Source: an uncultured Verrucomicrobia subdivision 3 bacterium
GTDB taxonomy: Bacteria; Verrucomicrobiota; Verrucomicrobiia; Limisphaerales; UBA11358
DNA: 64,000 bases
NCBI GenBank assembly: GCA_903865745.1
Contig: CAIPKV010000079.1
Span: forward strand, 1-64,000
Direction of reading: 5' to 3'
Part shown: piece by piece, positions 1 to 64,000 of the stretch
Position numbering within the stretch: the stretch's first letter is position 1
Layout: every line of letters starts with the position of its first letter
Program-made: the position numbers and the translations under genes
The notes under the pieces: generated by a model
The model's database searches: none
Told to the model about the DNA's origin: nothing
The model's input: the letters and a program-made list of their open reading frames with translations, nothing else

Positions 1-1
1 A

Positions 2-2380
2 CGGCTCGTTTTTTACCTATCGCGAAAAATCGAAACCTCTTCCAAAGGCATCAAATCCGAGGCGGCTCTTTCCGAATACTACAACCAGCTTTTGGGGCAA
101 TTCCGTTCGGAATTCGAGCATACGCACGAAATGCTGACGGAGATATTCGCCGGACAGGGCGCGCGGGTTATTCCGATGAAGGACGCCGACCATTTCCGGC
201 ACTGCAAAACATTTTTGAATCCGTCACTGGCCGAGCGGTTCGACTACGACCCGATTGAGGGTTTTGATCCGCAACTTTCCATTCAGGAAAATTGCTGGCA
301 CAGCGAAGGCGCAGGACAGGCCGACTTCGGATTCTTCATGGATGGCCGTTACCATTCCATCATCGCGTTGTCGCGCTGGCCGAAGATGACTTACCCAGGA
401 ATCATCCATCGGCTTACCGGCCTGCGCCTTCTCGACTACACCATCACGGTGAATCTCGATCCGCTCTCCGTCCGCAAGGAAATCAACAAGGAGGAAAAGG
501 AACACGACCGCATCGCGGGCGACTACGCCAGCGAGAAAAAACTTTCGCTGCTGACGGTGATGGACAAGAAGCAAAAGAAAATCGCCGCGCTGATGCAGGG
601 GCATACGATTCCATTCAAAGTTCTGTTTGCCATCCGCACCTGGGACAAAAGCAAGGAAGGGCTGATTGCCAAGACGACCGCCATAAAGAACGCCATCAAT
701 TCCATGAATTCGGCGCAGTATGCGGAAAGCACGCTGCCCAGCACTTCCAAGAAATTGTTTTACCAGACTTGGCCGGGCTGGACGTGGAGCAAATACAACG
801 CCCGAAAACTTTACGGCGAAAACCGCTACATCGCCGATATGCTGCCGATTGCCTCGACCTTCACTGGCCACCTTGATACAGCCGAGGCGATTTACGAAGG
901 CCCGAACCAAAATCTTGTCGGCATCAAAACTTTCTCCGGCTCGGCGGGCAATCAATCGCCGCAACACGCGGTTTTATTGGGCATGAGCGGCGCGGGCAAA
1001 TCCGTGACCATTTGCGACCTGCTTTCGCAGACGGAAAATTATTACGCCTACACCGTCATCATCGAGGAAGGGCTTTCCTACGGCATCTACACGCAGACGG
1101 TCGAGCCGAACGCCAAGCCGATTGTCATTCAGCCGGACGGCGACATCACCATCAATTACCTCGATACCAAAGGACTGCCGTTGACGCCGGATCATCTCGC
1201 ATCGGCCACCGCGCTGGTCGCGCGCATGGTCGGTTTAAGCCAGAGCGAGGACAAACAAATGCTGCGGCAGGCGCAAATCGCCAAATACATCAATCTGCTT
1301 TACGAGGATGTTTTTCAAGATTGGACGCGCAAAAACGAAAATCAAATGATGGAGGTTGCGCGGCGCGCGTGTGCGCTTACCCATTATCGCAAAGAGAAGA
1401 TGCCGCCGGGCGCAACGATGCTTGAGGCGTTCGCTGATTTCCGCGACTGGCTGAAATCAAATGAAGATGAAGCCAAAAGTTTCGAGCAACAAATGGCTGA
1501 AGGCGAAGTGCTGAAGTTCTTAAAAGACCCGAACACGGTCAAAGAAGTCCGCAACATCGCCTTCGCGTATTTCAAGACCGACGAGTATCCGTCACATCGG
1601 ATGTTGCAGGAGTTGATGGCACTGGATGCCAGCGGCGCGGAACGCGACCAGATTATTGAGATTTCAACACTCCTTTTGCCGTGGTGTCGGGATGGCAACT
1701 ATGGTGCGTTGTTTGACGGCACGAGCAATCTGTCACTCACCGGAAAAATCGCACATTTCGAGCTTGGCTACATCCCCGATTCGGCGAAGGAACTGCGAGC
1801 CGCAGCGGGTTTTCTTATCACCAACCACGCCCGCAAGCACATCATCACGCTCCCGCGCGCCGTGCGGAAACGTAATGTCTATGAGGAAGTCGCCCGCTTC
1901 CTCGACATTCCGGGCGGCGAGGAAATCGTGAAGGAAAGCTACGCGCAGCTTCGCAAATTCAATTGCTGGAACATTTCCATCGTCCAGCAATATGCGCGTT
2001 TCAAACAGTCGCGCATCCGCTCCGCCGTTTTTGGGAACAGCCGCCAATTTTTCCTGATGCGCCAAAACGACCGCGCTGATCTGGACGACATCGCGCGGGA
2101 CATCGCCATTCCCGAAATCACGAAGCATACAATCATGAATTACACGCTGCCCGACCATCAGGCCGGGGCGAAATACTCCGCGTTCACCTACCTGCACGTT
2201 GATTCCAACCGTCCGATTTGCGGATCGGCTTACAACTACACTTCGCCGGAAATGCTCTATTGCTCCAGTTCGAGCGGTGAGCATTTCGAGAAACGCGCAA
2301 AAGAACTGCGCGGCGCAAAAAATGTCACCGAAGGGATTTTAACTTTTTCCCGCAAACCGCAACTCGTGGAAACCACATGA
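2..2380 (+). CDS. virB4: VirB4/TraC-type conjugative transfer ATPase, 5' end outside the window
   Basis: Cytoplasmic ATPase that powers type IV secretion pilus assembly and substrate transfer. The reading frame is open to the left edge, so the true start lies upstream; a TTG at 92 is probably internal. A P-loop (GMSGAGKS) is encoded near 980-1003. The Walker B neighbourhood (VYEEVARFLD, near 1880) has Glu-Glu where many VirB4 proteins have Asp-Glu, and it is followed by a KESYAQLRKFNCW segment typical of VirB4 homologues. The stop overlaps the next gene by ATGA, so it is translationally coupled to the secretion operon that follows. Family assignment is firm; the exact subtype (TrbE, TraC or VirB4) is not resolved. 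Confidence 0.9.
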   Translation, partial: RLVFYLSRKIETSSKGIKSEAALSEYYNQLLGQFRSEFEHTHEMLTEIFAGQGARVIPMKDADHFRHCKTFLNPSLAERFDYDPIEGFDPQLSIQENCWHSEGAGQADFGFFMDGRYHSIIALSRWPKMTYPGIIHRLTGLRLLDYTITVNLDPLSVRKEINKEEKEHDRIAGDYASEKKLSLLTVMDKKQKKIAALMQGHTIPFKVLFAIRTWDKSKEGLIAKTTAIKNAINSMNSAQYAESTLPSTSKKLFYQTWPGWTWSKYNARKLYGENRYIADMLPIASTFTGHLDTAEAIYEGPNQNLVGIKTFSGSAGNQSPQHAVLLGMSGAGKSVTICDLLSQTENYYAYTVIIEEGLSYGIYTQTVEPNAKPIVIQPDGDITINYLDTKGLPLTPDHLASATALVARMVGLSQSEDKQMLRQAQIAKYINLLYEDVFQDWTRKNENQMMEVARRACALTHYRKEKMPPGATMLEAFADFRDWLKSNEDEAKSFEQQMAEGEVLKFLKDPNTVKEVRNIAFAYFKTDEYPSHRMLQELMALDASGAERDQIIEISTLLLPWCRDGNYGALFDGTSNLSLTGKIAHFELGYIPDSAKELRAAAGFLITNHARKHIITLPRAVRKRNVYEEVARFLDIPGGEEIVKESYAQLRKFNCWNISIVQQYARFKQSRIRSAVFGNSRQFFLMRQNDRADLDDIARDIAIPEITKHTIMNYTLPDHQAGAKYSAFTYLHVDSNRPICGSAYNYTSPEMLYCSSSSGEHFEKRAKELRGAKNVTEGILTFSRKPQLVETT

Positions 2381-2787
2381 AGCGTCATCACATCATCTCA
2401 ATTGTTCTTATCCCGTTGCTCGCTACCGGCTGCGCGATGGTTCGCCCCGTCACCGACATCGCCGCAGGCGCGGGAGGCGGCGCGCTGGCCAGCAACCTTT
2501 CCCATGGCAATGCGGGAATAACCGCTGCTGGTGCAGCGGGTGGTGTGTTGGTGAGCGAAGGTGCGAATTATCTCGTGAGCAAGGCGGCGGATAATGCCTA
2601 CACCACCGGCTACGAAAAAGGCCGAAGCGACGCGGTGAAGCAGCAGTATTGGATTTTAGTTCACCAACAGCAGCAGCAAAGGACGCCGCTGGAAAATGTC
2701 AGCCTCTATGCCATTCCCATTCCCGAACAGAACATTGACGGCGTGATTTTGAATCCGACCACCAAATACCTACGCATCGAAAACTAA
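2377..2787 (+). CDS. Small glycine-rich lipoprotein of the conjugation operon
   Basis: A 136-residue protein with a charged start, a hydrophobic segment and the lipobox LATGC, so Cys19 should be lipidated and the protein anchored to a membrane. Residues about 28-65 are rich in Gly and Ala spaced like a glycine zipper (AAGAGGGALA, AAGAAGGVLV), a pattern seen in outer-membrane or pore-associated lipoproteins. It overlaps the ATPase gene by four bases. By position it could take the VirB7/TrbH-like role of stabilising the outer complex, but no sequence signature proves that. Confidence 0.75.
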   Translation: MKRHHIISIVLIPLLATGCAMVRPVTDIAAGAGGGALASNLSHGNAGITAAGAAGGVLVSEGANYLVSKAADNAYTTGYEKGRSDAVKQQYWILVHQQQQQRTPLENVSLYAIPIPEQNIDGVILNPTTKYLRIEN

Positions 2788-2812
2788 CCAAAAAAATGAA
2801 AGGACAACAAAC

Positions 2813-3616
2813 ATGAAAAAACTACTCATCACAATCGCCATCGCCATTGTTGGCGCATCAAGTCACGCGCAATGGATTGTTTATGACCCAACGGTGAACA
2901 TCGAGCAGATCATCAGCGAAGCCGAGAACATCGCTGAATACGTTGACATGGTGAACAACCAGGTGCAGCAGATTACGCAGCTCTCTGACCAGCTTCAACA
3001 GTTGCAGCAATACAACAAGGCATTTGGCGACCCGTCGCAGATTTTGAACGTCACCGGCGTCTCCGCGCTGACATCAGACCTGACACAAACGCCGCTTGGT
3101 CAGACCATCTCGACGGTGGAGCAATCCGCCAATGGCGTAGCTGCGCTGACCTATGACGCCAGCGGCCTTTACAATCAAATCGGCGCGACGTTCACCACCC
3201 CATCGGGAAATCAAATTCAACGTGATTCGACCGACTACAAGCCATTCCAGGCGATTAACAATGCAACGGCCAATTATTCCACCGTCACGGCGGACGTATT
3301 GAAACGACGACAGGCATTGAAAGATGCCATCGCCTCAACCACGGAGGCGTTGCAATCGGCGACAACCGCATCTGAAGTTCAAAAACTCACTGGCGTTTTA
3401 GTCGGCCAAAACGCGGCACTGGCCGCGACGGACAAGGAAATTGATCAGGCCGTCGCCGTGAGCGTTGAGCAGGACATCGAAAATCGGAACGACGCCCAAA
3501 AACAAGCTGTCGCCGCACAGGAGCAGCAGAAGGCGGAAGTTGTCGAGGCGTTTTCCAACTACCGCACAAATTTCCAACTCAACACCCAGCCGCCGATGTT
3601 CCCGACAGGCAACTGA
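2813..3616 (+). CDS. trbJ: TrbJ/VirB5-family conjugative transfer protein
   Basis: A 267-residue secreted protein. Residues 1-19 are a signal peptide ending SHA-Q. The mature start (WIVYDPTVNIEQ) and the following Gln-rich helical stretch (NNQVQQITQLSDQLQQLQQYN) match the TrbJ/VirB5 pattern of periplasmic, coiled-coil pilus-associated subunits. A second helical region around 165-240 is rich in Ala, Gln and Glu. The C-terminus ends in SNYRTNFQLNTQPPMF, a tail that recurs in the next small gene. An AAGGAC stretch lies just upstream of the ATG. The stop overlaps the following start (TGATG). Confidence 0.85.
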   Translation: MKKLLITIAIAIVGASSHAQWIVYDPTVNIEQIISEAENIAEYVDMVNNQVQQITQLSDQLQQLQQYNKAFGDPSQILNVTGVSALTSDLTQTPLGQTISTVEQSANGVAALTYDASGLYNQIGATFTTPSGNQIQRDSTDYKPFQAINNATANYSTVTADVLKRRQALKDAIASTTEALQSATTASEVQKLTGVLVGQNAALAATDKEIDQAVAVSVEQDIENRNDAQKQAVAAQEQQKAEVVEAFSNYRTNFQLNTQPPMFPTGN

Positions 3617-3828
3617 TGAAACTGAAAATCTTATTACTGGTCACGGGCGCATCCGTCATCGGCAGCAGCATTTTCGTTCTGGTGATTCAATCGCGTTCGC
3701 ACCAGTTGAAATTTGCGCCGTCGGAAAGTCAGTTGCCGACGGCCGTAAGCAATTACAACAAGACTTTCAAACTCAATACCTCGCCCCCGATTTGGGGGCA
3801 AACCACCAATGGAAAACCAACCCACTGA
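3616..3828 (+). CDS. Small single-pass protein sharing the TrbJ tail motif
   Basis: A 70-residue protein with one N-terminal hydrophobic segment (about residues 4-25), either a membrane anchor or an uncleaved signal, then a short polar domain. Its residues about 44-56 (SNYNKTFKLNTSPPIW) closely resemble the last residues of the TrbJ-like protein encoded directly upstream. It starts inside the stop of trbJ and its 3' end overlaps the VirB8 gene by 20 bases, so it is embedded in the operon and likely real. In TrbJ-containing systems this slot often holds a small TrbK-like entry-exclusion protein. There is no lipobox, so that is only a guess from position. Confidence 0.65.
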   Translation: MKLKILLLVTGASVIGSSIFVLVIQSRSHQLKFAPSESQLPTAVSNYNKTFKLNTSPPIWGQTTNGKPTH

Positions 3829-4486
3829 ACTGCGCGAGACCGCCGTATCGGATAAAGGCCAATCGAAAGTTGCCGAGGCAAAGCAGCGGTTTGATCCGAC
3901 GCGGATTTTTGTCCAGAAAGACCGGCTCGTCTGGTTTTGGTTTGGCTTTGCCATGCTTGTGCTGCTTGGCGCGGCGGTTGACCGTTATTTCCTTGTCCAA
4001 AGTTTCAAGCAACGCGAGCGCGTTGTCGTCATTGACCCCGCCAACACATTCTACGTTTCGCCGCTTTTGAAATTTGAGGAAGCCAAGGCGCTTCATATCG
4101 AGCAAAGCACACTCGCGGCCACGGCATTTTTGGAGCGCAACCCGAAGGGATTCGACAACGACGAACTATTAAAACAGATGTTTCTGAAACAGGCTTATCA
4201 AAAAGCAACGGCGTATCAATTCGCCGAGCAGCCAGAATTCAAATCCAAGCAATTGCATCAAAAGGTGGAAATCAGCGGGATAAACATTCTCAACACACGC
4301 GAAGATTTCGTGCTGACCCAAGTGACGGGCCAGCTTATCCGCGACGGTGTTTTTCAGGACAAGCCTTTCACGGAGGCGATTCACTTCAAGCTGTCGCTCC
4401 GGTTGCAACGCAATCCCAACATGGTTCAGAACGGACGGTTTCCCACCGCCGTAAATGACTTCAAATATGAAACAACTAGCAATTAG
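3809..4486 (+). CDS. virB8: VirB8/TrbF-like inner-membrane component of the type IV secretion system
   Basis: A 225-residue bitopic protein: a cytoplasmic tail of about 42 residues, one transmembrane helix (WFWFGFAMLVLLGAAVDRYF, about 43-62), then a periplasmic domain of about 160 residues with alternating strands (VEISGINIL, FVLTQVTGQL, IHFKLSLRL). That layout and length fit VirB8/TrbF assembly factors, which nucleate the inner-membrane complex. Its position between TrbJ and the VirB9/VirB10-like genes is the canonical one. The assignment rests on topology, size and synteny more than on a diagnostic motif. Confidence 0.75.
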   Translation: MENQPTELRETAVSDKGQSKVAEAKQRFDPTRIFVQKDRLVWFWFGFAMLVLLGAAVDRYFLVQSFKQRERVVVIDPANTFYVSPLLKFEEAKALHIEQSTLAATAFLERNPKGFDNDELLKQMFLKQAYQKATAYQFAEQPEFKSKQLHQKVEISGINILNTREDFVLTQVTGQLIRDGVFQDKPFTEAIHFKLSLRLQRNPNMVQNGRFPTAVNDFKYETTSN

Positions 4487-5381
4487 TTTATTGATGGGCA
4501 TTTGCCTCATCGCGGGCGCGAAGGATAAGGCTATTCAGGACTTTGTTCTCGACGAGCAGACGGTCTATGTCATTCCGGTTTCCGGCTTCCGCGTCACTAC
4601 CGTCAGTTTTCCCGGCCCGATTGCGGCGATTGATGCGGCACAGGTGACAATTGATCCACAGAAGCCCGCCGCGTTTCTCATCGCCCACACGAAAGGCTCG
4701 TCATTTTTTTCCGTGCGCGCCGAGGCGCGGAAGGCCGTTACCAATGTGAACATCCGATGGAACAACAAAACGTATGTCATTGAACTCGTCGAAAGTGACG
4801 AGCCGTTGCTGTCCGTCACATTTGAAATTGCGCCGGATAATTCCGCATTGGTGCAAGCCGAGCCGGTGACGCCATCGCGCTTGCTCGCGCTTTTGGACAA
4901 GGCCAAAGCCTACCCACTTTTGAAGGCGTATCATTCCGAAGCCGTCGCGCAAGTGGCGTATCGGAACTTTGAAAGCGAGCCGCGCATTTTGGATTGCACC
5001 AATTACGCCGTGGAGATCAAGGAGGTGTTTCGTTTCAATCCCGAAGACACGCTCGTTTTTCGCGTTGGCGTGACCAACAAAACCGCCAACGAACTTCGCT
5101 ACGCGTCCAATGGTTTTTCGCTCCGCGTCGGCGAGCGGACTTATCCGCAGTCCATCAGTGACGCCAGCGGCGTTGTTCCGCCACACGCGGACGCACCAGC
5201 ATATTTTGCCGTCACCGGCACACCCAATGGCGGGCGCAATGATATGTCCATCAAGAATGATTTCTTCGTGATTCTCGACGCACATCCGATTGACCCACCG
5301 CCGCTCATAATTTCTGTGCCCGCGTCCGCGCCCGCGCCCGCGCCAGCCGTAAAACCAAAGCCCAAAGGAAACCGCCGATGA
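4467..5381 (+). CDS. VirB9/TrbG-like secreted protein of the type IV secretion system
   Basis: A 304-residue protein from the ATG at 4467; an in-frame ATG at 4455 adds four residues, but the signal peptide (MKQLAISLLMGICLIAGA) starts at the later one. The N-terminal beta-rich part (FRVTTVSFPGPIAAID, then FLIAHTKGSSFFSVRA, then KTYVIEL) follows the VirB9/TrbG N-domain pattern. The middle and C-terminal parts are beta-rich, and it ends in a Pro-Ala-Lys tail. It sits between virB8 and virB10, where VirB9 belongs, and overlaps both. VirB9 forms the outer-membrane ring with VirB7 and VirB10. The C-terminal VirB9 domain is not obvious, so confidence is moderate. Confidence 0.6.
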   Translation: MKQLAISLLMGICLIAGAKDKAIQDFVLDEQTVYVIPVSGFRVTTVSFPGPIAAIDAAQVTIDPQKPAAFLIAHTKGSSFFSVRAEARKAVTNVNIRWNNKTYVIELVESDEPLLSVTFEIAPDNSALVQAEPVTPSRLLALLDKAKAYPLLKAYHSEAVAQVAYRNFESEPRILDCTNYAVEIKEVFRFNPEDTLVFRVGVTNKTANELRYASNGFSLRVGERTYPQSISDASGVVPPHADAPAYFAVTGTPNGGRNDMSIKNDFFVILDAHPIDPPPLIISVPASAPAPAPAVKPKPKGNRR

Positions 5382-6472
5382 TGAATCCGCGCAGTGCCAT
5401 CAATTTTTTCAAAACTCCGGCTGGGGCGTTTATTTTGTTCTGCCTTGTCCTGGGTGGAATCTTCTTTGCCTGCAAACGGTTTTTGCCCGGCGAAACGAAG
5501 CCGCAGCCGTTGGTTTATTCCACGAAAGCCGCAGCCGCAGCCGCGAGCAAGCAGACGATGCAAACATTTCAGAACACAAACTATTCGCCATTACCGAATC
5601 TTCCGCCGCCGCCAGCCATGCCGGTAATAACAAGTGATGTTGGTTCGCAGCGGCAATCGGGCGGAATGTTTGGCCACGCCCCGGCCAAACCAGAGGTTTT
5701 GCCCATCAGCCTGTTTGCCGAGACGCCGCAAGCCGAGCAAAAGCGGTTGAGCAAAAACTACGCGCCTTTTGGCCGTTTGATTCCGTGCGAACTGATTGTC
5801 ACCGTGGATTCGGCTTCGATTCAAACGCCCATCATCGGTTTGGTAACGGAGGACATTTACCACAATGGCCGTTTGATTATTCCGGCTGGCACGGAGGTTC
5901 ACGGTAAGGCGCAGACCGACCGCAGCCGCGAGCGCATTGCCAGCGGCAATAGCTGGACGCTGGTTTGGTCGAGTGGCGAGGAATTGCGGCTTTCGGGCAT
6001 CGCGCTGGACCGCGAAGCCGATCCAAGCGGCGATGGCTGGGCGATCACGGATGGCAGCGCCGGTTTGCGAGGGCGCGTTCTCAAAAGCGATGACATGGCG
6101 GAACTCAAATTGTTCGCGGCGACATTTTTGAGTGGCGCGGCCAGCGCGTTCACGCAGACGCAGCCGACGATTTACGGAAATCAAATAACTCCCACGTTGC
6201 AAAACGCGCCGCTGACCGGCGCGCAAAGTGTCATCGAAGCCTACGCGAAGCAAATTTATGATTCGATCCAACGCGACGGATTTTATGTCCGCGTTCCAGC
6301 GGGCAAACAATTTTATCTCTACGTCACACAGACAATTGACGAATCGGACGCAGCTATTGGCAGCACCCGATTAACGCCGGACGAATTTGCTGAAACAAAC
6401 CAGCCAGCCGCCACTGCACGGCGTGATTTACCACCCGAAGCGGCCGCATATTTGAAAAGAGCCATGCCATGA
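5378..6472 (+). CDS. virB10: VirB10/TrbI-like energy-sensing channel subunit
   Basis: A 364-residue protein with a short cytoplasmic N-terminus, one membrane helix (GAFILFCLVLGGIFFAC, about 15-31), a Pro-rich periplasmic linker and a C-terminal beta-barrel domain. Family hallmarks include LIIPAGTEVHGKAQTD, the following SWTLVWSSGEELRLSGIALD, and the C-terminal VRVPAGKQFYLYVTQTI. VirB10 spans both membranes and gates the channel in response to ATP use by VirB4/VirB11. It is coupled to the upstream gene by ATGA and to the downstream lipoprotein in the same way. Confidence 0.9.
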   Translation: MMNPRSAINFFKTPAGAFILFCLVLGGIFFACKRFLPGETKPQPLVYSTKAAAAAASKQTMQTFQNTNYSPLPNLPPPPAMPVITSDVGSQRQSGGMFGHAPAKPEVLPISLFAETPQAEQKRLSKNYAPFGRLIPCELIVTVDSASIQTPIIGLVTEDIYHNGRLIIPAGTEVHGKAQTDRSRERIASGNSWTLVWSSGEELRLSGIALDREADPSGDGWAITDGSAGLRGRVLKSDDMAELKLFAATFLSGAASAFTQTQPTIYGNQITPTLQNAPLTGAQSVIEAYAKQIYDSIQRDGFYVRVPAGKQFYLYVTQTIDESDAAIGSTRLTPDEFAETNQPAATARRDLPPEAAAYLKRAMP

Positions 6473-7068
6473 AACGAATACTCATTTTTATCCCGTTGAT
6501 TTTGCTGTCGGCTTGCGCCAGCAAAAAGCCTGTCATCGTGCAGATGCCGCCCGCCGTGTCGGGGACGACACTTGATACCGCCGACATGGAATTCGTCCGT
6601 TACGGTGAAAATCTCAAAGCCTATTCGTTTGGCCGCTACGTTGACCCAAATGACGGCTTGGTGATGCACGAGGCGCACACGGTTTATCGTGTGGAGACGA
6701 CCGCCAAATGGAATCTTCATCCCAATATGCCGGTGAATGTTCCGGGCGGGCCGGTGCTCGGCATCATTGATCCGGCTCACAAGGACAGTCCGCTCACGCC
6801 GGAAGTCGTCGCGGAAGTTGACCGCCAGAAGGCCGCGACAATGGCGTTGATGGTGCAAGGCCAGCGCATGAATCGAGCCCTCAACCAACTTTCAAAAACG
6901 CTTTCGGCAACGGCGCAGGTTGCCCAGGAGAATGTTCAACTGAAAAGCGAGGTGTCCACGACCGTGAAACGCCTTGATGCTCTTGAAGAAGATTTTCGGA
7001 AAGCACAGACCGAAGCCCCGTTCACAGCGCCGGCCACCCCTTCCGTAAAGGGGACGAATGACTGGTGA
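6469..7068 (+). CDS. Lipoprotein at the end of the type IV secretion block
   Basis: A 199-residue protein with a lipobox (LLSAC, Cys16) after a short hydrophobic signal. The middle part (YGENLKAYSFGRYVDPNDGLVMHEAHTVYR, split here only for description) is compact and beta-like. Residues about 115-180 form a predicted coiled coil with heptad-like leucines and polar residues and many Gln and Lys. It overlaps virB10 by four bases and so is co-translated. Lipid-anchored coiled-coil proteins in this slot may act like VirB7 or as an entry-exclusion factor. I do not recognise a named family. Confidence 0.7.
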   Translation: MKRILIFIPLILLSACASKKPVIVQMPPAVSGTTLDTADMEFVRYGENLKAYSFGRYVDPNDGLVMHEAHTVYRVETTAKWNLHPNMPVNVPGGPVLGIIDPAHKDSPLTPEVVAEVDRQKAATMALMVQGQRMNRALNQLSKTLSATAQVAQENVQLKSEVSTTVKRLDALEEDFRKAQTEAPFTAPATPSVKGTNDW

Positions 7069-7094
7069 GTTAAAAACCACAACAACAAAATCGT

Positions 7095-7490
7095 ATGGAA
7101 AAATCAAAATCAAAAAACGCAGCCGCAGAACCAGTTCAATACCGTGAAAACCCGCGCACCAATGAAAAAATTGATGCTTGGATTAAAGCCAATCCCGACC
7201 AGTTCAAATTCTTTGATGAACTGCCACATGAACGCGCCGTCCGCAAACTTGTTTTGAACGAGATTCAGAAATACGAGCGGATGCAGAAAATGAACAGCGG
7301 CATCGTGCAGAAGCTCGACAACGATCCCGAAGCGAAGCAGGCGTTTGAAACGCTGCTGAAGCGGCTGCCGGAAGACCAGCGCGAACGGGCGACGGCCTCC
7401 ATCGCCCGGCACGTTTTTCGCCTGACCAATCCGCGCGCTGAAAATTCCCAAGGCCAGGGCGCGGGAACAGGCAGACGCATGTCGGCATAA
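7095..7490 (+). CDS. Small soluble charged protein, unknown function
   Basis: A 131-residue hydrophilic protein without signal or membrane segment. It is rich in Lys, Glu and Arg, predicted mostly helical, and has a Gly-Gln-rich C-terminal tail. It starts 26 bases after the lipoprotein stop and is the last gene of the run of conjugation genes. A motif-based function is not visible. Its position suggests a cytoplasmic accessory of transfer, but that is only inferred. The gene is followed by a large inverted repeat and not by another overlapping gene, so the transcription unit may end here. Confidence 0.6.
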   Translation: MEKSKSKNAAAEPVQYRENPRTNEKIDAWIKANPDQFKFFDELPHERAVRKLVLNEIQKYERMQKMNSGIVQKLDNDPEAKQAFETLLKRLPEDQRERATASIARHVFRLTNPRAENSQGQGAGTGRRMSA

Positions 7491-7504
7491 CGATTTGCGC
7501 GGGT

Positions 7505-7597
7505 CAAAGACTTGCGGCTTTTGCCACGGCTGGCGCTCCGGTTCGCCGTTCCAGCGGCGACCTCCGCGTCCAGCCTGCAAAAAGCCGCAAGACTTTG
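7505..7597. repeat. 93-bp imperfect inverted repeat between the transfer operon and the helicase gene
   Basis: The arm at 7505-7522 (CAAAGACTTGCGGCTTTT) pairs with 7580-7597 (AAAAGCCGCAAGACTTTG), 17 of 18 positions complementary. The 57-base interior contains further shorter complementarity (GGCTGG near 7528 against CCAGCC near 7570). There is no U-tract on either side, so it is not a standard intrinsic terminator. It could be a folded RNA, a REP/MITE-like insertion or a transfer-related site. A 65-codon open frame crosses it but looks like a by-product. Confidence 0.75.
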
Positions 7598-7709
7598 CCT
7601 TTCCGCCGGACAGCAACCAATGGCTGACGCTGCCGTCGCTTGAAGTGAAACGCGACCGCAGCGGACGACATTTATCACTGGAAATATTTTAAGGTTGAGC
7701 TAATTTTTT

Positions 7710-10700
7710 ATGGCGTCGAAACGACCAAGCGCAAAAACAGATGACGAGCAGTTAAATTTATTTTCCTTCAACCAAAATAATTATGACAGCAATCACCCTG
7801 ACCCAATACGGACGAATGGCGGAGAAGCACTGGCGCGAATTTCTCCCGAACCTGGTGCAAGAAATGGAAGCCAAAGGAATCTTGGAGGAGATGCTCCTGG
7901 AGGCGGAGGAGAAAACGGCCGGCGAGATGCACGAACTGACCATGCAGTTTCAACGACAGGGCTTGACGGCGCAAATGGCGCACAACCGCGCTTGGGAAAT
8001 GGTCAGGGAGAAATACATTCTCCTGACGCCGGAGAGCGAGTAGTCCGCAATCGGAATAATTATCGGATTTCCCCCGCCGATGGCGTTGGCACTGGTTCGC
8101 TCAAGGAAAAGTGCCGCGTCAATCTGGTCGCCATTAAAATTGTCCGCCAGCTTCAGGCGGAGAACCGACCGGCCACCCAAGAAGAAAAATCCGCGCTCGT
8201 GCGCTATGTCGGCTGGGGCGGATTGCCGCAGATTTTCAGTTCGGCAACCGAGTGGCAGGCCGAAAATTTGGAACTCTCCCATCTGTTGACCGAGGACGAA
8301 TTTCGTGCGGCGCGCGCCTCCACGCTCAATGCCCATTACACGTCCGGCGAAGTCATCCACGGAATGTATGCGGCCTTGGAACGGTTGGGATTCCAAGCGG
8401 GACGCATTTTGGAACCCGCTTTTGGCATCGGCCATTTCATCGGCTTCATGCCGGACGCGATTCAATCACAGTCCATCATCACCGGCATTGAGATTGATCC
8501 CCTCACCGCGCAAATTGCCAGGGCGCTTTATCCCGATGCGGATATTCGCAACGAACCGTTCGAGAAGGCAAAACTGGACGACGGATTTTTTGATGCCGCC
8601 ATTTCAAACATCCCGTTTGGTGACTACAAGCCATACGACCCGAAGTTGAACCGGCAGGGTTTTCTGATTCACGATTATTTTTTTGCGGCCGGTTTGGAAA
8701 AAGTCCGGCCCGGCGGACTCGTGCTGTTCATCACGTCGCGCGGCACGCTGGACAAAATAGATGCGACGCTCCGTAAGCATATTGCCGACCGCGCCGATTT
8801 TATTGGCGCAATCCGGCTGCCCAACACGGCTTTTAAACGGAACGCCAACACCGAAGTTACCGCTGATGTCGTCTTTCTGAAAAAGCGCGGCAGCAAGGAA
8901 GCCCCGCGCGGTCCGGCCTGGAAAAAAGTTATTCCCTACACCACGACCAAGGGGGAAGTCATCCCCATCAACGAGTATTTCGTCGAGAACCCGCACATGA
9001 TGCTGGGTGAAATGGCGCTCGAAGGGCGGATGTATGGGCGCAACGAGCCGACGCTCGTCAGCGACGGCCGGAACCTCAAAACCGCGTTGGCTGAAGCCAT
9101 CAATCATCTGCCGCAAAACATTTATGCAGCCGTTGAGCGGCCCAAAGTCGCGGTCGGGCCGGAGCAGGTCATTCCCGCTCCCGGCCATGTCAAACCCAAC
9201 GCCTACACCGTCCACGATGATCATATCGTCATCCGCGAAGGCGACAAACTGGTGCCGCTGCCACATCTGCCCGTTCAAACGAAGCTCCGCATCCGGGGCA
9301 TGATCCGGCTCCGCGATGCCGTGCGCCAATGTCTGCGAACCCAGTTGGAAGACGCCCACGAGGATGAAATCAAACTCGCACGCAGCCAGCTCAATCAGGC
9401 TTACGACCATTTTGTCGCCCGTCACGGGCCGGTCTCCGACCGCGTGAACGCGCTGGCCTTTCGCGGCGACCCGGATTTGCCGCTGTTGTTCTCGCTGGAA
9501 AATTACGATTCAGAAACGAACAAGGCCGTCAAGACGGCCATTTTCCGCGAGCGCACCATCCAACGGCAAAAAGCCATCACCTCCGCCGAGTCGCCCAAGG
9601 AAGCCGTCATCCTTTCGTTGAATGAAAGAGGCCGGGTGGATTTGGATCACATGGCGTCCCTGCTGGCCCGGCCGGCCGAGGACTTCCTGCCCGAATTGAA
9701 AGGCGTGTTGTATCTCAATCCGCAGTCGCGCCAATGGGAGACGGAAGACCATTATCTCTCCGGCGATGTCCGGGATAAACTTCAAGCTGCCGAAACCGCC
9801 AGCATCAACGAACCCCGCTTTCAGGAAAATGTCGAGGCGTTGAAATCGGTTCAGCCGGAAAATCTGTCGGCCACGGAAATTGATGCGCGGCTGGGTGCGT
9901 GCTGGATTCCGGTCAAGGATGTTGAGTCATTCGCCCAGGAATTGCTCGGGGCAGATGACGTGACCATCCGATTCACACCGGAACTCGGCACCTGGACGGT
10001 GGACGCTGGCTATGGGGCGAAGGGTTCGGTGGCCAACACGACCGATTGGGGCACGACCCGGGCCTCGGCCTTGGAATTGATTGAGGATGCGCTGAATTTG
10101 CGGACGCCGACCATTTACGACAAGGTGCGGGACGGCAACAAGGACAAATCGGTCGTCAACGCCGGTTCGACCGAGGCGGCGCGCGAAAAGCAGCAGAAGA
10201 TCAAAGATCGGTTCCGGGAATGGATCTGGCAGCACGACGAGCGGCGCGAACGGCTCGTCACCAAATATAACGAGGAATTTAATTCTGTGCGGCTGCGCAT
10301 TTTCAATGGCGCACACCTGACGCTGCCGGGCGCAAGCCACACCATCCAATTGCATCTGCACCAGAAGTCGGGCGTCTGGCGCATCTTGCAAACCGACAAC
10401 ACGCTGCTCGGCCATGTGGTCGGCGCTGGCAAAACTTTCACGATGGTTGCGGCGGGCATGGAGTTGAAACGTCTGGGACTGGCGCAAAAGCCAATGTTCA
10501 CCGTTCCCAATCACATGCTCGGTCAGTTTTCAGCCGAGTTGCTCATGCTATATCCCAGCGCGAACATTCTGGCGGCGACCAAGGAGGATTTTGAAAAGGA
10601 CAAACGCCGCGAGTTGATGAGCCGCATCGCCACCGGCAATTGGGACGCGATCATTGTCACTCATTCTGGCTTTGAAAAAATTCCCATGTCGGAAGACACC

Positions 10701-12887
10701 AAACGCGAATTTTTCCAGACTCAGCTTGACGAGTTGGAACAGGCGATCAAAGAGCGGAAGGAAGACAGCGGCAGCCGGCGCACGGTCAAACAACTGGAGT
10801 CCGCCAAGAAAAAACTGGAAACCAGGCTGCAACTGCTATGTGCCGAGGAAAAGAAGGACAACACGCTTACTTTCGAGGAACTTGGCATTGACCGGCTATT
10901 TGTGGACGAGGCGCACTTTTTCAAAAACCTTTTTTACGTCTCAAAAATGACGCGCATTGCGGGCTTGCCGCAAACTTCATCGGAACGCGCCTTCGATATG
11001 TTTTTGAAGGTGCAATACATCCAGAAAGTCAACGGCGGCGGGGGAGTGGTGTTTGCGACGGGAACACCCATCGCCAACAGCGTGGCCGAGATGTTCACCA
11101 TGCAGCGGTATCTGCAAATGGGCACGATCCACAAACAAAAGCTGCATCACTTCGATTCCTGGGCGGCGACGTTTGGCGAACCGGTGACGGCGATGGAGCT
11201 GGCGCCGGACGGCGCAGGCTACCGGCTGAACACGCGCTTCGCCCGTTTCATCAACGTGCCGGAACTGATGCAGATGTTTTGTCAGGTCGCGGACATCCAG
11301 ACCGCCGACACGTTGAAATTGCCCATCCCTGAAATGCAGACTGGCAAGCCGATAATTGTTCGTGCGCCATCCACGCCGGAGCTGAAGGAGATTGTGAAAG
11401 GGCTGGTCGCCCGTGCCGAGGCCATCCGTAGCGGACGAGTTCCGCCCCAAGATGATAATATGCTCAAAATCACTTCCGAGGGACGGAAGGCCGCTTTGGA
11501 TTTGCGCGTGTTGAACCCGCACGCAAAAGATCAGCCCGAAAGCAAAATCAATCTCGCGGCGGATCGGATTTTTGAAGTCTGGCAGGCCACGCATGAAAAC
11601 CGATGCGCCCAAATGGTCTTTTGCGATTTGTCCACGCCTTCAAAACTGCGCCGGCAGTTTTCCGCTTATGAAGATTTGAAAATGAAACTCGTCGGGCGTG
11701 GCATCCCCGCCGAGCAAATCGCCTTCATGCAGGATTTCGACAGCGACGTGCAAAAGCACATTCTGTTCAAAGATGTGCGGTCAGGGAAAATCCGCATCCT
11801 GATGGGCAGCACGCAGAAAATGGGCGCTGGCACAAATGTTCAGGAACGATTGGTCGCCCTGCATCATCTCGATGCTCCGTGGCGTCCCGCCGACGTGGAA
11901 CAACGCGAAGGCCGGATTTTAAGGCAGGGAAATCTTAACAAGACGGTGCAGGTTTATCGCTACGTCACCGAAGGCAGTTTTGATGCGTATATGTGGCAGA
12001 CGCTGGAGACCAAAGCCAAATTCATTCATCAAGTGATGACCGGTGACACGCACATCCGGCACATGGAGGACATTGATTCGCGGGCGTTGACCTATGCCGA
12101 GGTGAAGGCCATCGCGTCAGGAAATCCCCTGGTGATCGAAAAAGCGTCGGTGGACGCGGAAGTCACGCGGTTGTGTCGGCTGCGTTCACAGCACGCCGAA
12201 ACGCAATACCGCATCCGCTCTGAAATCAGGCGGTTCAAGGAGGCCATCCCGATGTTGAACGAGCGGATTGAAAATCTGAAACTCGACATGGCGCAGCGCG
12301 CCGACACGCGCGCCGATGCTTTTCAAATGGTTCTGGAAAAGTCGGTCGTCAAGGACCGCGCCATCGCCGGTGAATTATTGAGCCGGATCACACGCCGCGT
12401 CGCCAATGGTAACAACCAATACGAGATTGGCACCTTTGGCGGCTTTCCGCTTGCCGCCCGCGCATCTTTGTGGGGCAAGGTCGAACTCGTCTTGGTCGGG
12501 AAAAATCACTATGCCTTGAATCTGGCCGAGACTCCCTTGGGCATGATCCGTTCGCTCGAATACCTGGTGCAAAACTTCGAGGAACGTCTGGAACACAATC
12601 AGCGCGACCTCGCTGATTCGGAAAAGAAATGCCGCGAATTGGAAACCAAGCTTGGCCTGCCCTTCGAGCATGAATCCAAATTGCAATCGCTCGCGCAGCG
12701 GCAGCAGCAGTTGGAGGACGCTTTGGACATCACCAAAAATCAGGCGGCCAGTTCACTTTCGACCGAAGAGGCGGGGCAGACGACGGAGCCGGAAACCGAG
12801 GCCGTTCAGAATAATAACCACCCATCGCACGCCAAAACAGCGACGGAAAAAAACGGCGCGAAAACGCGCGTGGCTGTGGCGCATTGA
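7710..12887 (+). CDS. Giant N6-adenine methylase / SNF2-like helicase fusion (DarB-like)
   Basis: A 1725-residue protein with a low-complexity N-terminus (about 1-115) and a methyltransferase domain. That domain has motif I LEPAFGIGHF (about 234-243) and motif IV NIPF (about 300-303, the NPPY position). After a long linker comes a superfamily 2 helicase core: Walker A GAGKT near 903, DEAH near 1066, TGTPIANS near 1120, and motif VI QREGRILRQGN near 1400. The C-terminus is coiled-coil rich. Proteins of this type are found on phages and conjugative elements; phage P1 DarB, which protects incoming DNA from type I restriction, is the characterised relative. It probably acts on the element's own DNA in the recipient. 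The start is uncertain: the ATG at 7710 has only a weak upstream AAGG, and a TTG at 7992 is the next in-frame option. Confidence 0.85.
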   Translation: MASKRPSAKTDDEQLNLFSFNQNNYDSNHPDPIRTNGGEALARISPEPGARNGSQRNLGGDAPGGGGENGRRDARTDHAVSTTGLDGANGAQPRLGNGQGEIHSPDAGERVVRNRNNYRISPADGVGTGSLKEKCRVNLVAIKIVRQLQAENRPATQEEKSALVRYVGWGGLPQIFSSATEWQAENLELSHLLTEDEFRAARASTLNAHYTSGEVIHGMYAALERLGFQAGRILEPAFGIGHFIGFMPDAIQSQSIITGIEIDPLTAQIARALYPDADIRNEPFEKAKLDDGFFDAAISNIPFGDYKPYDPKLNRQGFLIHDYFFAAGLEKVRPGGLVLFITSRGTLDKIDATLRKHIADRADFIGAIRLPNTAFKRNANTEVTADVVFLKKRGSKEAPRGPAWKKVIPYTTTKGEVIPINEYFVENPHMMLGEMALEGRMYGRNEPTLVSDGRNLKTALAEAINHLPQNIYAAVERPKVAVGPEQVIPAPGHVKPNAYTVHDDHIVIREGDKLVPLPHLPVQTKLRIRGMIRLRDAVRQCLRTQLEDAHEDEIKLARSQLNQAYDHFVARHGPVSDRVNALAFRGDPDLPLLFSLENYDSETNKAVKTAIFRERTIQRQKAITSAESPKEAVILSLNERGRVDLDHMASLLARPAEDFLPELKGVLYLNPQSRQWETEDHYLSGDVRDKLQAAETASINEPRFQENVEALKSVQPENLSATEIDARLGACWIPVKDVESFAQELLGADDVTIRFTPELGTWTVDAGYGAKGSVANTTDWGTTRASALELIEDALNLRTPTIYDKVRDGNKDKSVVNAGSTEAAREKQQKIKDRFREWIWQHDERRERLVTKYNEEFNSVRLRIFNGAHLTLPGASHTIQLHLHQKSGVWRILQTDNTLLGHVVGAGKTFTMVAAGMELKRLGLAQKPMFTVPNHMLGQFSAELLMLYPSANILAATKEDFEKDKRRELMSRIATGNWDAIIVTHSGFEKIPMSEDTKREFFQTQLDELEQAIKERKEDSGSRRTVKQLESAKKKLETRLQLLCAEEKKDNTLTFEELGIDRLFVDEAHFFKNLFYVSKMTRIAGLPQTSSERAFDMFLKVQYIQKVNGGGGVVFATGTPIANSVAEMFTMQRYLQMGTIHKQKLHHFDSWAATFGEPVTAMELAPDGAGYRLNTRFARFINVPELMQMFCQVADIQTADTLKLPIPEMQTGKPIIVRAPSTPELKEIVKGLVARAEAIRSGRVPPQDDNMLKITSEGRKAALDLRVLNPHAKDQPESKINLAADRIFEVWQATHENRCAQMVFCDLSTPSKLRRQFSAYEDLKMKLVGRGIPAEQIAFMQDFDSDVQKHILFKDVRSGKIRILMGSTQKMGAGTNVQERLVALHHLDAPWRPADVEQREGRILRQGNLNKTVQVYRYVTEGSFDAYMWQTLETKAKFIHQVMTGDTHIRHMEDIDSRALTYAEVKAIASGNPLVIEKASVDAEVTRLCRLRSQHAETQYRIRSEIRRFKEAIPMLNERIENLKLDMAQRADTRADAFQMVLEKSVVKDRAIAGELLSRITRRVANGNNQYEIGTFGGFPLAARASLWGKVELVLVGKNHYALNLAETPLGMIRSLEYLVQNFEERLEHNQRDLADSEKKCRELETKLGLPFEHESKLQSLAQRQQQLEDALDITKNQAASSLSTEEAGQTTEPETEAVQNNNHPSHAKTATEKNGAKTRVAVAH
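7783..8043 (+). CDS. Overlapping small protein, LTxxGRxAExHW family, in the +1 frame of the helicase N-terminus
   Basis: An 86-residue frame (start MTAITLTQYGRMAEKHWREF) lies entirely inside the first part of the methylase-helicase gene in another frame. Its composition is that of a normal helical protein: KHWREFLPNLVQEMEAKG, then a Glu-rich helix, then HNRAWEMVREKYILL. I recognise this pattern from small proteins encoded on plasmids and mobile elements, function unknown. In the same 260 bases the helicase frame encodes Gly, Asn, Arg and Pro-rich sequence with no obvious fold. Either both frames are used, or the helicase starts later and this is the real gene upstream of it. No Shine-Dalgarno sequence is apparent. 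Confidence 0.6.
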   Translation: MTAITLTQYGRMAEKHWREFLPNLVQEMEAKGILEEMLLEAEEKTAGEMHELTMQFQRQGLTAQMAHNRAWEMVREKYILLTPESE

Positions 12888-13258
12888 AATTCCACCGGTC
12901 GCGCGGAATTGCGCGGCAATCCGTTTAAGGCTTCGTGGAATTGCCGCTGGCATTATATGCTTCGTTGCGCTTGGCAAGGACACTACGAAACCGGCTTAAA
13001 CTCGCCGGTTCGTTCCTCCTGTGCCAATGCTCGCTTCGCAAGTCGGCGGCTGCTAGGAATTCACGAAGCAGAGCATCAAGCCTTCGGCTTTGCAGAATCA
13101 GACTGACCGAAAGAGGGGTCGGGTTGGATGGTCGGCCAGTGTGCCGGGAACGGCGCAAAGCCTTAACAAAATCAGGTTTTTCGCTTGGCGCGGGATGACG
13201 GAATCGCTTTAATGCGGCGTCAACAACATCCATTAACCAACAAAACATTTATCAAATC
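12888..13258. other. 371-bp intergenic stretch with a small hairpin
   Basis: No convincing gene is present; the short open frames here have atypical composition. One hairpin is clear: AACCGGC at 12989-12995 pairs with GCCGGTT at 13004-13010, extendable by two pairs with a one-base bulge. It has no U-tract. The stretch presumably carries the promoter of the HU gene, but I cannot point to a confident -35/-10 pair. Confidence 0.4.
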
Positions 13259-13549
13259 ATGGCCAAAGCTCTGAGCAAATCACAAATCGCTGCCGCAATC
13301 GCTGAAAAGAACAGCCTCACCAAAAAACAAGCCGTCGAGATCCTGGAGTTTCTCGCCGCGCTGGCCTACAAACACGCCAAGGACTCCTTCACCATTCCCG
13401 GCCTCGGCAAACTGGTGCTGGTCAATCGCAAGGCACGGGTCGGTCGTAATCCGGCCACCGGCGAAACGATCCAGATCAAGGCCAAGAAGGTCGTGAAATT
13501 TCGCGTGGCCAAAGCGGCCAAGGATGCGATTCTCGGCGTAAAGAAGTAA
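13259..13549 (+). CDS. HU-family histone-like DNA-binding protein
   Basis: A 96-residue protein matching HU/IHF in length and layout: N-terminal helices with the KSQIAAAIAEK start, a central FTIPGLGKLVLVNRKA strand region, the RVGRNPATGETIQIKAK beta-arm with the conserved RNP turn that inserts into the minor groove, and a C-terminal helix (KAAKDAIL). It bends and compacts DNA as a dimer. On this element it may serve recombination, transfer initiation or silencing. It is a single gene followed at once by an intrinsic terminator. Confidence 0.95.
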   Translation: MAKALSKSQIAAAIAEKNSLTKKQAVEILEFLAALAYKHAKDSFTIPGLGKLVLVNRKARVGRNPATGETIQIKAKKVVKFRVAKAAKDAILGVKK

Positions 13550-13569
13550 CACCAGTTCTCATTTTGCGA

Positions 13570-13604
13570 GGCACTCTGATTTTTTCGGAGTGCCATTTTC
13601 TTTT
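13570..13604 (+). terminator. Intrinsic terminator after the HU gene
   Basis: Stem GGCACTC (13570-13576) and GAGTGCC (13588-13594) with a T-rich loop, followed by ATTTTCTTTT. It lies 20 bases after the HU stop and also separates HU from the convergent zeta-like gene. Confidence 0.85.
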
Positions 13605-13638
13605 GGGGTGGAATCCAAAACCGGATCGCCGAAGTTGC

Positions 13639-14385
13639 TCAAGTGATTTTATCCAGGACGGCGCGCTTGAACCAGGCCGGTATCTGGTCGGATTTCAATT
13701 CCAGTTCCCGGCCTTCGGTGATTTCCGCCAGCCAGGTATGCTTTCTGTCCTGCGTGTGGCCGGAGTTGTCGAAGACGTAAGCGCGGTTCGTGCGCCGGAT
13801 GGCGGCCATCAATAATTCCAGTGACCGGTGGTAGCGTTCGGCAATTTTATCTTCCGGCACGTCGTGACCGCCCAGCTTCACGCGGCTTTTCACCCGCGAA
13901 ATGTTGATGGCCGGATCGTCGGTGGCGACGAAATAAAGGTAGGTCCGGTAACCTGCCGCCTGTGCTTGGGCCAGTAATTCCACTTTGCCGGGATGCGACA
14001 TGACCGTTTCCAAGGTGAAGGAAATTTTCTGTTCCATCAGCTTTTGCCGGAGGAAATCGCTGGCGACCGAGGCGAAATACGAATTAACTTTCACCGCGCC
14101 GAACTCCAGCCGGTTGTTGGCAAAAGTCAGTTGCTTGGCAGTTTCGCCGAATCCGGCGGCACTGAGGAATTTGGAGGTTTGGAAAAATGTCAGCACCGCG
14201 CCGGCGGTCGTCGTTACGCCGTAGTCGGTGAAATCCAGAAAGTTTTGCCGCCGGATTTCCTGTTCCATTTCATCCGGGTTGAGATAGATGCCGAGCAACG
14301 TCGGCGGCAGGTAGGATTTCAGCGTGCTTTTGCCTGAACCATTCGGCCCGGCGAACATCCTCAGCCGTGGCGTTGACGCGCTCAC
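13639..14385 (-). CDS. Zeta-toxin-like P-loop kinase
   Basis: A 248-residue protein with a P-loop near the N-terminus (FAGPNGSGKST, about residues 11-21), then the YLNPDEM segment and the SFTLETVMSHPGK region that typify the zeta toxin/UDP-N-acetylglucosamine kinase group. It ends in a YVFDNSG strand. Zeta toxins phosphorylate UDP-GlcNAc and block cell-wall synthesis; chromosomal and element-borne relatives of this shorter class have other or unknown substrates. It overlaps by four bases with a 73-residue protein encoded upstream, an arrangement suggesting a toxin-antitoxin or maintenance module. The partner is not a classical epsilon antitoxin. Confidence 0.85.
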   Translation of the reverse strand: MSASTPRLRMFAGPNGSGKSTLKSYLPPTLLGIYLNPDEMEQEIRRQNFLDFTDYGVTTTAGAVLTFFQTSKFLSAAGFGETAKQLTFANNRLEFGAVKVNSYFASVASDFLRQKLMEQKISFTLETVMSHPGKVELLAQAQAAGYRTYLYFVATDDPAINISRVKSRVKLGGHDVPEDKIAERYHRSLELLMAAIRRTNRAYVFDNSGHTQDRKHTWLAEITEGRELELKSDQIPAWFKRAVLDKIT

Positions 14386-14603
14386 CGGATGGTGAAGATT
14401 TTACCGGAAACGAACTGGGTGGGCGGTTCGATTTTCTTCACCGGCACCTTGCGGCCGTCGGGGAAGACTTCGTAGATGACGCCGTCCTGCGATTGCAGCA
14501 CGCTCTGGCCCGACGCGAGAACGTGTTCACGCGCCGCCGCGAAGGCCGAGCCGGAGACGGCGGGGAACTGGCTTTCGAGCTGTTGGATGTCTTGGTCTGA
14601 CAT
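14382..14603 (-). CDS. Small partner of the zeta-like kinase, putative antitoxin
   Basis: A 73-residue soluble protein (MSDQDIQQLESQFPAVSG...). The N-terminal half is helical and the C-terminal half (VIYEVFPDGRKVPVKKIEPP) looks like a short beta hairpin. Its stop overlaps the start of the zeta-like gene, so the two are expressed together with this one first, as is usual for antitoxins. No DNA-binding motif is visible. Function is inferred from the pairing alone. Confidence 0.75.
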   Translation of the reverse strand: MSDQDIQQLESQFPAVSGSAFAAAREHVLASGQSVLQSQDGVIYEVFPDGRKVPVKKIEPPTQFVSGKIFTIR

Positions 14604-14642
14604 GACGAATCTTTCTGGTTTGAATATAAAGCACCTGACCGT

Positions 14643-14770
14643 TTACAGCAACCTTGTCTTTCCGGTTGTCTTTCCGGTCAGCAATTCCAGCATCATGCCC
14701 TGTTTGAGGGCGTGGGTCTTGGCGCGGCGCAGGTCCAACGCCGCCAGTTCCACGTCCTTGTCTGATAGCC
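14643..14770 (-). pseudogene. Remnant of the 3' end of a type I restriction specificity gene (hsdS)
   Basis: Reading the minus strand, the frame ending at the TAA at 14645-14643 encodes a C-terminal tail with DVELAALDLRRAKTHALKQ followed by GMMLELLTG. This is the characteristic end of HsdS subunits (the coiled-coil spacer followed by KQGMMQELLTG). No start codon or target-recognition domain remains: upstream the frame runs into the lysR 3' end. It is a decayed fragment, evidence that a type I restriction system once lay here or was replaced by the regulator and toxin genes. Confidence 0.75.
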
Positions 14771-14792
14771 GTCCGAAAACCAGAAGTAGCCG

Positions 14793-15683
14793 TCAGACGG
14801 ATACGAATGTTTTCGCGATCAGACGCAGATGTTTCAGAAATTCTTGGACGGCTTCTTTCTGATGCCGCTTGCTCCGAGTCACAATAGCAATGGCACGTTT
14901 CGGGCGCGGGTTTTCCAGTTGCCGGTAGATGATCGTTGGAGTCGGCTTGATGGCCATTTTGGGAATCAGTGAAATGCCGATGCCGGCCTCGACCAGCGAT
15001 TGAACGGTCGCAACCTGACCACATTCAAACACAATGCGGGGATGAAAATCGTGCTCGTTGCTAAAGGCAATCACCTGGTTTCCGAGGCAGTGGTATTCCT
15101 GCAACAGGATGAATTTTTCAGAGCGCAAATCATCGGTGAAGATTTGCCGTTTTTTGGAAAGCGGATGCCGGGGATGCAGCGCCAGCAACATTTCCTCGGA
15201 AAACAAGGTTTCGGTTTCAAATCCGTTGTCCCGGATGGGCAGGCTGACAATGCCTAAATCCAGTTTGCCGGATTCAATGAGTTGCAATGATTGATTGGTG
15301 GTGTTTTCGTGAACGACCACCTGTGTTTTGGGACATTGTTCAATGAATGAACCCAAAACGTGAGTCAGAAAATAGGGCGCCACGGTTGGCAAAACCCCGA
15401 TGGAAACTTTGCCGGCTTGGATGCCGCCGGAATTTCGGATTTCGCACTTGGCATTTTCAACCTGTGCCAAGATTTCCTTTGCCCGCCTGACGAGAATCAG
15501 GCCCGCTTCCGTCGGCACAATCCGACGGTGATTTCTGTTCAGGAGAAGTTTTCCAATCCTGACTTCCAGCTTTTGCATTTGCACGCTCAAGGCTGGCTGG
15601 GAGACGTGGCAGCGCGTGGCAGCTTTGCTAAAACTGCCAAGCTCCGCGACCGCCAAATAGTATCGCAATTGAGTTATATCCAC
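14793..15683 (-). CDS. LysR-family regulator, OxyR-like
   Basis: A 296-residue LysR-type transcription factor if translation starts at the GTG at 15683, which gives the normal family length. Longer upstream starts would add 37 unconserved residues. The N-terminal winged helix-turn-helix (ITQLRYYLAVAELGSFSKAA...SQPALSVQMQKLE) is typical. In the effector domain LLQEYHCLGNQ aligns with the peroxide-sensing loop of OxyR, placing Cys at residue 199. The residue matching the resolving Cys208 is Ser; the nearest other Cys is 221. A 9-bp inverted repeat lies about 75-100 bases upstream. It is transcribed divergently from the XRE gene. Target genes are not identifiable. Confidence 0.85.
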   Translation of the reverse strand: MDITQLRYYLAVAELGSFSKAATRCHVSQPALSVQMQKLEVRIGKLLLNRNHRRIVPTEAGLILVRRAKEILAQVENAKCEIRNSGGIQAGKVSIGVLPTVAPYFLTHVLGSFIEQCPKTQVVVHENTTNQSLQLIESGKLDLGIVSLPIRDNGFETETLFSEEMLLALHPRHPLSKKRQIFTDDLRSEKFILLQEYHCLGNQVIAFSNEHDFHPRIVFECGQVATVQSLVEAGIGISLIPKMAIKPTPTIIYRQLENPRPKRAIAIVTRSKRHQKEAVQEFLKHLRLIAKTFVSV

Positions 15684-15758
15684 GTCCCTCGTGAGTGTCT
15701 TTTCTGTGAAAATTGCAAACCCATTCGCAAATGAGAAGATTCGAGTCGAAGTATCGTT

Positions 15759-15783
15759 TTTGCCTATACGACAAATAGGCAAA
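15759..15783. promoter_or_regulatory. Putative LysR operator
   Basis: A perfect inverted repeat, TTTGCCTAT (15759-15767) and ATAGGCAAA (15775-15783) with a 7-base spacer, lies in the divergent promoter region between lysR and the XRE gene. Size and placement fit an LTTR box used for autoregulation. Binding is inferred. Confidence 0.55.
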
Positions 15784-15853
15784 CGCGATTTCAAATTATC
15801 CGTAGGTTTTGCTATTGGTGATTTGCGATTTTCAAGGATCGCATTTTTGACGA

Positions 15854-16132
15854 ATGATCAACGGCAAAACACAACGCACAAGGATTCCGGCCAACCTGGT
15901 CGGGCCACAGATTCGGAGGTTGCGGGTCGAGCGCGGCTGGTCACAGGCAAAGCTCGCCATGCAGTTCCAATTGCGAGGTCTGGACATCGGACGGGAATTC
16001 ATCGCGCAGATCGAGGCGCAAACCCACTGCGTCAAAGACCGGGATCTCCATCATTTTGCCCGCGTGCTTGAAGTTGAATTGAGCAGCCTTTTCCCGCCGG
16101 CTGAATCTCCGTTCTTGTTGGCGCGAATCTGA
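15854..16132 (+). CDS. XRE-family helix-turn-helix regulator
   Basis: A 92-residue protein with a helix-turn-helix domain (IRRLRVERGWSQAKLAMQF...IGREFIAQIEAQ, about 20-55). The turn between the helices is slightly longer than usual. The C-terminus has a short extension. Small XRE proteins of this kind often control excision or transfer genes in integrative elements. It is divergent from lysR and upstream of the AlpA-type gene, so it may repress the following operon. Confidence 0.8.
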   Translation: MINGKTQRTRIPANLVGPQIRRLRVERGWSQAKLAMQFQLRGLDIGREFIAQIEAQTHCVKDRDLHHFARVLEVELSSLFPPAESPFLLARI

Positions 16133-16215
16133 ACGCGCCCCGCTTCCGCTGAATCTTGTAATGAAATCGTTACAACTTGCCAAACGCAAAACTGATAAAA
16201 CAGACAAAGCTTTTT

Positions 16216-16437
16216 ATGGATGCCAGCGAACCCAATCAAATTACGGAAGAATTACGAAAAAAGGCGAGAGTAGAACGGCTGGCGTATTCCATCCCAGAGG
16301 CTGCCGATATGCTGGGCTTGGATTATTTTAGCGTCTATCGCCTCGTCCAGCGCGGAAAATTGAAAGCGTGCCGCGCCTTGCGCGGAAAATTTCTTATCAC
16401 CCGTGCCGAACTCGACCGGCTGTTGAACACGGAGTAA
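16216..16437 (+). CDS. AlpA/excisionase-type winged-helix DNA-binding protein
   Basis: A 73-residue protein from the ATG at 16216; a TTG at 16177 would add 13 residues. It carries the MerR-like excisionase fold: YSIPEAADMLGLDYFSVYRLVQRGKLKACRALRGKFLITRAELDRLL read in order (given here in outline), with the recognition helix around FSVYRLV. Proteins of this type act as recombination directionality factors or as activators of integrase. On an element with a tyrosine recombinase, an excision role is plausible. The gene ends four bases before the next start. Confidence 0.8.
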   Translation: MDASEPNQITEELRKKARVERLAYSIPEAADMLGLDYFSVYRLVQRGKLKACRALRGKFLITRAELDRLLNTE

Positions 16438-16441
16438 ATTT

Positions 16442-17074
16442 ATGTTGAAACGAAATGGAGAAGATTGCGAACACCCGGTGCCGAATTATCCCGGCCTGCT
16501 GACGGCGAGCGAATTCAAAGCCTACAATGTGGCCGTCCCTTTGGTGGCGGAGGAGGTGCGCCTGTTCAACGAAAGAGCAACCACGCTGTCCGAGATTGAA
16601 AAGCAAAGCCCCGGAATTGCGGAACAAGTTACTTCACAAATTGCGCGTGATTTGCCGTCGCTCACAGTTTTGGGCAAGCCGGAGAGCGAATGGAAAATCA
16701 GGCACGTTCTGTTTAAGTCCTCTCGGAGCGAGATGCTCTTTTGTTCGCGCGACCATGAGGGCGAACAACAATTTGGCGTCGTTGAGAAGTTTGGTCCCCA
16801 ATCACCCTTCGCCCGTGTTCACGGCGACACGGATTTGCAGATGACGGGCAACAACGCATTTGTCCTGTTGCAAAATTATGTGGAAAGCGAGCGCAGCGTT
16901 CTTCAACTTTTCCGCAAAGACATTGAAGCCACCATTGAAGAAAATCTGTCTGAAAAGTTTCCGAATCAAAATCACAGCCGGGTTGTGCGGGCAATCTCGG
17001 CGCGTTGCGGAAGTCAATTGCCCGTCGAAAGCGAAAAGGAAAAGCCGGCCAAGAGCGTCAAAATTCGGATGTGA
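16442..17074 (+). CDS. Unknown soluble protein in front of trbL
   Basis: A 210-residue protein without signal or membrane segment. The central region (WKIRHVLFKSSRSEMLF, then a Glu/Gly-rich loop) looks alpha/beta. The C-terminal third is helical and ends basic (KSVKIRM). It directly follows the AlpA-type gene and precedes trbL by eight bases, so it is part of the same transcript. I do not recognise the family; a role in transfer is inferred from position. Confidence 0.6.
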   Translation: MLKRNGEDCEHPVPNYPGLLTASEFKAYNVAVPLVAEEVRLFNERATTLSEIEKQSPGIAEQVTSQIARDLPSLTVLGKPESEWKIRHVLFKSSRSEMLFCSRDHEGEQQFGVVEKFGPQSPFARVHGDTDLQMTGNNAFVLLQNYVESERSVLQLFRKDIEATIEENLSEKFPNQNHSRVVRAISARCGSQLPVESEKEKPAKSVKIRM

Positions 17075-17082
17075 GGGGCTTT

Positions 17083-18198
17083 ATGGGCGACTTCAATTCC
17101 ATGTTCCCGAATTTTCTGGCGCAGTGTTTGTCCCTAAAAACGCTCCTTACACCGATTGCCTTTTTGCTCATCACTGGCGGCTTGATTGCCTCGACCATCG
17201 CGCACCATCGCAGCGGTAACGCGCAGCTCCAGGCCATCGGCAAGGTGATCGTCCTCATCATGCTGATAGTTTTTCTGCCGACATGGGGAAATCAAATTGT
17301 GTCCATCGTGGACGACACGGTGAAAAATGTCTTGAAAGTTGATCCGGCGAAAATCCACGACCAGTATCAGGCGGCACTTCAAATAAAAAAATCGAGCGAC
17401 GGAAATACAAGCTGGTGGGATAAACTTGTCAATTTTCCAGCTTCTATGGTCGAATCCCTGATGTCGGTTGCCTTCATCATTTTAGGCTGGCTCGCCAGCA
17501 CGATTGAATGGTGGGCGTATATTTTGCAAAGCGCGATCTTGTTCATCGGCTATGCCCTGTCGCCAATTTTCATTGGTATGCTGGCGTTTCCATCACTGCA
17601 AAACGTCGGGCGTAATTATCTGCTAAATTTACTTGGCATAATGATCTGGCCGCTCGGTTGGGGCGTGGCCGGACTCATCACCCAGGGCATGATTAGTTTT
17701 ATGACTGACCAAAGTTTTTTAAGTTCTCAAAGTGTCGGCGGCGATGTTGGCTATTCGCTGCAAAATCTCATGGGGCTGGCGTTTCTCGGCATCTGGATAA
17801 TTTTTAGCACGATTGCCGCGCCGGTAATAATTCAAAAAGCGATAGCCACGGGAAATTCCGCCGCTTCAAGTTTGTTCAGCGGAGCTTTTTCAGCGGGGCG
17901 GGCGGCAGCAACAACCGGCGCAAGCACATTTGCTGATGGCGGCGCAGCCGGAATCAAAAGCGCCATTGCTGCCGGTGCGCTGGCAACCGCTGCTGCGGGA
18001 GAATCGTTGGCGACATCTTCGATGGGCGAGGGCGGGAATTCGTTGCTCGGTTCGCTGGCGCAAACAAACAACCGGGCGCATGAGCGGGCGCGCGACAAGG
18101 AGGAGCAAAAACCACAATCAGCCTTTCCACCCAATGACCCGACGGGTGATAAAACCGTTGCCGGTTTGCTTGATAAAAGTCGTAATTCCAATGGTTGA
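17083..18198 (+). CDS. trbL: TrbL/VirB6-family polytopic membrane protein
   Basis: A 371-residue protein from the ATG at 17083, preceded by GAGGGG, a good ribosome binding site; a start at 17005 inside the previous gene would add a basic stretch unlike the family. Several membrane helices are clear (LLTPIAFLLITGGLIAS, VIVLIMLIVFLP, AFIILGWLASTIEWWAYILQ, a helix pair around 200-225, and LGIWIIFSTIAAPVII). They are followed by a long Ala/Gly/Ser-rich soluble tail. This is the VirB6/TrbL layout: the central inner-membrane subunit contacting substrate DNA. It is separated from the other secretion genes by about 10 kb. Confidence 0.8.
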   Translation: MGDFNSMFPNFLAQCLSLKTLLTPIAFLLITGGLIASTIAHHRSGNAQLQAIGKVIVLIMLIVFLPTWGNQIVSIVDDTVKNVLKVDPAKIHDQYQAALQIKKSSDGNTSWWDKLVNFPASMVESLMSVAFIILGWLASTIEWWAYILQSAILFIGYALSPIFIGMLAFPSLQNVGRNYLLNLLGIMIWPLGWGVAGLITQGMISFMTDQSFLSSQSVGGDVGYSLQNLMGLAFLGIWIIFSTIAAPVIIQKAIATGNSAASSLFSGAFSAGRAAATTGASTFADGGAAGIKSAIAAGALATAAAGESLATSSMGEGGNSLLGSLAQTNNRAHERARDKEEQKPQSAFPPNDPTGDKTVAGLLDKSRNSNG

Positions 18199-18251
18199 TT
18201 TTTTTCAAAAACAGGTGAAATCGCCCCGCAGTTCTGTTAAAATAAAGGTGC

Positions 18252-18497
18252 ATGGAATTCCTTGTCATCATGGGAATTGGAACACTGGTTGCCATCTGGA
18301 TTGTGGCGAACCTGCCGAAGTCGCGCGGGCTTCACCGTGAGATAGTTTCGTTTGAAGAAAAACCACTCCAGACTCCCGCTTGGAGAAAAGATTTGTCCGA
18401 GTTTTATTCAACGGACGATTTTGATTATTTGAGAAAATTGGAGCGCCATCAAACTGATCCGCACCATTGGCCTTGTCCGTTTCCGCCCCAAGAGTGA
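18252..18497 (+). CDS. Small single-pass membrane protein
   Basis: An 81-residue protein with one N-terminal membrane helix (FLVIMGIGTLVAIWIVANL) and a polar, Pro- and His-rich C-terminal part. AAAGGTG lies just ahead of the ATG. It follows trbL by about 50 bases and may belong to the same transcript. The function is unknown. Confidence 0.6.
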   Translation: MEFLVIMGIGTLVAIWIVANLPKSRGLHREIVSFEEKPLQTPAWRKDLSEFYSTDDFDYLRKLERHQTDPHHWPCPFPPQE

Positions 18498-18512
18498 AAC
18501 GGGCTTTCGATT

Positions 18513-18539
18513 GTCACAAAAACCAGCGGTTTTTGTGAC
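18513..18539. repeat. Perfect 12-bp inverted repeat
   Basis: GTCACAAAAACC (18513-18524) and GGTTTTTGTGAC (18528-18539) are separated by AGC. It sits 15 bases after the stop of the small membrane protein, so it could be a transcript-ending hairpin, although no separate U-tract follows. Alternatively it is one of the series of palindromic sites around the fic gene. Confidence 0.8.
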
Positions 18540-18620
18540 GGGATAAACATGAAGGTGTCGGCCAAATTCATTGGTGTTTTGCAAACCAGCCAGTTCGCCC
18601 TCAATCTCACTCGCGGGTTT

Positions 18621-18685
18621 TGCGGTGAATAATGCACTTATTCACCGCATATTGTGCGGTGAATAGTTGTTGCCATCACCGCACA
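18621..18685. promoter_or_regulatory. Double palindrome upstream of fic (four GCGGTGA half sites)
   Basis: Two perfect inverted repeats follow each other. TGCGGTGAATAA / TTATTCACCGCA lies at 18621-18632 and 18638-18649. TGTGCGGTGA / TCACCGCACA lies at 18653-18662 and 18676-18685. The heptamer GCGGTGA thus appears four times in alternating orientation within 65 bases, ending 20 bases before the fic start. This is the pattern of a cooperative operator. The Fic protein itself carries a C-terminal winged helix that could bind it. Confidence 0.75.
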
Positions 18686-18704
18686 TTAAGCGGAAAATAA
18701 AACC

Positions 18705-19841
18705 GTGAGCTACATCCACGAAAATCCAGATTGGCCGAATTTACGCTGGGATAATGCCAAGCTGTTGCCGTTGCTGGCAGATGTCCGGCATCGGCAAGGC
18801 CGTTTGCTTGGACGGATGGAAGGTCTTGGCTTTCGGCTGCGCGCGGAAGCCAGCCTGACGACGTTGACCGCCGATGTCATCAAGTCGAGTGCGATTGAGG
18901 GGGCGGTGCTGGATGCCGAGCAAGTGCGCTCTTCGATTGCGCGGCGGTTGGGTCTTGATTTTGGCGGCAAGGTGCAGGCCAGCCGTGATGTTGAAGGTGT
19001 GGTTGAAATGATGCTCGACGCCACCCAAAAATACGCCGAGTCGCTGACGGCTGAACGGTTGTTTAGCTGGCACGCCTCGTTGTTTCCGACCGGACGAAGC
19101 GGTATGCGGCGAATCACGGTCGGTGCGTGGCGTCCGGCGAACATCGGCCCGATGCAGGTTGTGTCCGGCCCGATAGGGCGCGAGCGGGTTCACTTTGAAG
19201 CGCCAGCGGCTGACCGGCTGAAGCGTGAGGTGTCGGCTTTTCTTAAATGGTTCGGTGCGGCGAACGGAATTGATCCCGTGCTGAAGGCGGGCATTGCCCA
19301 TTTCTGGTTCGTGACCATCCATCCGTTTGAAGATGGCAACGGACGCATCAGTCGGGCGATAGCGGACATGGCGCTGGCGCGGGCTGAAGGCATGATTGAA
19401 CGGTTTTACAGCATGTCCACGCAGATTGAAGCCGAGAAAAAACAGTATTACTTGAACCTAGAGCGAAGCCAGAAAGGCGGAGTGGACATTACTTCGTGGT
19501 TGGAATGGTTCTTGGGTTGTCTGGGACGTGCCGTCGCGGGTGCGGAAAATGGTCTGGCAAGCGTTCTGCGAAAAGCAAAAACTTGGGAACAAATCAACAG
19601 CCAGTCGCCAGTAAATGAAAGACAGCGCAAGGTGATCAACCGATTGCTGGATGGCTTTGAAGGAAAACTCTCCACGTCCAAATACGCCAAGCTCGCCCAA
19701 TGTTCCGGGGACACGGCCTTGCGCGACATCAACATCTTGCTCGACCAAGGCATCCTCGTCCAAGTCGCGGGCGGAGGCCGGAATACGAGTTACCGTTTGG
19801 TTGAGCCGGAAGATCGGCACAGCCAATCCAGCCAAGATTAA
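18705..19841 (+). CDS. Fic-domain protein with N-terminal inhibitory motif and C-terminal winged helix
   Basis: A 378-residue protein starting at GTG. The Fic core motif HPFEDGNGRISR begins at residue 206 and matches HxFxDGNGRxxR, so the catalytic His and phosphate-binding residues are intact. An inhibitory motif SSAIEG (Ser61, Glu65, Gly66) lies N-terminal, making this a class II, self-inhibited Fic. The N-terminus is of the DUF4172 type. Residues about 305-370 form a winged helix-turn-helix (STSKYAKLAQCSGDTALRDI). Fic enzymes usually AMPylate target proteins. The DNA-binding tail and the palindromes on both sides suggest autoregulation. The substrate is unknown. Confidence 0.9.
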   Translation: MSYIHENPDWPNLRWDNAKLLPLLADVRHRQGRLLGRMEGLGFRLRAEASLTTLTADVIKSSAIEGAVLDAEQVRSSIARRLGLDFGGKVQASRDVEGVVEMMLDATQKYAESLTAERLFSWHASLFPTGRSGMRRITVGAWRPANIGPMQVVSGPIGRERVHFEAPAADRLKREVSAFLKWFGAANGIDPVLKAGIAHFWFVTIHPFEDGNGRISRAIADMALARAEGMIERFYSMSTQIEAEKKQYYLNLERSQKGGVDITSWLEWFLGCLGRAVAGAENGLASVLRKAKTWEQINSQSPVNERQRKVINRLLDGFEGKLSTSKYAKLAQCSGDTALRDINILLDQGILVQVAGGGRNTSYRLVEPEDRHSQSSQD

Positions 19842-19904
19842 ATCGCTCTGCTGATGTGCCGGTTGCTCTCACTGGGGATTGCATTCCTACCCGGACAATA
19901 ATCA

Positions 19905-20027
19905 GGACATTTTGTCCGCAATGGACTGGTAATTTAGTCCTTGCGACACTTCTCACGACAGTTTGTCATGAGCGCCGAAACGCGGCATCAGAGAATCCTG
20001 CCATTCTTCCTGCCAATTGGCAGGAAG
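19905..20027. repeat. Four palindromes between fic and the integrase gene
   Basis: Within the 196-base gap between these convergent genes lie four palindromes. They are GGACA-TTT-TGTCC (19905-19917), GGACT...AGTCC (19923-19940), CTCACGACA-GTT-TGTCATGAG (19952-19972, one mismatch) and CTTCCTGCCAA-TTGGCAGGAAG (20006-20027, perfect). None has a clear U-tract. They could be a bidirectional terminator, recombinase or excisionase binding sites, or operators. Confidence 0.7.
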
Positions 20028-20037
20028 CGGGATTGAG

Positions 20038-21504
20038 TCAGCCGATATTTTGAGACGCGCCTGATAACAATTTAGCCTTCAATGCTTCAATGGTTGAAAC
20101 ACCGACACGTTCTACCAGTTCGTCCACCAATGCCAGCGGCTCGGCCAGTTCCTGTTCAAACACCTCACGTCCCATCGCCGCTTTTGCGCTCTGGAGAAAT
20201 TTTGGCAGCGGGACGATTTGCACCGGCTCATTGGCCTGTCCCCAAAAAACCTCGATTGGATTGCTGGACGCCCACCACGGATAGGAATACGCCGCTTTTG
20301 CTTGAGCCGCTGTTTTGTTGGAATTTGCCGAGGCAACGGTGACTGGCGGGTTTTGTTTGGGCGGTGTCACAACATCCGGGGTTGCGACTTCTCCAAAGAT
20401 GACTTTCAGCGCCATGTTCGCCGAATGTCCATCCCGCAAATGGCCGTAGGTTTGCATCGCCAGCACGCCACCATCTTTATGCCCCAACCACTTTGCCACA
20501 GTTGGAATGTCCACGCCAGACTCGATGCAGCGTGTTGCAAACAGGTGTCGCAGGTCATGGTGAGTCAGGTGAAAAAGCCCCAGCTTCTTGCAGGCGTTTT
20601 TTAATGAGCGGTTGAATTTGCGGACTTTGAGAACCGGATTATCCAGAAATTCCGTTTCCCCGCGCTCTGCCTTCATGCGTTCCAACAATTTCCTCATTTC
20701 GGGAATCATCGGCACACGGCGCATTTCCCAATTCTTCGTTCCGGTGATCGGATCGCCACGAATGATGATTTCGTTTTTCAAAAAGCTGCAATCTCGTCCA
20801 TAAATTTTTGCGGCCTCACTCAAACGCGAACCAACATAAGCAAAGAATTCAATGGCGTCTGCGGAATGTCCGCCCCTGCCGCTGCCATTTCCACGAACGT
20901 GGGATACCAACGCGAGAAACTGATCGGGTTCCGGCAATTGCAGTTCTTTCCGGCGCACTCTGGCACGTTTCACGTCTTTGTCTTTGGCGGGATTATCATA
21001 ACGCGCACCTGAATCAACGGCGATGTCCAGAATCCGCCGGAGAACCGAAAGGGTTCCGTTTGTCACCGTTGGGGAATACCTTTTGCCAAACCGCGAACGC
21101 CATTCGAGACAGTCAAACTTCGTGATGCGCTTCACATCCGTCTGTCCCAAGCCGGGCCAGGTTTTTAGAAGATCAATCGCGGCTCGCTCGTTGTAATTTT
21201 TCGTGTTTTCCTTAATATCAGTGGCGAGTTTTTGGCGTTCTCTGAAAATTCCAAGCGCATCGGCAAACGTCATCTTCCCGACAATCTTCGTTTGCGAAGG
21301 TGCGACGACCCGGTATTCGGAATCCAGCACGTCCGCCAGCCGCAGCTTCGCGACGGAAAGAACATTGGTGTCGAGCGACTTTCGGACGAGTTTGCCGCGC
21401 ACCTTTGCGCGGGCAAAATAAATGCCGGAAGGTTCGTAGCGGACAAGGTTGGCGACCGGGGCTTTGGTCCAGAGACTTTCAGATTCTGAATTTTCAGTTT
21501 TCAT
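20038..21504 (-). CDS. int: Tyrosine recombinase (element integrase)
   Basis: A 488-residue integrase. A SAM-like core-binding domain covers about 75-165, followed by the catalytic domain with Arg227 (GSRLSEA), Lys257 (ITGTKNW), His316-x-x-Arg319 (HHDLRH), His342 (LGHKDG) and nucleophile Tyr353 (QTYGHL). All catalytic positions are present. A C-terminal extension of about 120 residues follows the tyrosine and is unusual in length; it may mediate synapsis or regulation. The gene begins about 110 bases from the tRNA-derived attachment site, so the recombinase almost certainly catalysed that insertion. Confidence 0.95.
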   Translation of the reverse strand: MKTENSESESLWTKAPVANLVRYEPSGIYFARAKVRGKLVRKSLDTNVLSVAKLRLADVLDSEYRVVAPSQTKIVGKMTFADALGIFRERQKLATDIKENTKNYNERAAIDLLKTWPGLGQTDVKRITKFDCLEWRSRFGKRYSPTVTNGTLSVLRRILDIAVDSGARYDNPAKDKDVKRARVRRKELQLPEPDQFLALVSHVRGNGSGRGGHSADAIEFFAYVGSRLSEAAKIYGRDCSFLKNEIIIRGDPITGTKNWEMRRVPMIPEMRKLLERMKAERGETEFLDNPVLKVRKFNRSLKNACKKLGLFHLTHHDLRHLFATRCIESGVDIPTVAKWLGHKDGGVLAMQTYGHLRDGHSANMALKVIFGEVATPDVVTPPKQNPPVTVASANSNKTAAQAKAAYSYPWWASSNPIEVFWGQANEPVQIVPLPKFLQSAKAAMGREVFEQELAEPLALVDELVERVGVSTIEALKAKLLSGASQNIG

Positions 21505-21616
21505 GGAAACAGTATCAGATGGCGGTATCAGATTGGGTGTAACGGAATCATTACAAAGTGAAAACCACCCAATTTTTATTGTGTTTTCTTGCTACCGTTA
21601 TGAAAGGAGGGTAGCC

Positions 21617-21663
21617 GGTTTCCTAAACGTGTTATTCCAGTTCAATTCTGGATGGGGTCACCA
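21617..21663 (+). other. attR: 3' fragment of a tRNA gene, probably tRNA-Arg(CCT)
   Basis: The sequence reads as the 3' portion of a tRNA. There is an anticodon-loop-like TTCCTAA (20-21 kb numbering 21620-21626), a short variable region, and a T arm with stem TCCAG (21636-21640), loop TTCAATT and stem CTGGA (21648-21652). The 3' acceptor strand TGGGGTC, discriminator A and encoded CCA at 21661-21663 follow. A matching 5' acceptor (GACCCCA) is absent upstream, so this is not a whole gene. Such fragments mark the distal end of elements that insert into tRNA genes. The anticodon assignment is tentative because the anticodon stem pairs poorly. Confidence 0.75.
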
Positions 21664-21704
21664 CCTAAAACATTCTCGGTTGGTAACTGCAGCGGCCTGG
21701 TTGT

Positions 21705-22862
21705 TCAATGGCCGCCCGCTTCCAAAATCAAGGTGCCATCGCGCCGCAGCTTCAGCTTACGTCCGCGCCATTCAACGGTGTTGCCGGCGAATGCATTCAG
21801 CCAGATGGCCGCACCCAGCAAATCCTTCACTGGCACGAGCCACGCGGGCGAAACTAGTTTTCGTTCCGGGGTGAACCGGCGTTGCAAACTTTGCGCGACA
21901 ACAATCCGCACCAGCAAAAATAGTATTGCCGTCAGCGGCGCGCAGAATGTTTTTGTCGCCGCAAATGAGACGGTCAACCAGAGCAGTGGCCAGAGCGACG
22001 CATTCGATACGATGCTGAAAAAGTAGGGCAGGGGTTGGCAGACGCGGATGGTGCGCGCCCAGCGGAGTTGATGCGACCAAACCGCCCGCCAGCCGGTCGG
22101 CGCATCCCAACATTCCACGACGATGGGGCAGAGTGCGATGCCGCCGCCGTTTTTAGCGACGCGGTTGCCGAGCTGGTAGTCATCAGCCAGACAGTCGGCG
22201 AGCGTGGCAAAATTACCGATTTCCGCGAGCGCCTGGCGGCGGACAAGAATCGTTGCGCCGAGAGCGAAATCGAACGGCTTGAGCGCGATGGACTGAAGCA
22301 CCTGACTCCAGAAATCAGCGTTGACGGCAACCGCTTCCCAGCGCATCGCGGTCGTGGTCGGATTGGCCAGCCGATAAAAACAGTTCACGAGCGCAATTTT
22401 CTCATCGCGCAAGGGAGCTACAAAGTTCGCCAGAAAATCTGCCGGCACCCGCACATCGGCATCGCAGGCGATGATTAAATCGTGTTGTGCGAGTTTTTCC
22501 AGTTGGGCGAGCTTGGCCACCTTGGCGTTGGCACCAATGAGATTGTGGCAGACCACGAGCCGCGCATTGGGATATTCGGCGAGCAAGTCGCGGACAATTG
22601 CTGAGGCGGGGTCATTTTCGTCGGCCACCCCGAAAAGGATTTCCACTGGACCGGCGTAATTTTGTTGGAGCCAGCTTTGGAGTGATTCGCGGGTGGTGGC
22701 ATCGCAGCCTTTAATCGGCTTGAGAATGGAGACGGCGGGCGCAAAGTTATTATCGCCGATTTTCTGGTGCAAAGGAAACTTGCGCGCCACACGCCATTGC
22801 CAGAGAGCAAGGCCGCAACTCAAGGCGGCCAGCGCGCCAAGGATGACGTTGAGAAAATTCAC
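21705..22862 (-). CDS. GT21-type glycosyltransferase (HpnI / ceramide glucosyltransferase-like)
   Basis: A 385-residue membrane glycosyltransferase with an N-terminal helix (about 3-20), a GT2/GT21 catalytic domain and two or three C-terminal helices. The family residues are present: CDADVRV (Asp134, Asp136), LADDYQLG (Asp227/Asp228) and the QLRWAR motif (Gln265, Arg267, Trp268). Such enzymes transfer a sugar from a nucleotide donor to a lipid: ceramide in eukaryotes, hopanoid or sphingolipid-like acceptors in bacteria. No hopanoid genes lie nearby, so the acceptor is open. It is the first chromosomal gene after the tRNA remnant and ends 42 bases from it. Confidence 0.85.
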   Translation of the reverse strand: MNFLNVILGALAALSCGLALWQWRVARKFPLHQKIGDNNFAPAVSILKPIKGCDATTRESLQSWLQQNYAGPVEILFGVADENDPASAIVRDLLAEYPNARLVVCHNLIGANAKVAKLAQLEKLAQHDLIIACDADVRVPADFLANFVAPLRDEKIALVNCFYRLANPTTTAMRWEAVAVNADFWSQVLQSIALKPFDFALGATILVRRQALAEIGNFATLADCLADDYQLGNRVAKNGGGIALCPIVVECWDAPTGWRAVWSHQLRWARTIRVCQPLPYFFSIVSNASLWPLLWLTVSFAATKTFCAPLTAILFLLVRIVVAQSLQRRFTPERKLVSPAWLVPVKDLLGAAIWLNAFAGNTVEWRGRKLKLRRDGTLILEAGGH

Positions 22863-22891
22863 CGGGCGGAGGTAACCGGATTTTGCGCGTT

Positions 22892-24961
22892 TTAGCCAGC
22901 CGATTTGACGTCGGGATGCTCATCAATGACAAGAACGCCGTGTGGTGGCAGGTCATAGTTGGCAATGATGTTCTGTCCAGTGAGGAAGTCGTGCATCGGC
23001 TTGTAGAACTGGATGCGCACCGGGGAAGCCTGATGGTTTAGCAAGAAATAGACACGCGCACCTTCCTTCTGGCGCATAGAGACTTCGATATTTTCCGGCA
23101 CCTTGAGGAGCGGATGCAGGCCGGTCATCTGACGCAGCCACGCGACAAGGTCGTGGTAAAAATGCTGGTGGCTTTGGGTGCCAATGTAGATGGCCTTGCC
23201 CAAGCCAAACGGATTCATCGTGATGGCGGGTTTGCCAGCATAAAAGTCTTTACCGAACGTCGCGAGAATCTGGCAGCCTTTGGGATTGATTAGGTCGCAC
23301 CAGATGCGGGCGGGGTGCATGTGGCTGGTCTGGAAAGCGCCCTTAAACGTCAGCAAATTATCTTCGTTGGCTGGCAACATGTCGAATTCCTGCACTTCGA
23401 GACCGAACAAATCGGTTAGGTCATGCGGAAAACCGGTGGTAGGCGCGATGTTGTTTTCGTCCACCAAACCGGTGTTGAAGGTGCTAATCAGCGTCCCGCC
23501 GTTTTGCACAAAGAGTTTCAACCGGTCGGCATCGCTGCCGGAAATCAGATGCAACGACGGCGCGAAAACAATTTTGTATTTTGACAAATCCTCACTGGGG
23601 CGTGCGAAGTCTACGAGGATATTACGGTCGTGCAGCGCATTATAAATGAGCTGAATATGGTCGCGCAGGCTGAATAGCTTGCTCGGCTGGTTGGCCTGCG
23701 TCACTGCCCATTCGTTATCATGCGAGTAGAGGATGCAGACGTCGGCGGAAACTTTGGTATCCTTGAGCGTGGGCGCGAGCACCTTGAGTTCCTCACCGAT
23801 GCGGGCGATTTCATCGAACACGCGGCGGCTGCCGGATTCCAAATTATGCGGCAGGACGGCTCCATGAAATTTTTCCGTGCCGTAACGTGGTTGGCGCCAG
23901 CGGAAAAAGAGGATGGCGTCCGCGCCGCGCGAAATCAGTTGATAGGTGAACATCCGCAGGACGCCGGGGCGGACGAGCGCGTTCACATCCTGCCAGTTCA
24001 CATTGCCAGCCTTTTGCTCCATGACCCAGAAGCCGCTATCGCCATCAGGCGTACGGACGCCGGTTTTTTTGAGCGAACGCAGCATATCAATCTCGCACGC
24101 GATTTCCGCTGGCTTGGTGCGGATGGCCGCCGTGTTTTCGATGGAAACAAAATCCAGCTGTTCCGCTAAATCAAAATGGTCGAAGCGGTGGCGCAGCGCG
24201 CGGAGGTTGGTCGTCACCGGCCGTTCGGGCGTGATTTCGCGCAACACATCTGCCTGCATCTTGACGAACTGGACGATGGTGTCGCTACAAAAACGATTCC
24301 AGTCCAGCACCAGCGCGGGATTGTGATGGGTTGGCGCGGCCATCGGCATCGGCACTTGATCCCACGCGCTAACCACCTGACCCCAGTGGCGAAGGCCGAG
24401 GCGCTGATTCAATTTTTCAATGGTCTCATATTTCGCTTCCAGCCATAGGTGCCAGTCGCGGCGCGTATCGTCGTTGAAGGATGCCTCGGTGAAATTACCG
24501 CCCAAGCTGTTATCAACCTGCCAAGCGACGAGCTGCGGATGGTTGCCGAGCGCGCGCGCCATGGCTTCGACAATGCGTTTGGAATAGTTCCAATAGACTT
24601 CACTATTTAGGCAGACGGCGCGGCGGGTCCCTTCGTGTTTAACGAGGCCGTGTTCATCCACGGGCAGAATTTCCGGGTGTTGTTTGGTCAGCCAGATGGG
24701 GGGCGCGGCGGTAGGTGTGCCGAGAATGACCTGGATATTCTTCTCGCCCAGCACATCCATTACGCGCTTGAGCCAGTCGAAATTAAATTTTCCGTCCTCG
24801 GTTTCGCATAGCCCCCAGGAAAATTCGCCAAGCCGTACTACATTGAAGCCGGCGGCGGCCATAAGCTCGGCATCGCGCTGCCACTGAGCCTCGGGGTTTT
24901 CAGCACTCCCGCCAAAGGGGAAGACCCATTGTTCAGGATAATAGTCTACGCCGAAATACAT
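22892..24961 (-). CDS. GH42-family beta-galactosidase homologue with altered acid/base residue
   Basis: A 689-residue protein with the three-domain GH42 layout: a TIM barrel from the start (MYFGVDYYPEQW), a trimerisation domain near 390-600 and a small beta domain. There is no signal peptide, so it is probably cytoplasmic. The nucleophile motif is intact (VMEQKAG, Glu315). The acid/base motif, normally W-Q-x-D-N-E, reads WQVDNSLGG: Ser152 (codon 24506-24508) replaces Glu. Activity on normal galactosides should therefore be reduced or different unless another residue substitutes. It lies 30 bases upstream of the glycosyltransferase on the same strand. Confidence 0.85.
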   Translation of the reverse strand: MYFGVDYYPEQWVFPFGGSAENPEAQWQRDAELMAAAGFNVVRLGEFSWGLCETEDGKFNFDWLKRVMDVLGEKNIQVILGTPTAAPPIWLTKQHPEILPVDEHGLVKHEGTRRAVCLNSEVYWNYSKRIVEAMARALGNHPQLVAWQVDNSLGGNFTEASFNDDTRRDWHLWLEAKYETIEKLNQRLGLRHWGQVVSAWDQVPMPMAAPTHHNPALVLDWNRFCSDTIVQFVKMQADVLREITPERPVTTNLRALRHRFDHFDLAEQLDFVSIENTAAIRTKPAEIACEIDMLRSLKKTGVRTPDGDSGFWVMEQKAGNVNWQDVNALVRPGVLRMFTYQLISRGADAILFFRWRQPRYGTEKFHGAVLPHNLESGSRRVFDEIARIGEELKVLAPTLKDTKVSADVCILYSHDNEWAVTQANQPSKLFSLRDHIQLIYNALHDRNILVDFARPSEDLSKYKIVFAPSLHLISGSDADRLKLFVQNGGTLISTFNTGLVDENNIAPTTGFPHDLTDLFGLEVQEFDMLPANEDNLLTFKGAFQTSHMHPARIWCDLINPKGCQILATFGKDFYAGKPAITMNPFGLGKAIYIGTQSHQHFYHDLVAWLRQMTGLHPLLKVPENIEVSMRQKEGARVYFLLNHQASPVRIQFYKPMHDFLTGQNIIANYDLPPHGVLVIDEHPDVKSAG

Positions 24962-24992
24962 AACATTTTCCTTAGGCTGGTTAAAGCGACAC

Positions 24993-25039
24993 TAAAAGCA
25001 AACCGCCGTGCTGGCAATTAAAATCGCGTAGCACGGCGG
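24993..25039 (-). terminator. Intrinsic terminator downstream of the AsmA-like gene
   Basis: CCGCCGTGCT (25003-25012) and AGCACGGCGG (25030-25039) form a perfect 10-bp stem. On the minus strand it is followed by TTTGCTTTTAG. It terminates transcription from the AsmA-like gene before GH42. Confidence 0.85.
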
Positions 25040-25059
25040 AGAAAAGTTTAAGACATTAA

Positions 25060-25803
25060 TTATTTTCCAAATAAACTGCCAAGCTTCTTGCCCAGGCTGC
25101 CGGCTTCATTGCCAATGGCCTTGCCTGCGTCGCCAACCGAACCCACCACGGCTTTGATGGTGGCGGTGGTGACTTCGCTCAGCACTTTCTTGGTCAGGTC
25201 GCCCGCCGTAATGCCGTCCGGCCCGGTGCCCAATGCGGTGAGATGGATGTCCGGCAATGGCAGCGTCGCGCCATTGAAATGCACTTTAGCTCCACTGATA
25301 AGGAAGTCGTCCACCTCCAATTTTTTGGCAGGCTTCTTCGCGCCAGCTGGGGCGGTCGTATTCGTACTAGAGCTGGCGGGGGCGGCGTTCGTGCCGCCAG
25401 CGAAGGCGTTCACATTGTCCATAATCTTTTTGAGGTTGTTTGCGCCAAAAGGATTTCCCTCGAAAGTGATTTCCGGGGAGCGCACTTCGACGGACTTGAT
25501 GACGATTTTATCGGACAACACCGAGAATGGGGCGACACTAACAGCGGCCTTGCCGACGCTGATGGCATTGGGTGTTTTGTAGCCCTCCGGGTTGCCGAGC
25601 ACGAGGTCAGTCACGCCGCCTGAACCGGTGAGGATGCCAACTTGCACGGAGCCAACCGTGAGGGTGGTTTGGGTCACCTTGGGTCCAATCGTTTCCATGC
25701 CGGCCTTGATGACATCGCCGAGGAAAAAACCGAAGATGACTACCACGAGCAAGATGACCACAATCAAGCCGAGGCCGATGCCTATAATAATTTTCTTTTT
25801 CAT
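25060..25803 (-). CDS. AsmA-like membrane-anchored protein
   Basis: A 247-residue protein with one strong N-terminal membrane helix (IIIGIGLGLIVVILLVVVIFGFF, described only in outline) and a periplasmic beta-rich part. The part around residues 45-120 (VGILTGSGGVTDLVLGNPEGY, then VEVRSPEITFEGN) resembles the AsmA/DUF748 repeat pattern, as does the second half (VDDFLISGAKVHFNG). AsmA-like proteins act in outer-membrane lipid transport. At this length it has only a minimal module. A Thr/Ala/Lys linker separates two beta parts. It is a single gene with its own terminator. Confidence 0.65.
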   Translation of the reverse strand: MKKKIIIGIGLGLIVVILLVVVIFGFFLGDVIKAGMETIGPKVTQTTLTVGSVQVGILTGSGGVTDLVLGNPEGYKTPNAISVGKAAVSVAPFSVLSDKIVIKSVEVRSPEITFEGNPFGANNLKKIMDNVNAFAGGTNAAPASSSTNTTAPAGAKKPAKKLEVDDFLISGAKVHFNGATLPLPDIHLTALGTGPDGITAGDLTKKVLSEVTTATIKAVVGSVGDAGKAIGNEAGSLGKKLGSLFGK

Positions 25804-25858
25804 AATGGGGAGAAACTGCCAGCAGCGCGGTGCGTTGGAAAGAAAATTTCCAACCGCT

Positions 25859-26251
25859 TCAGTGTTTGCTAATCATGGCGCGCACCACTTCCACCAAGCT
25901 GTTTATGTCGTAAGGCTTGGCGACAAACAAATCCGGCTTCACGGGCGCGTCAGAGAACACTTCGCCGTCCACCGTGCCGCTGATCAGGATGGTCTTTTGC
26001 TTGGGATTAAGGCGGCGGCATTCGCGAATCAAGTCCATTCCGCTCATACGGCCCATCGCGTAATCGGTCAACACCACGGCGGGTTTGGCGGCGGGAAATT
26101 CTTTCAGTGCCAGTTCGGGATCCGTAAAGGTCTGCACGTTGCAGCCAAGCGGGGTGAGAATGGTTGAGGCTAGTTCCAACAGCAGAACCTCGTCATCCAC
26201 CACAAACACAGTGGGCAACGGCGGGGTCGATTTGCTTTTGGAATGAGGCAT
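25859..26251 (-). CDS. Single-domain response regulator (receiver only)
   Basis: A 130-residue CheY-like receiver with no output domain. The acidic pocket (Asp19, Asp20), phospho-acceptor Asp63 (VLTDYAMG), Ser91 and Lys112 (AKPYD) are all present. It would pass a phosphoryl signal to an unknown partner by protein contact. No histidine kinase is adjacent; the only one in the window lies 33 kb away. Confidence 0.9.
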   Translation of the reverse strand: MPHSKSKSTPPLPTVFVVDDEVLLLELASTILTPLGCNVQTFTDPELALKEFPAAKPAVVLTDYAMGRMSGMDLIRECRRLNPKQKTILISGTVDGEVFSDAPVKPDLFVAKPYDINSLVEVVRAMISKH

Positions 26252-26422
26252 GGGTGAAATGCGTTAAACGATATAAATTACCATCGCGCTGCGGGTGTCC
26301 GCAAGCGCCAAGATGGGCTGTCGGGCGGGTGGACAAATGAAAAAATCGTTGCGCCGTGCTGTCCGCCCGCCTACTCTCTCGCTCCGGCAACAAACCCGCT
26401 TGCCATACAAGGAACTGCTGTC

Positions 26423-27874
26423 ATGAAAAAAAAATCAGCGTCCGTGCCGGAAACCCCAATCGCCAGCACCGCCAAAGCTAGCCGCACCAGTAAAACTGAT
26501 GCCAAGCCGGTTACCGAACCAATCAAAAGCACCGCTTCTGAGAAGGCTAAACGCACTTCGCGCCAGCCGCTGTTGGATGCCGCTGTCGGTTCGGTAAAAA
26601 AAATGCTCAAGTCCAAAGAAGCGCCCAAAAAGTCTACCGCCTTACCTAAGGTTGAAGTAGAGGCACCGACCGTCGTCCGTCGTAGCTACACCCGCGATCA
26701 GAAAGACGAACTACTAGAAGTCCCCCCAATTTTGCTCGAAGGTGATGCGCCTACGGAGTCATACGTTAGCGGTCCCGGTGAAAAATATTCCTTGGGTGCC
26801 ATGCCGCCCGAACAAAAGTTTTCCGGCGGGGAACTGCCCGAAAGTTACGGCACCAAAAAACTTTTCCTTACCGCGCGCGACCCGCACTGGCTTTATGCGC
26901 ACTGGGATCTCACCCGCGAACAGCAGAACCAGCTTAACGCCGAATCCACCGACGGCCATCTCATCCTGCGCATTTTCGCCGGGAAAATCGAAGGCCATCC
27001 CACCTACGAAATCCACGTCCACCCCGAATCGCGCCATTGGTTCGCGCACGTTGAACGCGCCGGCAATTCCTACGCTGCCGAATTAGGCTACTATTCCGCG
27101 CTTGGCAAATGGACGCGCGTCGCTGTTTCCAGCGGTACCATTACGCCGCCGGATGCCGCTGCGAAAGAAGACGCCGCCGAGTTTGCGACCATCCCGTTTG
27201 AATTTCCTTTCGCGCGCCTGATGCAAATCATCGAGGACGCCGTGCGCGATAACATCCCGCTGGCGCAGGCCATTGAGGAATTGCGCCGCGCCGGTCATCC
27301 TGATTTACCGCGCTTTGCGCATTCCATTCATTCACCGGTCATCGCGCCCGGGCCGACGCGGCAGTGGACGCCGGAGCAGGAAAAGGCCCTCGCCAAAATC
27401 ATCAGCATCGACGAGACCCGGCGTGTGTGGATGGGCTCGCTTGAAATCACCGAACTCATTCGCCGCCGCCTTGCGCATGCGGGCGACACGACCTCCCCGG
27501 TGACTGCGTTTGGTATTTCCAGTCCGGGCATTGCTTCCAGTCCCACCAGCCCGTTTGGCGGTGCGCGGGAGGATAAATCGAAAGGTTTCTGGTTCAACGT
27601 CAATGCCGAGCTCATCATCTACGGTGCCACGGAACCCGATGCGAAAGTCACGCTCGGCGGCCATGAAATCAAATTGCGCTCCGACGGCACGTTCAGCTTC
27701 CGCTTCTCCTTGCCAGACGGAAAATATGATTTGCCAGCCGTGGCGATTTCCGCTGACGGCACGGATGGGCGCGCGGCTGAGCTGAAGTTCGTGCGCGAGA
27801 CGCAATACCTCGGCGATGTCGGCGCGACGCCGCAGGATCCTTCGCTCAAGCCGCCGTTGCCCGATAACCTTTGA
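26423..27874 (+). CDS. DUF4912-domain protein
   Basis: A 483-residue soluble protein. Residues 1-90 are a Lys/Ser/Ala-rich tail that looks disordered. The DUF4912 region starts about residue 143 with YGTKKLFLTARDPHWLYAHWD and runs to about 240. A C-terminal beta-sandwich-like part follows (AELIIYGATEPDAKVTLGG, about 390-460). The function of DUF4912 is not established. The gene is immediately followed by a small membrane protein and a GH57 alpha-glucan enzyme with tight spacing, so a role around glycogen-type polysaccharide is inferred. Confidence 0.8.
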   Translation: MKKKSASVPETPIASTAKASRTSKTDAKPVTEPIKSTASEKAKRTSRQPLLDAAVGSVKKMLKSKEAPKKSTALPKVEVEAPTVVRRSYTRDQKDELLEVPPILLEGDAPTESYVSGPGEKYSLGAMPPEQKFSGGELPESYGTKKLFLTARDPHWLYAHWDLTREQQNQLNAESTDGHLILRIFAGKIEGHPTYEIHVHPESRHWFAHVERAGNSYAAELGYYSALGKWTRVAVSSGTITPPDAAAKEDAAEFATIPFEFPFARLMQIIEDAVRDNIPLAQAIEELRRAGHPDLPRFAHSIHSPVIAPGPTRQWTPEQEKALAKIISIDETRRVWMGSLEITELIRRRLAHAGDTTSPVTAFGISSPGIASSPTSPFGGAREDKSKGFWFNVNAELIIYGATEPDAKVTLGGHEIKLRSDGTFSFRFSLPDGKYDLPAVAISADGTDGRAAELKFVRETQYLGDVGATPQDPSLKPPLPDNL

Positions 27875-28110
27875 TGACCATGGACTCACCCGAACGCGGA
27901 GCCCTGATGCTCGTTCGGTTTATTGCCGCTGCGCTCATCGGCTGGGCGTTGGCGGAAGTTGCGCTCTACCTCGCCATCTGCCACCACAAAAACGAACCGG
28001 TGGAAATCATCCCGTGCGTCCTAAAATCCCTGCCATTCGTAGCGGGCGTCGTCGTGCTTATCAAAGCCCGTTCCCTTGCCGAATGGCTTTCCGACAAGCT
28101 GGATCTGTAA
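27874..28110 (+). CDS. Small two-helix membrane protein
   Basis: A 78-residue protein beginning at the ATG that overlaps the DUF4912 stop (TGATG). It has two hydrophobic segments (FIAAALIGWALAEVALYL and SLPFVAGVVVLIKA) separated by a Cys/His-containing loop. It lies between DUF4912 and GH57 genes, 15 bases before the latter, so it is part of their operon. The function is unknown. Confidence 0.7.
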   Translation: MTMDSPERGALMLVRFIAAALIGWALAEVALYLAICHHKNEPVEIIPCVLKSLPFVAGVVVLIKARSLAEWLSDKLDL

Positions 28111-28125
28111 CCATTCTTTAAGGGT

Positions 28126-29697
28126 ATGCCCGGCTATCTTTCCATCGTCCTACACGCGCACCTCCCGTTTGTGCGGCATCCCGAGCACGAGAAGTTTCTG
28201 GAAGAAAGCTGGCTGTTCGAAGCTATCACCGAGACGTACCTGCCGCTGATTCAGATTATCAATGGCTGGCGGCGCGACCAATTACCCGCGCACATCACGC
28301 TCTCGCTTTCGCCCACGCTCTGCTCGATGCTGCTCGACCCGCTGCTGCGCGAACGTTACGCCAAGCATCTCGATGGCTTGATCGATCTGGCGGAAAAAGA
28401 AATTCATCGCACGCATTGGGACCGCCAGTTCCGCGAATTGGCGTGGATGTATCATCACAAATTCTGTCAGGCGCGCGAAACGTGGCGGCATTACGACGGC
28501 AACCTGATTGCCGCCTTCCGCGAATTTCAGGACGAAGGCCGGCTGGAAATCATCACCACCGCCGCCACGCACGGGTTGCTGCCGCTGATGTCCAACCATC
28601 CGCCGAGCATCCGTGGCCAGATCCTCACGGCGCGCGACCATTACAATCGCTGCTTCGGGCGCGACCCGCGCGGCATCTGGCTGCCCGAATGCGCCTATGC
28701 CGAGGGCGTTGAAAAATATCTGCAAGAGGCGAACATCCGCTGGTTCATCCTTGATACCCACGGCGTTCTGCATGCCAAACCTCGGCCGCGGTATGGCACC
28801 TTTGCGCCCATCTTCACGCCCAATGGCGTCGCCGCTTTCGGGCGCGACTTCGATTCCTCGCGGCAAGTGTGGAGCAAGCACGAAGGTTATCCCGGCGACC
28901 CGCGCTACCGCGATTTCTACCGCGACATCGGCTTCGACCTCGACTTCGATTACGTCCGGCCGCATTTGCCCTCGCCGGACAATCGCGGGTTTACCGGGAT
29001 GAAATATTATCGCATCACCGGCACCAGCGAGAAGCAGGTCTATCAACGCGACCATGCCTTATCCGCGGCGAGCGAGCATGCGCGGCATTTTCTCGAAGAG
29101 CGCGTCACGCAGGCGCGCCAGGTTTCGCCGCTGCTCGACCGGCCGCCCATCATTGTGGCGCCGTACGACGCCGAGCTGTTTGGTCATTGGTGGTATGAAG
29201 GGCCGGAGTTCCTGGAATTTCTCGCGCGCAAGCTGTGTCAGGATCAGAAGGAGATTTCCTTCATCACGCCCGGCGAATACTTGCAGCGGCATACCACGAA
29301 CCAGATTGCCACGCCCGGCGCTTCGAGCTGGGGTGAAGAAGGCTACTGGCGCGCGTGGCTCAATGAATCGAACGAATGGATTTATCCGCACCTGCAAATC
29401 GCGCAGGAGCGCATGACGGATTTGGCCAACCGCTTTCCCGACGCGACCGGGCTGGAGGCGCGCGCGTTGAAGCAGGCCGCCCGCGAACTGCTCCTCGCGC
29501 AGGCGAGCGACTGGCCATTTATCTTACGCGCCGGCACGAGTCCTGACTATGCGCGCCGCCGCGTGAAAGACCATCTGCTCCGGTTCATTGCGCTGTTCGA
29601 GCAATTGAACGAAGATCAGGTGGATGAGAAATGGCTGCGCGAAATCGAGGCGCGCGACAATCTTTTCCCCGACGTGGACTGGACTCGCTGGAAGTGA
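28126..29697 (+). CDS. GH57 1,4-alpha-glucan branching enzyme
   Basis: A 523-residue protein of the GH57/DUF1957 type, close to the usual 520-560 residues. It has the N-terminal strand with catalytic-site His (IVLHAHLPFVRHPE), the nucleophile Glu188 in WLPECAY, the acid/base Asp348 in APYDAELFGHWWYEGP, and a C-terminal helical DUF1957 domain. Such enzymes make alpha-1,6 branches in glycogen-like glucans. There is no signal peptide, so it acts in the cytoplasm. No glycogen synthase is seen nearby. It is the third gene of the DUF4912 operon. Confidence 0.9.
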   Translation: MPGYLSIVLHAHLPFVRHPEHEKFLEESWLFEAITETYLPLIQIINGWRRDQLPAHITLSLSPTLCSMLLDPLLRERYAKHLDGLIDLAEKEIHRTHWDRQFRELAWMYHHKFCQARETWRHYDGNLIAAFREFQDEGRLEIITTAATHGLLPLMSNHPPSIRGQILTARDHYNRCFGRDPRGIWLPECAYAEGVEKYLQEANIRWFILDTHGVLHAKPRPRYGTFAPIFTPNGVAAFGRDFDSSRQVWSKHEGYPGDPRYRDFYRDIGFDLDFDYVRPHLPSPDNRGFTGMKYYRITGTSEKQVYQRDHALSAASEHARHFLEERVTQARQVSPLLDRPPIIVAPYDAELFGHWWYEGPEFLEFLARKLCQDQKEISFITPGEYLQRHTTNQIATPGASSWGEEGYWRAWLNESNEWIYPHLQIAQERMTDLANRFPDATGLEARALKQAARELLLAQASDWPFILRAGTSPDYARRRVKDHLLRFIALFEQLNEDQVDEKWLREIEARDNLFPDVDWTRWK

Positions 29698-29740
29698 ATC
29701 ACCGCTTGCCAAGCCGCGCTGGCGCGATTAGGTTTCCCGC

Positions 29741-29947
29741 ATGACGACGACTGTTGACGCAATCTATGAGCAGGGCAAACTGCTTTTGCCGGCTCCGTTG
29801 TCGCTGCCCGAAAAAGCCCATGTCCGCGTGACCATTGAAACGGTTGACGCCGAACGCGCCTCCTGGCTGAAACTTTCCGAGACCTCCCTCTTGAAAACCT
29901 GGGACAATGCCGGGGACGACGTTTTCAATGAACTGCTCGCGAAATGA
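29741..29947 (+). CDS. DUF104/AF2212-type antitoxin
   Basis: A 68-residue protein with the family start TVDAIYEQGKLLLPAPLSLPEKAHVRVTIE (described in outline): a short beta-barrel-like N-domain, then a helical tail that would wrap the toxin. It overlaps the start of the MazF/PemK gene by 20 bases, with the antitoxin first. The pair is a type II toxin-antitoxin module of the chromosomal kind, not part of the mobile element. Confidence 0.8.
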   Translation: MTTTVDAIYEQGKLLLPAPLSLPEKAHVRVTIETVDAERASWLKLSETSLLKTWDNAGDDVFNELLAK

Positions 29948-30239
29948 TGTCGTCCTCCTGCCGATTCCGTTCACGGATTTGACCAGTCGCAAGGTTCGTC
30001 CCGCCGTTATTCTAGGTCGCAACGGCGATGATTTGTTTCTCGTTCCCCTTTCTTCCGTCCTGGCCAACACCGACTTTCCGCTTCAGGAATGGCGCGCGGC
30101 GGGAATCAATGTGCCTTCTGGCATCAAGGCGCAGTTGGCCACGGTGGAAGCCGGACTGGTCGTGAAAATAGTCGGGCGGCTGGCGGCGACGGATGTTCAA
30201 TCTCTAGACGAACGGCTGCGGACGTGGTTGAATTTATAA
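29928..30239 (+). CDS. MazF/PemK-family toxin endoribonuclease
   Basis: A 103-residue protein from the ATG at 29928. The signature NDVVLLPIPFTDLTSRKVRPAVIL (in outline: P-I-P-F followed by K-x-R-P) is that of the MazF/PemK fold, whose basic loop cuts mRNA at short sequences. The conserved Arg-Pro-Ala segment is present. It is partnered by the DUF104 protein upstream. The target sequence cannot be predicted from this. Confidence 0.85.
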   Translation: MNCSRNDVVLLPIPFTDLTSRKVRPAVILGRNGDDLFLVPLSSVLANTDFPLQEWRAAGINVPSGIKAQLATVEAGLVVKIVGRLAATDVQSLDERLRTWLNL

Positions 30240-30283
30240 TCCGCTGTTCCCCCCTGCGCCGCCTTTGCGTCCTTCGCGCGACC

Positions 30284-30856
30284 TTACTTCTCCACTTTCT
30301 CCGGCGGGCTATGGAAGACCAGCTTGGCGCCGAAGTTGCCGCGCTCGCGCCAGCCTAAATAAAACTCCATCCGCGAGTTCTTATAATCCATGAACGGCAG
30401 CAGCACCACGCGCCGCCGCGTGATCGCGAAGTTCCAGCCGCCCTGCGGATTGCCCACGAGCTCGGGATAACGCCCGTAGCGCACCGTGTCCTTATCCGCC
30501 ACGCCGATGACGTAATAGGTGAAATTAGTGAGCGGGTTGCGGAAAAACCAGTCGCGTTTGCGATGCGGATTGCCCGGCTCATACCAATCCGGCGGCACCG
30601 GGTCATCGTTATTGCCGAACCACCAGACCGGGTTGCACTTGTCGTACCAATGGATGACCGGCTGACCCGGTTTGCACGGCATGGCGACGCCGTGCCAGTC
30701 CGGTGCCTGATTCGTGGTGTAAAACAGGCAGGTCGCCGGGTCGCTGATGTGCCGGTCGATGCCTTCGCGATGGCCACCGGCGCGGGCAACGCCGACCGCA
30801 CCCAGCACGAGGAGGGTCAGGGCGAGCCGGGTCAACCGATGGTGAAATCGCGTCAT
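30284..30856 (-). CDS. Secreted protein of unknown function
   Basis: A 190-residue protein with a signal peptide (LALTLLVLGAVGVARA, cleavage near residue 26). The mature part is rich in Trp, Tyr, Pro and Asn (PVWWFGNNDDPVPPDWYEPGNPHRK in outline) and holds two Cys that could form a disulphide. It appears monocistronic. I recognise no family. Confidence 0.6.
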   Translation of the reverse strand: MTRFHHRLTRLALTLLVLGAVGVARAGGHREGIDRHISDPATCLFYTTNQAPDWHGVAMPCKPGQPVIHWYDKCNPVWWFGNNDDPVPPDWYEPGNPHRKRDWFFRNPLTNFTYYVIGVADKDTVRYGRYPELVGNPQGGWNFAITRRRVVLLPFMDYKNSRMEFYLGWRERGNFGAKLVFHSPPEKVEK

Positions 30857-30950
30857 GCCAATAATCTAACAGGTGGGTCGCCGCGCGGATAATTGAAAAA
30901 CCGGAGCCGGCCATCGAATAGATTGATGCAGCCAAAACTGCCAAGGGGAG

Positions 30951-31052
30951 TTTTACCGCGAAATACGCGAAATACGCGAACGGGGAGGGGAAAGAGGTTT
31001 TGGCCGGCGATTCGGGTCCGGGCCGGCAAATTTCGCGTATTTCGCGGTAAAA
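30951..31052. repeat. Perfect 22-bp inverted repeat of a dispersed element (CCGCGAAATACGCG)
   Basis: The arm 30951-30972 (starts TTTTACCGCGAAATACG) is the exact reverse complement of 31031-31052, with 58 bases between. The same word followed by AACGGGNAGGGG recurs at 44913-44950, and an inverted variant lies at 45637-45666. This is a dispersed, hairpin-forming repeat, REP-like, located just before the first 21-bp array. Confidence 0.85.
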
Positions 31053-31096
31053 ATTCGTGTTTATGTCCCAATACAGGACGAAACGGAGGTTTTTAC

Positions 31097-31372
31097 GCGG
31101 ATTATTTTGAAATAAATGCGCATATATCTGAGATAAATGCGCAAATGTCCGTCCCAGATGCGCATTTATCTCTGCCAAGTACGCATCGGGCAGAAATATA
31201 TACGCATATAAATTTGAAAAATACGCATTGGCGGAAGATAGGCGCGCATATGTGGGTGATAAATGCGCAAATCCGAGAAATATACGCGCGTATTTGCGAG
31301 AAAAATGCGCATCTACTGAATATATATGCGCATCGCCGAGGGATATTTGTGCATTTATGTGACATTTATCCG
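31097..31372. repeat. 21-bp-pitch degenerate tandem array A
   Basis: The hexamer GCGCAT or a close variant (ACGCAT, GCGCAA, GCGCGT, GTGCAT, GCGGAT) begins at 31097, 31118, 31139, 31160, 31181, 31202, 31223, 31244, 31265, 31286, 31307, 31328 and 31349. That is thirteen cores exactly 21 bases apart without an indel. The spacer is A/T-rich with ATAAAT before the core and TAT after it. Because 21 is a multiple of 3, long open frames cross the array on both strands with a heptapeptide rhythm. They have no start context and I do not treat them as genes. Confidence 0.95.
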
Positions 31373-31400
31373 TCGCCGCCAGCCGTCGCCGGATAAATCT

Positions 31401-31467
31401 AATGAGGAAAGCCGGAAGGCAGGAAAGGAATCAGTTCCGTTTTTCCGGTTTTCCTGCTTTCCTCATT
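31401..31467. terminator. Long hairpin between array A and the GH2 gene
   Basis: AATGAGGAAAGC (31401-31412) pairs perfectly with GCTTTCCTCATT (31456-31467). The interior holds purine-rich GGAA and pyrimidine-rich TTCC tracts that can extend the stem imperfectly. It lies 54 bases upstream of the GH2 start. It could stop read-through into the glycosidase cluster or act as a 5' leader structure; neither is certain. Confidence 0.5.
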
Positions 31468-31520
31468 AATCTTCGGCAAATTGGTTTGCCACGGCTACGA
31501 CGTTTGCCCAAATTGGTTTG

Positions 31521-34412
31521 ATGCAATTCACCTCCGTCCTCCGCCTGGCCGTGCTGGCTTCGGCCATTTTATCCCTGAACCTCCGCGCTGACGGCACCGA
31601 CACCGCGGCCGCCGCGTCGCCGCGCGAACATCTTTCGCTGGATGCCAACTGGAAGTTTCATCTGGGCGATGACTGGCCGGGTGCCTTGCGATTGGACAAA
31701 GCGGGCGCGAGCGGTGGGCCGGCCAGCGAGAAGTTCAGCGATATCGCGTGGCGCACACTGGATTTGCCGCATGATTGGGCCATTGAATTGCCGTTCGATA
31801 AATCGGCGGATGCCAACCATGGGTTCAAGCCGGTCGGCCCCGGTTTCGCCAAGAATAATATCGGCTGGTATCGCCGGACATTTGCGCTGCCGGCCACGGA
31901 TGACGGCAAGCGCATCTGGCTGACGTTCGACGGCGTGTACCGCGACGCGACGGTGTGGGTGAATGGCTGGCTAATGACGCATCACGAGGGCGGCTACTAC
32001 GGCTTCCGCGAGGACATCACGGATGTGGTGCATTTCGGCGGCGCGAATGTGGTGACGGTGCGGGTGGATGCGAGCAAGTTCGAGGGCTGGTTTTACGAGG
32101 GCGCGGGGATTTACCGGCACGTGTGGCTGGACAAGACGGCACCGGTGGCCATCGCGCCGGATGGGGTGTTTGTTTCGCCAAGTTTTGCAAACAATGTTCC
32201 AAACAAATACGCGCAGCTTGAGGTATCTACGGAAATAAAAAACTCAAGCCCAACTCCGGTGAACCCAGAAAGTCGGCAAACCATTTTTGATCCGAATGGG
32301 AAACAAGTGGGTCAATCAACCGAATATTCGTGGTCCGTAAAGAACATTCATGAAGTAAGCCTCCATTTTCAAGTTAATGATCCCATTCTTTGGTCTCCGG
32401 AAAATCCCGCGCTCTACAAACTCGTCACGACAATTCTTATCAGCAATAACATTGTTGACCAAAAAGAAACTCTTTTCGGCATCCGCACGGTCGGGTTCGA
32501 CAAGGACCAAGGTTTTCTCCTGAACGGCAAACATTATGAACTGTACGGCACCTGCAACCATCAGGATATGGCGGGCGTCGGCGCGGCGTTGCCGGATGCC
32601 ATTCAGGATTTCCGCGTGAAGAAGCTGAAGGAATTTGGCTGCAATGCCATCCGCACGTCGCACAATCCGCCCACGCCGGAATTGCTCGACGCCTGCGACC
32701 GCCTCGGCATGATTATCATGGATGAGAGCCGCCTGCTCGGCAGCGATGCGCAGAATCTCGCGAAATGGGAGAGCCAGGTTCGCCGCGACCGCAACCATCC
32801 GTGCGTCGGCATCTGGAGCGTGGCGAATGAGGAATTCTCCGTGCAATCCACCCCGCAGGCCGGCCACGTGGCGCGCACGATGCAGAATCTGGTGAAGTCG
32901 CTCGACCCGACGCGCCCGGTCACTTACGCCGCGCCGCAGGGCGATACGTTTCAAGGCATCAACGGCGTGATCGAAGTGCGCGGCTGGAATTATCATCCCG
33001 GCGGCGACATGGACAAGTATCACGCGGAGCATCCGGACCAGCCGAACGTGGGCACGGAACAGGCGAGCACGGTGTGTACGCGCGGCATCTACGCGGATGA
33101 TAAGGAACGCGGCTATGTGCGCGCCTACGATGAGCGCGGCACGCAGACGGCGGAGAAATGGTGGAGCTATTTCGCGGACCGCCCGTGGTTGAGCGGCGGC
33201 TTCGTGTGGACGGGCTTTGATTATCGCGGCGAACCGACGCCATACAAATGGCCGTGCGTGAATTCGCACTTCGGCATTCTGGACACGTGCGGTTTCCCGA
33301 AGGACAACTTCTGGTATTACCAATCCTGGTGGACCACGAACACGGTGCTGCATCTGTTGCCGCATTGGAACTGGGCGGGCAAGGAAGGCCAGACGGTGCG
33401 CGTAGATGCCTTGAGCAATTGCAAGGCGGTGGAGTTGTTCCTCAACGGCACGTCGCTCGGCAAACAGGCGATGAAGCCGAATTCCAAGCTGAGCTGGCAG
33501 GTCACGTACGCCCCGGGGACTTTGAGCGCGAAAGGTTTTGATGACGCGGGCAAGGTCATTGCCGAAACCAAAGTGGAGACAACCGGTGACGCGTCGGCCG
33601 TGCAGCTCACGCCGGATCGCACGACGATCAATGCCGATGGCGAGGACGTCAGCGTGATCACGGTGGCTGTGACGGATGCGCAAGGTCGCGTGGTGCCCGT
33701 GGCGGGAAACAAGATTAACTTCACCATTGAAGGCGCGGGCAAAATCATCGGTGTCGGCAACGGCGACCCGAGTTGCCATGAGCCGGATACATTCATCGGC
33801 CAGCCGGGCGTGAAGAATCTGTCGCTGACTGATTGGCGTTGGGAACTCGTGCCGGTTCCGGCCAAGGGTGCGCTCGCACCCGAATACGCGCCGGCCTTCG
33901 ATGATTCGAAGTGGCCGACTTTGAAGTCCAAGCTCGAAGAAAGCTCCGACGGCATGTTTTTGACGGAAGGCCAATCCGCCATTTACCGCACCCACCTTAC
34001 GCTGACTGAAGCCGATTTGGCCAACCCCGGCGTGCAGGTGCGGTTCGAGTGCATTGACGATCTCGGCTGGGTGTTCGTGAATAATCAGCGCGTTGGCGAA
34101 TCGCGCGATTGGTCGGTGTCGCCGGTCTTCGATATCAAGAAGCATCTGCATGTGGGCGACAATGTCATTGCCGTTGGCGTGCGTAATGAGTCCGGTGGCG
34201 GCGGCCTGAATCCCGGGGTGAACGTGGAACTCATCGGCAAAGCCACCGCCGTGCCGTGGTCGCGGAGTGTGTTCAATGGCCTCGCGCAGGTGATGGTGCA
34301 GTCCACGCGGGACGCCGGCGAAATCAAATTGACCGCGAGCGCGGACGGCCTGACGCCCGCGACGGCGACAATCACGACACAGCCCAGCACGCCGCGTCCG
34401 AGCGTGCCGTAA
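31521..34412 (+). CDS. Secreted GH2 beta-galactosidase-like glycosidase
   Basis: A 963-residue protein from the ATG at 31521; a TTG directly before it is less likely. A signal peptide (about 1-22, FTSVLRLAVLASAILSLNLRA in outline) directs export. The domain order is the GH2 sugar-binding sandwich (about 40-220), an Ig-like middle domain, a TIM barrel (about 325-600) with acid/base Glu437 (VANEEF) and nucleophile Glu513 (GTEQAS), then a DUF4982-type domain and C-terminal sandwiches. Substrate is probably a beta-galactoside or related glycan side chain. It is the first gene of a cluster with GH95 and a GH-L-type glycosidase. Confidence 0.9.
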   Translation: MQFTSVLRLAVLASAILSLNLRADGTDTAAAASPREHLSLDANWKFHLGDDWPGALRLDKAGASGGPASEKFSDIAWRTLDLPHDWAIELPFDKSADANHGFKPVGPGFAKNNIGWYRRTFALPATDDGKRIWLTFDGVYRDATVWVNGWLMTHHEGGYYGFREDITDVVHFGGANVVTVRVDASKFEGWFYEGAGIYRHVWLDKTAPVAIAPDGVFVSPSFANNVPNKYAQLEVSTEIKNSSPTPVNPESRQTIFDPNGKQVGQSTEYSWSVKNIHEVSLHFQVNDPILWSPENPALYKLVTTILISNNIVDQKETLFGIRTVGFDKDQGFLLNGKHYELYGTCNHQDMAGVGAALPDAIQDFRVKKLKEFGCNAIRTSHNPPTPELLDACDRLGMIIMDESRLLGSDAQNLAKWESQVRRDRNHPCVGIWSVANEEFSVQSTPQAGHVARTMQNLVKSLDPTRPVTYAAPQGDTFQGINGVIEVRGWNYHPGGDMDKYHAEHPDQPNVGTEQASTVCTRGIYADDKERGYVRAYDERGTQTAEKWWSYFADRPWLSGGFVWTGFDYRGEPTPYKWPCVNSHFGILDTCGFPKDNFWYYQSWWTTNTVLHLLPHWNWAGKEGQTVRVDALSNCKAVELFLNGTSLGKQAMKPNSKLSWQVTYAPGTLSAKGFDDAGKVIAETKVETTGDASAVQLTPDRTTINADGEDVSVITVAVTDAQGRVVPVAGNKINFTIEGAGKIIGVGNGDPSCHEPDTFIGQPGVKNLSLTDWRWELVPVPAKGALAPEYAPAFDDSKWPTLKSKLEESSDGMFLTEGQSAIYRTHLTLTEADLANPGVQVRFECIDDLGWVFVNNQRVGESRDWSVSPVFDIKKHLHVGDNVIAVGVRNESGGGGLNPGVNVELIGKATAVPWSRSVFNGLAQVMVQSTRDAGEIKLTASADGLTPATATITTQPSTPRPSVP

Positions 34413-34481
34413 CGGATGGATTAGTTGCAGGATAATTAAATTTGAACTTGTTTGCGGGGCGGAGCTGGCGAAAATCTTCGG

Positions 34482-36818
34482 ATGCCAACTTTGCCCCGCA
34501 CTCTTTTTGCCGCGTTCACGGCGTGGTTCATCCTGCAATCCGGTCAAGCGGCGGAGTCGCCGTCGCCGCTCACGCTCTGGTATCAGCAGCCCGCCAAAGT
34601 TTGGACGGAAGCTTTGCCCATCGGCAACGGCCGCTTGGGCGCGATGATTTTTGGCGGTGCGGAACGCGAACATCTTCAGCTTAACGAAAGCACGCTCTGG
34701 GCTGGTGGTCCCTATAACGCTGACAACCCGAAAGCACTCGCCGCGCTGCCCGAAGTGCGCAAGCTCATCTTTGCCGGCCAATACGACGACGCAGAAAAAA
34801 TGATAGCCGACAAGATGATGGCGGTGCCGCTGCGCCAGATGCCTTACGAGCCTGTGGGCGACTTGTTTCTTGATATTCCCACAAACGGCCCCGTGGAAAA
34901 TTATCGCCGTGACCTTGATCTGGATACCGCCATTGCCAGCGTCAGCTACGCCGTCAATGGCGTGCACTTCAAGCGCGAGATATTTGCCAGCCCGGTGGAT
35001 CAAGTCATTGTGGTGCGGCTGACAGCGGATAAGCCGGGGCAGATTTCGTTTAAGGCTAGTATGACTACACCGCAGAAGGCTTCTGTGAAAACCGAATTCA
35101 ACGGCGGTGAAGGCAGCGAGCTTGTCCTGTCGGGTGTGAATGGTGACGCGCGCGGCATTAAGGGTGCACTAAAGTTTCAGGCACGGGTGCAGATCATGGT
35201 TCAAGGCGGCACAGTGACCGATGGCACGAATTCAGTTTCCGTTACCAGCGCGGATTCCGCCACGCTGCTGATCGCCGCCGCTACCAGCTACAAGAATTAT
35301 CACGATGTTAGCGGAAAGCCGGAGGCAATTACGAAGAAACAGATTGCCGTTGCGACCAAGAAAAACTTCGACGAACTGCTGGCCGCGCACATCGTCGAGC
35401 ATCAGCGATTGTTCCGTCGCGTAGAACTGAATCTTGGCGAAACGGACGCGATGAAGCTGCCGACGGATGTGCGTATCGCGCACTTCGCCGAAGGCAAGGA
35501 CCCGCAACTCGCGGCGGTGTATTTCCAGTTCGCGCGGTATCTGCTGATCAGCTGCTCGCGCCCCGGCGGCCAGCCCGCAACGTTGCAGGGCTTATGGAAT
35601 AATTCCATGACCCCGCCGTGGGACAGTAAATACACCATCAATATCAACACCGAGATGAATTACTGGCCGGCTGAGCCGGCCAACCTCGGCGAGTGCGTTG
35701 AGCCGCTCATGCGGATGGTTTTGGAAATGGCGGATACCGGCGTCCACACCGCGAAAGTAATGTATGGCGCGCGCGGCTGGGTGGTGCACCACAACACCGA
35801 TTTGTGGCGGGCGACAGCACCGATTGATGGGCCGAATTCCGGAATGTGGCCGATGGGTGGTGCGTGGCTCTGCCAGAATTTGTGGGATCATTACCTCTTC
35901 ACCGAGGACAAAGATTATCTGAAGCAAATTTATCCGGCCATGAAGGGCGCGGCCCAGTTCTTTCTTGATACGCTGCTTGTCGATCCAAACCTGCCTGGCC
36001 CCGCAAATCTGGTGACCGGTCCGTCACTCTCGCCGGAAAACGGCAACCCGGCCGCCAAACATACAAGCATCACTGCCGGGCCGACGATGGATTTGGAAAT
36101 CTTGCGCGACTTGTTTGCCAACTGCATCCGCGCTTCGGAAATTCTCGACAAAGACAACAAGTTTGCCTCCCAACTCGCTGAGACCCGCGCCAAACTCGCG
36201 CCTTTGCAAATCGGCTCGGCCGGTCAGTTGCAGGAATGGCTGCAGGACTTGGATATGCAGTCGCATGAATTGCACCATCGCCATGTGTCGCATCTTTACG
36301 GGCTTTTTCCCAGCGGGCAGATTGACGTGAACACGACGCCCGAATTGGCCGCCGCTGTAAAAAAATCTCTGGAAGTTCGTGGTGATCAGGCGACCGGCTG
36401 GGGAACTGCTTGGCGAATCAACTTGTGGGCGCGGCTTCTTGATGGGGACCACGCCTTTGGTATTTTAAAATACCTTATCAGTCCGAAATGCACCTACCCA
36501 GATTTGTTTGACTCCTGCCCGCCATTTCAGATTGACGGCAATTTTGGTGGCGCATCCGGAATCGCCGAAATGCTATTGCAAAGCCAGAACGGCGAAATTC
36601 AATTGCTGCCCGCGCTACCGAAAGCGTGGGCGACCGGCAGCGTGAAAGGCCTCCGCGCGCGCCGTGGTTTCGAAGTGGATATCGCTTGGCAGGATGGAAA
36701 GCTTACGTCGGCCACGGTACATTCTCTCAACGGCAATTACCTTCATTTGCGATATGGTCAGACAACCAAAGCTGTTACCATCAGCAAGGGCAATACTATC
36801 CAGTGGGATGGAAAATAG
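34482..36818 (+). CDS. Secreted GH95 alpha-L-fucosidase (or alpha-L-galactosidase)
   Basis: A 778-residue protein from the ATG at 34482, which begins a signal peptide (TLFAAFTAWFILQSGQA). An earlier ATG at 34452 adds ten residues without a signal. Family residues are in place: Asn387 and Asn389 in NINTEMNYWP, the acid Glu519 in SLSPENG and Asp685 in QIDGNFG, matching the Asn/Asn, Glu and Asp positions of the Bifidobacterium GH95 fucosidase. The (alpha/alpha)6 barrel is preceded by the N-terminal sandwich with PIGNGRLGAMIFGG. It would remove alpha-1,2-linked fucose or L-galactose. It follows the GH2 gene by about 70 bases. Confidence 0.9.
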   Translation: MPTLPRTLFAAFTAWFILQSGQAAESPSPLTLWYQQPAKVWTEALPIGNGRLGAMIFGGAEREHLQLNESTLWAGGPYNADNPKALAALPEVRKLIFAGQYDDAEKMIADKMMAVPLRQMPYEPVGDLFLDIPTNGPVENYRRDLDLDTAIASVSYAVNGVHFKREIFASPVDQVIVVRLTADKPGQISFKASMTTPQKASVKTEFNGGEGSELVLSGVNGDARGIKGALKFQARVQIMVQGGTVTDGTNSVSVTSADSATLLIAAATSYKNYHDVSGKPEAITKKQIAVATKKNFDELLAAHIVEHQRLFRRVELNLGETDAMKLPTDVRIAHFAEGKDPQLAAVYFQFARYLLISCSRPGGQPATLQGLWNNSMTPPWDSKYTININTEMNYWPAEPANLGECVEPLMRMVLEMADTGVHTAKVMYGARGWVVHHNTDLWRATAPIDGPNSGMWPMGGAWLCQNLWDHYLFTEDKDYLKQIYPAMKGAAQFFLDTLLVDPNLPGPANLVTGPSLSPENGNPAAKHTSITAGPTMDLEILRDLFANCIRASEILDKDNKFASQLAETRAKLAPLQIGSAGQLQEWLQDLDMQSHELHHRHVSHLYGLFPSGQIDVNTTPELAAAVKKSLEVRGDQATGWGTAWRINLWARLLDGDHAFGILKYLISPKCTYPDLFDSCPPFQIDGNFGGASGIAEMLLQSQNGEIQLLPALPKAWATGSVKGLRARRGFEVDIAWQDGKLTSATVHSLNGNYLHLRYGQTTKAVTISKGNTIQWDGK

Positions 36819-36851
36819 GCGGACGGGAATTCAAGTCGGCGGCGGGTGTCG

Positions 36852-38429
36852 TCAAAAGACGTCCAACGCGTCGCTCTCACAGGCGGCGTATTTTTCCAGC
36901 AGCTTGTCGTAAATCTTGGCGGCTTTTGAATCCGGGCGGATTTCGCTGCCCGGCACCGGTTTGGTGAAGCCGGCAACCAGCTTTTCCCACTTGGGACTTT
37001 TGTCCGCCGCCACGAGCCAGCCGTGCGCGGCCTGCAAAGCGGCGCCGAGCGCAGCACTCTTGGAAACTTCGATGCGCAGCACCCGACAGTTCATCACATC
37101 TGCTAGTACCTGCAATAAAGCGCGGTCGTTGGACGCGCCGCCGGTGACGAGAATTTTTTCTGGCGCGACTTGCATCCATTGCGAGTGCAATCGCATGGAA
37201 AGCATCTGCGCCTCAAACACGGCACGGCAGTTAGCGGCGGCGTTTTTCTCGTCGAGGTCAAAGCGCCGGATGCCAGGCTTGGAGCGCGGGACAATTTCCG
37301 CCTCAAACCACGGTAACAGAACTCCTCCGTTATTACCCACTGGTGTGCTGGCGACGAGGGAGCCGAACTTCTTCCAGTCTGAAATCTTGTATAGTTCGCG
37401 GATTTTCTCACGAGCGAGCGAGCCGTTCTTGAAACAGATCAAGGTCATGTAGCCGCCGGTTGGCGAGCCAAAGACGTGACCTTCGCCATTTTCATCAGTG
37501 TGGCACTCTTCCATCGTACCAAAAAAGGTGTCGCTGGTGCCGAGGCTGATGGCGACCTGACCGGGTTTGGTAAGTCCGAGGCCGATGACGCTCGCCGGAT
37601 TATCGCCCGTCCAGACGGTGGCAAGCGCCTCGGGGTTCAGACCGTATTTTGTAACGAAGTAGGAACTAACCGGGCCGATGACGCGGCCGGATTCCGCAAG
37701 CGGCGGAAGTTTTTTAACGAGGCTGGGCGCGGTGGCTTTAAGTGCGTCGTGGTTCCAGTTTTTACGGCGGATATCCATTAGATTCATCCCCGCTCCGTCG
37801 CCGAAATCTATCGGCGCAAGTTTACCCGCGAGCAGCGACGCCATGAACGAACTAACCAGCGCGATGCTGGCGGTCTTCTCGTAGTTCTTCGGCTCGGTCT
37901 TGTAAAACTTACGGATTTGCGGTCCGGTAAATCGCTCAAAGGTGTCCGATCCGGTGCGTGACGCGGTGAACTTGATGCCGCCGAGTTTTTTTCGGATTTC
38001 GGCGCATTCCTTGGTGGTTGAGGAATCCATCCAGATGGGCGATGTCTTGCGCGCCAAGAGACCGTCGAGGTTTTCGACCAAGGATTTTTTTGGATCCAGC
38101 GCGGCGAGTACTTCCGTAGTCTTTTCGGTGAGATAAACCGAGCCATGCTGCTGGCCGCTACCACTGACGGCAAGAATCTTGCCCAGCGCGACCTTGTCCT
38201 TTCTCATCTGCGCGAAGAGCAGGTCAAGCGCGGCGGCCCAGAGCAAGGGCGAACTGTGCTTCACTAGCGGGTCGCGATTTGGCAACACCCCGTTCTTCGT
38301 CTTGAACTGCGGCAGTGCCTGATCAAAGTTCAGCGATTTTTCGTAGATGACCTTGTTGGCGTCGAGGTCAATAACCACGGCGCTTAGGCTTTGTGTGCTG
38401 GAATCGAGTCCGAGAAAAAGTTTACCCAT
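36852..38429 (-). CDS. xylB: FGGY-family carbohydrate kinase, xylulokinase-like
   Basis: A 525-residue cytoplasmic kinase of the FGGY fold. The N-terminal phosphate-1 motif (FLGLDSSTQSLSAVV), the substrate loop GSGQQHGSVY, PIWMDSST, the GLTKPGQVAISLGTSDTFFG region and the C-terminal VTGGASNDRALLQ adenosine motif are present. The long form and the GQQHG/WMDSS motifs place it near eukaryotic-type xylulokinases, which phosphorylate D-xylulose. It stands alone on the minus strand between glycosidase genes of opposite direction, so it may feed cluster products into the pentose phosphate pathway. Confidence 0.85.
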   Translation of the reverse strand: MGKLFLGLDSSTQSLSAVVIDLDANKVIYEKSLNFDQALPQFKTKNGVLPNRDPLVKHSSPLLWAAALDLLFAQMRKDKVALGKILAVSGSGQQHGSVYLTEKTTEVLAALDPKKSLVENLDGLLARKTSPIWMDSSTTKECAEIRKKLGGIKFTASRTGSDTFERFTGPQIRKFYKTEPKNYEKTASIALVSSFMASLLAGKLAPIDFGDGAGMNLMDIRRKNWNHDALKATAPSLVKKLPPLAESGRVIGPVSSYFVTKYGLNPEALATVWTGDNPASVIGLGLTKPGQVAISLGTSDTFFGTMEECHTDENGEGHVFGSPTGGYMTLICFKNGSLAREKIRELYKISDWKKFGSLVASTPVGNNGGVLLPWFEAEIVPRSKPGIRRFDLDEKNAAANCRAVFEAQMLSMRLHSQWMQVAPEKILVTGGASNDRALLQVLADVMNCRVLRIEVSKSAALGAALQAAHGWLVAADKSPKWEKLVAGFTKPVPGSEIRPDSKAAKIYDKLLEKYAACESDALDVF

Positions 38430-38486
38430 GTGATTTTAATGATTTTGTTCGCGTCTGACTGATAGATAATATAGCAATCCATTCAA

Positions 38487-40616
38487 ATGAAAAGCCTGCT
38501 TTGGCCATATTATTGCAGTTTGGCGTTGGTTGGTGCAATGGCGGCTAGGGGCGTGCCAATTGACCGCCACGCGCTCGTTATCCGGCACGAGGTGCTGCTG
38601 ACTAATTTTGACACTGGGAATCCGCTGTCCGTCGGCAACGGCCAGTTTTGCTTTACGGTGGACGCGACCGGCTTACAGACCTTTCCTGAAGCGTTTGAGA
38701 AAACCACGCCGCTCGGCACGCTGTCAGACTGGGGTTGGCACACTAGTCCGAACCCGAATGGCTGGGACATGGATAAATTTCAATTCAAGGAATACGCGGA
38801 TTTGAACGGCCGCAAAGTGCCTTACGCTGATGCGCCGCACAACGCGCAGACGTCAGAGATCAAATGGCTGCGCGCCAATCCACACCGGTTGCATCTTGGC
38901 CAAATTGGTTTCGTCTTGAAACACGCTGACGGGTCATTGGTGCAGACCAATGATTTGACGCGAATTACTCAGAAGTTGGATCTGTGGAATGGCGAAATTA
39001 TCAGCCACTTCAAATTGGACGGCGAGTTGGTGGAGGTAGAAACGGTTTGCGAACCTGATTCAGATGCGGTTGCTGTGCGGGTGAAATCCCCGCTCGTGAA
39101 ATTGGGGCGGCTCGCAATCCAAATTCGTTTTCCCTACGGCACGGGCGACCCGGTAACGGCAGACTGGAGCAGGCCGGATGCGCATGAAACACGATATTTT
39201 CATGGCAAAGGTATTGATGGGGGCACATTCGAGCGCAATTTAGACAATGATTCCTACGTTGTTGACGAGTTCTCACCGGGCACGACTGTTACCAATCCGG
39301 CAAAGCATCAATATGTTATTACGCCAAACAAAAAGTCGGAAACGATGGAGCTAGTTTGCGAGTTCGCGCCAAAACAAAATGTGCTCCAGTTGGATTTCAC
39401 TCAAGTTCGCGAAGCCGCGCAAAAACACTGGCAACAATTCTGGCAGACGGACGGCGCGATTGATTTTTCCGGTAGCAAAGACCCACGTTGGTTTGAACTC
39501 GAACGCAGAATTGTATTATCACAATACCTGACTGCGATTCAGGATGCGGGAAATAATCCGCCTCAGGAAACTGGGTTGACGTACAACTCTTGGGAAGGCA
39601 AGTTTCATTTAGAAATGCACTTTTGGCACGAGGCTCACTTTGCCTTGTGGGACCGCCTGCCACTGTTGGAAAAATCGCTTAATTACTATCAGAATATCCT
39701 TCCGGCCGCAGAGGGTACGGCTAGGAAACAAGGCTATGCTGGCGCCCGCTGGCCGAAGATGACAAATCCAACCGGCGCAGAATCGCCTTCGCCCGTTGGG
39801 CCTTTTCTTGTTTGGCAGGAGCCTCATCCAATCTTTTACGCTGAGCTCTGCTGGCGTGAACATCCAAACCAAGCGACGTTGGAAAAATATCGCGACATTG
39901 TTTTCCAGACGGCGGATTTTTTGGCTAGTTACGCAACTTGGGATACGAACAGTGGTCGCTATGTCCTTGGTCCGGTATTGCAAACGGCGCAGGAAGTTTT
40001 TCCGAAGGACAAAACTTTCAACCCGACGTTTGAGTTGACGTATATTCGTTGGGCTTTGGAAACGGCGCAGCAATGGCGCACACGACTCGGTCTGCCGCGT
40101 AATAAAAAATGGGATGATGTTTTAAGTGGGCTCGCAAAACCATTGGTGGTTGATAACAAATATGCGTTTACCGAGACGACGCCGGATTCCTATACAAACC
40201 CGAAATGGAACGCAGATCATCCGGCAGTCGTCGGGGCTTTGAGTTTTGTGCCGGGACCGGGAATTGATTTGGTGACGATGCGTAATACGTTCGACTGGGT
40301 TTGGAAGAACTGGAATTGGCCGGAGACTTGGGGTTGGGACTATCCCATGCTGGCGATGACCGCCGCACGGCTTGGTGAACCGGAACGCGCAGTGGATGCG
40401 CTGCTGCTTGATACACCGAAAAATCACTACGGCCTCAACGGCCACGTCTATCAGCGGCCTGGCTTGACCATTTATTTGCCGGCCAATGGTGGTTTGCTTT
40501 ATGCAGTGGTGTTGATGGCCGCCGGTTGGGACGGGGCGCCAAAAAGGTATGCACCGGGCTTTCCAAACAACGGCCAGTGGAATGTGCGCTGGGAGAATTT
40601 CCGCCGTGCACCGTAG
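38487..40616 (+). CDS. Secreted GH65/GH95-clan-like (alpha/alpha)6 glycosidase
   Basis: A 709-residue protein with an N-terminal signal (LALVGAMAARG). A beta-sandwich N-domain (NPLSVGNGQFCFTVDATGLQTF) precedes a helical barrel (about 330-700) with NSWEGKFHLEMHFWHEAHFALW, WQEPHPIFYAELCWRE and NWPETWGWDYPMLAMTAARL. These resemble the six-hairpin glycosidases of clan GH-L. The exact family and substrate are not clear. Candidate acids are the Glu in HLEMHFW and the Glu in WPETWGWD. It is divergent from the kinase and lies 57 bases from it, so the two probably share a promoter region. Confidence 0.7.
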   Translation: MKSLLWPYYCSLALVGAMAARGVPIDRHALVIRHEVLLTNFDTGNPLSVGNGQFCFTVDATGLQTFPEAFEKTTPLGTLSDWGWHTSPNPNGWDMDKFQFKEYADLNGRKVPYADAPHNAQTSEIKWLRANPHRLHLGQIGFVLKHADGSLVQTNDLTRITQKLDLWNGEIISHFKLDGELVEVETVCEPDSDAVAVRVKSPLVKLGRLAIQIRFPYGTGDPVTADWSRPDAHETRYFHGKGIDGGTFERNLDNDSYVVDEFSPGTTVTNPAKHQYVITPNKKSETMELVCEFAPKQNVLQLDFTQVREAAQKHWQQFWQTDGAIDFSGSKDPRWFELERRIVLSQYLTAIQDAGNNPPQETGLTYNSWEGKFHLEMHFWHEAHFALWDRLPLLEKSLNYYQNILPAAEGTARKQGYAGARWPKMTNPTGAESPSPVGPFLVWQEPHPIFYAELCWREHPNQATLEKYRDIVFQTADFLASYATWDTNSGRYVLGPVLQTAQEVFPKDKTFNPTFELTYIRWALETAQQWRTRLGLPRNKKWDDVLSGLAKPLVVDNKYAFTETTPDSYTNPKWNADHPAVVGALSFVPGPGIDLVTMRNTFDWVWKNWNWPETWGWDYPMLAMTAARLGEPERAVDALLLDTPKNHYGLNGHVYQRPGLTIYLPANGGLLYAVVLMAAGWDGAPKRYAPGFPNNGQWNVRWENFRRAP

Positions 40617-40628
40617 TCGCTATAATCT

Positions 40629-41549
40629 TCAGATTTGAAAATCTAGTACGAGGTTTTTGTCGTTCTTACTCAACACCCGCATATCGAGGCCGTCGTAAAT
40701 TACCAGCGAGTTCGGCTGTACGCTATCCATAATAAAAACATTGCCACCAATGGTGCTGCCCGCGCCGATAATCGTTTCGCCGCCGAGAATTGTTGCGCCC
40801 GGATAGATTGTTACGCGATCCTCGATGGTCGGATGCCGTTTCTTGCCGCGGAGTAACTGGCCGGCGGCGGTAGACTTCGCGCCGAGCGTCACGCCGTGAT
40901 ACATCTTCACATGGTTGCCGATGACCGCCGTTTCGCCAACGACCGTGCCGGTGCAATGATCCACAAAAAAGTGCGAGCCAATCTTTGCGCCCGGATGCAA
41001 GTCCATTCCAGTGCGGGCGTGCGCCCATTCGCTCATGATACGCGGGATGAGCGCGACATCTTTCAGATAAAGTTCATGCGCTAGGCGCTGCACAGAAATT
41101 GCTTCGATGAACGGATAGGAAACAATGATTTCCTCCTTGCTCGCCGCTGCCGGGTCGCCATTGAACGCGGCTTCCACATCCGTCTGCAGCACTTCGCGGA
41201 TGCACGGCAGACCACCGAGAAATTTTATCGTCAACTGATGGGCGGCATGGTGCACCTCCTTTTTGGTGAGGCCGTCCGGTGGCTGGTATTCCAGGCTCTT
41301 GCGAATTTCATCCTCCAGCCTTCCCAACACTGAATCCAGCAGCGCAGCGGTTTCCACTTTCACTTCCGATGAATGAATCAGCTTTTCATCAAAGAAACCG
41401 GGGAACAGCAGCCGCAGTAAATCCTGCGTGATGGCCGTGATAGCGCGTTTGGACGGCAAATTTTTGCCGTCCAGATGATTGATGCCGCCGAACTGCGCAT
41501 AGGACGCGACGAGGTCGTTGGTGAGTTTGGTAACCGTTTCCACCTGCAA
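40629..41549 (-). CDS. cysE: Serine O-acetyltransferase
   Basis: A 306-residue enzyme that makes O-acetylserine from serine and acetyl-CoA, the first step of cysteine synthesis. A helical N-terminal half precedes a left-handed beta-helix with hexapeptide repeats (GMDLHPGAKIGSHFFVDH, then TVVGETAVIGNHVKMYHGV, then ATILGGETIIGAGSTIGG, outlined). The catalytic His and Asp positions (WAHARTGMD..., LHPGA...DHCTG) are present. It resembles the EpsC/SrpH long form. It lies 37 bases after waaF on the same strand, so it is probably the last gene of the lipid A operon. Confidence 0.9.
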   Translation of the reverse strand: MQVETVTKLTNDLVASYAQFGGINHLDGKNLPSKRAITAITQDLLRLLFPGFFDEKLIHSSEVKVETAALLDSVLGRLEDEIRKSLEYQPPDGLTKKEVHHAAHQLTIKFLGGLPCIREVLQTDVEAAFNGDPAAASKEEIIVSYPFIEAISVQRLAHELYLKDVALIPRIMSEWAHARTGMDLHPGAKIGSHFFVDHCTGTVVGETAVIGNHVKMYHGVTLGAKSTAAGQLLRGKKRHPTIEDRVTIYPGATILGGETIIGAGSTIGGNVFIMDSVQPNSLVIYDGLDMRVLSKNDKNLVLDFQI

Positions 41550-41585
41550 AAACTACCACGAACAATCGAAGACACAAAGATTTTG

Positions 41586-42710
41586 TCAGCCAGCAGCTTG
41601 CAATACCGCTGCCGCCACGCGCTCTACGTCAATGTTCTTCATGCAGCGAAAATCAATCGGGCATGCGCGCAGAAAGCAGGGCGAGCAGGGCGCGTTTGAT
41701 TGAATCAAATGGTTGCGTGCGTCGCCCGGTAAACCTGGCCCGGTCAACTCTGGTGACGTGCTGCCGAATGGCACCACGACCGGCGTGCCGAGCGCGGCCG
41801 CAACATGCATTGGGCCGGTGTCGTTTGTGAGCAGCACCCGGCAGGTTTTTAGCAGCGCCATTAGCTCGTGGAGGGAAGTCTGGCCGCAGTAGTTTTTAAT
41901 TATGAATTTTGAGTTTTGAATTTCAGATTCAATCTGCGTGGCTAACTGGAGGTCGCCTTTACCGCCAAACAATAGCCAGACGCAGTCTGTCCGCCGTGAG
42001 ATCTCCTTGGCGGCGGCAATGAATTTTTCCACCGGCCAGCGTTTCGCCGGGCCGTATTCCGCACCGGGGTTCAGACCAAAAATTAGTTCGGTGGTTTTGT
42101 CCAAGCCAAACTTTTTCTTGGTCGCCTCAACTTCTTCCGGTGTCACTGCCAATTGCGGGGCTAGCGGTTCCGCGTTCGCGCCGAGCGCGCCCGCGAGGTG
42201 GAGATATTCGTAGATTTGGTGCGAAGCTGGTAAAAGTTTTGGGTTTTGGGTTGTGAGTTTTGAGTGGCCGGAAACAAGGGAACGGATTTCTGCCGGAGTC
42301 CGCTTTTGCATTTTCACCGCGCCCACGCGTGGCGTAACAGCCTGCGTTAGGAAGATATTTCGCCATGGCCTCTCATAGCCGATGCGCTGCGGAATATTGG
42401 CTAGGTAAACTTCGATGCCCGAGCGCGGCGAGTTGGGCAGCACTAGCGCGAGGTCGAACTTTCCGGCGCGCAGCTTTTTGCCGATAGCGAAAACATTTTC
42501 ATCGGGCGCAAAGGAAATAGTTTCGTCCACCGCTGGATGATGCAGCCATAGCTCCCGCAGTTTTTCCGGCGTCAGCAGCGCAATGTGCGCATTGGGAAAC
42601 TTTTCGCGCAGCCGCAACAGCGCGGGCGTAGTCATCACGGCATCGCCCAGCCAATTGGTGCCGCGCACTAGAATCCGGCGAGGGTGGAGGATGGTAGCTG
42701 GCGGATTCAC
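41586..42710 (-). CDS. waaF: ADP-heptose:LPS heptosyltransferase (GT9, WaaF-like)
   Basis: A 374-residue GT9 enzyme that adds heptose to the LPS inner core. Family motifs are RILVRGTNWLGDAVM at the start, GLNPGAEYGPAKRWP in the middle and NDTGPMHVAAALGTPVV near the end. Two stretches look inserted: NSKFIIKN (plus strand 41890-41930) and SKLTTQNPKLL (42231-42267). Both are encoded by A/T-rich repetitive DNA of the same TTTTGAATTTTGAG style found between genes, and both keep the frame. The start overlaps the acyltransferase stop by ATGA. The C-terminal Cys-rich end (NAPCSPCFLRACP) is normal for the family. Confidence 0.85.
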   Translation of the reverse strand: MNPPATILHPRRILVRGTNWLGDAVMTTPALLRLREKFPNAHIALLTPEKLRELWLHHPAVDETISFAPDENVFAIGKKLRAGKFDLALVLPNSPRSGIEVYLANIPQRIGYERPWRNIFLTQAVTPRVGAVKMQKRTPAEIRSLVSGHSKLTTQNPKLLPASHQIYEYLHLAGALGANAEPLAPQLAVTPEEVEATKKKFGLDKTTELIFGLNPGAEYGPAKRWPVEKFIAAAKEISRRTDCVWLLFGGKGDLQLATQIESEIQNSKFIIKNYCGQTSLHELMALLKTCRVLLTNDTGPMHVAAALGTPVVVPFGSTSPELTGPGLPGDARNHLIQSNAPCSPCFLRACPIDFRCMKNIDVERVAAAVLQAAG

Positions 42711-43621
42711 GCGAAAACTTCGGGCTTTGGACTTTGAACTTTCGTTTCAACCGGTTTCCAGCGGCGGTGGACCCAGAACCAGTTCGCCGGGTCGCGGCGC
42801 ACAGCCTTTTCAAACTCCGTATTCACGTCCCGCATGATGTCGGCGGTGGATCGCGGCTCGCCGTTTACGCGCGTCGGAATTTCCTCGCCCACCTCGATGC
42901 GCCATTTCGCCAGTCCCGTGCGATAGCAGATGGCGGTGTGCAAAGGACAGTTGTAGCGCAGTGAAAAAACGGCGGGCGCGGCGGAAGTCGAGCAATCGCG
43001 TCCGAAGAATGGCAGACGCAATCCGTTCGGCCCCGCGTGTTGGTCTGCGAGCAGGCCGAGCAGCAGGCCGGTGTCGCTCATCGCGGCGCGCAGCGCGGAA
43101 GCTTCGGTGCGCCGCTCGTAGAAGCGCGTGCTGGAAGTGTTGCGCAGGGCGACGAGCAGCCGGTTCAGGGCCGGCTGGTTCAGACCGCGATAGGTTGCCG
43201 CGCATTTGAATATGGGTACGAATTGTCCGAACCGGGCATAGAGCTCGAAGTTACCGAAATGGCCGATGGCGACGACGCGGCTTTGCGGGCCGTCATCTTT
43301 TTTGAATTCCAGAATCTTCTCCGCACCGACAAACTCAAAGTGTGGCAGCATTTGCAGCGGGCTCATCCCGGCGGTCTTGATGGCGCTGGCATAGTTTTCG
43401 CCAATGCGCCGGAAGTTCTCGCGGGCAATCTCCCGGATTTCCGTCGCGGACTTTTCCGGAAATGCCCGCGTCAAATTATCTATCGTCACGCGCCGGTAGC
43501 GGGCGGTCAGGAAGAACGCCAGGCCGCCGCCCGCGCGGCCGAGCCGGGCCACCACGCGGATAGGCAACGCCTGTATCACCGCGATGACGCTGCGTGCGAC
43601 CCAATAAATCACCGTATTCAT
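42707..43621 (-). CDS. lpxL: Lipid A acyltransferase (LpxL/HtrB family)
   Basis: A 304-residue membrane-associated acyltransferase from the ATG at 43621, which shares one base with the lpxK stop; a TTG upstream is less likely. The motif GHFGNFE fits the H-x4-D/E signature, and LLGLLADQHAGPNG and the C-terminal PANWFWVHRRWK are typical. It transfers a secondary acyl chain to Kdo-lipid A or an equivalent. The C-terminus carries a short odd tail (KVQSPKPEVFA) encoded by the same repetitive A/T-rich style as the waaF insertions. Confidence 0.85.
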   Translation of the reverse strand: MNTVIYWVARSVIAVIQALPIRVVARLGRAGGGLAFFLTARYRRVTIDNLTRAFPEKSATEIREIARENFRRIGENYASAIKTAGMSPLQMLPHFEFVGAEKILEFKKDDGPQSRVVAIGHFGNFELYARFGQFVPIFKCAATYRGLNQPALNRLLVALRNTSSTRFYERRTEASALRAAMSDTGLLLGLLADQHAGPNGLRLPFFGRDCSTSAAPAVFSLRYNCPLHTAICYRTGLAKWRIEVGEEIPTRVNGEPRSTADIMRDVNTEFEKAVRRDPANWFWVHRRWKPVETKVQSPKPEVFA

Positions 43622-44793
43622 TAGCGGAAACAAATTTTACGGACGCAATCCTGAAAATCGTTCGCGCCGGCCACGATTTTAATTTCCACGCGCATGAAAT
43701 AAAACGGCACGTCGCGCCGGTCGATCTTCGGGAAGCGCACCGCATCCTTCTGCGTCGTGACGATGATTTCCGCCTGCCGCTTTTTGGCGCGGTTGATGGC
43801 GTTGAGAATTTCCTGTTGCGTGAACCGGTGATGGTCGGCGAAGCGTTTGGAGTAAACGAGTTCGCTGCCTAGCTTCACGAGGCTTTGCTCAAAACTCTCC
43901 GGTTGCGCGATGCCGCTCAAGGACGCCACTTTTTTGCCCGAGAGCAATTCCAACCCTTTGCGTTCGCCGGTAAAAACGTCTTCGAAATAAAGCGGCTGGT
44001 GGATGCACTCAATGACCGCCGCCTTCGGATTCAAGGCCGCAATGCGCTCGCGCAGCGCGGCGGTTTTGCCATCGCTCTTCGTGATGAAGATTGTGTGGGC
44101 GCGCGCGAGGTGCGACGGCGGTTCGCGCAAGGTACCGCGCGGCAGCAGATGCTCATTGCCGAACGGCTGCTGGCGATCGATCAGCACCACATCATGGCGG
44201 CGACCGCGCAAGTCCCAGTATTGAAACCCATCGTCGAGCAGCAGCGTATCGCAGCCATATTTCTCAATGGCGTACCGCCCGCTTTTCACGCGGTCCTTAT
44301 CCACCAGCACGACGACATCCTTCAAGTTCGACGCGAGCATGTAGGGCTCGTCGCCGGCCATTTCAGAATCCAGCAGCAGCGATTTGCCATCCGACACCAC
44401 GCGCGGTGGCGTCTGGTCCTCGCGCAACAGAATTTTGTTCAGCAGTTTGATGTGCAGCGGTGCCGGTTTGGAACGGTAACCGCGCGAGAGAATGGCGACA
44501 TTGCGGCCGGCATCGCGGAGTTCGCGGGCGAATTTTTCCACGACCGGCGTTTTGCCGGTGCCGCCGACCGTGAGGTTGCCGATGGCAATGACTTGGACGC
44601 CCAGCGTCTTATCGCGGAGAATGCGGAAGTTGTAAAGCCAGCGGCGAACTTTTACGGCCACCTGAAAGAGCTTCGAACTGCCGAACAACAATGCGCGGGT
44701 GAGGTTGGCCTTCCAATCGTGACGTTCGTCGAAGATGACTTCTAGGACAAAAGTTTCAACCGTTTCGGTCCAGGCACGGAAAGTTTCACGCAT
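43621..44793 (-). CDS. lpxK: Tetraacyldisaccharide 4'-kinase (LpxK)
   Basis: A 390-residue inner-membrane kinase that adds the 4'-phosphate to the lipid A precursor. The P-loop lies in IGNLTVGGTGKTPVV (about 70-84). Other family segments are LSRGYRSK, DEPYMLA, LLDDGFQ and PRGTLREP, and the C-terminus carries a TTQKDAVRFP motif. An N-terminal amphipathic or membrane segment precedes it. It is the first gene of the minus-strand operon lpxK-lpxL-waaF-cysE. Confidence 0.95.
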   Translation of the reverse strand: MRETFRAWTETVETFVLEVIFDERHDWKANLTRALLFGSSKLFQVAVKVRRWLYNFRILRDKTLGVQVIAIGNLTVGGTGKTPVVEKFARELRDAGRNVAILSRGYRSKPAPLHIKLLNKILLREDQTPPRVVSDGKSLLLDSEMAGDEPYMLASNLKDVVVLVDKDRVKSGRYAIEKYGCDTLLLDDGFQYWDLRGRRHDVVLIDRQQPFGNEHLLPRGTLREPPSHLARAHTIFITKSDGKTAALRERIAALNPKAAVIECIHQPLYFEDVFTGERKGLELLSGKKVASLSGIAQPESFEQSLVKLGSELVYSKRFADHHRFTQQEILNAINRAKKRQAEIIVTTQKDAVRFPKIDRRDVPFYFMRVEIKIVAGANDFQDCVRKICFR

Positions 44794-44822
44794 TACCGCT
44801 TAATGTGCCAAGTCTGAAGCCG

Positions 44823-44900
44823 GTTTTGAATTTTTAATTTTGAGTTTTTAATGAAGCTGCCGCGCTCAAGTTATGAGTTGTGGGTTATGTGTGATGAGTT
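44823..44900. repeat. A/T-rich GAGTTTTGAAT-type low-complexity repeats
   Basis: Just upstream of lpxK lie TTTTGAATTTTTAATTTTG (44823-44841) and then GTTATGAGTTGTGGGTTATG-type copies up to 44900. These words match the DNA that forms the two insertions in waaF and the tail of lpxL. They appear to be a dispersed repetitive sequence; their function is unknown. Confidence 0.55.
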
Positions 44901-44912
44901 GAAGCGGGGAAC

Positions 44913-44950
44913 ATTACCGCGAAATACACGAAATACGCGAACGGGAAGGG
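44913..44950 (+). repeat. Dispersed CCGCGAAATAC repeat, left copy at array B
   Basis: TTACCGCGAAATACACG followed by AAATACGCGAACGGGAAGGGG. It is nearly identical to the copy at 30953-30990 and is inverted relative to the copy at 45637-45666, so the two bracket array B. Confidence 0.8.
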
Positions 44951-45138
44951 GAGCCCTGTTCAATAAGGAAAACCAGACTTACAACGCCAACATGACCTGG
45001 TTCTTTTCGAACGAATCTACCTTGCGCCTCTGGCTGGCAGCTTACTAACCTTTTCTTCACTCTTTTACTGCCGAAGAAACCTTTCTGGTGGCTGGTTGAA
45101 CCAAATGAGCTGTCGATTTATGGCGAACAGTTCGCCAA

Positions 45139-45485
45139 TGAACGTGGTTACCTGCCGGTTGCAGCCCTTTACCTCGCGGGTAAACGCATTTAGTTGCCGA
45201 CTAAAGAGGTTTACCTCGCCGGTAAGCGCGAATACCCGCCGGGTAAACCCGTTTATTTGCCGGGGAAACGCAATTACCCGGCGGGTAAGGGCAAATATCC
45301 TTCGGGTAAAGACGATTACCGGCGGTATAAACGTGTTTATACCTCGGGTAAACGTGTTTCCCCTCGGTATAAATGGGATTACCTGCCGGGTAAACGCGTT
45401 CACTTGCCAACTGAACGTCTTTATTCGCCGGGTAAATGGGTTTACCCACCGCTTCCAACGACTAAAATGCCGTTCAAACGGCAAA
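45139..45485. repeat. 21-bp-pitch degenerate tandem array B
   Basis: Cores of the form TAAACG (variants TGAACG, TAAGCG, GAAACG, TAAATG, CAAACG) begin every 21 bases from 45139 to 45475. Clear cores lie at 45181, 45202, 45223, 45244, 45265, 45286, 45307, 45328, 45349, 45370, 45391, 45412 and 45433; positions 45160 and 45454 are weak. There is no indel over 16 periods. The typical unit is CGGGTAAACG followed by CGTTTACCTGC. All frames stay open for long stretches because the period is a multiple of 3; these are not genes. Confidence 0.95.
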
Positions 45486-45568
45486 AAACACCACTTTTAG
45501 ACATAAACTGGCGAAATTGACATACAGGTGGCGATATTTGACCAGGTTCACCTCCACACCCAAACCAA

Positions 45569-45598
45569 AACGGCGCGAAGAGGTTTCTTCGCGCCGTT
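45569..45598 (-). terminator. Strong hairpin, probable terminator of the downstream minus-strand gene
   Basis: AACGGCGCGAAGA (45569-45581) pairs perfectly with TCTTCGCGCCGTT (45586-45598) around GGTT. On the minus strand it is followed by TTGGTTTGGG. It lies about 105 bases past the stop of the minus-strand gene at 45704-46177. Confidence 0.7.
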
Positions 45599-45636
45599 GG
45601 TGTTTCTATTACTGATTCAAAAGTCTTTCCGGTCGC

Positions 45637-45666
45637 TTTCGCGAATTTCGTGACTTTCGCGGTAAA
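45637..45666 (-). repeat. Dispersed CCGCGAAATAC repeat, right copy at array B
   Basis: Its reverse complement reads TTTACCGCGAAAGTCACG followed by AAATTCGCGAAA, differing from the left copy at 44913 by a few bases and lying in opposite orientation. Array B and the terminator hairpin lie between the two copies. Confidence 0.7.
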
Positions 45667-45703
45667 CCTTCCAGTTCAAGTGGCCATCCGCAAGGATCGA
45701 GGA

Positions 45704-46177
45704 TTAGTACCCCAGCTTGGCGACTTCTTGTTGCAAGGCGAGTTGGAACTCTTTCACGTCGGCGGCGGTCGGTTTGTAGCCCACCTGCTTGGGCACGAGG
45801 CCGAGCCGGCCGGTCTGGTCGAGATACCAGTCGGCCGTCTGGCCGTCGCTGAACGCGACCTTGCCGCTGATGACGGTTCCGGGCTTGGTAATCTGGTCCA
45901 CGGTAATGGCAACGTTGCCGGCCAAGACCTCGGCGTCGGCGTCCGCAGGCATGGGTTTGGTGGTCAACGGCGGGGCAGCGGCGGCGGGCGGCTCAACGAC
46001 TTTGGGCGGTTCGGGATCTTTCGGCGTGAGCTTCAGGTCGTCCACCAGAAAACGGGCTTCCATGTAAGTCAGCTTGAGGCCGAATTCGGCGGCGAGCCGA
46101 TTCTGGATTTCGGAAAGTTTGGCACCGCCGCCAATCCATTGGGAGACGGCGAGTCGCTGGGCTTCATCTAATTTCAT
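45704..46177 (-). CDS. Unknown protein with helical N-domain and beta C-domain
   Basis: A 157-residue soluble protein. Residues 1-50 are helical (AVSQWIGGGAKLSEIQNRLAAEFG), then comes a Pro/Ala-rich linker (about 50-80), then a beta-rich domain (GKVAFSDGQTADWYLDQTGRLGL). The last residues are helical again. It may be a small two-domain scaffold. It is a single gene with a terminator downstream. I do not recognise a named family. Confidence 0.65.
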   Translation of the reverse strand: MKLDEAQRLAVSQWIGGGAKLSEIQNRLAAEFGLKLTYMEARFLVDDLKLTPKDPEPPKVVEPPAAAAPPLTTKPMPADADAEVLAGNVAITVDQITKPGTVISGKVAFSDGQTADWYLDQTGRLGLVPKQVGYKPTAADVKEFQLALQQEVAKLGY

Positions 46178-46449
46178 GTGAACAGTGTAACGAAAAATCC
46201 GGCGGAATCCAGTCTCAAGCAGGGCGGAACTGCGATGTGGTATGCGGAGTGCGCGTCATCTTGCCTGACCTGCGCAAATTCTGCATGGCGGGTGGGGGCT
46301 GCGCAGGGCTTGCGCAGTGGTTTTGGCGGATTCATTGGCAAAATAACTAGCTACCGGCTGGCACGTTCCTTGCGTAGGAGGGGTCATCCAATGGCGTCAC
46401 GCGTTTGTGCCGCCAGGGAATTAACGCAACCAACCAAAGGATAATTAAA

Positions 46450-47070
46450 ATGAAACTGAATCGTATCATCACCCTGTGTGCGATGGCGGCCACGCTCGCC
46501 ATTAGTGTTACCAGCCTGCTCGCGCAGGATAATGGCGGCGGACCCGGCGGACCCGGCGGACCCGGGGGCGGTCAAGGCGGCGGCGGTCAAGGCGGCGGCG
46601 GTCAAGGCGGCTGGCAAGGCGGCAGTCGGCGCGGTAATTTCGACCCGGCGCAAATGCAGCAGCGCATGCTGGAGCGCGTCCAAGAGGAACTTGGTTTTAC
46701 CAACGACACGGACTGGGATGCCGTGAAACCGCTCGTACAAAAGGTCATGGACGCCCGCCGCGAGGTTGGCTTTGGCGGCATGGGCCGGATGTTCGGTGGC
46801 AATCGCAATCGCGGTGGCAACAACGGCGACCAAGCCAACAACCGCCAACGTGCCGGTGGTATGTTCGGCCAGACCAGCCCGGAACAGGATGCTTTGCAGA
46901 AGGCGATTGATGACAATGCGCCTTCCGCGCAGATCAAGGATTTGCTCGCCAAATACAAAGCTTCGCAGCAGGCCAAACAGACCAAGCTCGAAGCCGCGCA
47001 GGCTGACCTCCGGGCCGTGCTCACGACCAAACAGGAAGCCCAGGCAACCCTGCTCGGTCTGTTGAATTGA
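46450..47070 (+). CDS. Secreted Gly-rich protein ahead of the type II secretion operon
   Basis: A 206-residue protein from the ATG at 46450, preceded by AAAGGATAAT. A signal peptide ends SLLAQ-D (about 26). Residues 28-55 are Gly/Gln repeats encoded by 9- and 15-base tandem repeats (GGACCCGGC and CAAGGCGGC words). The rest is helical with two low-complexity Asn/Gly stretches and a coiled-coil-like C-terminus (AKQTKLEAAQADLRAVL). It lies 27 bases before gspE in the same direction, so it may be co-expressed. Its role is not known; a secreted substrate or accessory is possible. Confidence 0.7.
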   Translation: MKLNRIITLCAMAATLAISVTSLLAQDNGGGPGGPGGPGGGQGGGGQGGGGQGGWQGGSRRGNFDPAQMQQRMLERVQEELGFTNDTDWDAVKPLVQKVMDARREVGFGGMGRMFGGNRNRGGNNGDQANNRQRAGGMFGQTSPEQDALQKAIDDNAPSAQIKDLLAKYKASQQAKQTKLEAAQADLRAVLTTKQEAQATLLGLLN

Positions 47071-47097
47071 TTCAACCGTAGAGAAAGCTGACGATCC

Positions 47098-48819
47098 ATG
47101 GCCGCCACTCAAGTTCAGGATGCCAAGCCGTTGCTGGAGCGCATGGTCGCGTCCCGGCAACTGTCTGCGCTGGATGCCGCAGTGCTCGCGAAACTGAACT
47201 TGGCCAGCGAGGAGGAGATTCTCCGCTGGCTCGCAGCCGAGTATGGCCTTGGCTATACGACGCTCGAAGATGTCGAACCAGATCGTCAGCTACTCTCGCT
47301 TTTTCCCGCGCGCATTCTGCTGAAGGAGGAACTCCTGCCGCTGAAGCGCGATAACGGCTACGTCGAAGTCGCGACGAGCCGGCTGTTTGCCACGCAAGGT
47401 TTTGATGCGCTCAAAACCTTGACCGGCCTGAACCTCAAGCCGGTGCTCGCCACCACCGAGGCCATTCAGCGCGAAATCAAAAAACGTCTCGGCGTCGGCG
47501 CCGACACCATCGGCACGCTCGATGAGGAAAAGACGATTCAAGTCGTTGACGAGAATGCTGAGAACACGGATCTCGATTCCGGCGAAGAGGACGAGGCGTC
47601 CATCATCCGTTTTGTTAATCAGGTATTGAAAGACGCGATTGAATTGCGCGCATCGGACATCCACCTCGAACCGTTTGAGGACGAATTTAAGATTCGTTAT
47701 CGTATTGACGGCGAGTTGCAGGACACGGCAGTGCCGCCGCAGCTCAAACAATTTCAACCGGCCATCGTCTCGCGTATCAAGATATTGAGCCATCTCAATA
47801 TTGCGGAAAAACGTTTGCCACAGGACGGCCGCATCAAGGTGCGCATCGACCAGGCCGAAGTGGACATCCGCGTTTCCATCATTCCGATGTTGCATGGTGA
47901 GGCCGTGGTGATGCGTCTACTGCGGCAGAATTCCACGCTGCGCGGTTTGGCCGAAATCGGCATGAACCAGCGTGAGTTGGAACATTTCCAGCACGTACTT
48001 AGTTTGCCGCACGGTATTATCTTGGTCACCGGCCCGACCGGTTCCGGCAAAACCTCCACGCTCTACACCGCACTGAACGAGATTAATGATGCCGTCCGCA
48101 AAATTATCACCGTGGAAGATCCGGTGGAATATCAGCTCAAAGGTGTTAACCAGATTCAAGTCAACGAAAAGTCCGGCCTGACCTTTGCGCGCGGGTTGCG
48201 CTCCATTTTACGCCATGACCCGGATGTGATTCTCATCGGCGAAATCCGCGATGCGGAAACCGCGCAGATCGCGGTGCAGGCGTCGCTCACCGGTCACTTG
48301 GTTTTTTCCACGCTGCACACCAACGACGCGCCGGGCGCGCTCACCCGCCTCGTGGACATGGGCGTCGAGCCGTATCTTGTCGCCTCTTCGCTCGAAGCCG
48401 TCCTCGCGCAGCGCCTCGTCCGCGTGCTGTGTCCGCATTGCAAGCAGCCGGATAATTCGGTCCGGGCGCAATCCTTCAAAACCAAGCTGGGTATCTCGGC
48501 GGATAAAATTATTTACAAGTCTGCCGGCTGCCGCGAATGCCGTAACACCGGATTCTTTGGCCGGCACGCGATTTTTGAGTGGATGGATACCGACGAAGAA
48601 ATCCGTCAGCTGATTTTGAAGAGCGCTTCCACCGATCAAATCCGCGCTGCCGCACGTAACGCCGGCATGCGCACGCTGGCTGAAGACGGCTGGCGCCTGG
48701 TCGCCGCCGGCGTCACGACGGTCGAGGAAGTGTTGAGCGTCACTACGGCCAAAGAAGTCGAGAGCGCCACGAAAAATCAGGCTGGAGCTTCCGCTGCGAG
48801 TATCGCGGTGGCGGCGTAA
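47098..48819 (+). CDS. gspE: Type II secretion ATPase GspE (PilB-like)
   Basis: A 573-residue cytoplasmic ATPase. It has an N-terminal T2SSE domain, an Asp box (RASDIHLEP), Walker A (GPTGSGKTS, about 312-320), Walker B (ILIGEIRD), a His box (HTNDAPG) and the zinc-binding tetracysteine loop Cys445xxCys448...Cys478xxCys481. It powers pseudopilus assembly with GspF and GspL. The length and tetracysteine fit GspE/PilB and not the retraction ATPase PilT. It is followed 11 bases later by gspF. Confidence 0.95.
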   Translation: MAATQVQDAKPLLERMVASRQLSALDAAVLAKLNLASEEEILRWLAAEYGLGYTTLEDVEPDRQLLSLFPARILLKEELLPLKRDNGYVEVATSRLFATQGFDALKTLTGLNLKPVLATTEAIQREIKKRLGVGADTIGTLDEEKTIQVVDENAENTDLDSGEEDEASIIRFVNQVLKDAIELRASDIHLEPFEDEFKIRYRIDGELQDTAVPPQLKQFQPAIVSRIKILSHLNIAEKRLPQDGRIKVRIDQAEVDIRVSIIPMLHGEAVVMRLLRQNSTLRGLAEIGMNQRELEHFQHVLSLPHGIILVTGPTGSGKTSTLYTALNEINDAVRKIITVEDPVEYQLKGVNQIQVNEKSGLTFARGLRSILRHDPDVILIGEIRDAETAQIAVQASLTGHLVFSTLHTNDAPGALTRLVDMGVEPYLVASSLEAVLAQRLVRVLCPHCKQPDNSVRAQSFKTKLGISADKIIYKSAGCRECRNTGFFGRHAIFEWMDTDEEIRQLILKSASTDQIRAAARNAGMRTLAEDGWRLVAAGVTTVEEVLSVTTAKEVESATKNQAGASAASIAVAA

Positions 48820-48830
48820 TTAATTATTTC

Positions 48831-50075
48831 ATGCCTACGTTTTCCTACAAAGCCCTGAAGTCCGACGGCAAAATTGCCGAGGGCGTGCTGGAAGCCGCCG
48901 GTCGCCCCGATGCGCTACGCCAGATGGAAACGCTGGGACTGCGTCCGGTCAACTTGTCGGAAAAGAGTTCTGCCGCAAGAAAGGGTTCCGCTGCGCCGGG
49001 ATCGTTGGGAAATATAACTTTTGATTTCGCGTCCAAAAAAGTTTCCGCAAAGGAATTAGAGAACTTCACCCGGCTGCTGTCGAGTCTGCTCGCGGCGGGC
49101 GTGCCGTTGAGCCGCGCGCTAGTGATTCTGCATAAGGAAGCCACCGCGCCAGCCGCGAAGACAAAGTGGAAGGAAATCCACGACCTCGTGGTGGACGGCA
49201 TGTCACTGGCCAATGCGATGGCGAAATCTCCGGAGACTTTTCCGCGTGTTTATGTCGCAATGGTCGAAGCCGGTGAGGCAGGCGGTTTTCTCGATGTGGT
49301 GCTGGCGCAGATAGCGGATTTTCAGACCCGCGAAAAAGAGCTGAAATCCAAGGTGCTGACGGCGATGATTTATCCGCTAATACTCCTGTTTCTCGCGCTG
49401 GTAGTGCTGACGGTATTGCTAGTGTTCTTCATTCCGAAGTTTCAAAAAGTGTTTGCCAGCGTTCATGGTTCGCTGCCGCTCATCACTCAGCTTGTCATTG
49501 GCTTGAGTACTTTGGTGCGGTCGTATGGTTTTTTTGTGGTGTTAGGAATCGTCGCCATCGGTTTTCTGGTGCGTGCCTGGTTTGTTTCGGAAAAGGGCAA
49601 GCGCATGTGGGAAGGGCTTGTTTTGAAATCGCCGCTGGTTGGCCCGCTCAACGCGCAGTTTGCGATGGCGCGGTTCTGCCGGATGCTCGGCACACTCCTC
49701 GGTGCCGGCGTGCCGCTGGTGCAGGGCCTGAACGTTGCGCGCAAATCCATCGGCAACCAGATTCTGGTAGATGCGGTCGGCCAGTCCATCGAACGCGTGC
49801 AGCAGGGTGGTCGGCTCGGCCAAAGTCTGGGCGATTGCAAAATTCTTTTCTCCGGCTCGGTGCTGGAAATGATTTCCGTTGCGGAAGAAAGCGGCAAACT
49901 CGACGTCGAATTGGTACGCGTCGCCGGTGTTACGGAGTTTGACCTGGACCGGAATTTGAAGACCGCCGTGGCCTTTGCCGAGCCGCTGATGCTGTTTCTC
50001 ATCGCGGGTTTTATCGGCATCATTTTCATCAGCATGCTGCTGCCTATTTTCTCTTTGCAGGATTACATCAAATAA
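48831..50075 (+). CDS. gspF: Type II secretion inner-membrane platform protein GspF
   Basis: A 414-residue protein with the two GspF repeats (LENFTRLLSSLLAAGVPLSRAL near residue 82 and FCRMLGTLLGAGVPLVQGL near 283), each followed by helices. Three membrane segments are visible, the last at the C-terminus (PLMLFLIAGFIGIIFISMLLPIF). The N-terminus (FSYKALKSDGKIAEGVLEA) is the usual PilC/GspF start. It organises GspE and the pseudopilus. Confidence 0.95.
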   Translation: MPTFSYKALKSDGKIAEGVLEAAGRPDALRQMETLGLRPVNLSEKSSAARKGSAAPGSLGNITFDFASKKVSAKELENFTRLLSSLLAAGVPLSRALVILHKEATAPAAKTKWKEIHDLVVDGMSLANAMAKSPETFPRVYVAMVEAGEAGGFLDVVLAQIADFQTREKELKSKVLTAMIYPLILLFLALVVLTVLLVFFIPKFQKVFASVHGSLPLITQLVIGLSTLVRSYGFFVVLGIVAIGFLVRAWFVSEKGKRMWEGLVLKSPLVGPLNAQFAMARFCRMLGTLLGAGVPLVQGLNVARKSIGNQILVDAVGQSIERVQQGGRLGQSLGDCKILFSGSVLEMISVAEESGKLDVELVRVAGVTEFDLDRNLKTAVAFAEPLMLFLIAGFIGIIFISMLLPIFSLQDYIK

Positions 50076-50087
50076 AATCAAAACGTT

Positions 50088-50522
50088 ATGAAAATCAAAA
50101 CTACCAAAATCGCCATCCTAACAAACAAACTGCGCCGCGCGTTCACCCTCGTTGAAATGCTGCTGGTCGTCACCATCATCGGCATTCTCGCTGCGCTGGT
50201 CATTCCGAAGATTGTCGGCCGCAGCGAACAAGCACGCCAGACCGCTGCGCACGCCGATTTGTCCTCGATCAAGACTGCGCTCGATGCGTTCGAAGTGGAC
50301 AACGGTTTTTATCCCAAGGCCATACAGGACTTGGTGACGGTGCCGAACAACGCCAAGAACTGGCACGGGCCGTATCTCGACAAAATCCCACAGGATCCGT
50401 GGGGCAACAACTACGTCTATTATTATCCAGGCAAGCACAACACGGGTTCCTACGATTTGCTGTCGGTCGGGCCGGATGGCAAAGAAGGCACGGACGATGA
50501 CGTTGGCAACTGGTCGAAATGA
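50088..50522 (+). CDS. gspG: Major pseudopilin GspG
   Basis: A 144-residue pseudopilin. The prepilin site is RRA-FTLVEMLLVVTIIGILAALVIP (outlined) with Ala at -1, the usual Gly position, and Glu at +5. The C-terminal calcium-loop region (YLDKIPQDPWGNNYVYYYPG...GPDGKEGTDDDVGNW) is the GspG signature. It forms the body of the pseudopilus. It overlaps gspH by ATGA. Confidence 0.95.
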   Translation: MKIKTTKIAILTNKLRRAFTLVEMLLVVTIIGILAALVIPKIVGRSEQARQTAAHADLSSIKTALDAFEVDNGFYPKAIQDLVTVPNNAKNWHGPYLDKIPQDPWGNNYVYYYPGKHNTGSYDLLSVGPDGKEGTDDDVGNWSK

Positions 50523-51097
50523 AATTGCGACTTGCGAAATACGAATTACGAACGCCGTCAACGCAAGCGACCGGCCTTCTTTTGTCATTTGAGATTCGCA
50601 ATTCGAAATTTGCCTCCGCGTTCACGTTGGTTGAACTGATTCTCGTGCTCGCGCTGCTGGTGATTGCCACCTCACTCGCGGCCCCGGCGCTGTCGAATTT
50701 CGTGCGCGGGCGCGCGCTGGATTCCGAGGCGCGGCGGATGGCGGCGCTGATGCATGCCGGGCAAAGCCGGGCCGTATCCGAGGGCGCAACGATGATGCTG
50801 TGGATTAATGAGAAGACCGGTGATTACGGCCTCGAAGCCGAAACGAGCGGCCAAAATGGCGACGCGAAAGCGGAAGATTTGACGGTAGATTCGACGCTAG
50901 TAGTGGCGGTGCAGAATATCGGCACGGGCGCATCGGTGACCTTTAAAAAACTGCCAGCGATAAGATTTTTAGCGGACGGCACGGTAGATGAGGACAGTCC
51001 GCAGGTATTGAAATTGACGGACAGCGCCGGGTTTTGCCGCTGGCTGACTTTGAACAGTGGTCGCACGGGCTATGAAATTCGCGATACTGAAAACTAG
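50519..51097 (+). CDS. gspH: Minor pseudopilin GspH-like
   Basis: A 192-residue pseudopilin with cleavage site ASA-FTLVELILVLALLV and Glu at +5. The leader before FTLVE is about 34 residues, unusually long for this class, and is encoded by repetitive DNA (GAAATTGCG, CGAATTACG and CGCAATTCGAAATTTG words arranged as an imperfect inverted repeat). The mature part has the GspH pattern of a long helix then beta sheet (ALMHAGQSRAVSEGATMMLWI). An alternative start nearer the FTLVE motif is not obvious. It overlaps the gspI start. Confidence 0.85.
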   Translation: MKLRLAKYELRTPSTQATGLLLSFEIRNSKFASAFTLVELILVLALLVIATSLAAPALSNFVRGRALDSEARRMAALMHAGQSRAVSEGATMMLWINEKTGDYGLEAETSGQNGDAKAEDLTVDSTLVVAVQNIGTGASVTFKKLPAIRFLADGTVDEDSPQVLKLTDSAGFCRWLTLNSGRTGYEIRDTEN

Positions 51098-51500
51098 TAA
51101 GAGTGTGGTCCGGCGCCGTTGTCAGGCGTTCACACTGGCCGAAGTATTGGCGGCGATGCTGTTTCTGGCCATCGTCGTGCCGGCGGCAGTTGAGGCAATG
51201 CATCTGGCAAGTCTCGCGGGCGAGGTGGCGGCCCGCAAAGGTGCGGCGGTGCGCGTGGCCGACCGGATTTTGAATGAGAGCCTGGTGATGACGAACTGGA
51301 GTAACGGTACGCAGAGCGGTACGACGAGCGAGGGTGCGATGGAATTTCGTTGGACGCTTACAAGTCAGGCGTGGCCGCAAGACGCGATGCAGTTGGTGAC
51401 GGCGGAAGTGAAGTTTTCCGCGCAGGGCAAAGATTATTCAGTGAAGCTGGACACGCTCGCAAGTTTGCCGGGCGGAACAAATTTGAACATGACGCAGTGA
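51072..51500 (+). CDS. gspI: Minor pseudopilin GspI-like
   Basis: A 142-residue pseudopilin from the ATG at 51072, inside the end of gspH. The site is CQA-FTLAEVLAAMLFLAIVVPA with Glu at +5. A small soluble domain follows (AGEVAARKGAAVRVADRIL...). GspI starts pseudopilus tip assembly with GspJ and GspK. The order G-H-I-J-K is canonical. The stop overlaps the GTG start of gspJ. Confidence 0.85.
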   Translation: MKFAILKTSKSVVRRRCQAFTLAEVLAAMLFLAIVVPAAVEAMHLASLAGEVAARKGAAVRVADRILNESLVMTNWSNGTQSGTTSEGAMEFRWTLTSQAWPQDAMQLVTAEVKFSAQGKDYSVKLDTLASLPGGTNLNMTQ

Positions 51501-52285
51501 AAATTGAACTAAAAGTTAAATCGTTGAACCGTTGCAATGTTGAATTGTGGCCGCGTCATGTGGCGCTTTACGATTCAACCATTCGACGATTCCGCTATTC
51601 AACGGGCTCCGCTTTTACGCTGGTCGAGATGATTCTCGCCATCGGGGTTGCTGCGCTGGTTTTGGTTGCCGTCAATGCGGTGCTATTTACTGCGCTGCAT
51701 TTGCGCGAGGTAACCACCGATGTGGTGGACGCCGCGACGCCGGTTGATCAAGCCTATACATATCTGCGACGCGATCTGGAGTGCGTCGTTACGCCGACGA
51801 ACGGTACGAGCAAATATCTCTCCGGCAGCTTCCGCGTCGGCAACGGCATTACCAGCACCGGTGTCAGCGAACCGGCGGCGGCAGAGATATTCACGGCAAC
51901 CGGCGCATTGAGTGCTAATGCGCCGTGGGCGGATATCCAACGAGTGACGTATGAGCTTAAAAATTCCAATGACGGCTCTGGCCAGCGCGGTTTGTATCGC
52001 AGCGTTTTAAGAAACTTGTTGTCCACCACTACGCCGGTGGTAGATGACCAGCTCATGTTGAGTGGTGTTGCAAGCGTGAAATTCTCCTGCTACGACGGCA
52101 CGCAATGGCAGGAAGCCTGGGACACGACTGATCCGACCTCGGCTACCACCAATCTGCCGATGGCTGTCCGCGTGGAAATTCAGATGGCCGGCACGGACAA
52201 GACAACGGAGCCGATTCAACTCGTGGTGCCGATTGATTCCGTGGCGCGCACGAACATGGTTTTGGCCAGCACGACGGGAAACTGA
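51497..52285 (+). CDS. gspJ: Minor pseudopilin GspJ-like
   Basis: A 262-residue pseudopilin starting at the GTG that overlaps the gspI stop (GTGA). The site is GSA-FTLVEMILAIGVAAL. The leader is about 36 residues, long and basic, encoded by imperfect inverted repeats of CGTTGAA/ATTCAAC words. The mature domain (AYTYLRRDLECVV, later SVKFSCYDGTQWQEAWD) fits GspJ. The longer open frame that begins upstream overlaps gspI in another frame and is not used. Confidence 0.85.
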   Translation: MKIELKVKSLNRCNVELWPRHVALYDSTIRRFRYSTGSAFTLVEMILAIGVAALVLVAVNAVLFTALHLREVTTDVVDAATPVDQAYTYLRRDLECVVTPTNGTSKYLSGSFRVGNGITSTGVSEPAAAEIFTATGALSANAPWADIQRVTYELKNSNDGSGQRGLYRSVLRNLLSTTTPVVDDQLMLSGVASVKFSCYDGTQWQEAWDTTDPTSATTNLPMAVRVEIQMAGTDKTTEPIQLVVPIDSVARTNMVLASTTGN

Positions 52286-52287
52286 AG

Positions 52288-53655
52288 ATGAAATTAACCC
52301 ACTCACAACTGTGGTTTGAAGCCCGGCGCGAACGCGCGTCGGTGCTAATCATCGTACTGTGGGTGTGCATCGGCCTCGTCAGCATCGCGCTGTATTTTGC
52401 GAACACGATGACCTACGAGCTGCGTGCGTCCGACAATCGCGTCAGCGGCGTGGTGGCTGATCAAGCGATCGAGGGTGCGGCGCGCTACGTTAGCCTAGTG
52501 CTGCTGAATTATGCAACCAACGGCGCGGTGCCGGTTAGCTCACAGTTCAAGTGTGAGGCCGTGCCGGTGGGTGATGCAAAATTCTGGCTCATTGGTCGCG
52601 ATCTAAACGAAGGTAATTCCACTGAGCCATATTTCGGTTTGGTAGACGAGGGCGGCAAATTGAATTTAAATAACGTCAGCACCAATGTTTTCCAGTATCT
52701 ACCGAATATTACGTCAGACTTTGCTGACGCCATCATGGACTGGCGTGGCACGAATGGCGTTGTCTCGCTGGATTACAATTCGCTTGGCTACGTGGACAAA
52801 AACGCGCCGTTCGAAACGGTGGATGAACTGCGGCTCGTTTTTGGCGCGACGGAAGACATGCTGGCAGGTGAGGACTTGAATCGTAATGGCGTGCTGGATG
52901 CGACCGAAAAAGATTTAAACAGCAACGGTCAGCTGGACACTGGTTTGTTTGAGGATGTGACGGTTTACACGCGCGAGCCGAATTTTCATGCCGACGGTAC
53001 GTCGCTGACAAACGTAAATACGGCGACGCAAGGCCAGATTAAGTCGTTGTTCCAAAACCTTGGCACCAGTCGCGAGAACCAGATGTGGACGGCCATCAAC
53101 AACCGGCTGCATCCGACGCGCGGTCAGGGACAGAATTTCACCGGCATTTTGGATTTTGCACTGTTCTGCAAAAACCAAGGGCTGAGCTCGGATAATTTTG
53201 CCGCTATTGCCCCGAACTTGACGACAACAACCAACACCTACATCCGCAACCGCGTGAACGTCAATACTGCCAATTCTGATGTGCTGACGGCTGTGTTCAT
53301 GGGTGCCAACGTGGATGAACAGACGGCGATTAGCGCCGCGCAGACAATTATTTCCTATCGCCAGCAAAATTCCAATGACCTCAGTACTGTCGCGTGGGTG
53401 ATTGACGCGCTGGGCAACAATAGCCCCGTCGTTAGCGCGTTGGCTAAAGGTGATTACTTGACGACGCACAGCTACCAGTTCACTGCTGACATCGCGGCAG
53501 TCGGGCCGTTCGGGCGTGGCTACCGGCGGGTGAAATTCATTTTTGATGTGAGCGACGGTACGCCGAAAATCTTGTATCGTCAGGACTTGAGTCGGCTCGG
53601 CTGGGCACTTGGTGAAAGGGCACGAGAAAATCTGGTCGCGAAGGACACACAATGA
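52288..53655 (+). CDS. gspK: GspK-like tip pseudopilin
   Basis: A 455-residue protein with an N-terminal helix (SVLIIVLWVCIGLVSIALYF) after a basic leader. A long soluble part follows that contains helix-hairpin-helix-like segments (LNLNNVSTNVFQYLP and RVNVNTANSDVLTAVFMG), the pattern of GspK, which caps the pseudopilus with GspI and GspJ. A Glu at +5 is absent, which is normal for GspK. It starts two bases after gspJ and overlaps gspL by ATGA. Confidence 0.85.
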   Translation: MKLTHSQLWFEARRERASVLIIVLWVCIGLVSIALYFANTMTYELRASDNRVSGVVADQAIEGAARYVSLVLLNYATNGAVPVSSQFKCEAVPVGDAKFWLIGRDLNEGNSTEPYFGLVDEGGKLNLNNVSTNVFQYLPNITSDFADAIMDWRGTNGVVSLDYNSLGYVDKNAPFETVDELRLVFGATEDMLAGEDLNRNGVLDATEKDLNSNGQLDTGLFEDVTVYTREPNFHADGTSLTNVNTATQGQIKSLFQNLGTSRENQMWTAINNRLHPTRGQGQNFTGILDFALFCKNQGLSSDNFAAIAPNLTTTTNTYIRNRVNVNTANSDVLTAVFMGANVDEQTAISAAQTIISYRQQNSNDLSTVAWVIDALGNNSPVVSALAKGDYLTTHSYQFTADIAAVGPFGRGYRRVKFIFDVSDGTPKILYRQDLSRLGWALGERARENLVAKDTQ

Positions 53656-55109
53656 AACCCGAATTTAAATTCAAATTAGGCGGGCAGAAAAAGCTGACAT
53701 CGCTGCTTGGCCTCGCTTTAGATGGCAGTCGGCTCGATGGCCTGGTACTCAAGCGCACCAATGACGCCTTGGTTTTGCTGCAAAAATTTTCGGTGGTGCT
53801 CGCGCTCGACCCGCTCACTGCCGCGCCGGAATTGGTTGGTCGCGAAATCCGCAATCAACTTGATGCTGCCGGCGTGCGTGAGCGTAACTGCATTTTTGGC
53901 GTGCCGCTGAAGTGGGTGCTGACGGCACAAACAGAGCTGCCACCGCTTTCGGATGCGGACGCGGCGAGCTTGTTGCAGCTCGAAGCGGAAAAAGGTTTTC
54001 ATTACGACGTGGCGACGCTGCTGATTTGCCAATCGCGTAGCCCGCTGACAGACGGAAAACAAAGTGTTCTGCTTGCGGGTATTCCGAACACCCATCTCGC
54101 GACGCTTGAAAATATTTTGACGGCGGCCAAATTGAAACCGGTCAGTTTCGCGCCTGGCATTTCCGCGCTGCAACATATCGGCGACAAAAATTCCGGCGGC
54201 GTGTTGGCGCTTGCGATTGGCGAGAGCAGTGTCGGCCTGCAAATCACGGCGGGCGGCGGCGTGGTTGCCTTGCGTTCACTTGAAGGCACGGTGGAAGAGG
54301 TGGCTGGTCGGCGCACGCTCCGCTTGGATGTGGTGGCGCGCGAGGTGCGCATCACGCTCGGCCAGCTGCCAGTCGGGCTGCGCGACGTGGTGAAGCGCAT
54401 CCGAATTTTTGGACCGCGCGAGCTGGCGCAGCCGCTGGTGGACGAGTTGGAACTGCGCTTCGAGCCAGCGGGCTTTAAGGTTGAATTGGTTACGACCTAC
54501 GCACCGGACGAATTTGGAGTAGTGCTACCGGTGGAGACTTCGTTGTCGCCGGCGTTCAGCTTGGCGGCGAGAATTTTAGCAGGGCAGAAACTGGCGTTTG
54601 AATTTCTGCCACCGAAGCCGAACTTCGTTGAGTTGTTCGTCACGAAATATTCTTCAGGCCGGCTACGCACGACGGGCGCGGTGGCGGCGGGCATTGTCGC
54701 AATTTTTTTCGCGGCGTTTTTGTTTCAGCAGATTCAGCTGTGGCATTACCGCGTGCAATGGTCTCGCATGGCGGCGAAGGTAAGCGAGTTGCAGGCGATC
54801 CAGGACAACATCCGGCAGTATCGTTCCTGGTATGACGGCTCGTTCAAAAATCTTTACATCCTGCGGCAGTTGTCGCTGGCGTTTCCCGAGGACGGCTCGG
54901 TGACGGCGAAAAACATCGAGGTCCGCGACGGCAGTACGGTGACCTGCTCTGGAACGGCGACCGATTATGCGGCGCTGCTGGCGATGCAGGCAAAACTGCG
55001 CACAGCGGAGGGCGTGAGCAATGTGAAGCTGGAGCAGATCCGCGGTAAGGCACCGATGCAGTTTGTGTTTGGTTTCACCTTAAATAACGGAGGCGGCAGT
55101 GAAAATTAA
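53652..55109 (+). CDS. gspL: GspL-like assembly protein (PilM/PilN-type fusion)
   Basis: A 485-residue protein. The first 330 residues have the actin-like PilM/GspL cytoplasmic fold (LLGLALDGSRLDGLVLKR, LALAIGESSVGLQI). A membrane helix follows (AVAAGIVAIFFAAFLFQQI, about 340-360), then a PilN-like periplasmic ferredoxin-fold domain. It links GspE to GspM and the pseudopilus. The layout matches GspL. The gene overlaps gspM by 11 bases. Confidence 0.85.
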   Translation: MKPEFKFKLGGQKKLTSLLGLALDGSRLDGLVLKRTNDALVLLQKFSVVLALDPLTAAPELVGREIRNQLDAAGVRERNCIFGVPLKWVLTAQTELPPLSDADAASLLQLEAEKGFHYDVATLLICQSRSPLTDGKQSVLLAGIPNTHLATLENILTAAKLKPVSFAPGISALQHIGDKNSGGVLALAIGESSVGLQITAGGGVVALRSLEGTVEEVAGRRTLRLDVVAREVRITLGQLPVGLRDVVKRIRIFGPRELAQPLVDELELRFEPAGFKVELVTTYAPDEFGVVLPVETSLSPAFSLAARILAGQKLAFEFLPPKPNFVELFVTKYSSGRLRTTGAVAAGIVAIFFAAFLFQQIQLWHYRVQWSRMAAKVSELQAIQDNIRQYRSWYDGSFKNLYILRQLSLAFPEDGSVTAKNIEVRDGSTVTCSGTATDYAALLAMQAKLRTAEGVSNVKLEQIRGKAPMQFVFGFTLNNGGGSEN

Positions 55110-55635
55110 GAATCGTCAGGAATTTCTGGTGGTGCTGACCGTCGCGGCTTTCGCGCTGCTGGTGGTTGTGAATTTCATCCTCGAACCACTCGGCGACTGG
55201 TGGTCGGCACGGCAGGCGCAGATCAAGGAATTGCGCACAGAGGTTACCGCTGGCCAGCAACTCATCCGACGTGAGTCTGGCATCCGTAGCCGCTGGGCGG
55301 ACATGACGGCGAACGCGCTGCCGGAAAATACATCGTTGGCAGAGCAAAAACTCCTGACGGCGGTGGACGGTTGGTCGCGCGGCAGCGGCGCGGAGGTGAC
55401 AAGCCTGATGCCGCAATGGAAAAATGAATCTACAAATTATCTGACGCTGACGTGCCGGGTGGAAACATCCGGCGACCTCGGTGCACTGAGCAAATTTCTC
55501 TATGACCTTGAGAATGGACCGATGGCGATACGAGTGGATTCGTTGGAGTTGGGCGCACATGATAAGGATGGCCAGCAAATGACTTTGAGCACGGAAATCA
55601 ATGGGCTGGCACTGGTCCAGCCGGACAAAAAATGA
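55099..55635 (+). CDS. gspM: GspM-like inner-membrane protein
   Basis: A 178-residue protein starting at GTG inside the end of gspL. One N-terminal membrane helix (FLVVLTVAAFALLVVVNFIL) precedes a coiled-coil stretch and a small ferredoxin-like domain (TNYLTLTCRVETSGDL...). It has the size, topology and position of GspM/PilO, which pairs with GspL. Confidence 0.8.
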   Translation: MKIKNRQEFLVVLTVAAFALLVVVNFILEPLGDWWSARQAQIKELRTEVTAGQQLIRRESGIRSRWADMTANALPENTSLAEQKLLTAVDGWSRGSGAEVTSLMPQWKNESTNYLTLTCRVETSGDLGALSKFLYDLENGPMAIRVDSLELGAHDKDGQQMTLSTEINGLALVQPDKK

Positions 55636-56243
55636 AACCGCCCCGCATAAAAAAAATATTTCCGGCGATGCTTGTGCTGGCGGTCAGTTTTATTGCTGCC
55701 GGGCAGTCGAACCGTGTCCCGGGTGCGACGGATTACGCGGCGTTCAGCGGATTCGTAACGGATCGGAACATCTTTGACCCGAACCGCCAGCCGCATTACA
55801 CCTCGGAACGTCCGCGAATACGGACGATCCACACGCATGTTTCGCCCTCAGCGCCGGCGTTTTCGCTGGTTGGCACGATGAGCTACCAAAAAGGCTATTT
55901 TTCATTTTTCAGCGGGAACGATGACGAATTGAAAAGAGTGCTGCCGGTCTCGGGCACAATCGCGGGCTATACGGTCACGCAAATTGCCCAAGGCCGCGTG
56001 ACGCTAGCGTCTACGAACAAATCCGACAAATTGGAACTAAAATTGGGCGACGTGCTGCGCCAGGAAAATGGGAAGTGGGCATTGTCCGATTCGGGTGATT
56101 TGCCCGAAGGTGCCGGTAGCAGCATAGTCACGCAGACGGTCGGTTCCTCGGGAAGTAATAATGCGGCAGCGCCCTCACCGGCGCTGGGACAGAATGATGT
56201 GTTAAAACGACTGATGGAATTACGAGCAAAGGAAAACCAATGA
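55632..56243 (+). CDS. GspC/PilP-like periplasmic protein
   Basis: A 203-residue protein with an N-terminal signal or anchor (FPAMLVLAVSFIAAGQS). The middle (FVTDRNIFDPNRQP, then FSLVGTMSYQKGYFSFFSG, then VLPVSGTIAGYTVTQIAQGRVTL) follows the GspC/PilP homology-region pattern that contacts the secretin N0 domain. The C-terminus is Ser/Asn-rich. It overlaps gspM and the first secretin gene by ATGA. GspC is the expected role; the naming is moderate because PilP-like proteins look the same. Confidence 0.7.
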   Translation: MKPPRIKKIFPAMLVLAVSFIAAGQSNRVPGATDYAAFSGFVTDRNIFDPNRQPHYTSERPRIRTIHTHVSPSAPAFSLVGTMSYQKGYFSFFSGNDDELKRVLPVSGTIAGYTVTQIAQGRVTLASTNKSDKLELKLGDVLRQENGKWALSDSGDLPEGAGSSIVTQTVGSSGSNNAAAPSPALGQNDVLKRLMELRAKENQ

Positions 56244-57622
56244 AAAAATTAATTTTAAACCTCATGGCCGTGGGGGCGGCAGGCTGGCTTACGTCTGCCA
56301 GCGCCCAACCAACTGCACCGGACAACAACGGTAATATTCCGCCGCCGCCAGCACTCGATCAAGCGCCACCGCCCGAAATTCCAGTGCCTGCCGAAGTGCC
56401 GGTAGACAGCATTGCGCCGGCTGAGAAAGCCGTGGTTGCTCCAGTAACAATCTTACCGGGGACGAACAATGCCGTGGCTAACGAAAACTTGAATTCCAAT
56501 TTCACGCCGCCGGATTCGGCGCTAGGCTCGAACAACCCGGAAGAGCTGCGGTTAAATTTCCGCAACGCACCGCTGGAGATGGTCTTGAATTATTTGAGCG
56601 ATGCGGCGGGCTTTATCATCGTGCTGGATACGCGCGTCAATGGCAATGTCAGCGTCATCAGTAGTCATCCGATGACTCGGGATGAGGCGGTGGACTTGCT
56701 CAATTTTGAGCTGAATAAAAATGGTTATGCGGCTATTCGAAACGGCCGGACGCTAACCATTTTGGACAAGAACGACGCGAAGACGCGTGATATCCCGGTG
56801 AAGACCGGCAACCTCCCGGACCAGATCCCGAATAACGCGGAAATCGTGACGCAGATCATTCCAATCCGCTTTGTGGAGGCGCGGCAGCTCGTCTCGGATT
56901 TGACGTCTTTCGTCTCGCCGCAGGCGACGGTGGTGGCAAATGAGGAGGGTAATTCGATTGTCATCACGGACACGCAGTCGAACATCCGTCACTTGACGGA
57001 AATCATCAAGGCGATTGACGATAGTGCTGAGGCGGAGACGGTCATCCGTGTGTTCCGTCTGAAATACGCCAGCCCGGCCGATGTTGCGGCGGAGCTGGGT
57101 GAAATCTTTCCGAACAGCGGGTCCGGCTCCGGCACGCAGTCGCCGACACGTTTTGCTGGCGGTGGCGGCGGGCCGGGCGGTTTTTTTGCACGGATGATGG
57201 GGGGTGGCGGTGGCGGCGGAACTTCCACCGGCAGCAGTTCTACTGACCGCATCAAGAAGGCAACGGCGGTTAACGCGGTGGCGGATTCGCGTATCCAAGC
57301 GGTCATCGTGACGGCGCCAAAAGATTTGATGGAGCAGATTTCGAACATGATGAACGACCTCGACGTGCCATCGACGCGTGACCAGAAAGTCTATGTGTTC
57401 CACATGGATAACGGCGACCCCCAGCAGGCGGTTCAGGTTCTGCAAAATATGTTCCAGACCAGCGGCTCGCGGAGCAGTGGCAGCAGTTCATCACAGAATA
57501 GTGCGTTGATGACGCGCGCGCAGAACAACACCACGGCGACCAGCTCGTCCACGACTTCAGGCTCCACCAGCATTGGTGGTGCCGGCGGTGGTACCCGTGC
57601 TGGTGGGGGCGCGGGATTTTAA
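56240..57622 (+). CDS. Secretin N-domain protein (first half of a split GspD)
   Basis: A 460-residue secreted protein with a signal peptide (AVGAAGWLTSASA). After a Pro-rich stretch it carries N0/N1-type domains: LRLNFRNAPLEMVLNYLSDAAGF (about 108), TQIIPIRFVEARQLVSDL (about 210) and ETVIRVFRLKYASPADVAAEL (about 265). A further domain (YVFHMDNGDPQQAVQVLQNMF) follows. There is no secretin barrel domain; the C-terminal part is Ser/Gly/Thr-rich. The barrel is in the next gene. The protein probably makes the periplasmic vestibule of the secretin. Confidence 0.85.
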   Translation: MKKLILNLMAVGAAGWLTSASAQPTAPDNNGNIPPPPALDQAPPPEIPVPAEVPVDSIAPAEKAVVAPVTILPGTNNAVANENLNSNFTPPDSALGSNNPEELRLNFRNAPLEMVLNYLSDAAGFIIVLDTRVNGNVSVISSHPMTRDEAVDLLNFELNKNGYAAIRNGRTLTILDKNDAKTRDIPVKTGNLPDQIPNNAEIVTQIIPIRFVEARQLVSDLTSFVSPQATVVANEEGNSIVITDTQSNIRHLTEIIKAIDDSAEAETVIRVFRLKYASPADVAAELGEIFPNSGSGSGTQSPTRFAGGGGGPGGFFARMMGGGGGGGTSTGSSSTDRIKKATAVNAVADSRIQAVIVTAPKDLMEQISNMMNDLDVPSTRDQKVYVFHMDNGDPQQAVQVLQNMFQTSGSRSSGSSSSQNSALMTRAQNNTTATSSSTTSGSTSIGGAGGGTRAGGGAGF

Positions 57623-57649
57623 TTTGACCGTTTAATCGGAGATAAAATT

Positions 57650-58855
57650 ATGAAGATACAACATTTCAAAAATATTTACACCAGCGTGCTAGTGTTTTGC
57701 TTGTGCGCGGCATTGACTGTGCAAGCGCAACAGCGTGGTGGCTTTGGCGGCGGTGGCTTTGGCGGGTTTGGTGGCTTCGGTGGCTTTGGCGGCGGTATCG
57801 GTGGCGGTACCCGCACCAGTAGTTCTACTGCCGGCCAATACAACAACAACGGCACCGTGGGCAATGCAGTCATCTCGGTGGACCCAGTGACACATAATAT
57901 TGTGGTCATCGCCGATGATGTGACTAGCCAGCAGATCAGCAATGTAATTGCCAATCTCGACGTGCCCGAGCCGCAGGTGCTCATCAAGGTAGTCTTTGTC
58001 GAGGTGGACGATAACAAAGCGTCCGCTATTGGCGTGCAAGGTAGTTACAATAATAGCTCGTCGCAATTGAACACCACGCTGACCAATAACTTTGGTCTGC
58101 CGCAGGCGTTAGCGGGAGCAACCGGCAGTGGCGGGATGTATCAGCTAATGGGTGACAATTTTACGACGACCATCCAAGCGCTGGCTACTGCCGGTAAGGC
58201 GCAGGTGCTTTCGCGCCCGTCCATATTGGCCCGCGACGGCCAGCAGGCTGAGATTGTTGTTGGTCAGAGCATTTACCTACCTAGTGGTGTGAGCTATACC
58301 ACCGTTGGTAACACAACTACCACGATTCCAACCATCAATGGTAGCTATCAGAATGTTGGTATCCAACTCGACGTGACCCCATTCATCGGTGAGAACAGTC
58401 TAGTACAGATGATTTTGGAACCGCAGATTACATCCATAGATAATTCAACGCCCGGTCAGATAATTGTCGGCGGTTCGACCACGGCATTGGGTTCTGGTGG
58501 TTCTTCGGCAGTTTATGCGCCCAATATAAACAAACGGTCCGCCAATACCGTAGTCGTGACGCCCGACGGTCAACCCGTTGTTATTGGCGGCCTAATTGGC
58601 AGTGACAAGTCCTCCACGGATAGCAAAATTCCTTTTCTCGGTGACATACCACTGCTTGGCCAGCTATTCCGGTTTAATAACAAGTCGAGCACGAAGAGCG
58701 AGCTGCTGATTTTCCTTACGCCGCACATCGTTCGCGAGCCCGGCCAGTTGCCCGGCATGGCTATCAATGAGACCAAACAGTCACAGCTCATCACCAATTC
58801 CGTTTCCGAACAGGAATTAGACCGCTACCTCGACCGGTTGCCGGTAAAGAAATAG
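57650..58855 (+). CDS. gspD: Secretin barrel protein (second half of a split GspD)
   Basis: A 401-residue protein with its own signal peptide (VLVFCLCAALTVQA) and a Gly/Phe-rich N-terminal stretch. One short N-domain (ISVDPVTHNIVVIADDVTSQQ) and the secretin core follow: VLIKVVFVEVDDNKASAIGV, LSRPSILARDGQQAEIVVGQ, then IPFLGDIPLLGQLFRF and LLIFLTPHIV. These C-terminal motifs define the outer-membrane secretin pore. It lies 27 bases after the N-domain gene. There is no lipobox. Confidence 0.9.
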   Translation: MKIQHFKNIYTSVLVFCLCAALTVQAQQRGGFGGGGFGGFGGFGGFGGGIGGGTRTSSSTAGQYNNNGTVGNAVISVDPVTHNIVVIADDVTSQQISNVIANLDVPEPQVLIKVVFVEVDDNKASAIGVQGSYNNSSSQLNTTLTNNFGLPQALAGATGSGGMYQLMGDNFTTTIQALATAGKAQVLSRPSILARDGQQAEIVVGQSIYLPSGVSYTTVGNTTTTIPTINGSYQNVGIQLDVTPFIGENSLVQMILEPQITSIDNSTPGQIIVGGSTTALGSGGSSAVYAPNINKRSANTVVVTPDGQPVVIGGLIGSDKSSTDSKIPFLGDIPLLGQLFRFNNKSSTKSELLIFLTPHIVREPGQLPGMAINETKQSQLITNSVSEQELDRYLDRLPVKK

Positions 58856-58897
58856 AAAATTGTTTATCTCTGCTGCCGCGCCAGACTAGAGCCGCCC

Positions 58898-60439
58898 ATG
58901 GAACCGAAACGCCGCCAAAAACTCGCCACCAGCCTGCTCATCGGTGCGTGGCTGCTGGTGGTCGGCTGGCAGGTCCAGGAACATTTGAGCGTCGTTGCGG
59001 CTGCGCGGTCCGACCTCCGCAGTCGGTCGCACGAGATTGCCGGCACCCTCAGTGCCGTCACCCGCGCACTCAGTTTTCGCGGTGCTGTATTTCAGGAACG
59101 CCTCGACCCCGTCCTCAAGGAACTCGTCAACAACCGCGCCAATGCGCTGGTTAAATTGATTTACGTCGGCTTGCTCAACACCGACGGCGACCCGGTGACG
59201 GCGGCCGGCGACACCAATTTATTTTCTCGCGAAATTCCGGCCAGCGGTGAACTCTGGTCCGACAGCTATGCCACCTTCGTCTTGCCCGTTGAAGGTGCGA
59301 GTGTCAGTCCCGAGGGCGTGACCAACAATCCCACGGTCGTGCTGCCCCCGTTTCGTAATTTTACCAATGGCGAACCGCGCAGCCGTGATTTTTCGCGTCG
59401 CGAACCGCGTCCCGATGAAACTAATTTCGTCGCCGCCAAATTCCCGTTTCCGTTTACGAATGCCGCCGGCCAGATTGAAACCCCTCCACCGCCGCCCGAG
59501 GGCGGCGACCGTCCGCGCGGCGGCAATCATCGTCCGCCGTGGATGCGCGGGATGACTGATGCCGAGTTCAAGGCGCTCGCCGCCAAGCGCGAGTTGCATG
59601 GTCTCGTCCTCGCCATGTCCACCGACAATTACCGCGCGCTCTGCGTTCACGATGTCTGGCTGCGCGGCGTCATCGTGTTCTTTGCCGGCATCTCCGCGCT
59701 CGGGGCCGGGCTCGCGTGGCGCAATTTGCGGCGCACTTCCGATTTGCAAATCCGCCTCGTACGCGCCAGCGAACTGAATTCGCATCTCAAGGAAATGAAC
59801 CTCGCCGCCGCCGGCCTCGCACACGAGACGCGCAATCCGCTTAACCTCATTCGCGGCCAGGCGCAGATGATTGCGCGGTTGCCCGACGCTTCGCCCGATG
59901 TGCGCGACAAATCCAAAATCATTGTGGACGAGACCGACAAGGTCACCGCGCAGCTCACCGAGTTTATCAACTACTCGCGGCCGCGCGAAGTACGTCGCAC
60001 GAAGATTGCGCTCACCGCTGCCTGCTCGGAAATCACCCGCACACTCGCCTACGACATTGGTGAAAAGAAACTTCATGTGGAAGTCACCGGCGACCCGCTG
60101 GCGATTGAGGCCGACGAGCAATTATTGCGACAAGTCTTGTTCAATCTGCTCATCAACGCCACGCAAGCTGTAGATGATGGCGGACAGATTAAAATTGAAG
60201 TGCGTCGCGCCAGCGCCACCGAGGCGATTTTGGAAGTGCGCGACGACGGCCACGGCGTGGCGTCCGAGAATCGTCAGGAGATTTTCAAGCCGTATTTCAC
60301 GACCCACCAGAAAGGGACCGGCCTCGGCCTTGCCGTTGTGTCGCAGATTGTGCTCGCGCACGGCTGGGAAATCGTCTGTCTCCCGAACGAGCCCAAGGGT
60401 ACGATCTTCCGCCTAATACATCTGAAAATTGCCTCCTGA
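58898..60439 (+). CDS. Sensor histidine kinase (NtrB-type catalytic core), orphan
   Basis: A 513-residue inner-membrane kinase with a first membrane helix (LLIGAWLLVVGWQV), a periplasmic domain of about 210 residues rich in Pro and Arg, and a second helix (VIVFFAGISALGAGLAW). Dimerisation/phosphoacceptor motif LAHETRNPLNLIRG follows with His309. The ATPase N box (NLLINATQAV), G1 (DDGHGV), F (FKPYFTT) and G2 (GTGLGLAVV) boxes are intact. It starts about 40 bases after the secretin gene, so it may be co-transcribed with the secretion operon. No response regulator gene is adjacent. Confidence 0.9.
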   Translation: MEPKRRQKLATSLLIGAWLLVVGWQVQEHLSVVAAARSDLRSRSHEIAGTLSAVTRALSFRGAVFQERLDPVLKELVNNRANALVKLIYVGLLNTDGDPVTAAGDTNLFSREIPASGELWSDSYATFVLPVEGASVSPEGVTNNPTVVLPPFRNFTNGEPRSRDFSRREPRPDETNFVAAKFPFPFTNAAGQIETPPPPPEGGDRPRGGNHRPPWMRGMTDAEFKALAAKRELHGLVLAMSTDNYRALCVHDVWLRGVIVFFAGISALGAGLAWRNLRRTSDLQIRLVRASELNSHLKEMNLAAAGLAHETRNPLNLIRGQAQMIARLPDASPDVRDKSKIIVDETDKVTAQLTEFINYSRPREVRRTKIALTAACSEITRTLAYDIGEKKLHVEVTGDPLAIEADEQLLRQVLFNLLINATQAVDDGGQIKIEVRRASATEAILEVRDDGHGVASENRQEIFKPYFTTHQKGTGLGLAVVSQIVLAHGWEIVCLPNEPKGTIFRLIHLKIAS

Positions 60440-60442
60440 AAA

Positions 60443-62377
60443 TCAGCGTTGAAGGACGCGATAAAACCGGCTGGTAAAATTGGTGGTAGCCGGATCTGTG
60501 AAATTCAATTCTGTGGCAGCAGCCGTATTGGTCTCCAAGGAAACCCAGTCGGATAAATTGGTACTTGCCTGCAAAACATAAGTTTTTCCGACCAATCCCG
60601 CGACTTGCATTTGAAACGAGGTCGGGGCGGACGTTTTTAGTTTTTCGATGGCTGTAGCGGAGACGTTTGGCTTGATTCGAAGCTGGGGTGTAAAGTTTGG
60701 ATAAAGCTGGTTTTCCGGGATGACGGATTTTGCTAAATTGGTAAATATACCATTCGTCGGGCCCGCGGCGTGCGGTGCAAGAAAATTGGTGAGCCCATAA
60801 ACCGACACGGCGTATTCCGCCCCAACGTAAACTTTGCCATTGGCAATCGTCGGGACAGAAAATTTTACCGCGCCGCCGGGATTATCACGGTCGGGAATGT
60901 TTGCACTGCTATAAAGCTCCTGGGCGAGATTCGAGGCGTCGTAAGCATGCAAGATGGACGGACTACTGCTTTCATAGCCGTCGTTCTGCAACGCCCAAAC
61001 AATCCCATTTTTAGTTCCGTTCGCCGAAATACTCGGGGTTGCCCCAGGAAAACCAAATGACATGGTGCTCTGCGAAGTCGGCGTCGGATTGATTTGCGAG
61101 TTGGTAATCGCGAATGCCTTCAACACGTCCCCGACCCCCAGGTAATAAATATGTTTATTGAAATATGCCGGCGTATCGAAGCTGCCGCCGATCGCGCTTT
61201 GCAAGGTTTGCACGACCTGATTGCTGTCGGCATTGAAATGACCCATTTTATCGCGGTTCACGAGATAGATCGTTCCTTCCTTGCCGGCGCCCACCAGCAG
61301 ATGCCGGCGTGCCTTATTACCGGCTTCATCCGGCAGCAACATTAATCCGCCCGAGCCGAGATCGGCATCGGCATCACTCAAGGCTTGCTGGTTATAGGGC
61401 GTGAAATAATCAGCCAGTTTCAGCGCCTTTGTCGCAGAAAATTTCAAAAAACTATCGCCGTAACAGTTTGCCTGCGGATCAAATGTACCGTTGCCCGTTT
61501 CCGCGTAAACATTTCCGCCCGCATCACTGGCCGGTCCGCCGCCGCCCTGCCAGATGCCGCCGAGACCGCCATTCGGGGTAGTGTTGAAATAAGTATTGAT
61601 TTTCAGCGTCTTGGCCGAACAGCCAATCAACCAGCCGTGATACGGACCAATGTCGCAATGCGCCGCTGAGCCGATATAGACCACACCTTTTTCCAGCAGC
61701 AGGGCGGCGCGATTGAATTGTCGTAACGCATCGAACGGTACGTTGCCGTTGCCGTCGTTCCCGTCGCCATTGCCGGGCACACTCGCCTGAATCACGGTTG
61801 GGCCGCCAAATTTTTCTGCGCCCGTCGTTAAATCCAGCGCGTGCAGCCGATGATAAAAGGTCGTGCCATTCGTGGTGACTTCCTTCGTCTTGGCCAAGAC
61901 ATAAATCGTGCGGCTGCCCAGATCAATCACCGGCGTGCTCGTGATGCCGACTTCCGGTACGAGATCGCCGCAGCCAAGGTCATCGCTGCTAACCGTCGTG
62001 ATACCCGCCCCCGGATTGATGAAGCTCACCTGCCATAAGGGCGGCAAGTTGCTGTTCGCATCGAACGCATACACGCTGTCGTGCTCCGTGGCGACAAACA
62101 CTACGTCATGCACACCTTGATTCGGAATCTTCAACTTCGTCACCACCAGCGGCTGCGCATATACGTAGCCATCCACCGCCTGGGTGAACAATTTGCCGAA
62201 GTTTCCCGAACTCACATTCGTGGGTGTCAGAATCGATTCTTTCAGATTCTGGCCGGTGCGGGCGTTATCGTTGTGATACGTCAGGACATTCACACCCGTC
62301 GCTGCGTCTGCCGCTTGCATCAGCAGGCAAACGAGGAAAGCTGGCCGTAGCCAATTAATAATTGTTGAAGACATCAT
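60443..62377 (-). CDS. Secreted PQQ/WD-like beta-propeller protein
   Basis: A 644-residue protein with a signal peptide (AFLVCLLMQAADA). The start ATG at 62377 follows AGGAG. Repeated blades are visible: VVFVATEHDSVYAFDANS, VYIGSAAHC, LLVGAGKEGTIYLVNRDK, GKVYVGAEYAVSVYGL. The C-terminal domain (YVLQASTNLSDWVSLETNT, then FTSRFYRV) is common at the end of secreted Verrucomicrobiota proteins and may be a sorting or adhesion module. The function of the propeller is not known; outer-surface enzyme or binding roles are possible. Confidence 0.8.
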   Translation of the reverse strand: MMSSTIINWLRPAFLVCLLMQAADAATGVNVLTYHNDNARTGQNLKESILTPTNVSSGNFGKLFTQAVDGYVYAQPLVVTKLKIPNQGVHDVVFVATEHDSVYAFDANSNLPPLWQVSFINPGAGITTVSSDDLGCGDLVPEVGITSTPVIDLGSRTIYVLAKTKEVTTNGTTFYHRLHALDLTTGAEKFGGPTVIQASVPGNGDGNDGNGNVPFDALRQFNRAALLLEKGVVYIGSAAHCDIGPYHGWLIGCSAKTLKINTYFNTTPNGGLGGIWQGGGGPASDAGGNVYAETGNGTFDPQANCYGDSFLKFSATKALKLADYFTPYNQQALSDADADLGSGGLMLLPDEAGNKARRHLLVGAGKEGTIYLVNRDKMGHFNADSNQVVQTLQSAIGGSFDTPAYFNKHIYYLGVGDVLKAFAITNSQINPTPTSQSTMSFGFPGATPSISANGTKNGIVWALQNDGYESSSPSILHAYDASNLAQELYSSANIPDRDNPGGAVKFSVPTIANGKVYVGAEYAVSVYGLTNFLAPHAAGPTNGIFTNLAKSVIPENQLYPNFTPQLRIKPNVSATAIEKLKTSAPTSFQMQVAGLVGKTYVLQASTNLSDWVSLETNTAAATELNFTDPATTNFTSRFYRVLQR

Positions 62378-62509
62378 TTACTCCTCTTTACAAATTAACC
62401 GGAATGCATCCTCACTGTCGATAAAGTTTCTGCGAACGCCTCCGCCGTCACCGCGTCCGCGCCGTCCGTTACCGGCGCAAAATGGTTTTGCGCTGTGAAC
62501 GAGGCCTTC

Positions 62510-62795
62510 TGCACCGGGAACGAGAGTGGCTGCACTGGGTTTCCGAGTCGGTGCACCAGACACGCGAGTCGCCGCACCGGATTTCCGAGTTGCTGTGCCG
62601 GATACGCGTTTCGCTGCGCCAGATTGGGGCAGGTTTTCACCGGTATGAGACCCTCTAAACCAGATACGCAACTTGCTGCGCTGGGTACGCGACTCACTGC
62701 GCTGGGTACCCGACCTGCGGCGTCGGATAGACGGGTTACTGTGACGGATACGCGACGTGCTGCGCCGGTAACGCGCGGCTCGTTGCCGTGTCCGG
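62510..62795. repeat. 21-bp-pitch degenerate tandem array C
   Basis: Units with TGCGCCGG-type cores (TGCACCGG, TGCACTGG, TGTGCCGG, TGCGCTGG, TGTGACGG) begin at 62510, 62531, 62552, 62573, 62594, 62615 and 62636. After one 1-base slip they continue at 62656, 62677, 62698, 62719, 62740, 62761 and 62782. Between the cores a GATACGCGACT-like segment recurs. It lies in the 569-base gap between the propeller gene and the truncated GH2 gene; nothing else in that gap is recognisable. Confidence 0.9.
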
Positions 62796-62946
62796 GGAGT
62801 CCGTTGCTAAGTAAAAGCGGTTTATATCCCCTGATTTGTGTCCCGAAAGCAGGTGTAAACCGGATTTAACCGGTAAAATACCTCAAATTACGACGGAAAG
62901 GCCGCCGATTCCCTAGTAGCCAGCCAGCCGGTCGGGCAGCGGTGGT

Positions 62947-64000
62947 TTAATTAGCCTTTAGCGTCCACGTGGATTCATCGTGCAGGGATTGGCCGGCGCG
63001 TTCGGCGCGGGCTTCGACCTTGTTTTCGCCGGGCTGCAAGGTGAGGTTGTGCCAGAAGAACACGCCATTGGTGCCGTCGCTGCGTTCGCCTTGGGAAACG
63101 CCATTGAGCAACAGCTCCACCTTCGCAGCGTTGGAATAAATTTTCACATCCGTCACGGCATTGGTGCGTTCGGTGAACCGCCGGTCAGTCAGGTAAAGCA
63201 CCGGCTCGTCCGACCAGTTAGCCTTGTAGAAATAAAAAGCGTCCTTCTTGATTTTGCGGTCGCGCGTGACGAGGCCCTTGTCGTTGAGCCCCGGCTGGCT
63301 GCCTTCGTGCCGGGAGCTGACGGCAAAATCAAACATACACCAGACGAAGGTGCCCCAGACAAACGGCCGCTGTTTCAGTGCCGCCCAAGCGGTCTCGTGG
63401 ACTTCGGCCTGCCACTCTTCGGGATGCCATGAGCCTTTTGGTTTTGGCTGTTTGGGATTTTGCTCGTGCTGCGTCGTGTTTGCTCCCGCGCCATATTCGC
63501 TCACACAAAAACCGCCGAACCGGCTGTCGTGGCGGCGTTGGTCCAGCGACGCGCCAAAATCATCTTTGGCTCCCCAGCCGCCATACCAGCCGGGATAAAT
63601 ATTCCAGCCGAGCAGGTCGGGGATTTTGTTCATTTGCGGTCGCGCTTGCGTCATCGTTGCCTCGATCGTGGGGCGCGTGGGGTCTTCGCCATGCGCCACA
63701 TTGACGAGGTCCTGCAACTCACGGTGCGGGTCGTCGCTGGTGCCGATTTCGTTGCTGAGACTCCAGACAAAAATGGCGGGATGATTAAGGTTCTGCCGGA
63801 TGAGGTCGAGCAACTGGTTGCGCGAGGTGTTTTCGAACTCGGGCGTGTCGTGGATGATGTTGACCTGGGGAATTTCCGCCCAGACGAGAATGCCCGCTTG
63901 GTCGCATAGGCTGTAAAAATAATCGCTATGCTGATAATGCGCGCAGCGGATGACGGTGGCGCCGATTTCTTTGAGCAGGGAAATATCCTCGTTCATGTTC
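62947..64000 (-). CDS. GH2-family beta-galactosidase/glucuronidase, 5' end outside the window
   Basis: The visible C-terminal 350 residues hold the end of a GH2 TIM barrel: GATVIRCAHYQHSDYFYSLCDQ, the acid/base motif SLSNEIG, the nucleophile segment CVSEYGAG, and the closing FVWGTFVWCMFDF strand. A DUF4982-like sandwich with VELLLNGVSQG follows. The gene continues past the right edge, so the signal peptide and N-domains are not seen. Both catalytic Glu positions are present. It is probably exported like the other GH2 in the window. Confidence 0.85.
   Translation of the reverse strand, partial: NMNEDISLLKEIGATVIRCAHYQHSDYFYSLCDQAGILVWAEIPQVNIIHDTPEFENTSRNQLLDLIRQNLNHPAIFVWSLSNEIGTSDDPHRELQDLVNVAHGEDPTRPTIEATMTQARPQMNKIPDLLGWNIYPGWYGGWGAKDDFGASLDQRRHDSRFGGFCVSEYGAGANTTQHEQNPKQPKPKGSWHPEEWQAEVHETAWAALKQRPFVWGTFVWCMFDFAVSSRHEGSQPGLNDKGLVTRDRKIKKDAFYFYKANWSDEPVLYLTDRRFTERTNAVTDVKIYSNAAKVELLLNGVSQGERSDGTNGVFFWHNLTLQPGENKVEARAERAGQSLHDESTWTLKAN

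Follow-up and report, generated by a model that had tools for sequence, protein, structure and literature searches.

Dispersed arrays of 21-bp repeats with unlike sequences and a common pitch in a verrucomicrobial genome

Three arrays in the window

The window, the whole 64,000-nt stretch of DNA analysed here, holds three arrays of 21-bp units, designated A, B and C, the second of them within an insert between two genes (Table 1). A first-pass annotation made from the letters alone had described all three as sharing an exact 21-bp pitch, and the lag-21 match bears this out, being 0.53 in A (31097-31385), 0.53 in B (45110-45480) and 0.57 in C (62495-62800); at lags 20 and 22 it falls to 0.16-0.34, and it is high again at lags 42 and 63. 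The phase described there was also recovered in unit listings read by eye, unbroken in A and B and with one slip of a single base in C near 62.65 kb. TRF alone detected parts of B and C and returned no 21-bp row for A. The further suggestion that the three arrays have a common core did not hold up: B belongs to family F1 and A to the two-copy family F4, C has no relative in our sample, and when the dyads of 19 non-redundant palindromic arrays were superposed the mean profile similarity was 0.269, compared with 0.236-0.266 at other rotations. Residual similarity among these 19 arrays gives no support for common descent of the families.

Table 1. Coordinates of the arrays and adjoining features in the window
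Feature	Start	End	Strand	Description
Array A	31040	31378	.	~16 units of 21 bp, cores set by match to array consensus; consensus ~GCAT.T.tg.GagATAaATGC; palindromic; family F4, other copy on contig C38
Insert with array B	44856	45702	.	~847 bp; relatives lack it between the corresponding gene pair
Array B	45058	45488	.	~17 clear units of 21 bp (20 by consensus match); consensus ~cgtTTAcctGCCGggTAAAcG; palindromic; family F1, at least six copies in sample
Right flank of family F1	45489	45569	+	conserved
Hairpin adjoining array B	45570	45599	.	perfect, ACGGCGCGAAGA...TCTTCGCGCCGT
Array C	62441	62815	.	~18 units (21 bp), phase slipping by one base near 62650; dyad weak; no relatives in sample

Genome-wide number and period

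Arrays A, B and C were confirmed as real and as samples of a genome-wide feature. At a score of at least 0.47 in 10-unit windows, 464 kb of the genome yielded 30 arrays with a period of 21 and one with a period of 22, periods 19, 20 and 23 being unrepresented; across periods 10-60 the only others were five at 12-15, the remainder being harmonics (42, 44). Looser thresholds raised the 22-bp hits to 4 and gave one hit each at 19 and 23 bp, and one clear 22-bp array is present. Chance origin is excluded, because one second-order Markov resample of the same 464 kb gave no hits (maximum score 0.35) where the real sequence gave 30. In the 915 kb sampled in all there were 54 arrays, or about one per 17 kb, which extrapolates to ~214 per genome, and the possibility raised at the outset that such arrays are confined to this locus gives way to their presence across the sampled genome. 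Most lie in intergenic DNA. As a separate observation, the orientation of the flanking genes is not strongly biased (19 of 46 gaps around arrays are strand-switch gaps, a raw count).

Unit identity within arrays is low (median of means 0.51), with variation spread across the unit; period-42 alternation of units and consensus shifts common to all units of an array also occur, and one array of a relative, L170, is nearly homogeneous. In the relatives, L161 and L245, L170 and L234, and L179 and L239 are each probably one array detected by two tools, and the three contigs that carry them (of genomes G007, G035 and G025) were picked for holding an array. Array density varies across the genus, G025 perhaps being dense like the genome studied here and G028, G001 and G003 sparse.

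Insertion and whole-unit change

At array B both flanks aligned in all five relatives compared. Of 19 relatives read as loci out of the 39 of 40 genomes matched for locus B, 18 had a visible neighbour gene and an empty site, the gene pair being separated by 57-154 bp (in 13 relatives the neighbour was taken by size and strand), and the array was missing from all 18 congeners with the pair visible; in the remaining relative the locus stops short of the neighbour. A further array interrupts alaS, a housekeeping gene thought to be essential and detected in a single copy, and does so in frame; our gene caller is crude, and on this gene it reported an opposite-strand ORF. At B and in alaS, then, the arrays are insertions. 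Right of B, the flank is ~85% identical over ~150 bp to that of the F1 copy on contig C49, above the identity of the arrays themselves. The adjoining hairpin is terminator-like and dispersed elsewhere in the genus, with short matches to its stretch in 13 of 41 genomes, its own included. Phage and plasmid collections contained no match to array B, and an apparent GGTTTTTGCC motif common to the flanks of all arrays did not stand up.

The arrays form dispersed families: 38 surveyed arrays fell into 6 families and 20 singletons, with low similarity between families, and a fixed pitch is kept across unlike consensus sequences. The five copies of family F5 have exactly 13, 17, 11, 13 and 11 whole units, and their flanks reach 98% identity while the enclosed arrays are only 51-60% alike. 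Among close copies (four family pairs at ≥84% identity) all eight internal gaps were multiples of 21, whereas in the full set of 30 family pairs 53 of the 80 gaps were not, mostly in diverged pairs; these counts omit family F4 and are uncorrected for the bias of aligners towards repeat-length gaps in tandem repeats. Phase slips numbered 3 in 782 units, in a search of low power that recovered a planted 1-bp indel in 57 of 212 trials, and a softer penalty placed slips in 8 of 53 arrays. Close copies change by whole units, and unlike arrays stand behind near-identical flanks. This upholds the earlier proposal that spacing is conserved and sequence is not, and it tells against its companion, that the arrays are very old and never suffered indels, as do the empty sites of the congeners at B.

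Changes of this kind are what neutral satellite DNA would show, that is, if all arrays came from old 21-bp tandem repeats that grow and become uniform by slippage and unequal recombination with no protein involved, keeping their ancestral pitch for want of any exchange except that of entire units. Besides gains and losses in whole units, it would cover the period-42 alternation, the array-wide consensus shifts and the near homogeneity of L170. On the same account the period would be expected to drift, yet unlike consensus sequences have one period, with 20 and 23 absent at a score of 0.47; the families' common descent lacks support from residual similarity, and neither the palindromes nor the mutual avoidance described below are predicted. 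We regard this explanation as possible and somewhat doubtful.

Palindromy, RNA and coding potential

Palindromic units (profile dyad ≥0.42) occur in 26 of 53 arrays, the dyad being weak or absent in about half. In some units 8-9 of 10 positions can pair, and in several pairs of copies the paired positions co-change more often than positions at other axes, the best set being B versus C49 (24 and 18 pairs against a mean of 4.3); C13 versus C15 showed no such excess (1 and 2, with a mean of 2.1). Within arrays, pairing is barely above that of unit shuffles, with a mean z of 1.15 at the best axis (picked as best) and -0.17 elsewhere, and no consistent preference was found for either dyad axis, unit centre or unit junction. 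Two candidate general features were dropped: A/T peaks at ±5 and ±7 from the dyad weakened once family relatives were removed, and a 10.5-bp A/T harmonic was the top one in only 21 of 53 arrays.

The pairing units, the compensatory changes in some copy pairs and the terminator-like hairpin beside B are what transcribed arrays would offer if the palindromes were stem-loops in a chain of RNA hairpins. Covariation between units is too weak for this and prefers no axis, Rfam gave no match above gathering score in the 64,000-nt window, the raw count of flanking gene orientations points the same way, and one array sits within alaS; we consider a hairpin chain very unlikely.

Less credible still is descent from decayed or live genes for seven-residue-repeat proteins, which the stop-codon test disfavours. 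Twenty-one bases are seven codons, the array in alaS translates into GANxPxVG repeats, one frame of the C49 copy of F1 is free of stops, and stops over 32 arrays total 759 against 874 in column shuffles, 13% fewer. Against this, when columns are shuffled the most open frame is on the whole just as open as in the real arrays (32 arrays, mean p 0.54), members of a family are closed in different frames, and coding does not call for dyad symmetry. Translation of the frames, evidence of which the first-pass annotation would have taken as a refutation, applies to the one array in frame in alaS and not to the arrays in general.

Spacing along the chromosome

Arrays avoid each other over ~6.5 kb: only 1 of 43 gaps between them is shorter than 6.5 kb, where six intergenic nulls predict 12.5-15.3, in a combined test whose 0.47 cut excludes array C57 (0.467), so that a short gap of 4.6 kb is also lost. 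Support for the avoidance from the second half of the sample is weak (p 0.019). Strictly regular spacing was rejected, since the coefficient of variation (CV) of 0.34 in the first 444 kb was not reproduced at the pre-stated level of 0.6 in the second 471 kb (CV 0.64 versus a null of 0.83, p 0.085); only short-range avoidance is retained.

Avoidance brings in target immunity, by which the units would bind a transposase-like protein, following the logic of MuA or TnsB, and the bound arrays would repel nearby insertion. MuA and TnsB binding sites are ~22 bp long, and known transposon ends carry far fewer sites than the units of one array here. Two-turn sites, mobility and the near absence of arrays within ~6.5 kb of one another all suit such an element, and Mu cis-immunity is described in PMC7350765 as strongest around 5 kb and decaying between 5 and 25 kb. 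No transposase is linked to the arrays, the sole family searched, Y1_Tnp (2 genes), being of a different class; terminal repeats and target duplications are not established, and the number of units is excessive for transposon ends. We judge this reading improbable.

A proposed satellite-like mobile repeat with a protein-held pitch

The reading we prefer, at a probability of roughly 0.45, is that these are dispersed repeats, mobile and satellite-like, in which a DNA-binding protein that we infer and have not found holds the pitch at two turns. Elements of 21-bp units, many of them palindromic, would insert into intergenic DNA, and once into a coding loop of alaS, would spread to further genomic sites, sometimes together with short flanks, and would afterwards gain, lose and exchange whole units. 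A dimeric protein may dock once per unit, over two helical turns, with the dimers aligned and bound on one face of the DNA; the pitch would be fixed because each unit is one such docking site. Palindromy at both unit centre and unit junction would be expected from a row of symmetric dimers, and is compatible with one rather than proof of it, since in identical units one dyad axis forces the other. Against the proposal, consensus sequences differ between families, a difference that a single sequence-specific protein leaves unexplained. As to avoidance, bound protein might make nearby DNA a poor target, like Mu cis-immunity; alternatively, spaced arrays might be selected as chromosome domain sites. 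A fuller, genome-wide version strikes us as rather unlikely: a dimeric protein would assemble on arrays of two-turn palindromic sites, and these arrays would themselves be mobile, exchangeable cassettes that cis-immunity or selection keeps apart, dividing the chromosome into domains of ~15 kb. In that version sequence could drift because the lattice would respond to symmetry and helical phase more than to bases.

Arrays so numerous, unlike in sequence and alike in helical pitch, would be the bacterial equivalent of satellite DNA, with a monomer length set by the packing factor, and they offer a natural experiment in whether selection acts on DNA helical phase independently of sequence. They also bear on how a repeat can enter a housekeeping gene with its frame unbroken, and on what separates repeat loci along a chromosome.

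Comparison with known systems

In the open PMC literature, the scope of our search, no description of such arrays and no system explaining them was found. REP repeats, as described in PMC3733652, are short (20-40 bp), palindromic and extragenic, with many genomic copies that are often clustered; within a family the sequence is common to all members and bears a GTAG or CGTC tag, and dimers in head-to-tail order are for the most part rare or lacking. The same source names RPE repeats and records an abundance of GTAG repeats in the verrucomicrobium Opitutus terrae (PMC3733652). Our arrays resemble REP and BIME elements in their short palindromic extragenic units and many copies per genome, but they run head to tail and have unlike sequences with a 21-bp pitch in common, and in place of a single conserved 20-40 bp palindromic unit the 38 arrays surveyed comprise 6 families and 20 singletons. 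No common GTAG or CGTC tag was visible by eye in the unit listings, and the two Y1_Tnp genes are no more than candidates for TnpA-REP. Rickettsia palindromic elements likewise place palindromic DNA in frame within protein genes, as the array in alaS does, but as single units of ~100-150 bp rather than tandem 21-bp arrays. PARCEL repeats, too, are tandem, dyad-symmetric, dispersed and shuffled within genomes, and their motif is coding and of 25 residues (75 bp), as presented in PMC2996958. The arrays described here differ from PARCEL in a pitch of 21 rather than 75 bp, in being mostly non-coding and in frames no more open than shuffles.

Plasmid iterons and transposon-end arrays (R6K, Mu, Tn7) are protein-binding direct repeats of about two helical turns, a few of them at one locus, whereas the arrays described here extrapolate to 214 per genome and have no associated origin or transposon. 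Mu and Tn7-like transposons have terminal sites, target duplication and a DDE transposase with an AAA+ partner; here insertion is evident, at B and alaS. CRISPR arrays share regular, palindromic tandem repeats, but ours have no constant repeat with unrelated spacers, the total pitch being 21 bp and median unit identity 0.51; nor did those in the window match any known structured RNA in Rfam above gathering score. Like bacterial minisatellites (VNTRs), the arrays change by whole units, but minisatellite periods differ freely between loci, whereas here, over periods 10-60, 30 arrays have a period of 21 and one of 22.

Abundance and pitch of the arrays

In the window, lag-21 match was 0.53, 0.53 and 0.57 for arrays A, B and C respectively and was also high at lags 42 and 63, and a unit listing bore out the single phase slip in C reported by the first-pass annotation. 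The refuting case it named, arrays restricted to this locus, can be set aside, as 21-bp arrays were also found elsewhere in a 464-kb scan (the window plus twenty 20-kb stretches; periods 10–60; periodicity score cut 0.47). At this cut there were 30 arrays of period 21, one of period 22 and none of 19, 20 or 23, together with five at 12–15 and the harmonics 42 and 44. No array was obtained from one Markov-2 resample. Lowering the cut raised the 22-bp matches to at most 4, and at 0.38 there were 45 matches at 21 bp and single matches at 19 and 23. The sole clear 22-bp array of this first sample, on stretch L042, has partly palindromic units like ggtcttgtgcccacccaagagg.

Adding further contigs gave 54 arrays of 21 or 22 bp in 915 kb (score ≥0.47), extrapolating to ~214 in the 3.63-Mb genome; the density of 1 per 15 kb in the initial contigs is biased somewhat upward, as these were picked for B-like arrays. 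At a score of 0.45, 25 arrays were found in 471 kb (contigs C1, C4, C5, C15, C25, C38, C49 and C57), array presence being already known for C15, C38 and C49. The 53 arrays at 21 bp contain 8.5–23.5 units (median 14.4), and the median of per-array mean unit identities is 0.51.

Coordinates of arrays and associated features
Feature	Location	Detail
Array A	window 31040-31378
Array B	window 45058-45488
Array C	window 62441-62815
Extra DNA at locus B	window 44856-45702	~847 bp
tRNA-synt_2c (Pfam) match, alaS first part	C59:31142-31999	model positions 1-264
tRNA-synt_2c (Pfam) match, alaS second part	C59:32279-33157	model positions 264-551
Array within 581-codon ORF	C59:85069-85282	weak dyad
22-bp array	L042:14381-14797
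Nearly homogeneous array	L170:5992-6222	contig end
TGAATCG heptamer run	L228:13537-13680
9-base-period repeat	window 30956, 31031, 44917, 45646
Hairpin	window 45570-45599
Short repeat common to two array flanks	L032:17536-17570; L040:11146-11180

Insertion and genomic position

The arrays are insertions. At locus B, a 390-residue gene left of the array and its 157-residue neighbour lie 57–154 bp apart in 18 of 18 congeners (19 relatives' loci were read, one ending before the neighbour) and 910 bp apart in this genome, and no array was detected at this locus in any of the 19. The extra DNA was delimited by aligning both flanks in five relatives; in the other 13 the neighbour was recognised by size and strand only. 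Locus A, ~1.9 kb here versus ~160–180 bp in relatives G034 and G009, is a less clean case because a gene also differs there.

Other dispersed repeats occur beside the arrays. The repeat CCGCGAAATACGCGAAA, with a 9-base internal period, occurs at 17 sites within the 464-kb sample and adjoins several arrays; 29 of 41 genus genomes (including this one) have short matches, nearly all at that stretch. The hairpin ACGGCGCGAAGAGGTTTCTTCGCGCCGT, with short matches in 13 of the 41 (again counting this genome), looks like a dispersed terminator-like palindrome, and ATCTGTGTTTCATCTGGGTCCATCTGTGGCTAAAA is a dispersed short repeat.

Although a simple gene caller gave a coding share of 88% for the first 464 kb, the arrays are intergenic: 7 of 30 overlapped called ORFs, five of these being low-scoring calls within the arrays themselves. 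For 48 arrays placed in intergenic gaps, flanking genes were oriented '+-' in 10 cases, '-+' in 9 and codirectionally in 27. Well-scored ORFs were touched by two of 53 arrays. One of these, in the 581-codon ORF, could be a coding repeat of the ordinary sort. The second lies inside alaS, an essential gene; both tRNA-synt_2c matches share one 1055-codon open frame, and no further match was found across the assembly (97% complete). In three aligned relatives, the inserted segment (STLPVSQSGANPPFSGPNAPAVGPNAAVVGANPHTIG...GANLSTIGADQIAVD) is absent from G028 and G003, while G034 has a different loop with no 21-bp match. No other element sequence was seen within the insertion, whose left edge is not sharp.

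Array families and whole-unit change

When 38 arrays, each with 600 bp of flank, were compared all against all, they fell into six families (sizes 6, 3, 3, 2, 2 and 2) and 20 singletons. Copies in F1, the family of array B, are alignable unit for unit. In the five-copy family F5, unit numbers are exact independently of any aligner (C3, 13; C13, 17; C4, 11; C29, 13; C16, 11), and the arrays are bounded by CCATGG ends, except for CCATGT at the left of C16, a copy without the common right flank. The 146-bp left flank is 95–98% identical in four of the five copies, yet their arrays are of two classes, with units like CCAAGGATGAGCCGGACTGGA in C3 and C29 and units like CCCTGTACGCGCCGTACAGGA in C13 and C16; between C29 and C16, flank identity is 98% and array identity only 51–56%. 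The C4 flank is more distant (79–80% over 107 aligned positions) and its array is of the second class (80–84% to C13). Array identity inside one class is 71–94%, varying with pair and alignment method. Because near-identical flanks carry unlike arrays, and the distant flank of C4 a second-class array, F5 arrays and flanks differ in history, through either array exchange or flank conversion.

The tally of internal gaps may be biased, since aligners prefer unit-length gaps in tandem repeats: in the four array pairs with an identity of 84% or more, 8 of 8 gaps are 21, 42, 84 or 126 bp, and across all 30 pairs of five families 27 are multiples of 21 and 53 are not. Many of the latter come from pairs ~55–65% identical, where the aligner may split 21n gaps, and some 1-bp gaps, such as that in the F1 copy on C59, look like genuine slips. 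Slip counts per array have low power and were given no weight.

Palindromic units

Units are frequently imperfect palindromes with a base-centred axis; a second axis at the unit junction exists because periodicity forces it. A profile dyad (palindrome symmetry of the unit profile) of 0.42 was reached by 26 of 53 arrays. Compensatory pairs exceeded those at other axes in several copy pairs (at best 24 and 18 versus 4.3, B against C49), and the excess was absent in some (1 and 2 versus 2.1, C13 against C15). Pairing inside single arrays is mostly at consensus level. Hairpins are therefore not supported as a selected structure, and symmetric binding sites fit better.

Mutual avoidance

Across the first 444 kb, the 26 inter-array gaps had a CV of 0.34, and none was <6.5 kb versus 9–10 expected. 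A CV <0.6 and few gaps <6.5 kb were predicted before the second contig set, 471 kb of which ~120 kb had been scanned earlier, with one short C4 gap already known. At a score of 0.45 this set gave a CV of 0.64, above that predicted, versus a null of 0.83 (p 0.085), and 2 gaps <6.5 kb versus 6.0 expected (p 0.019). Combined at 0.47, 1 of 43 gaps was <6.5 kb versus 14.9 expected (as few in 0 of 5000 simulations), a figure that overstates the avoidance because the exploratory set is included and the cut drops one of the second set's two short gaps. Five further nulls, confined to larger or strand-switching intergenic gaps, expected 12.5–15.3 (p printed as 0.0000 of 4000 each). Three later gaps, on contigs fetched for other reasons, were about 9.0, 17.3 and 5.7 kb.

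Distribution in relatives

Period-21 scans of relatives gave zero arrays in G001 (86 kb), G028 (40 kb), G003 (55 kb), G009 (34 kb) and G015 (5 kb), three in 189 kb of G034 (one weak) and one weak array in 42 kb of G017. Counts for G035 (1 in 116 kb), G007 (2 in 87 kb) and G025 (4 in 129 kb) are each inflated by one, as one contig apiece was chosen for a known array. In other families there were none in G057 (60 kb) or G048 (40 kb) and one low-complexity match in G046 (31 kb). Eighty named relatives (1.24 Mb; MAGs with titles such as Verrucomicrobia subdivision 3 and Limisphaerales, overlapping the above genomes) gave 5 matches at 21, one of low complexity and one really a 7-bp repeat. Arrays of this kind therefore occur across the group, with an unusual abundance in this genome. 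Separately, the L170 array (GAGTTGAAATGATTTCATCGT), from a Limisphaerales MAG, is a candidate young array, and the heptamer run on L228, from a relative, registers as period 21.

Interpretation and comparison with known repeats

The data support arrays that are mobile and satellite-like and whose helical pitch is constrained. A protein lattice would be the source of this constraint, a reading to which we give a probability of roughly 45%. Neutral satellite turnover, a rather less probable explanation, would make the find a new variant of tandem-repeat DNA. We found no such arrays in print among open papers. Each known family compared either departs from the arrays in one or more defining features or is no more than a possible match, and to our knowledge no known kind shares one pitch over unlike sequences; on these grounds we call the arrays a categorically new kind.

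Follow-up and report, generated by a model that had tools for sequence, protein, structure and literature searches.

The window, by which we mean the whole 64,000-nucleotide stretch analysed here, carries a tandem repeat, array A, in an intergenic region adjoined by a GH2 gene (Table 1). A toxin-antitoxin pair, consisting of an AF2212-like antitoxin and a PemK/MazF-like toxin, lies at positions 29741-30239, and an inverted repeat, AATGAGGAAAGCCGGAAGGCAGGAAAGGA...TTTCCGGTTTTCCTGCTTTCCTCATT (31400-31468), is situated just to the right of array A and has related copies in several congeners. Upon re-reading the sequence, we found that the thirteen cores described in the earlier note do form an unbroken series, starting at intervals of exactly 21 bp from 31097 to 31349; as had been proposed, this spacing makes sense in terms of the helix, 21 bp being two turns of B-DNA. 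The cores read, in order, GCGGAT, GCGCAT, GCGCAA, GCGCAT, ACGCAT (three times), GCGCAT, GCGCAA, GCGCGT, GCGCAT, GCGCAT and GTGCAT; five of the thirteen are exactly GCGCAT, the third position is G in all thirteen, and each adjoining position is conserved in 12 of 13. Mean identity at lags of 21, 42 and 63 was 0.55 over positions 31089-31372, whereas 5000 dinucleotide-preserving shuffles gave 0.258±0.017 with a maximum of 0.32, and the top value at any lag from 10 to 44 across 500 shuffles was 0.34. A shuffled control of similar periodicity, named beforehand as an observation that would speak against the array, was therefore not obtained. Array A is missing from the Tandem Repeats Finder output because its units are too diverged. 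The GC core is palindrome-like as described, since GCGCAT sits within the 8-bp palindrome ATGCGCAT, and the unit consensus of array A is among those palindromic at p<0.05 relative to column-order shuffles. The alternation of an A/T-rich spacer with a GC core holds for array A, but not as a general design, since in other arrays the spacers are GC-rich and the cores AT-rich.

Table 1. Positions in the window of the three arrays and of the features associated with them
Feature	Position	Strand	Description
Empty site	22899..22905		genes adjacent here; in sister genome G014, a 528-bp insertion (L180:9670-10197) holds a 21-bp array
Intergenic region with array A	30857..31520		flanking genes divergently oriented
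REP-like copy	30953-30985	+	TTACCGCGAAATACGCGAAATACGCGAA
REP-like copy	31030-31053	-	TTACCGCGAAATACGCGAAATACGCGAA
Array A leader	31080..31099	+	GAGGTTTTTACGCGGATT; common to the homologous C38 array, there AGGTTTTTGACGCGGATTA; read directly
Array A	31089..31372		13 units, 21 bp; ATGCGCAT-type core, variable A/T-rich spacer; homologous array at C38:6418-6583
Inserted segment with array 2	44862..45690		about 830 bp, boundaries approximate; missing in relatives
REP-like copy	44918-44955	+	TTACCGCGAAATACGCGAAATACGCGAA
Array 2	45108..45443		16 units, consensus AAACGCGTTTACCTGCCGGGT, half-site TTTACC/GGTAAA
Array 2 trailer	45452..45560	+	common to arrays C49:7665, C85:38973 and C13:22977, whose half-sites differ
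REP-like copy	45637-45672	-	TTACCGCGAAATACGCGAAATACGCGAA
Array 3	62511..62782		13 units; steps of 21 bp except for a single one of 20 bp; the weakest array in the window; not measurably palindromic

The earlier note had seen array A as a single array; the array itself stands, but not its isolation, as it is a member of a genome-wide class. A period scan of the 64-kb window revealed two further strong period-21 arrays, arrays 2 and 3, whose sequences differ from that of array A, with array scores of 12-17 versus a peak of 4.3 in shuffled windows. The genome is that of an uncultured Limisphaerales bacterium, and one flanking protein has 91% identity to its counterpart in an uncultured Verrucomicrobia subdivision 3 bacterium (VK4_bin-0324). 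From the 3.63-Mb genome (87 contigs), 1.175 Mb was sampled and scanned for any period from 10 to 50, yielding 57 rows with a period of 20-22 or 42, about 54 of which are clear arrays; coding repeats account for at least one row (L022:19331, whose frame is Ala/Pro-rich) and perhaps for two others. The density is about one array per 22 kb in the 1.175-Mb sample, from which we estimate, by extrapolation, roughly 165 arrays genome-wide. When periods 10-50 were freely tested in the first 775 kb, 21 (or 42) was the best in 35 of 42 hits; the exceptions to the 21-bp unit were one array of 22 bp, one of 20/21 and one of 41. Each array contains 10-18 units (mean 12.8). The arrays occupy intergenic gaps, including roughly one in three of the gaps that measure 400 bp or more, with no preference found in the orientation of the flanking genes, and the genes beside about 50 of them are mutually unrelated housekeeping genes, representing 157 Pfam families, none recurrent. 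No motif was common to the flanks of all arrays, the matches being to subfamily trailers or to the REP-like repeat found throughout the genus, and leaders and trailers are shared by the members of subfamilies only. The sequence is private in almost all arrays, and the common part is the geometry of 21 bp, two half-sites and 10-18 units. Because units within an array are only about 57% alike, many arrays are missed by standard repeat finders. We hold the existence and anatomy of this class with high confidence. A noncoding array of about 22-bp GAAG-rich units was also noticed on a Sumerlaeia-labelled contig (L139:3130-3560) and may represent an analogous element in a different phylum.

Between random units of one array, identity was 0.79 in the best-conserved columns (the core) and 0.35 in the worst (the spacer), with 0.27 expected by chance from composition. 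Conserved columns occur in clusters (lag-1 autocorrelation z 9.4), flanking a variable dyad centre on both sides. The unit consensus was palindromic at p<0.05 against column-order shuffles in 28 of 57 arrays, for example TTCC-N4-GGAA (L021), GTACAG-AACC-CTGTAC (L013) and TTTCCCTCGTCAGGGAAA (G045); in roughly half of the arrays no palindromic character could be measured. With a period of 21 bp, one dyad entails a second dyad 10.5 bp off, so that successive half-sites, about one helical turn apart, point in opposite directions. Units become mildly less similar the farther apart they lie, and they also alternate with a period of 42 bp; alternating higher-order similarity of this kind was seen in the arrays at L013:2741, L180:1721 and window position 31100. 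The G014 array of AAGGTTATTT units (L180:9670-10050) ends in two copies of an inverted motif, AAATAACCT, with the orientation flipped.

Translation, the other observation named beforehand as refuting, found no support, as the two ORFs over array A have no Pfam match. All six frames contain stops in the homologous array (L018/C38), as they do in 18 of 60 arrays, and protein-coding heptad repeats were rejected on the basis of these closed frames and of the unmatched array A ORFs. Selection for tandem hairpins, in which each 21-nt unit would fold after transcription into RNA or extrusion as single-stranded DNA, appears improbable. Such folding would fit the self-complementary consensus, the compensated switches between arrays described below and the finding that single strands fold better than shuffles (z -2.4 for array A and -4.4 for array 2). 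However, partner-specific covariation was absent inside arrays (mean z -0.07, 57 arrays), which argues against selection for fixed hairpins; the period matches that of B-DNA (21.0) and not A-form, no Rfam match was found anywhere in the window, and the orientation of flanking genes is unbiased.

The earlier note proposed that array A might be intrinsically bent DNA or a loading site for HU or IHF. In a dinucleotide wedge model, the end-to-end ratio of array A was 0.94 compared with 0.90 for its own shuffles, so no extra bend is predicted, and array A ranked 48 of 57 arrays in curvature. For the arrays as a class, the model predicts a little more curvature (ratio 0.853) than for shuffles (0.923) or for arrays with permuted columns and the same 21-bp period (0.889); half of the effect over shuffles is thus obtained with any unit repeated every 21 bp. 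HU-type proteins are encoded in the genome, but the IHF consensus occurred 0 times in all arrays, where 1.6 occurrences were expected, and curvature would not need homogeneous palindromic cores private to each array. We thus consider it quite improbable that bending or HU/IHF loading accounts for the arrays, while the broader notion of an array loaded with protein is still the best guess. On one side of the L185, L052, L056 and L018 arrays, the flanks carry 4-6-bp A/T tracts roughly 10 bp apart. A-tract trailers of this spacing, which would also agree with bending, show a weak one-side excess (14.1 vs 11.8 nt per 120 bp), and the A/T tracts at one end suggest that bent DNA may lie beside, not within, some arrays.

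Array 2 shares its trailer with three arrays (C49, C85 and C13) and its unit with a fourth (C59), and an inter-unit dyad, AAACGCGTTT, is common to all five. Their half-sites are TTTACC/GGTAAA, TTTAGC/GCTAAA, TTTGCC/GGCAAA and TTTTGCA/TGCAAAA. Complementarity between left and right half-sites was 0.53 within an array versus 0.34 across arrays, whereas that of the common AAACGCGTTT dyad was 0.58 both within and across the five; the half-site is thus switched symmetrically and in all units of an array. Arrays L007 and L013 have about 200 bp of flank and the first and last units in common, but their interiors differ (14 vs 18 units), and L056 and L243 share a flank of about 30 bp with different dyads.

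The genes flanking array 2 are mostly 30-60 bp apart in relatives, and up to about 125 bp apart in one. At array A, the corresponding interval in G039 is about 400 bp shorter, and no 21-bp periodicity was found upstream of the adjoining GH2 gene in 8 relatives. The sequences of arrays A and 2 had no match in 48 congeners. Elsewhere, arrays were found in G014 (5 in 140 kb) and G045 (1 in 180 kb); samples of 18 other congeners, many just 20 kb, contained none, an absence that is provisional. Orthology of the G045 array L185 with L244 of the present genome was rejected, since the left gene matches but the arrays are on opposite sides of it. The best reading is that the arrays are inserted intergenic elements resembling BrickBuilt (see below), each with a leader, about 10-18 tandem 21-bp units and a trailer.

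One array, L252 in the present genome and L176 in G014, occupies one locus between orthologous genes. The pair aligns over 231 bp without gaps at 59% identity, compared with 41% for non-corresponding units, unit order is kept without indels, and column identity between the species tracks core conservation within arrays (r = 0.73). Although drawn from a single array pair, these alignment data speak more for selection acting on core and phase than for neutral drift of a satellite. The neutral explanation would have slippage produce the 21-bp arrays, unequal exchange homogenise them and template switching at hairpins create palindromes, all without function. It agrees with the private sequences, the identical ends with different interiors of L007 and L013, the degenerate end units, the mild decay of similarity with distance together with the 42-bp alternation, and the patchy phylogenetic distribution. 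We nevertheless regard it as unlikely, as it does not account for exactly 21 bp in unrelated sequences, the contrast between core and spacer (0.79 vs 0.35) is strong, and core and unit order without indels are retained across species in the one pair.

A search of the open-access literature found no description of such arrays. The nearest description is that of BrickBuilt, a minisatellite-MITE of Porphyromonas gingivalis with 19 scattered intergenic copies, in which 23-nt tandem units, up to 22.8 copies, lie between a leader and a tail, the unit containing both conserved and non-conserved sites (PMC4596501). All BrickBuilt copies have one unit sequence, and terminal inverted repeats define the element (PMC4596501). 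The 21-bp arrays are likewise dispersed and intergenic, with leader and tail around a tandem array, but they differ in the unit of 21 bp, in the estimated 165 copies and in a dyad-symmetric core that is private to an array or small subfamily. At the cleanest insertion tested, the 528-bp segment of G014, the ends showed neither a target duplication nor a terminal inverted repeat exceeding those of shuffles. By unit sequence and terminal repeats, therefore, the arrays are not members of BrickBuilt, though built alike, and they belong to what looks like an unreported class.

In geometry, as read from the DNA, the arrays resemble the iterons of plasmid and phage origins and centromeres of the parC/tubC type, which are phased direct repeats of 18-22 bp, often with inverted half-sites, that are bound cooperatively. 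Iteron and centromere arrays, however, occur once per replicon beside rep or par genes and are matched to one protein, whereas the 21-bp arrays are genome-wide, have private sequences and, in the flanks of about 50 of them, no adjacent cognate rep/par gene. Scattered intergenic palindromes are also a feature of REP elements and BIMEs. REP elements have one sequence in common and depend on RAYT; by contrast, array density shows no correspondence with the number of Y1 transposases (2 here, 2-10 in relatives). The REP-like repeat TTACCGCGAAATACGCGAAATACGCGAA, which is found across the genus and is frequently arranged in inverted pairs, has tens of copies here and occurs in many congeners, independently of the 21-bp arrays; the array 2 insertion contains one such inverted pair, but the repeat is scattered independently. 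Numerous intergenic repeat sets in a single genome have a parallel in the TAACTGA direct repeats of Beggiatoaceae, with 169 sets in one genome (PMC4679880). CRISPR arrays were considered and rejected, the criteria being a repeat of >20 nt, unique spacers of protospacer length and cas genes; here the unit is 21 bp with a core of 8-12 bp, and no cas families were among those shown for the flanking genes.

The arrays are thus unlike any repeat system that we found described, and their layout suggests that they may be tracks along which proteins dock, aligned on a single DNA face. Specifically, we propose, with a probability of roughly 0.45, that each array may be a helically phased lattice of putative palindromic binding sites for a DNA-binding protein that assembles cooperatively. 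The two-half-site core of each unit is kept while its spacer drifts, and in dyad-symmetric arrays the spacing of ~10.5 bp between half-sites of alternating orientation would place them along a single face of B-DNA. The 21-bp period is established in the sequence; the one-face contact geometry is what we infer from it. Such operator-like sites would each accept a dimer, permitting cooperative assembly of a dimeric protein along one helix face, and the loaded array might act in insulation, in local organisation of the nucleoid or as a sponge titrating a regulator. What selection would maintain is the phase, homogeneity and symmetry of an array, not any particular sequence, and new half-site variants could spread through an array by concerted evolution, through unequal exchange or inverted template switching, in a manner that would spare the end units. 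Within the third of the genome that was sampled, no paralogue family was big enough to provide each array with a factor of its own, the largest paralogous DNA-binding family comprising 20 response regulators, and the lattice consequently leaves the array-private specificity without explanation. That specificity, the operator-like palindromes in 10-18 copies and the high turnover would suit a decoy function, in which the tandem operators of each array titrate a different mobile-element regulator. We consider this very improbable, however, as array A had no match in phage or plasmid records, and a viral pattern scan gave 53 hits, those inspected being ordinary short tandem repeats, mostly in coding-like sequence.

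Dispersed bacterial repeats normally have their sequence in common and differ in place. It is conceivable, although we think it doubtful, that the present arrays constitute a new category of chromosomal element, namely dispersed phased arrays in which a private dyad address, presented 20-36 times on a single DNA face, is rewritten whole by a dedicated process, giving loci their own identity for protein assembly or DNA-DNA recognition. The private sequences and common geometry point either to a constraint read from DNA architecture and not from a fixed motif, or to a rewriting process that acts on whole arrays; in bacterial genome biology, each of these would be without precedent.
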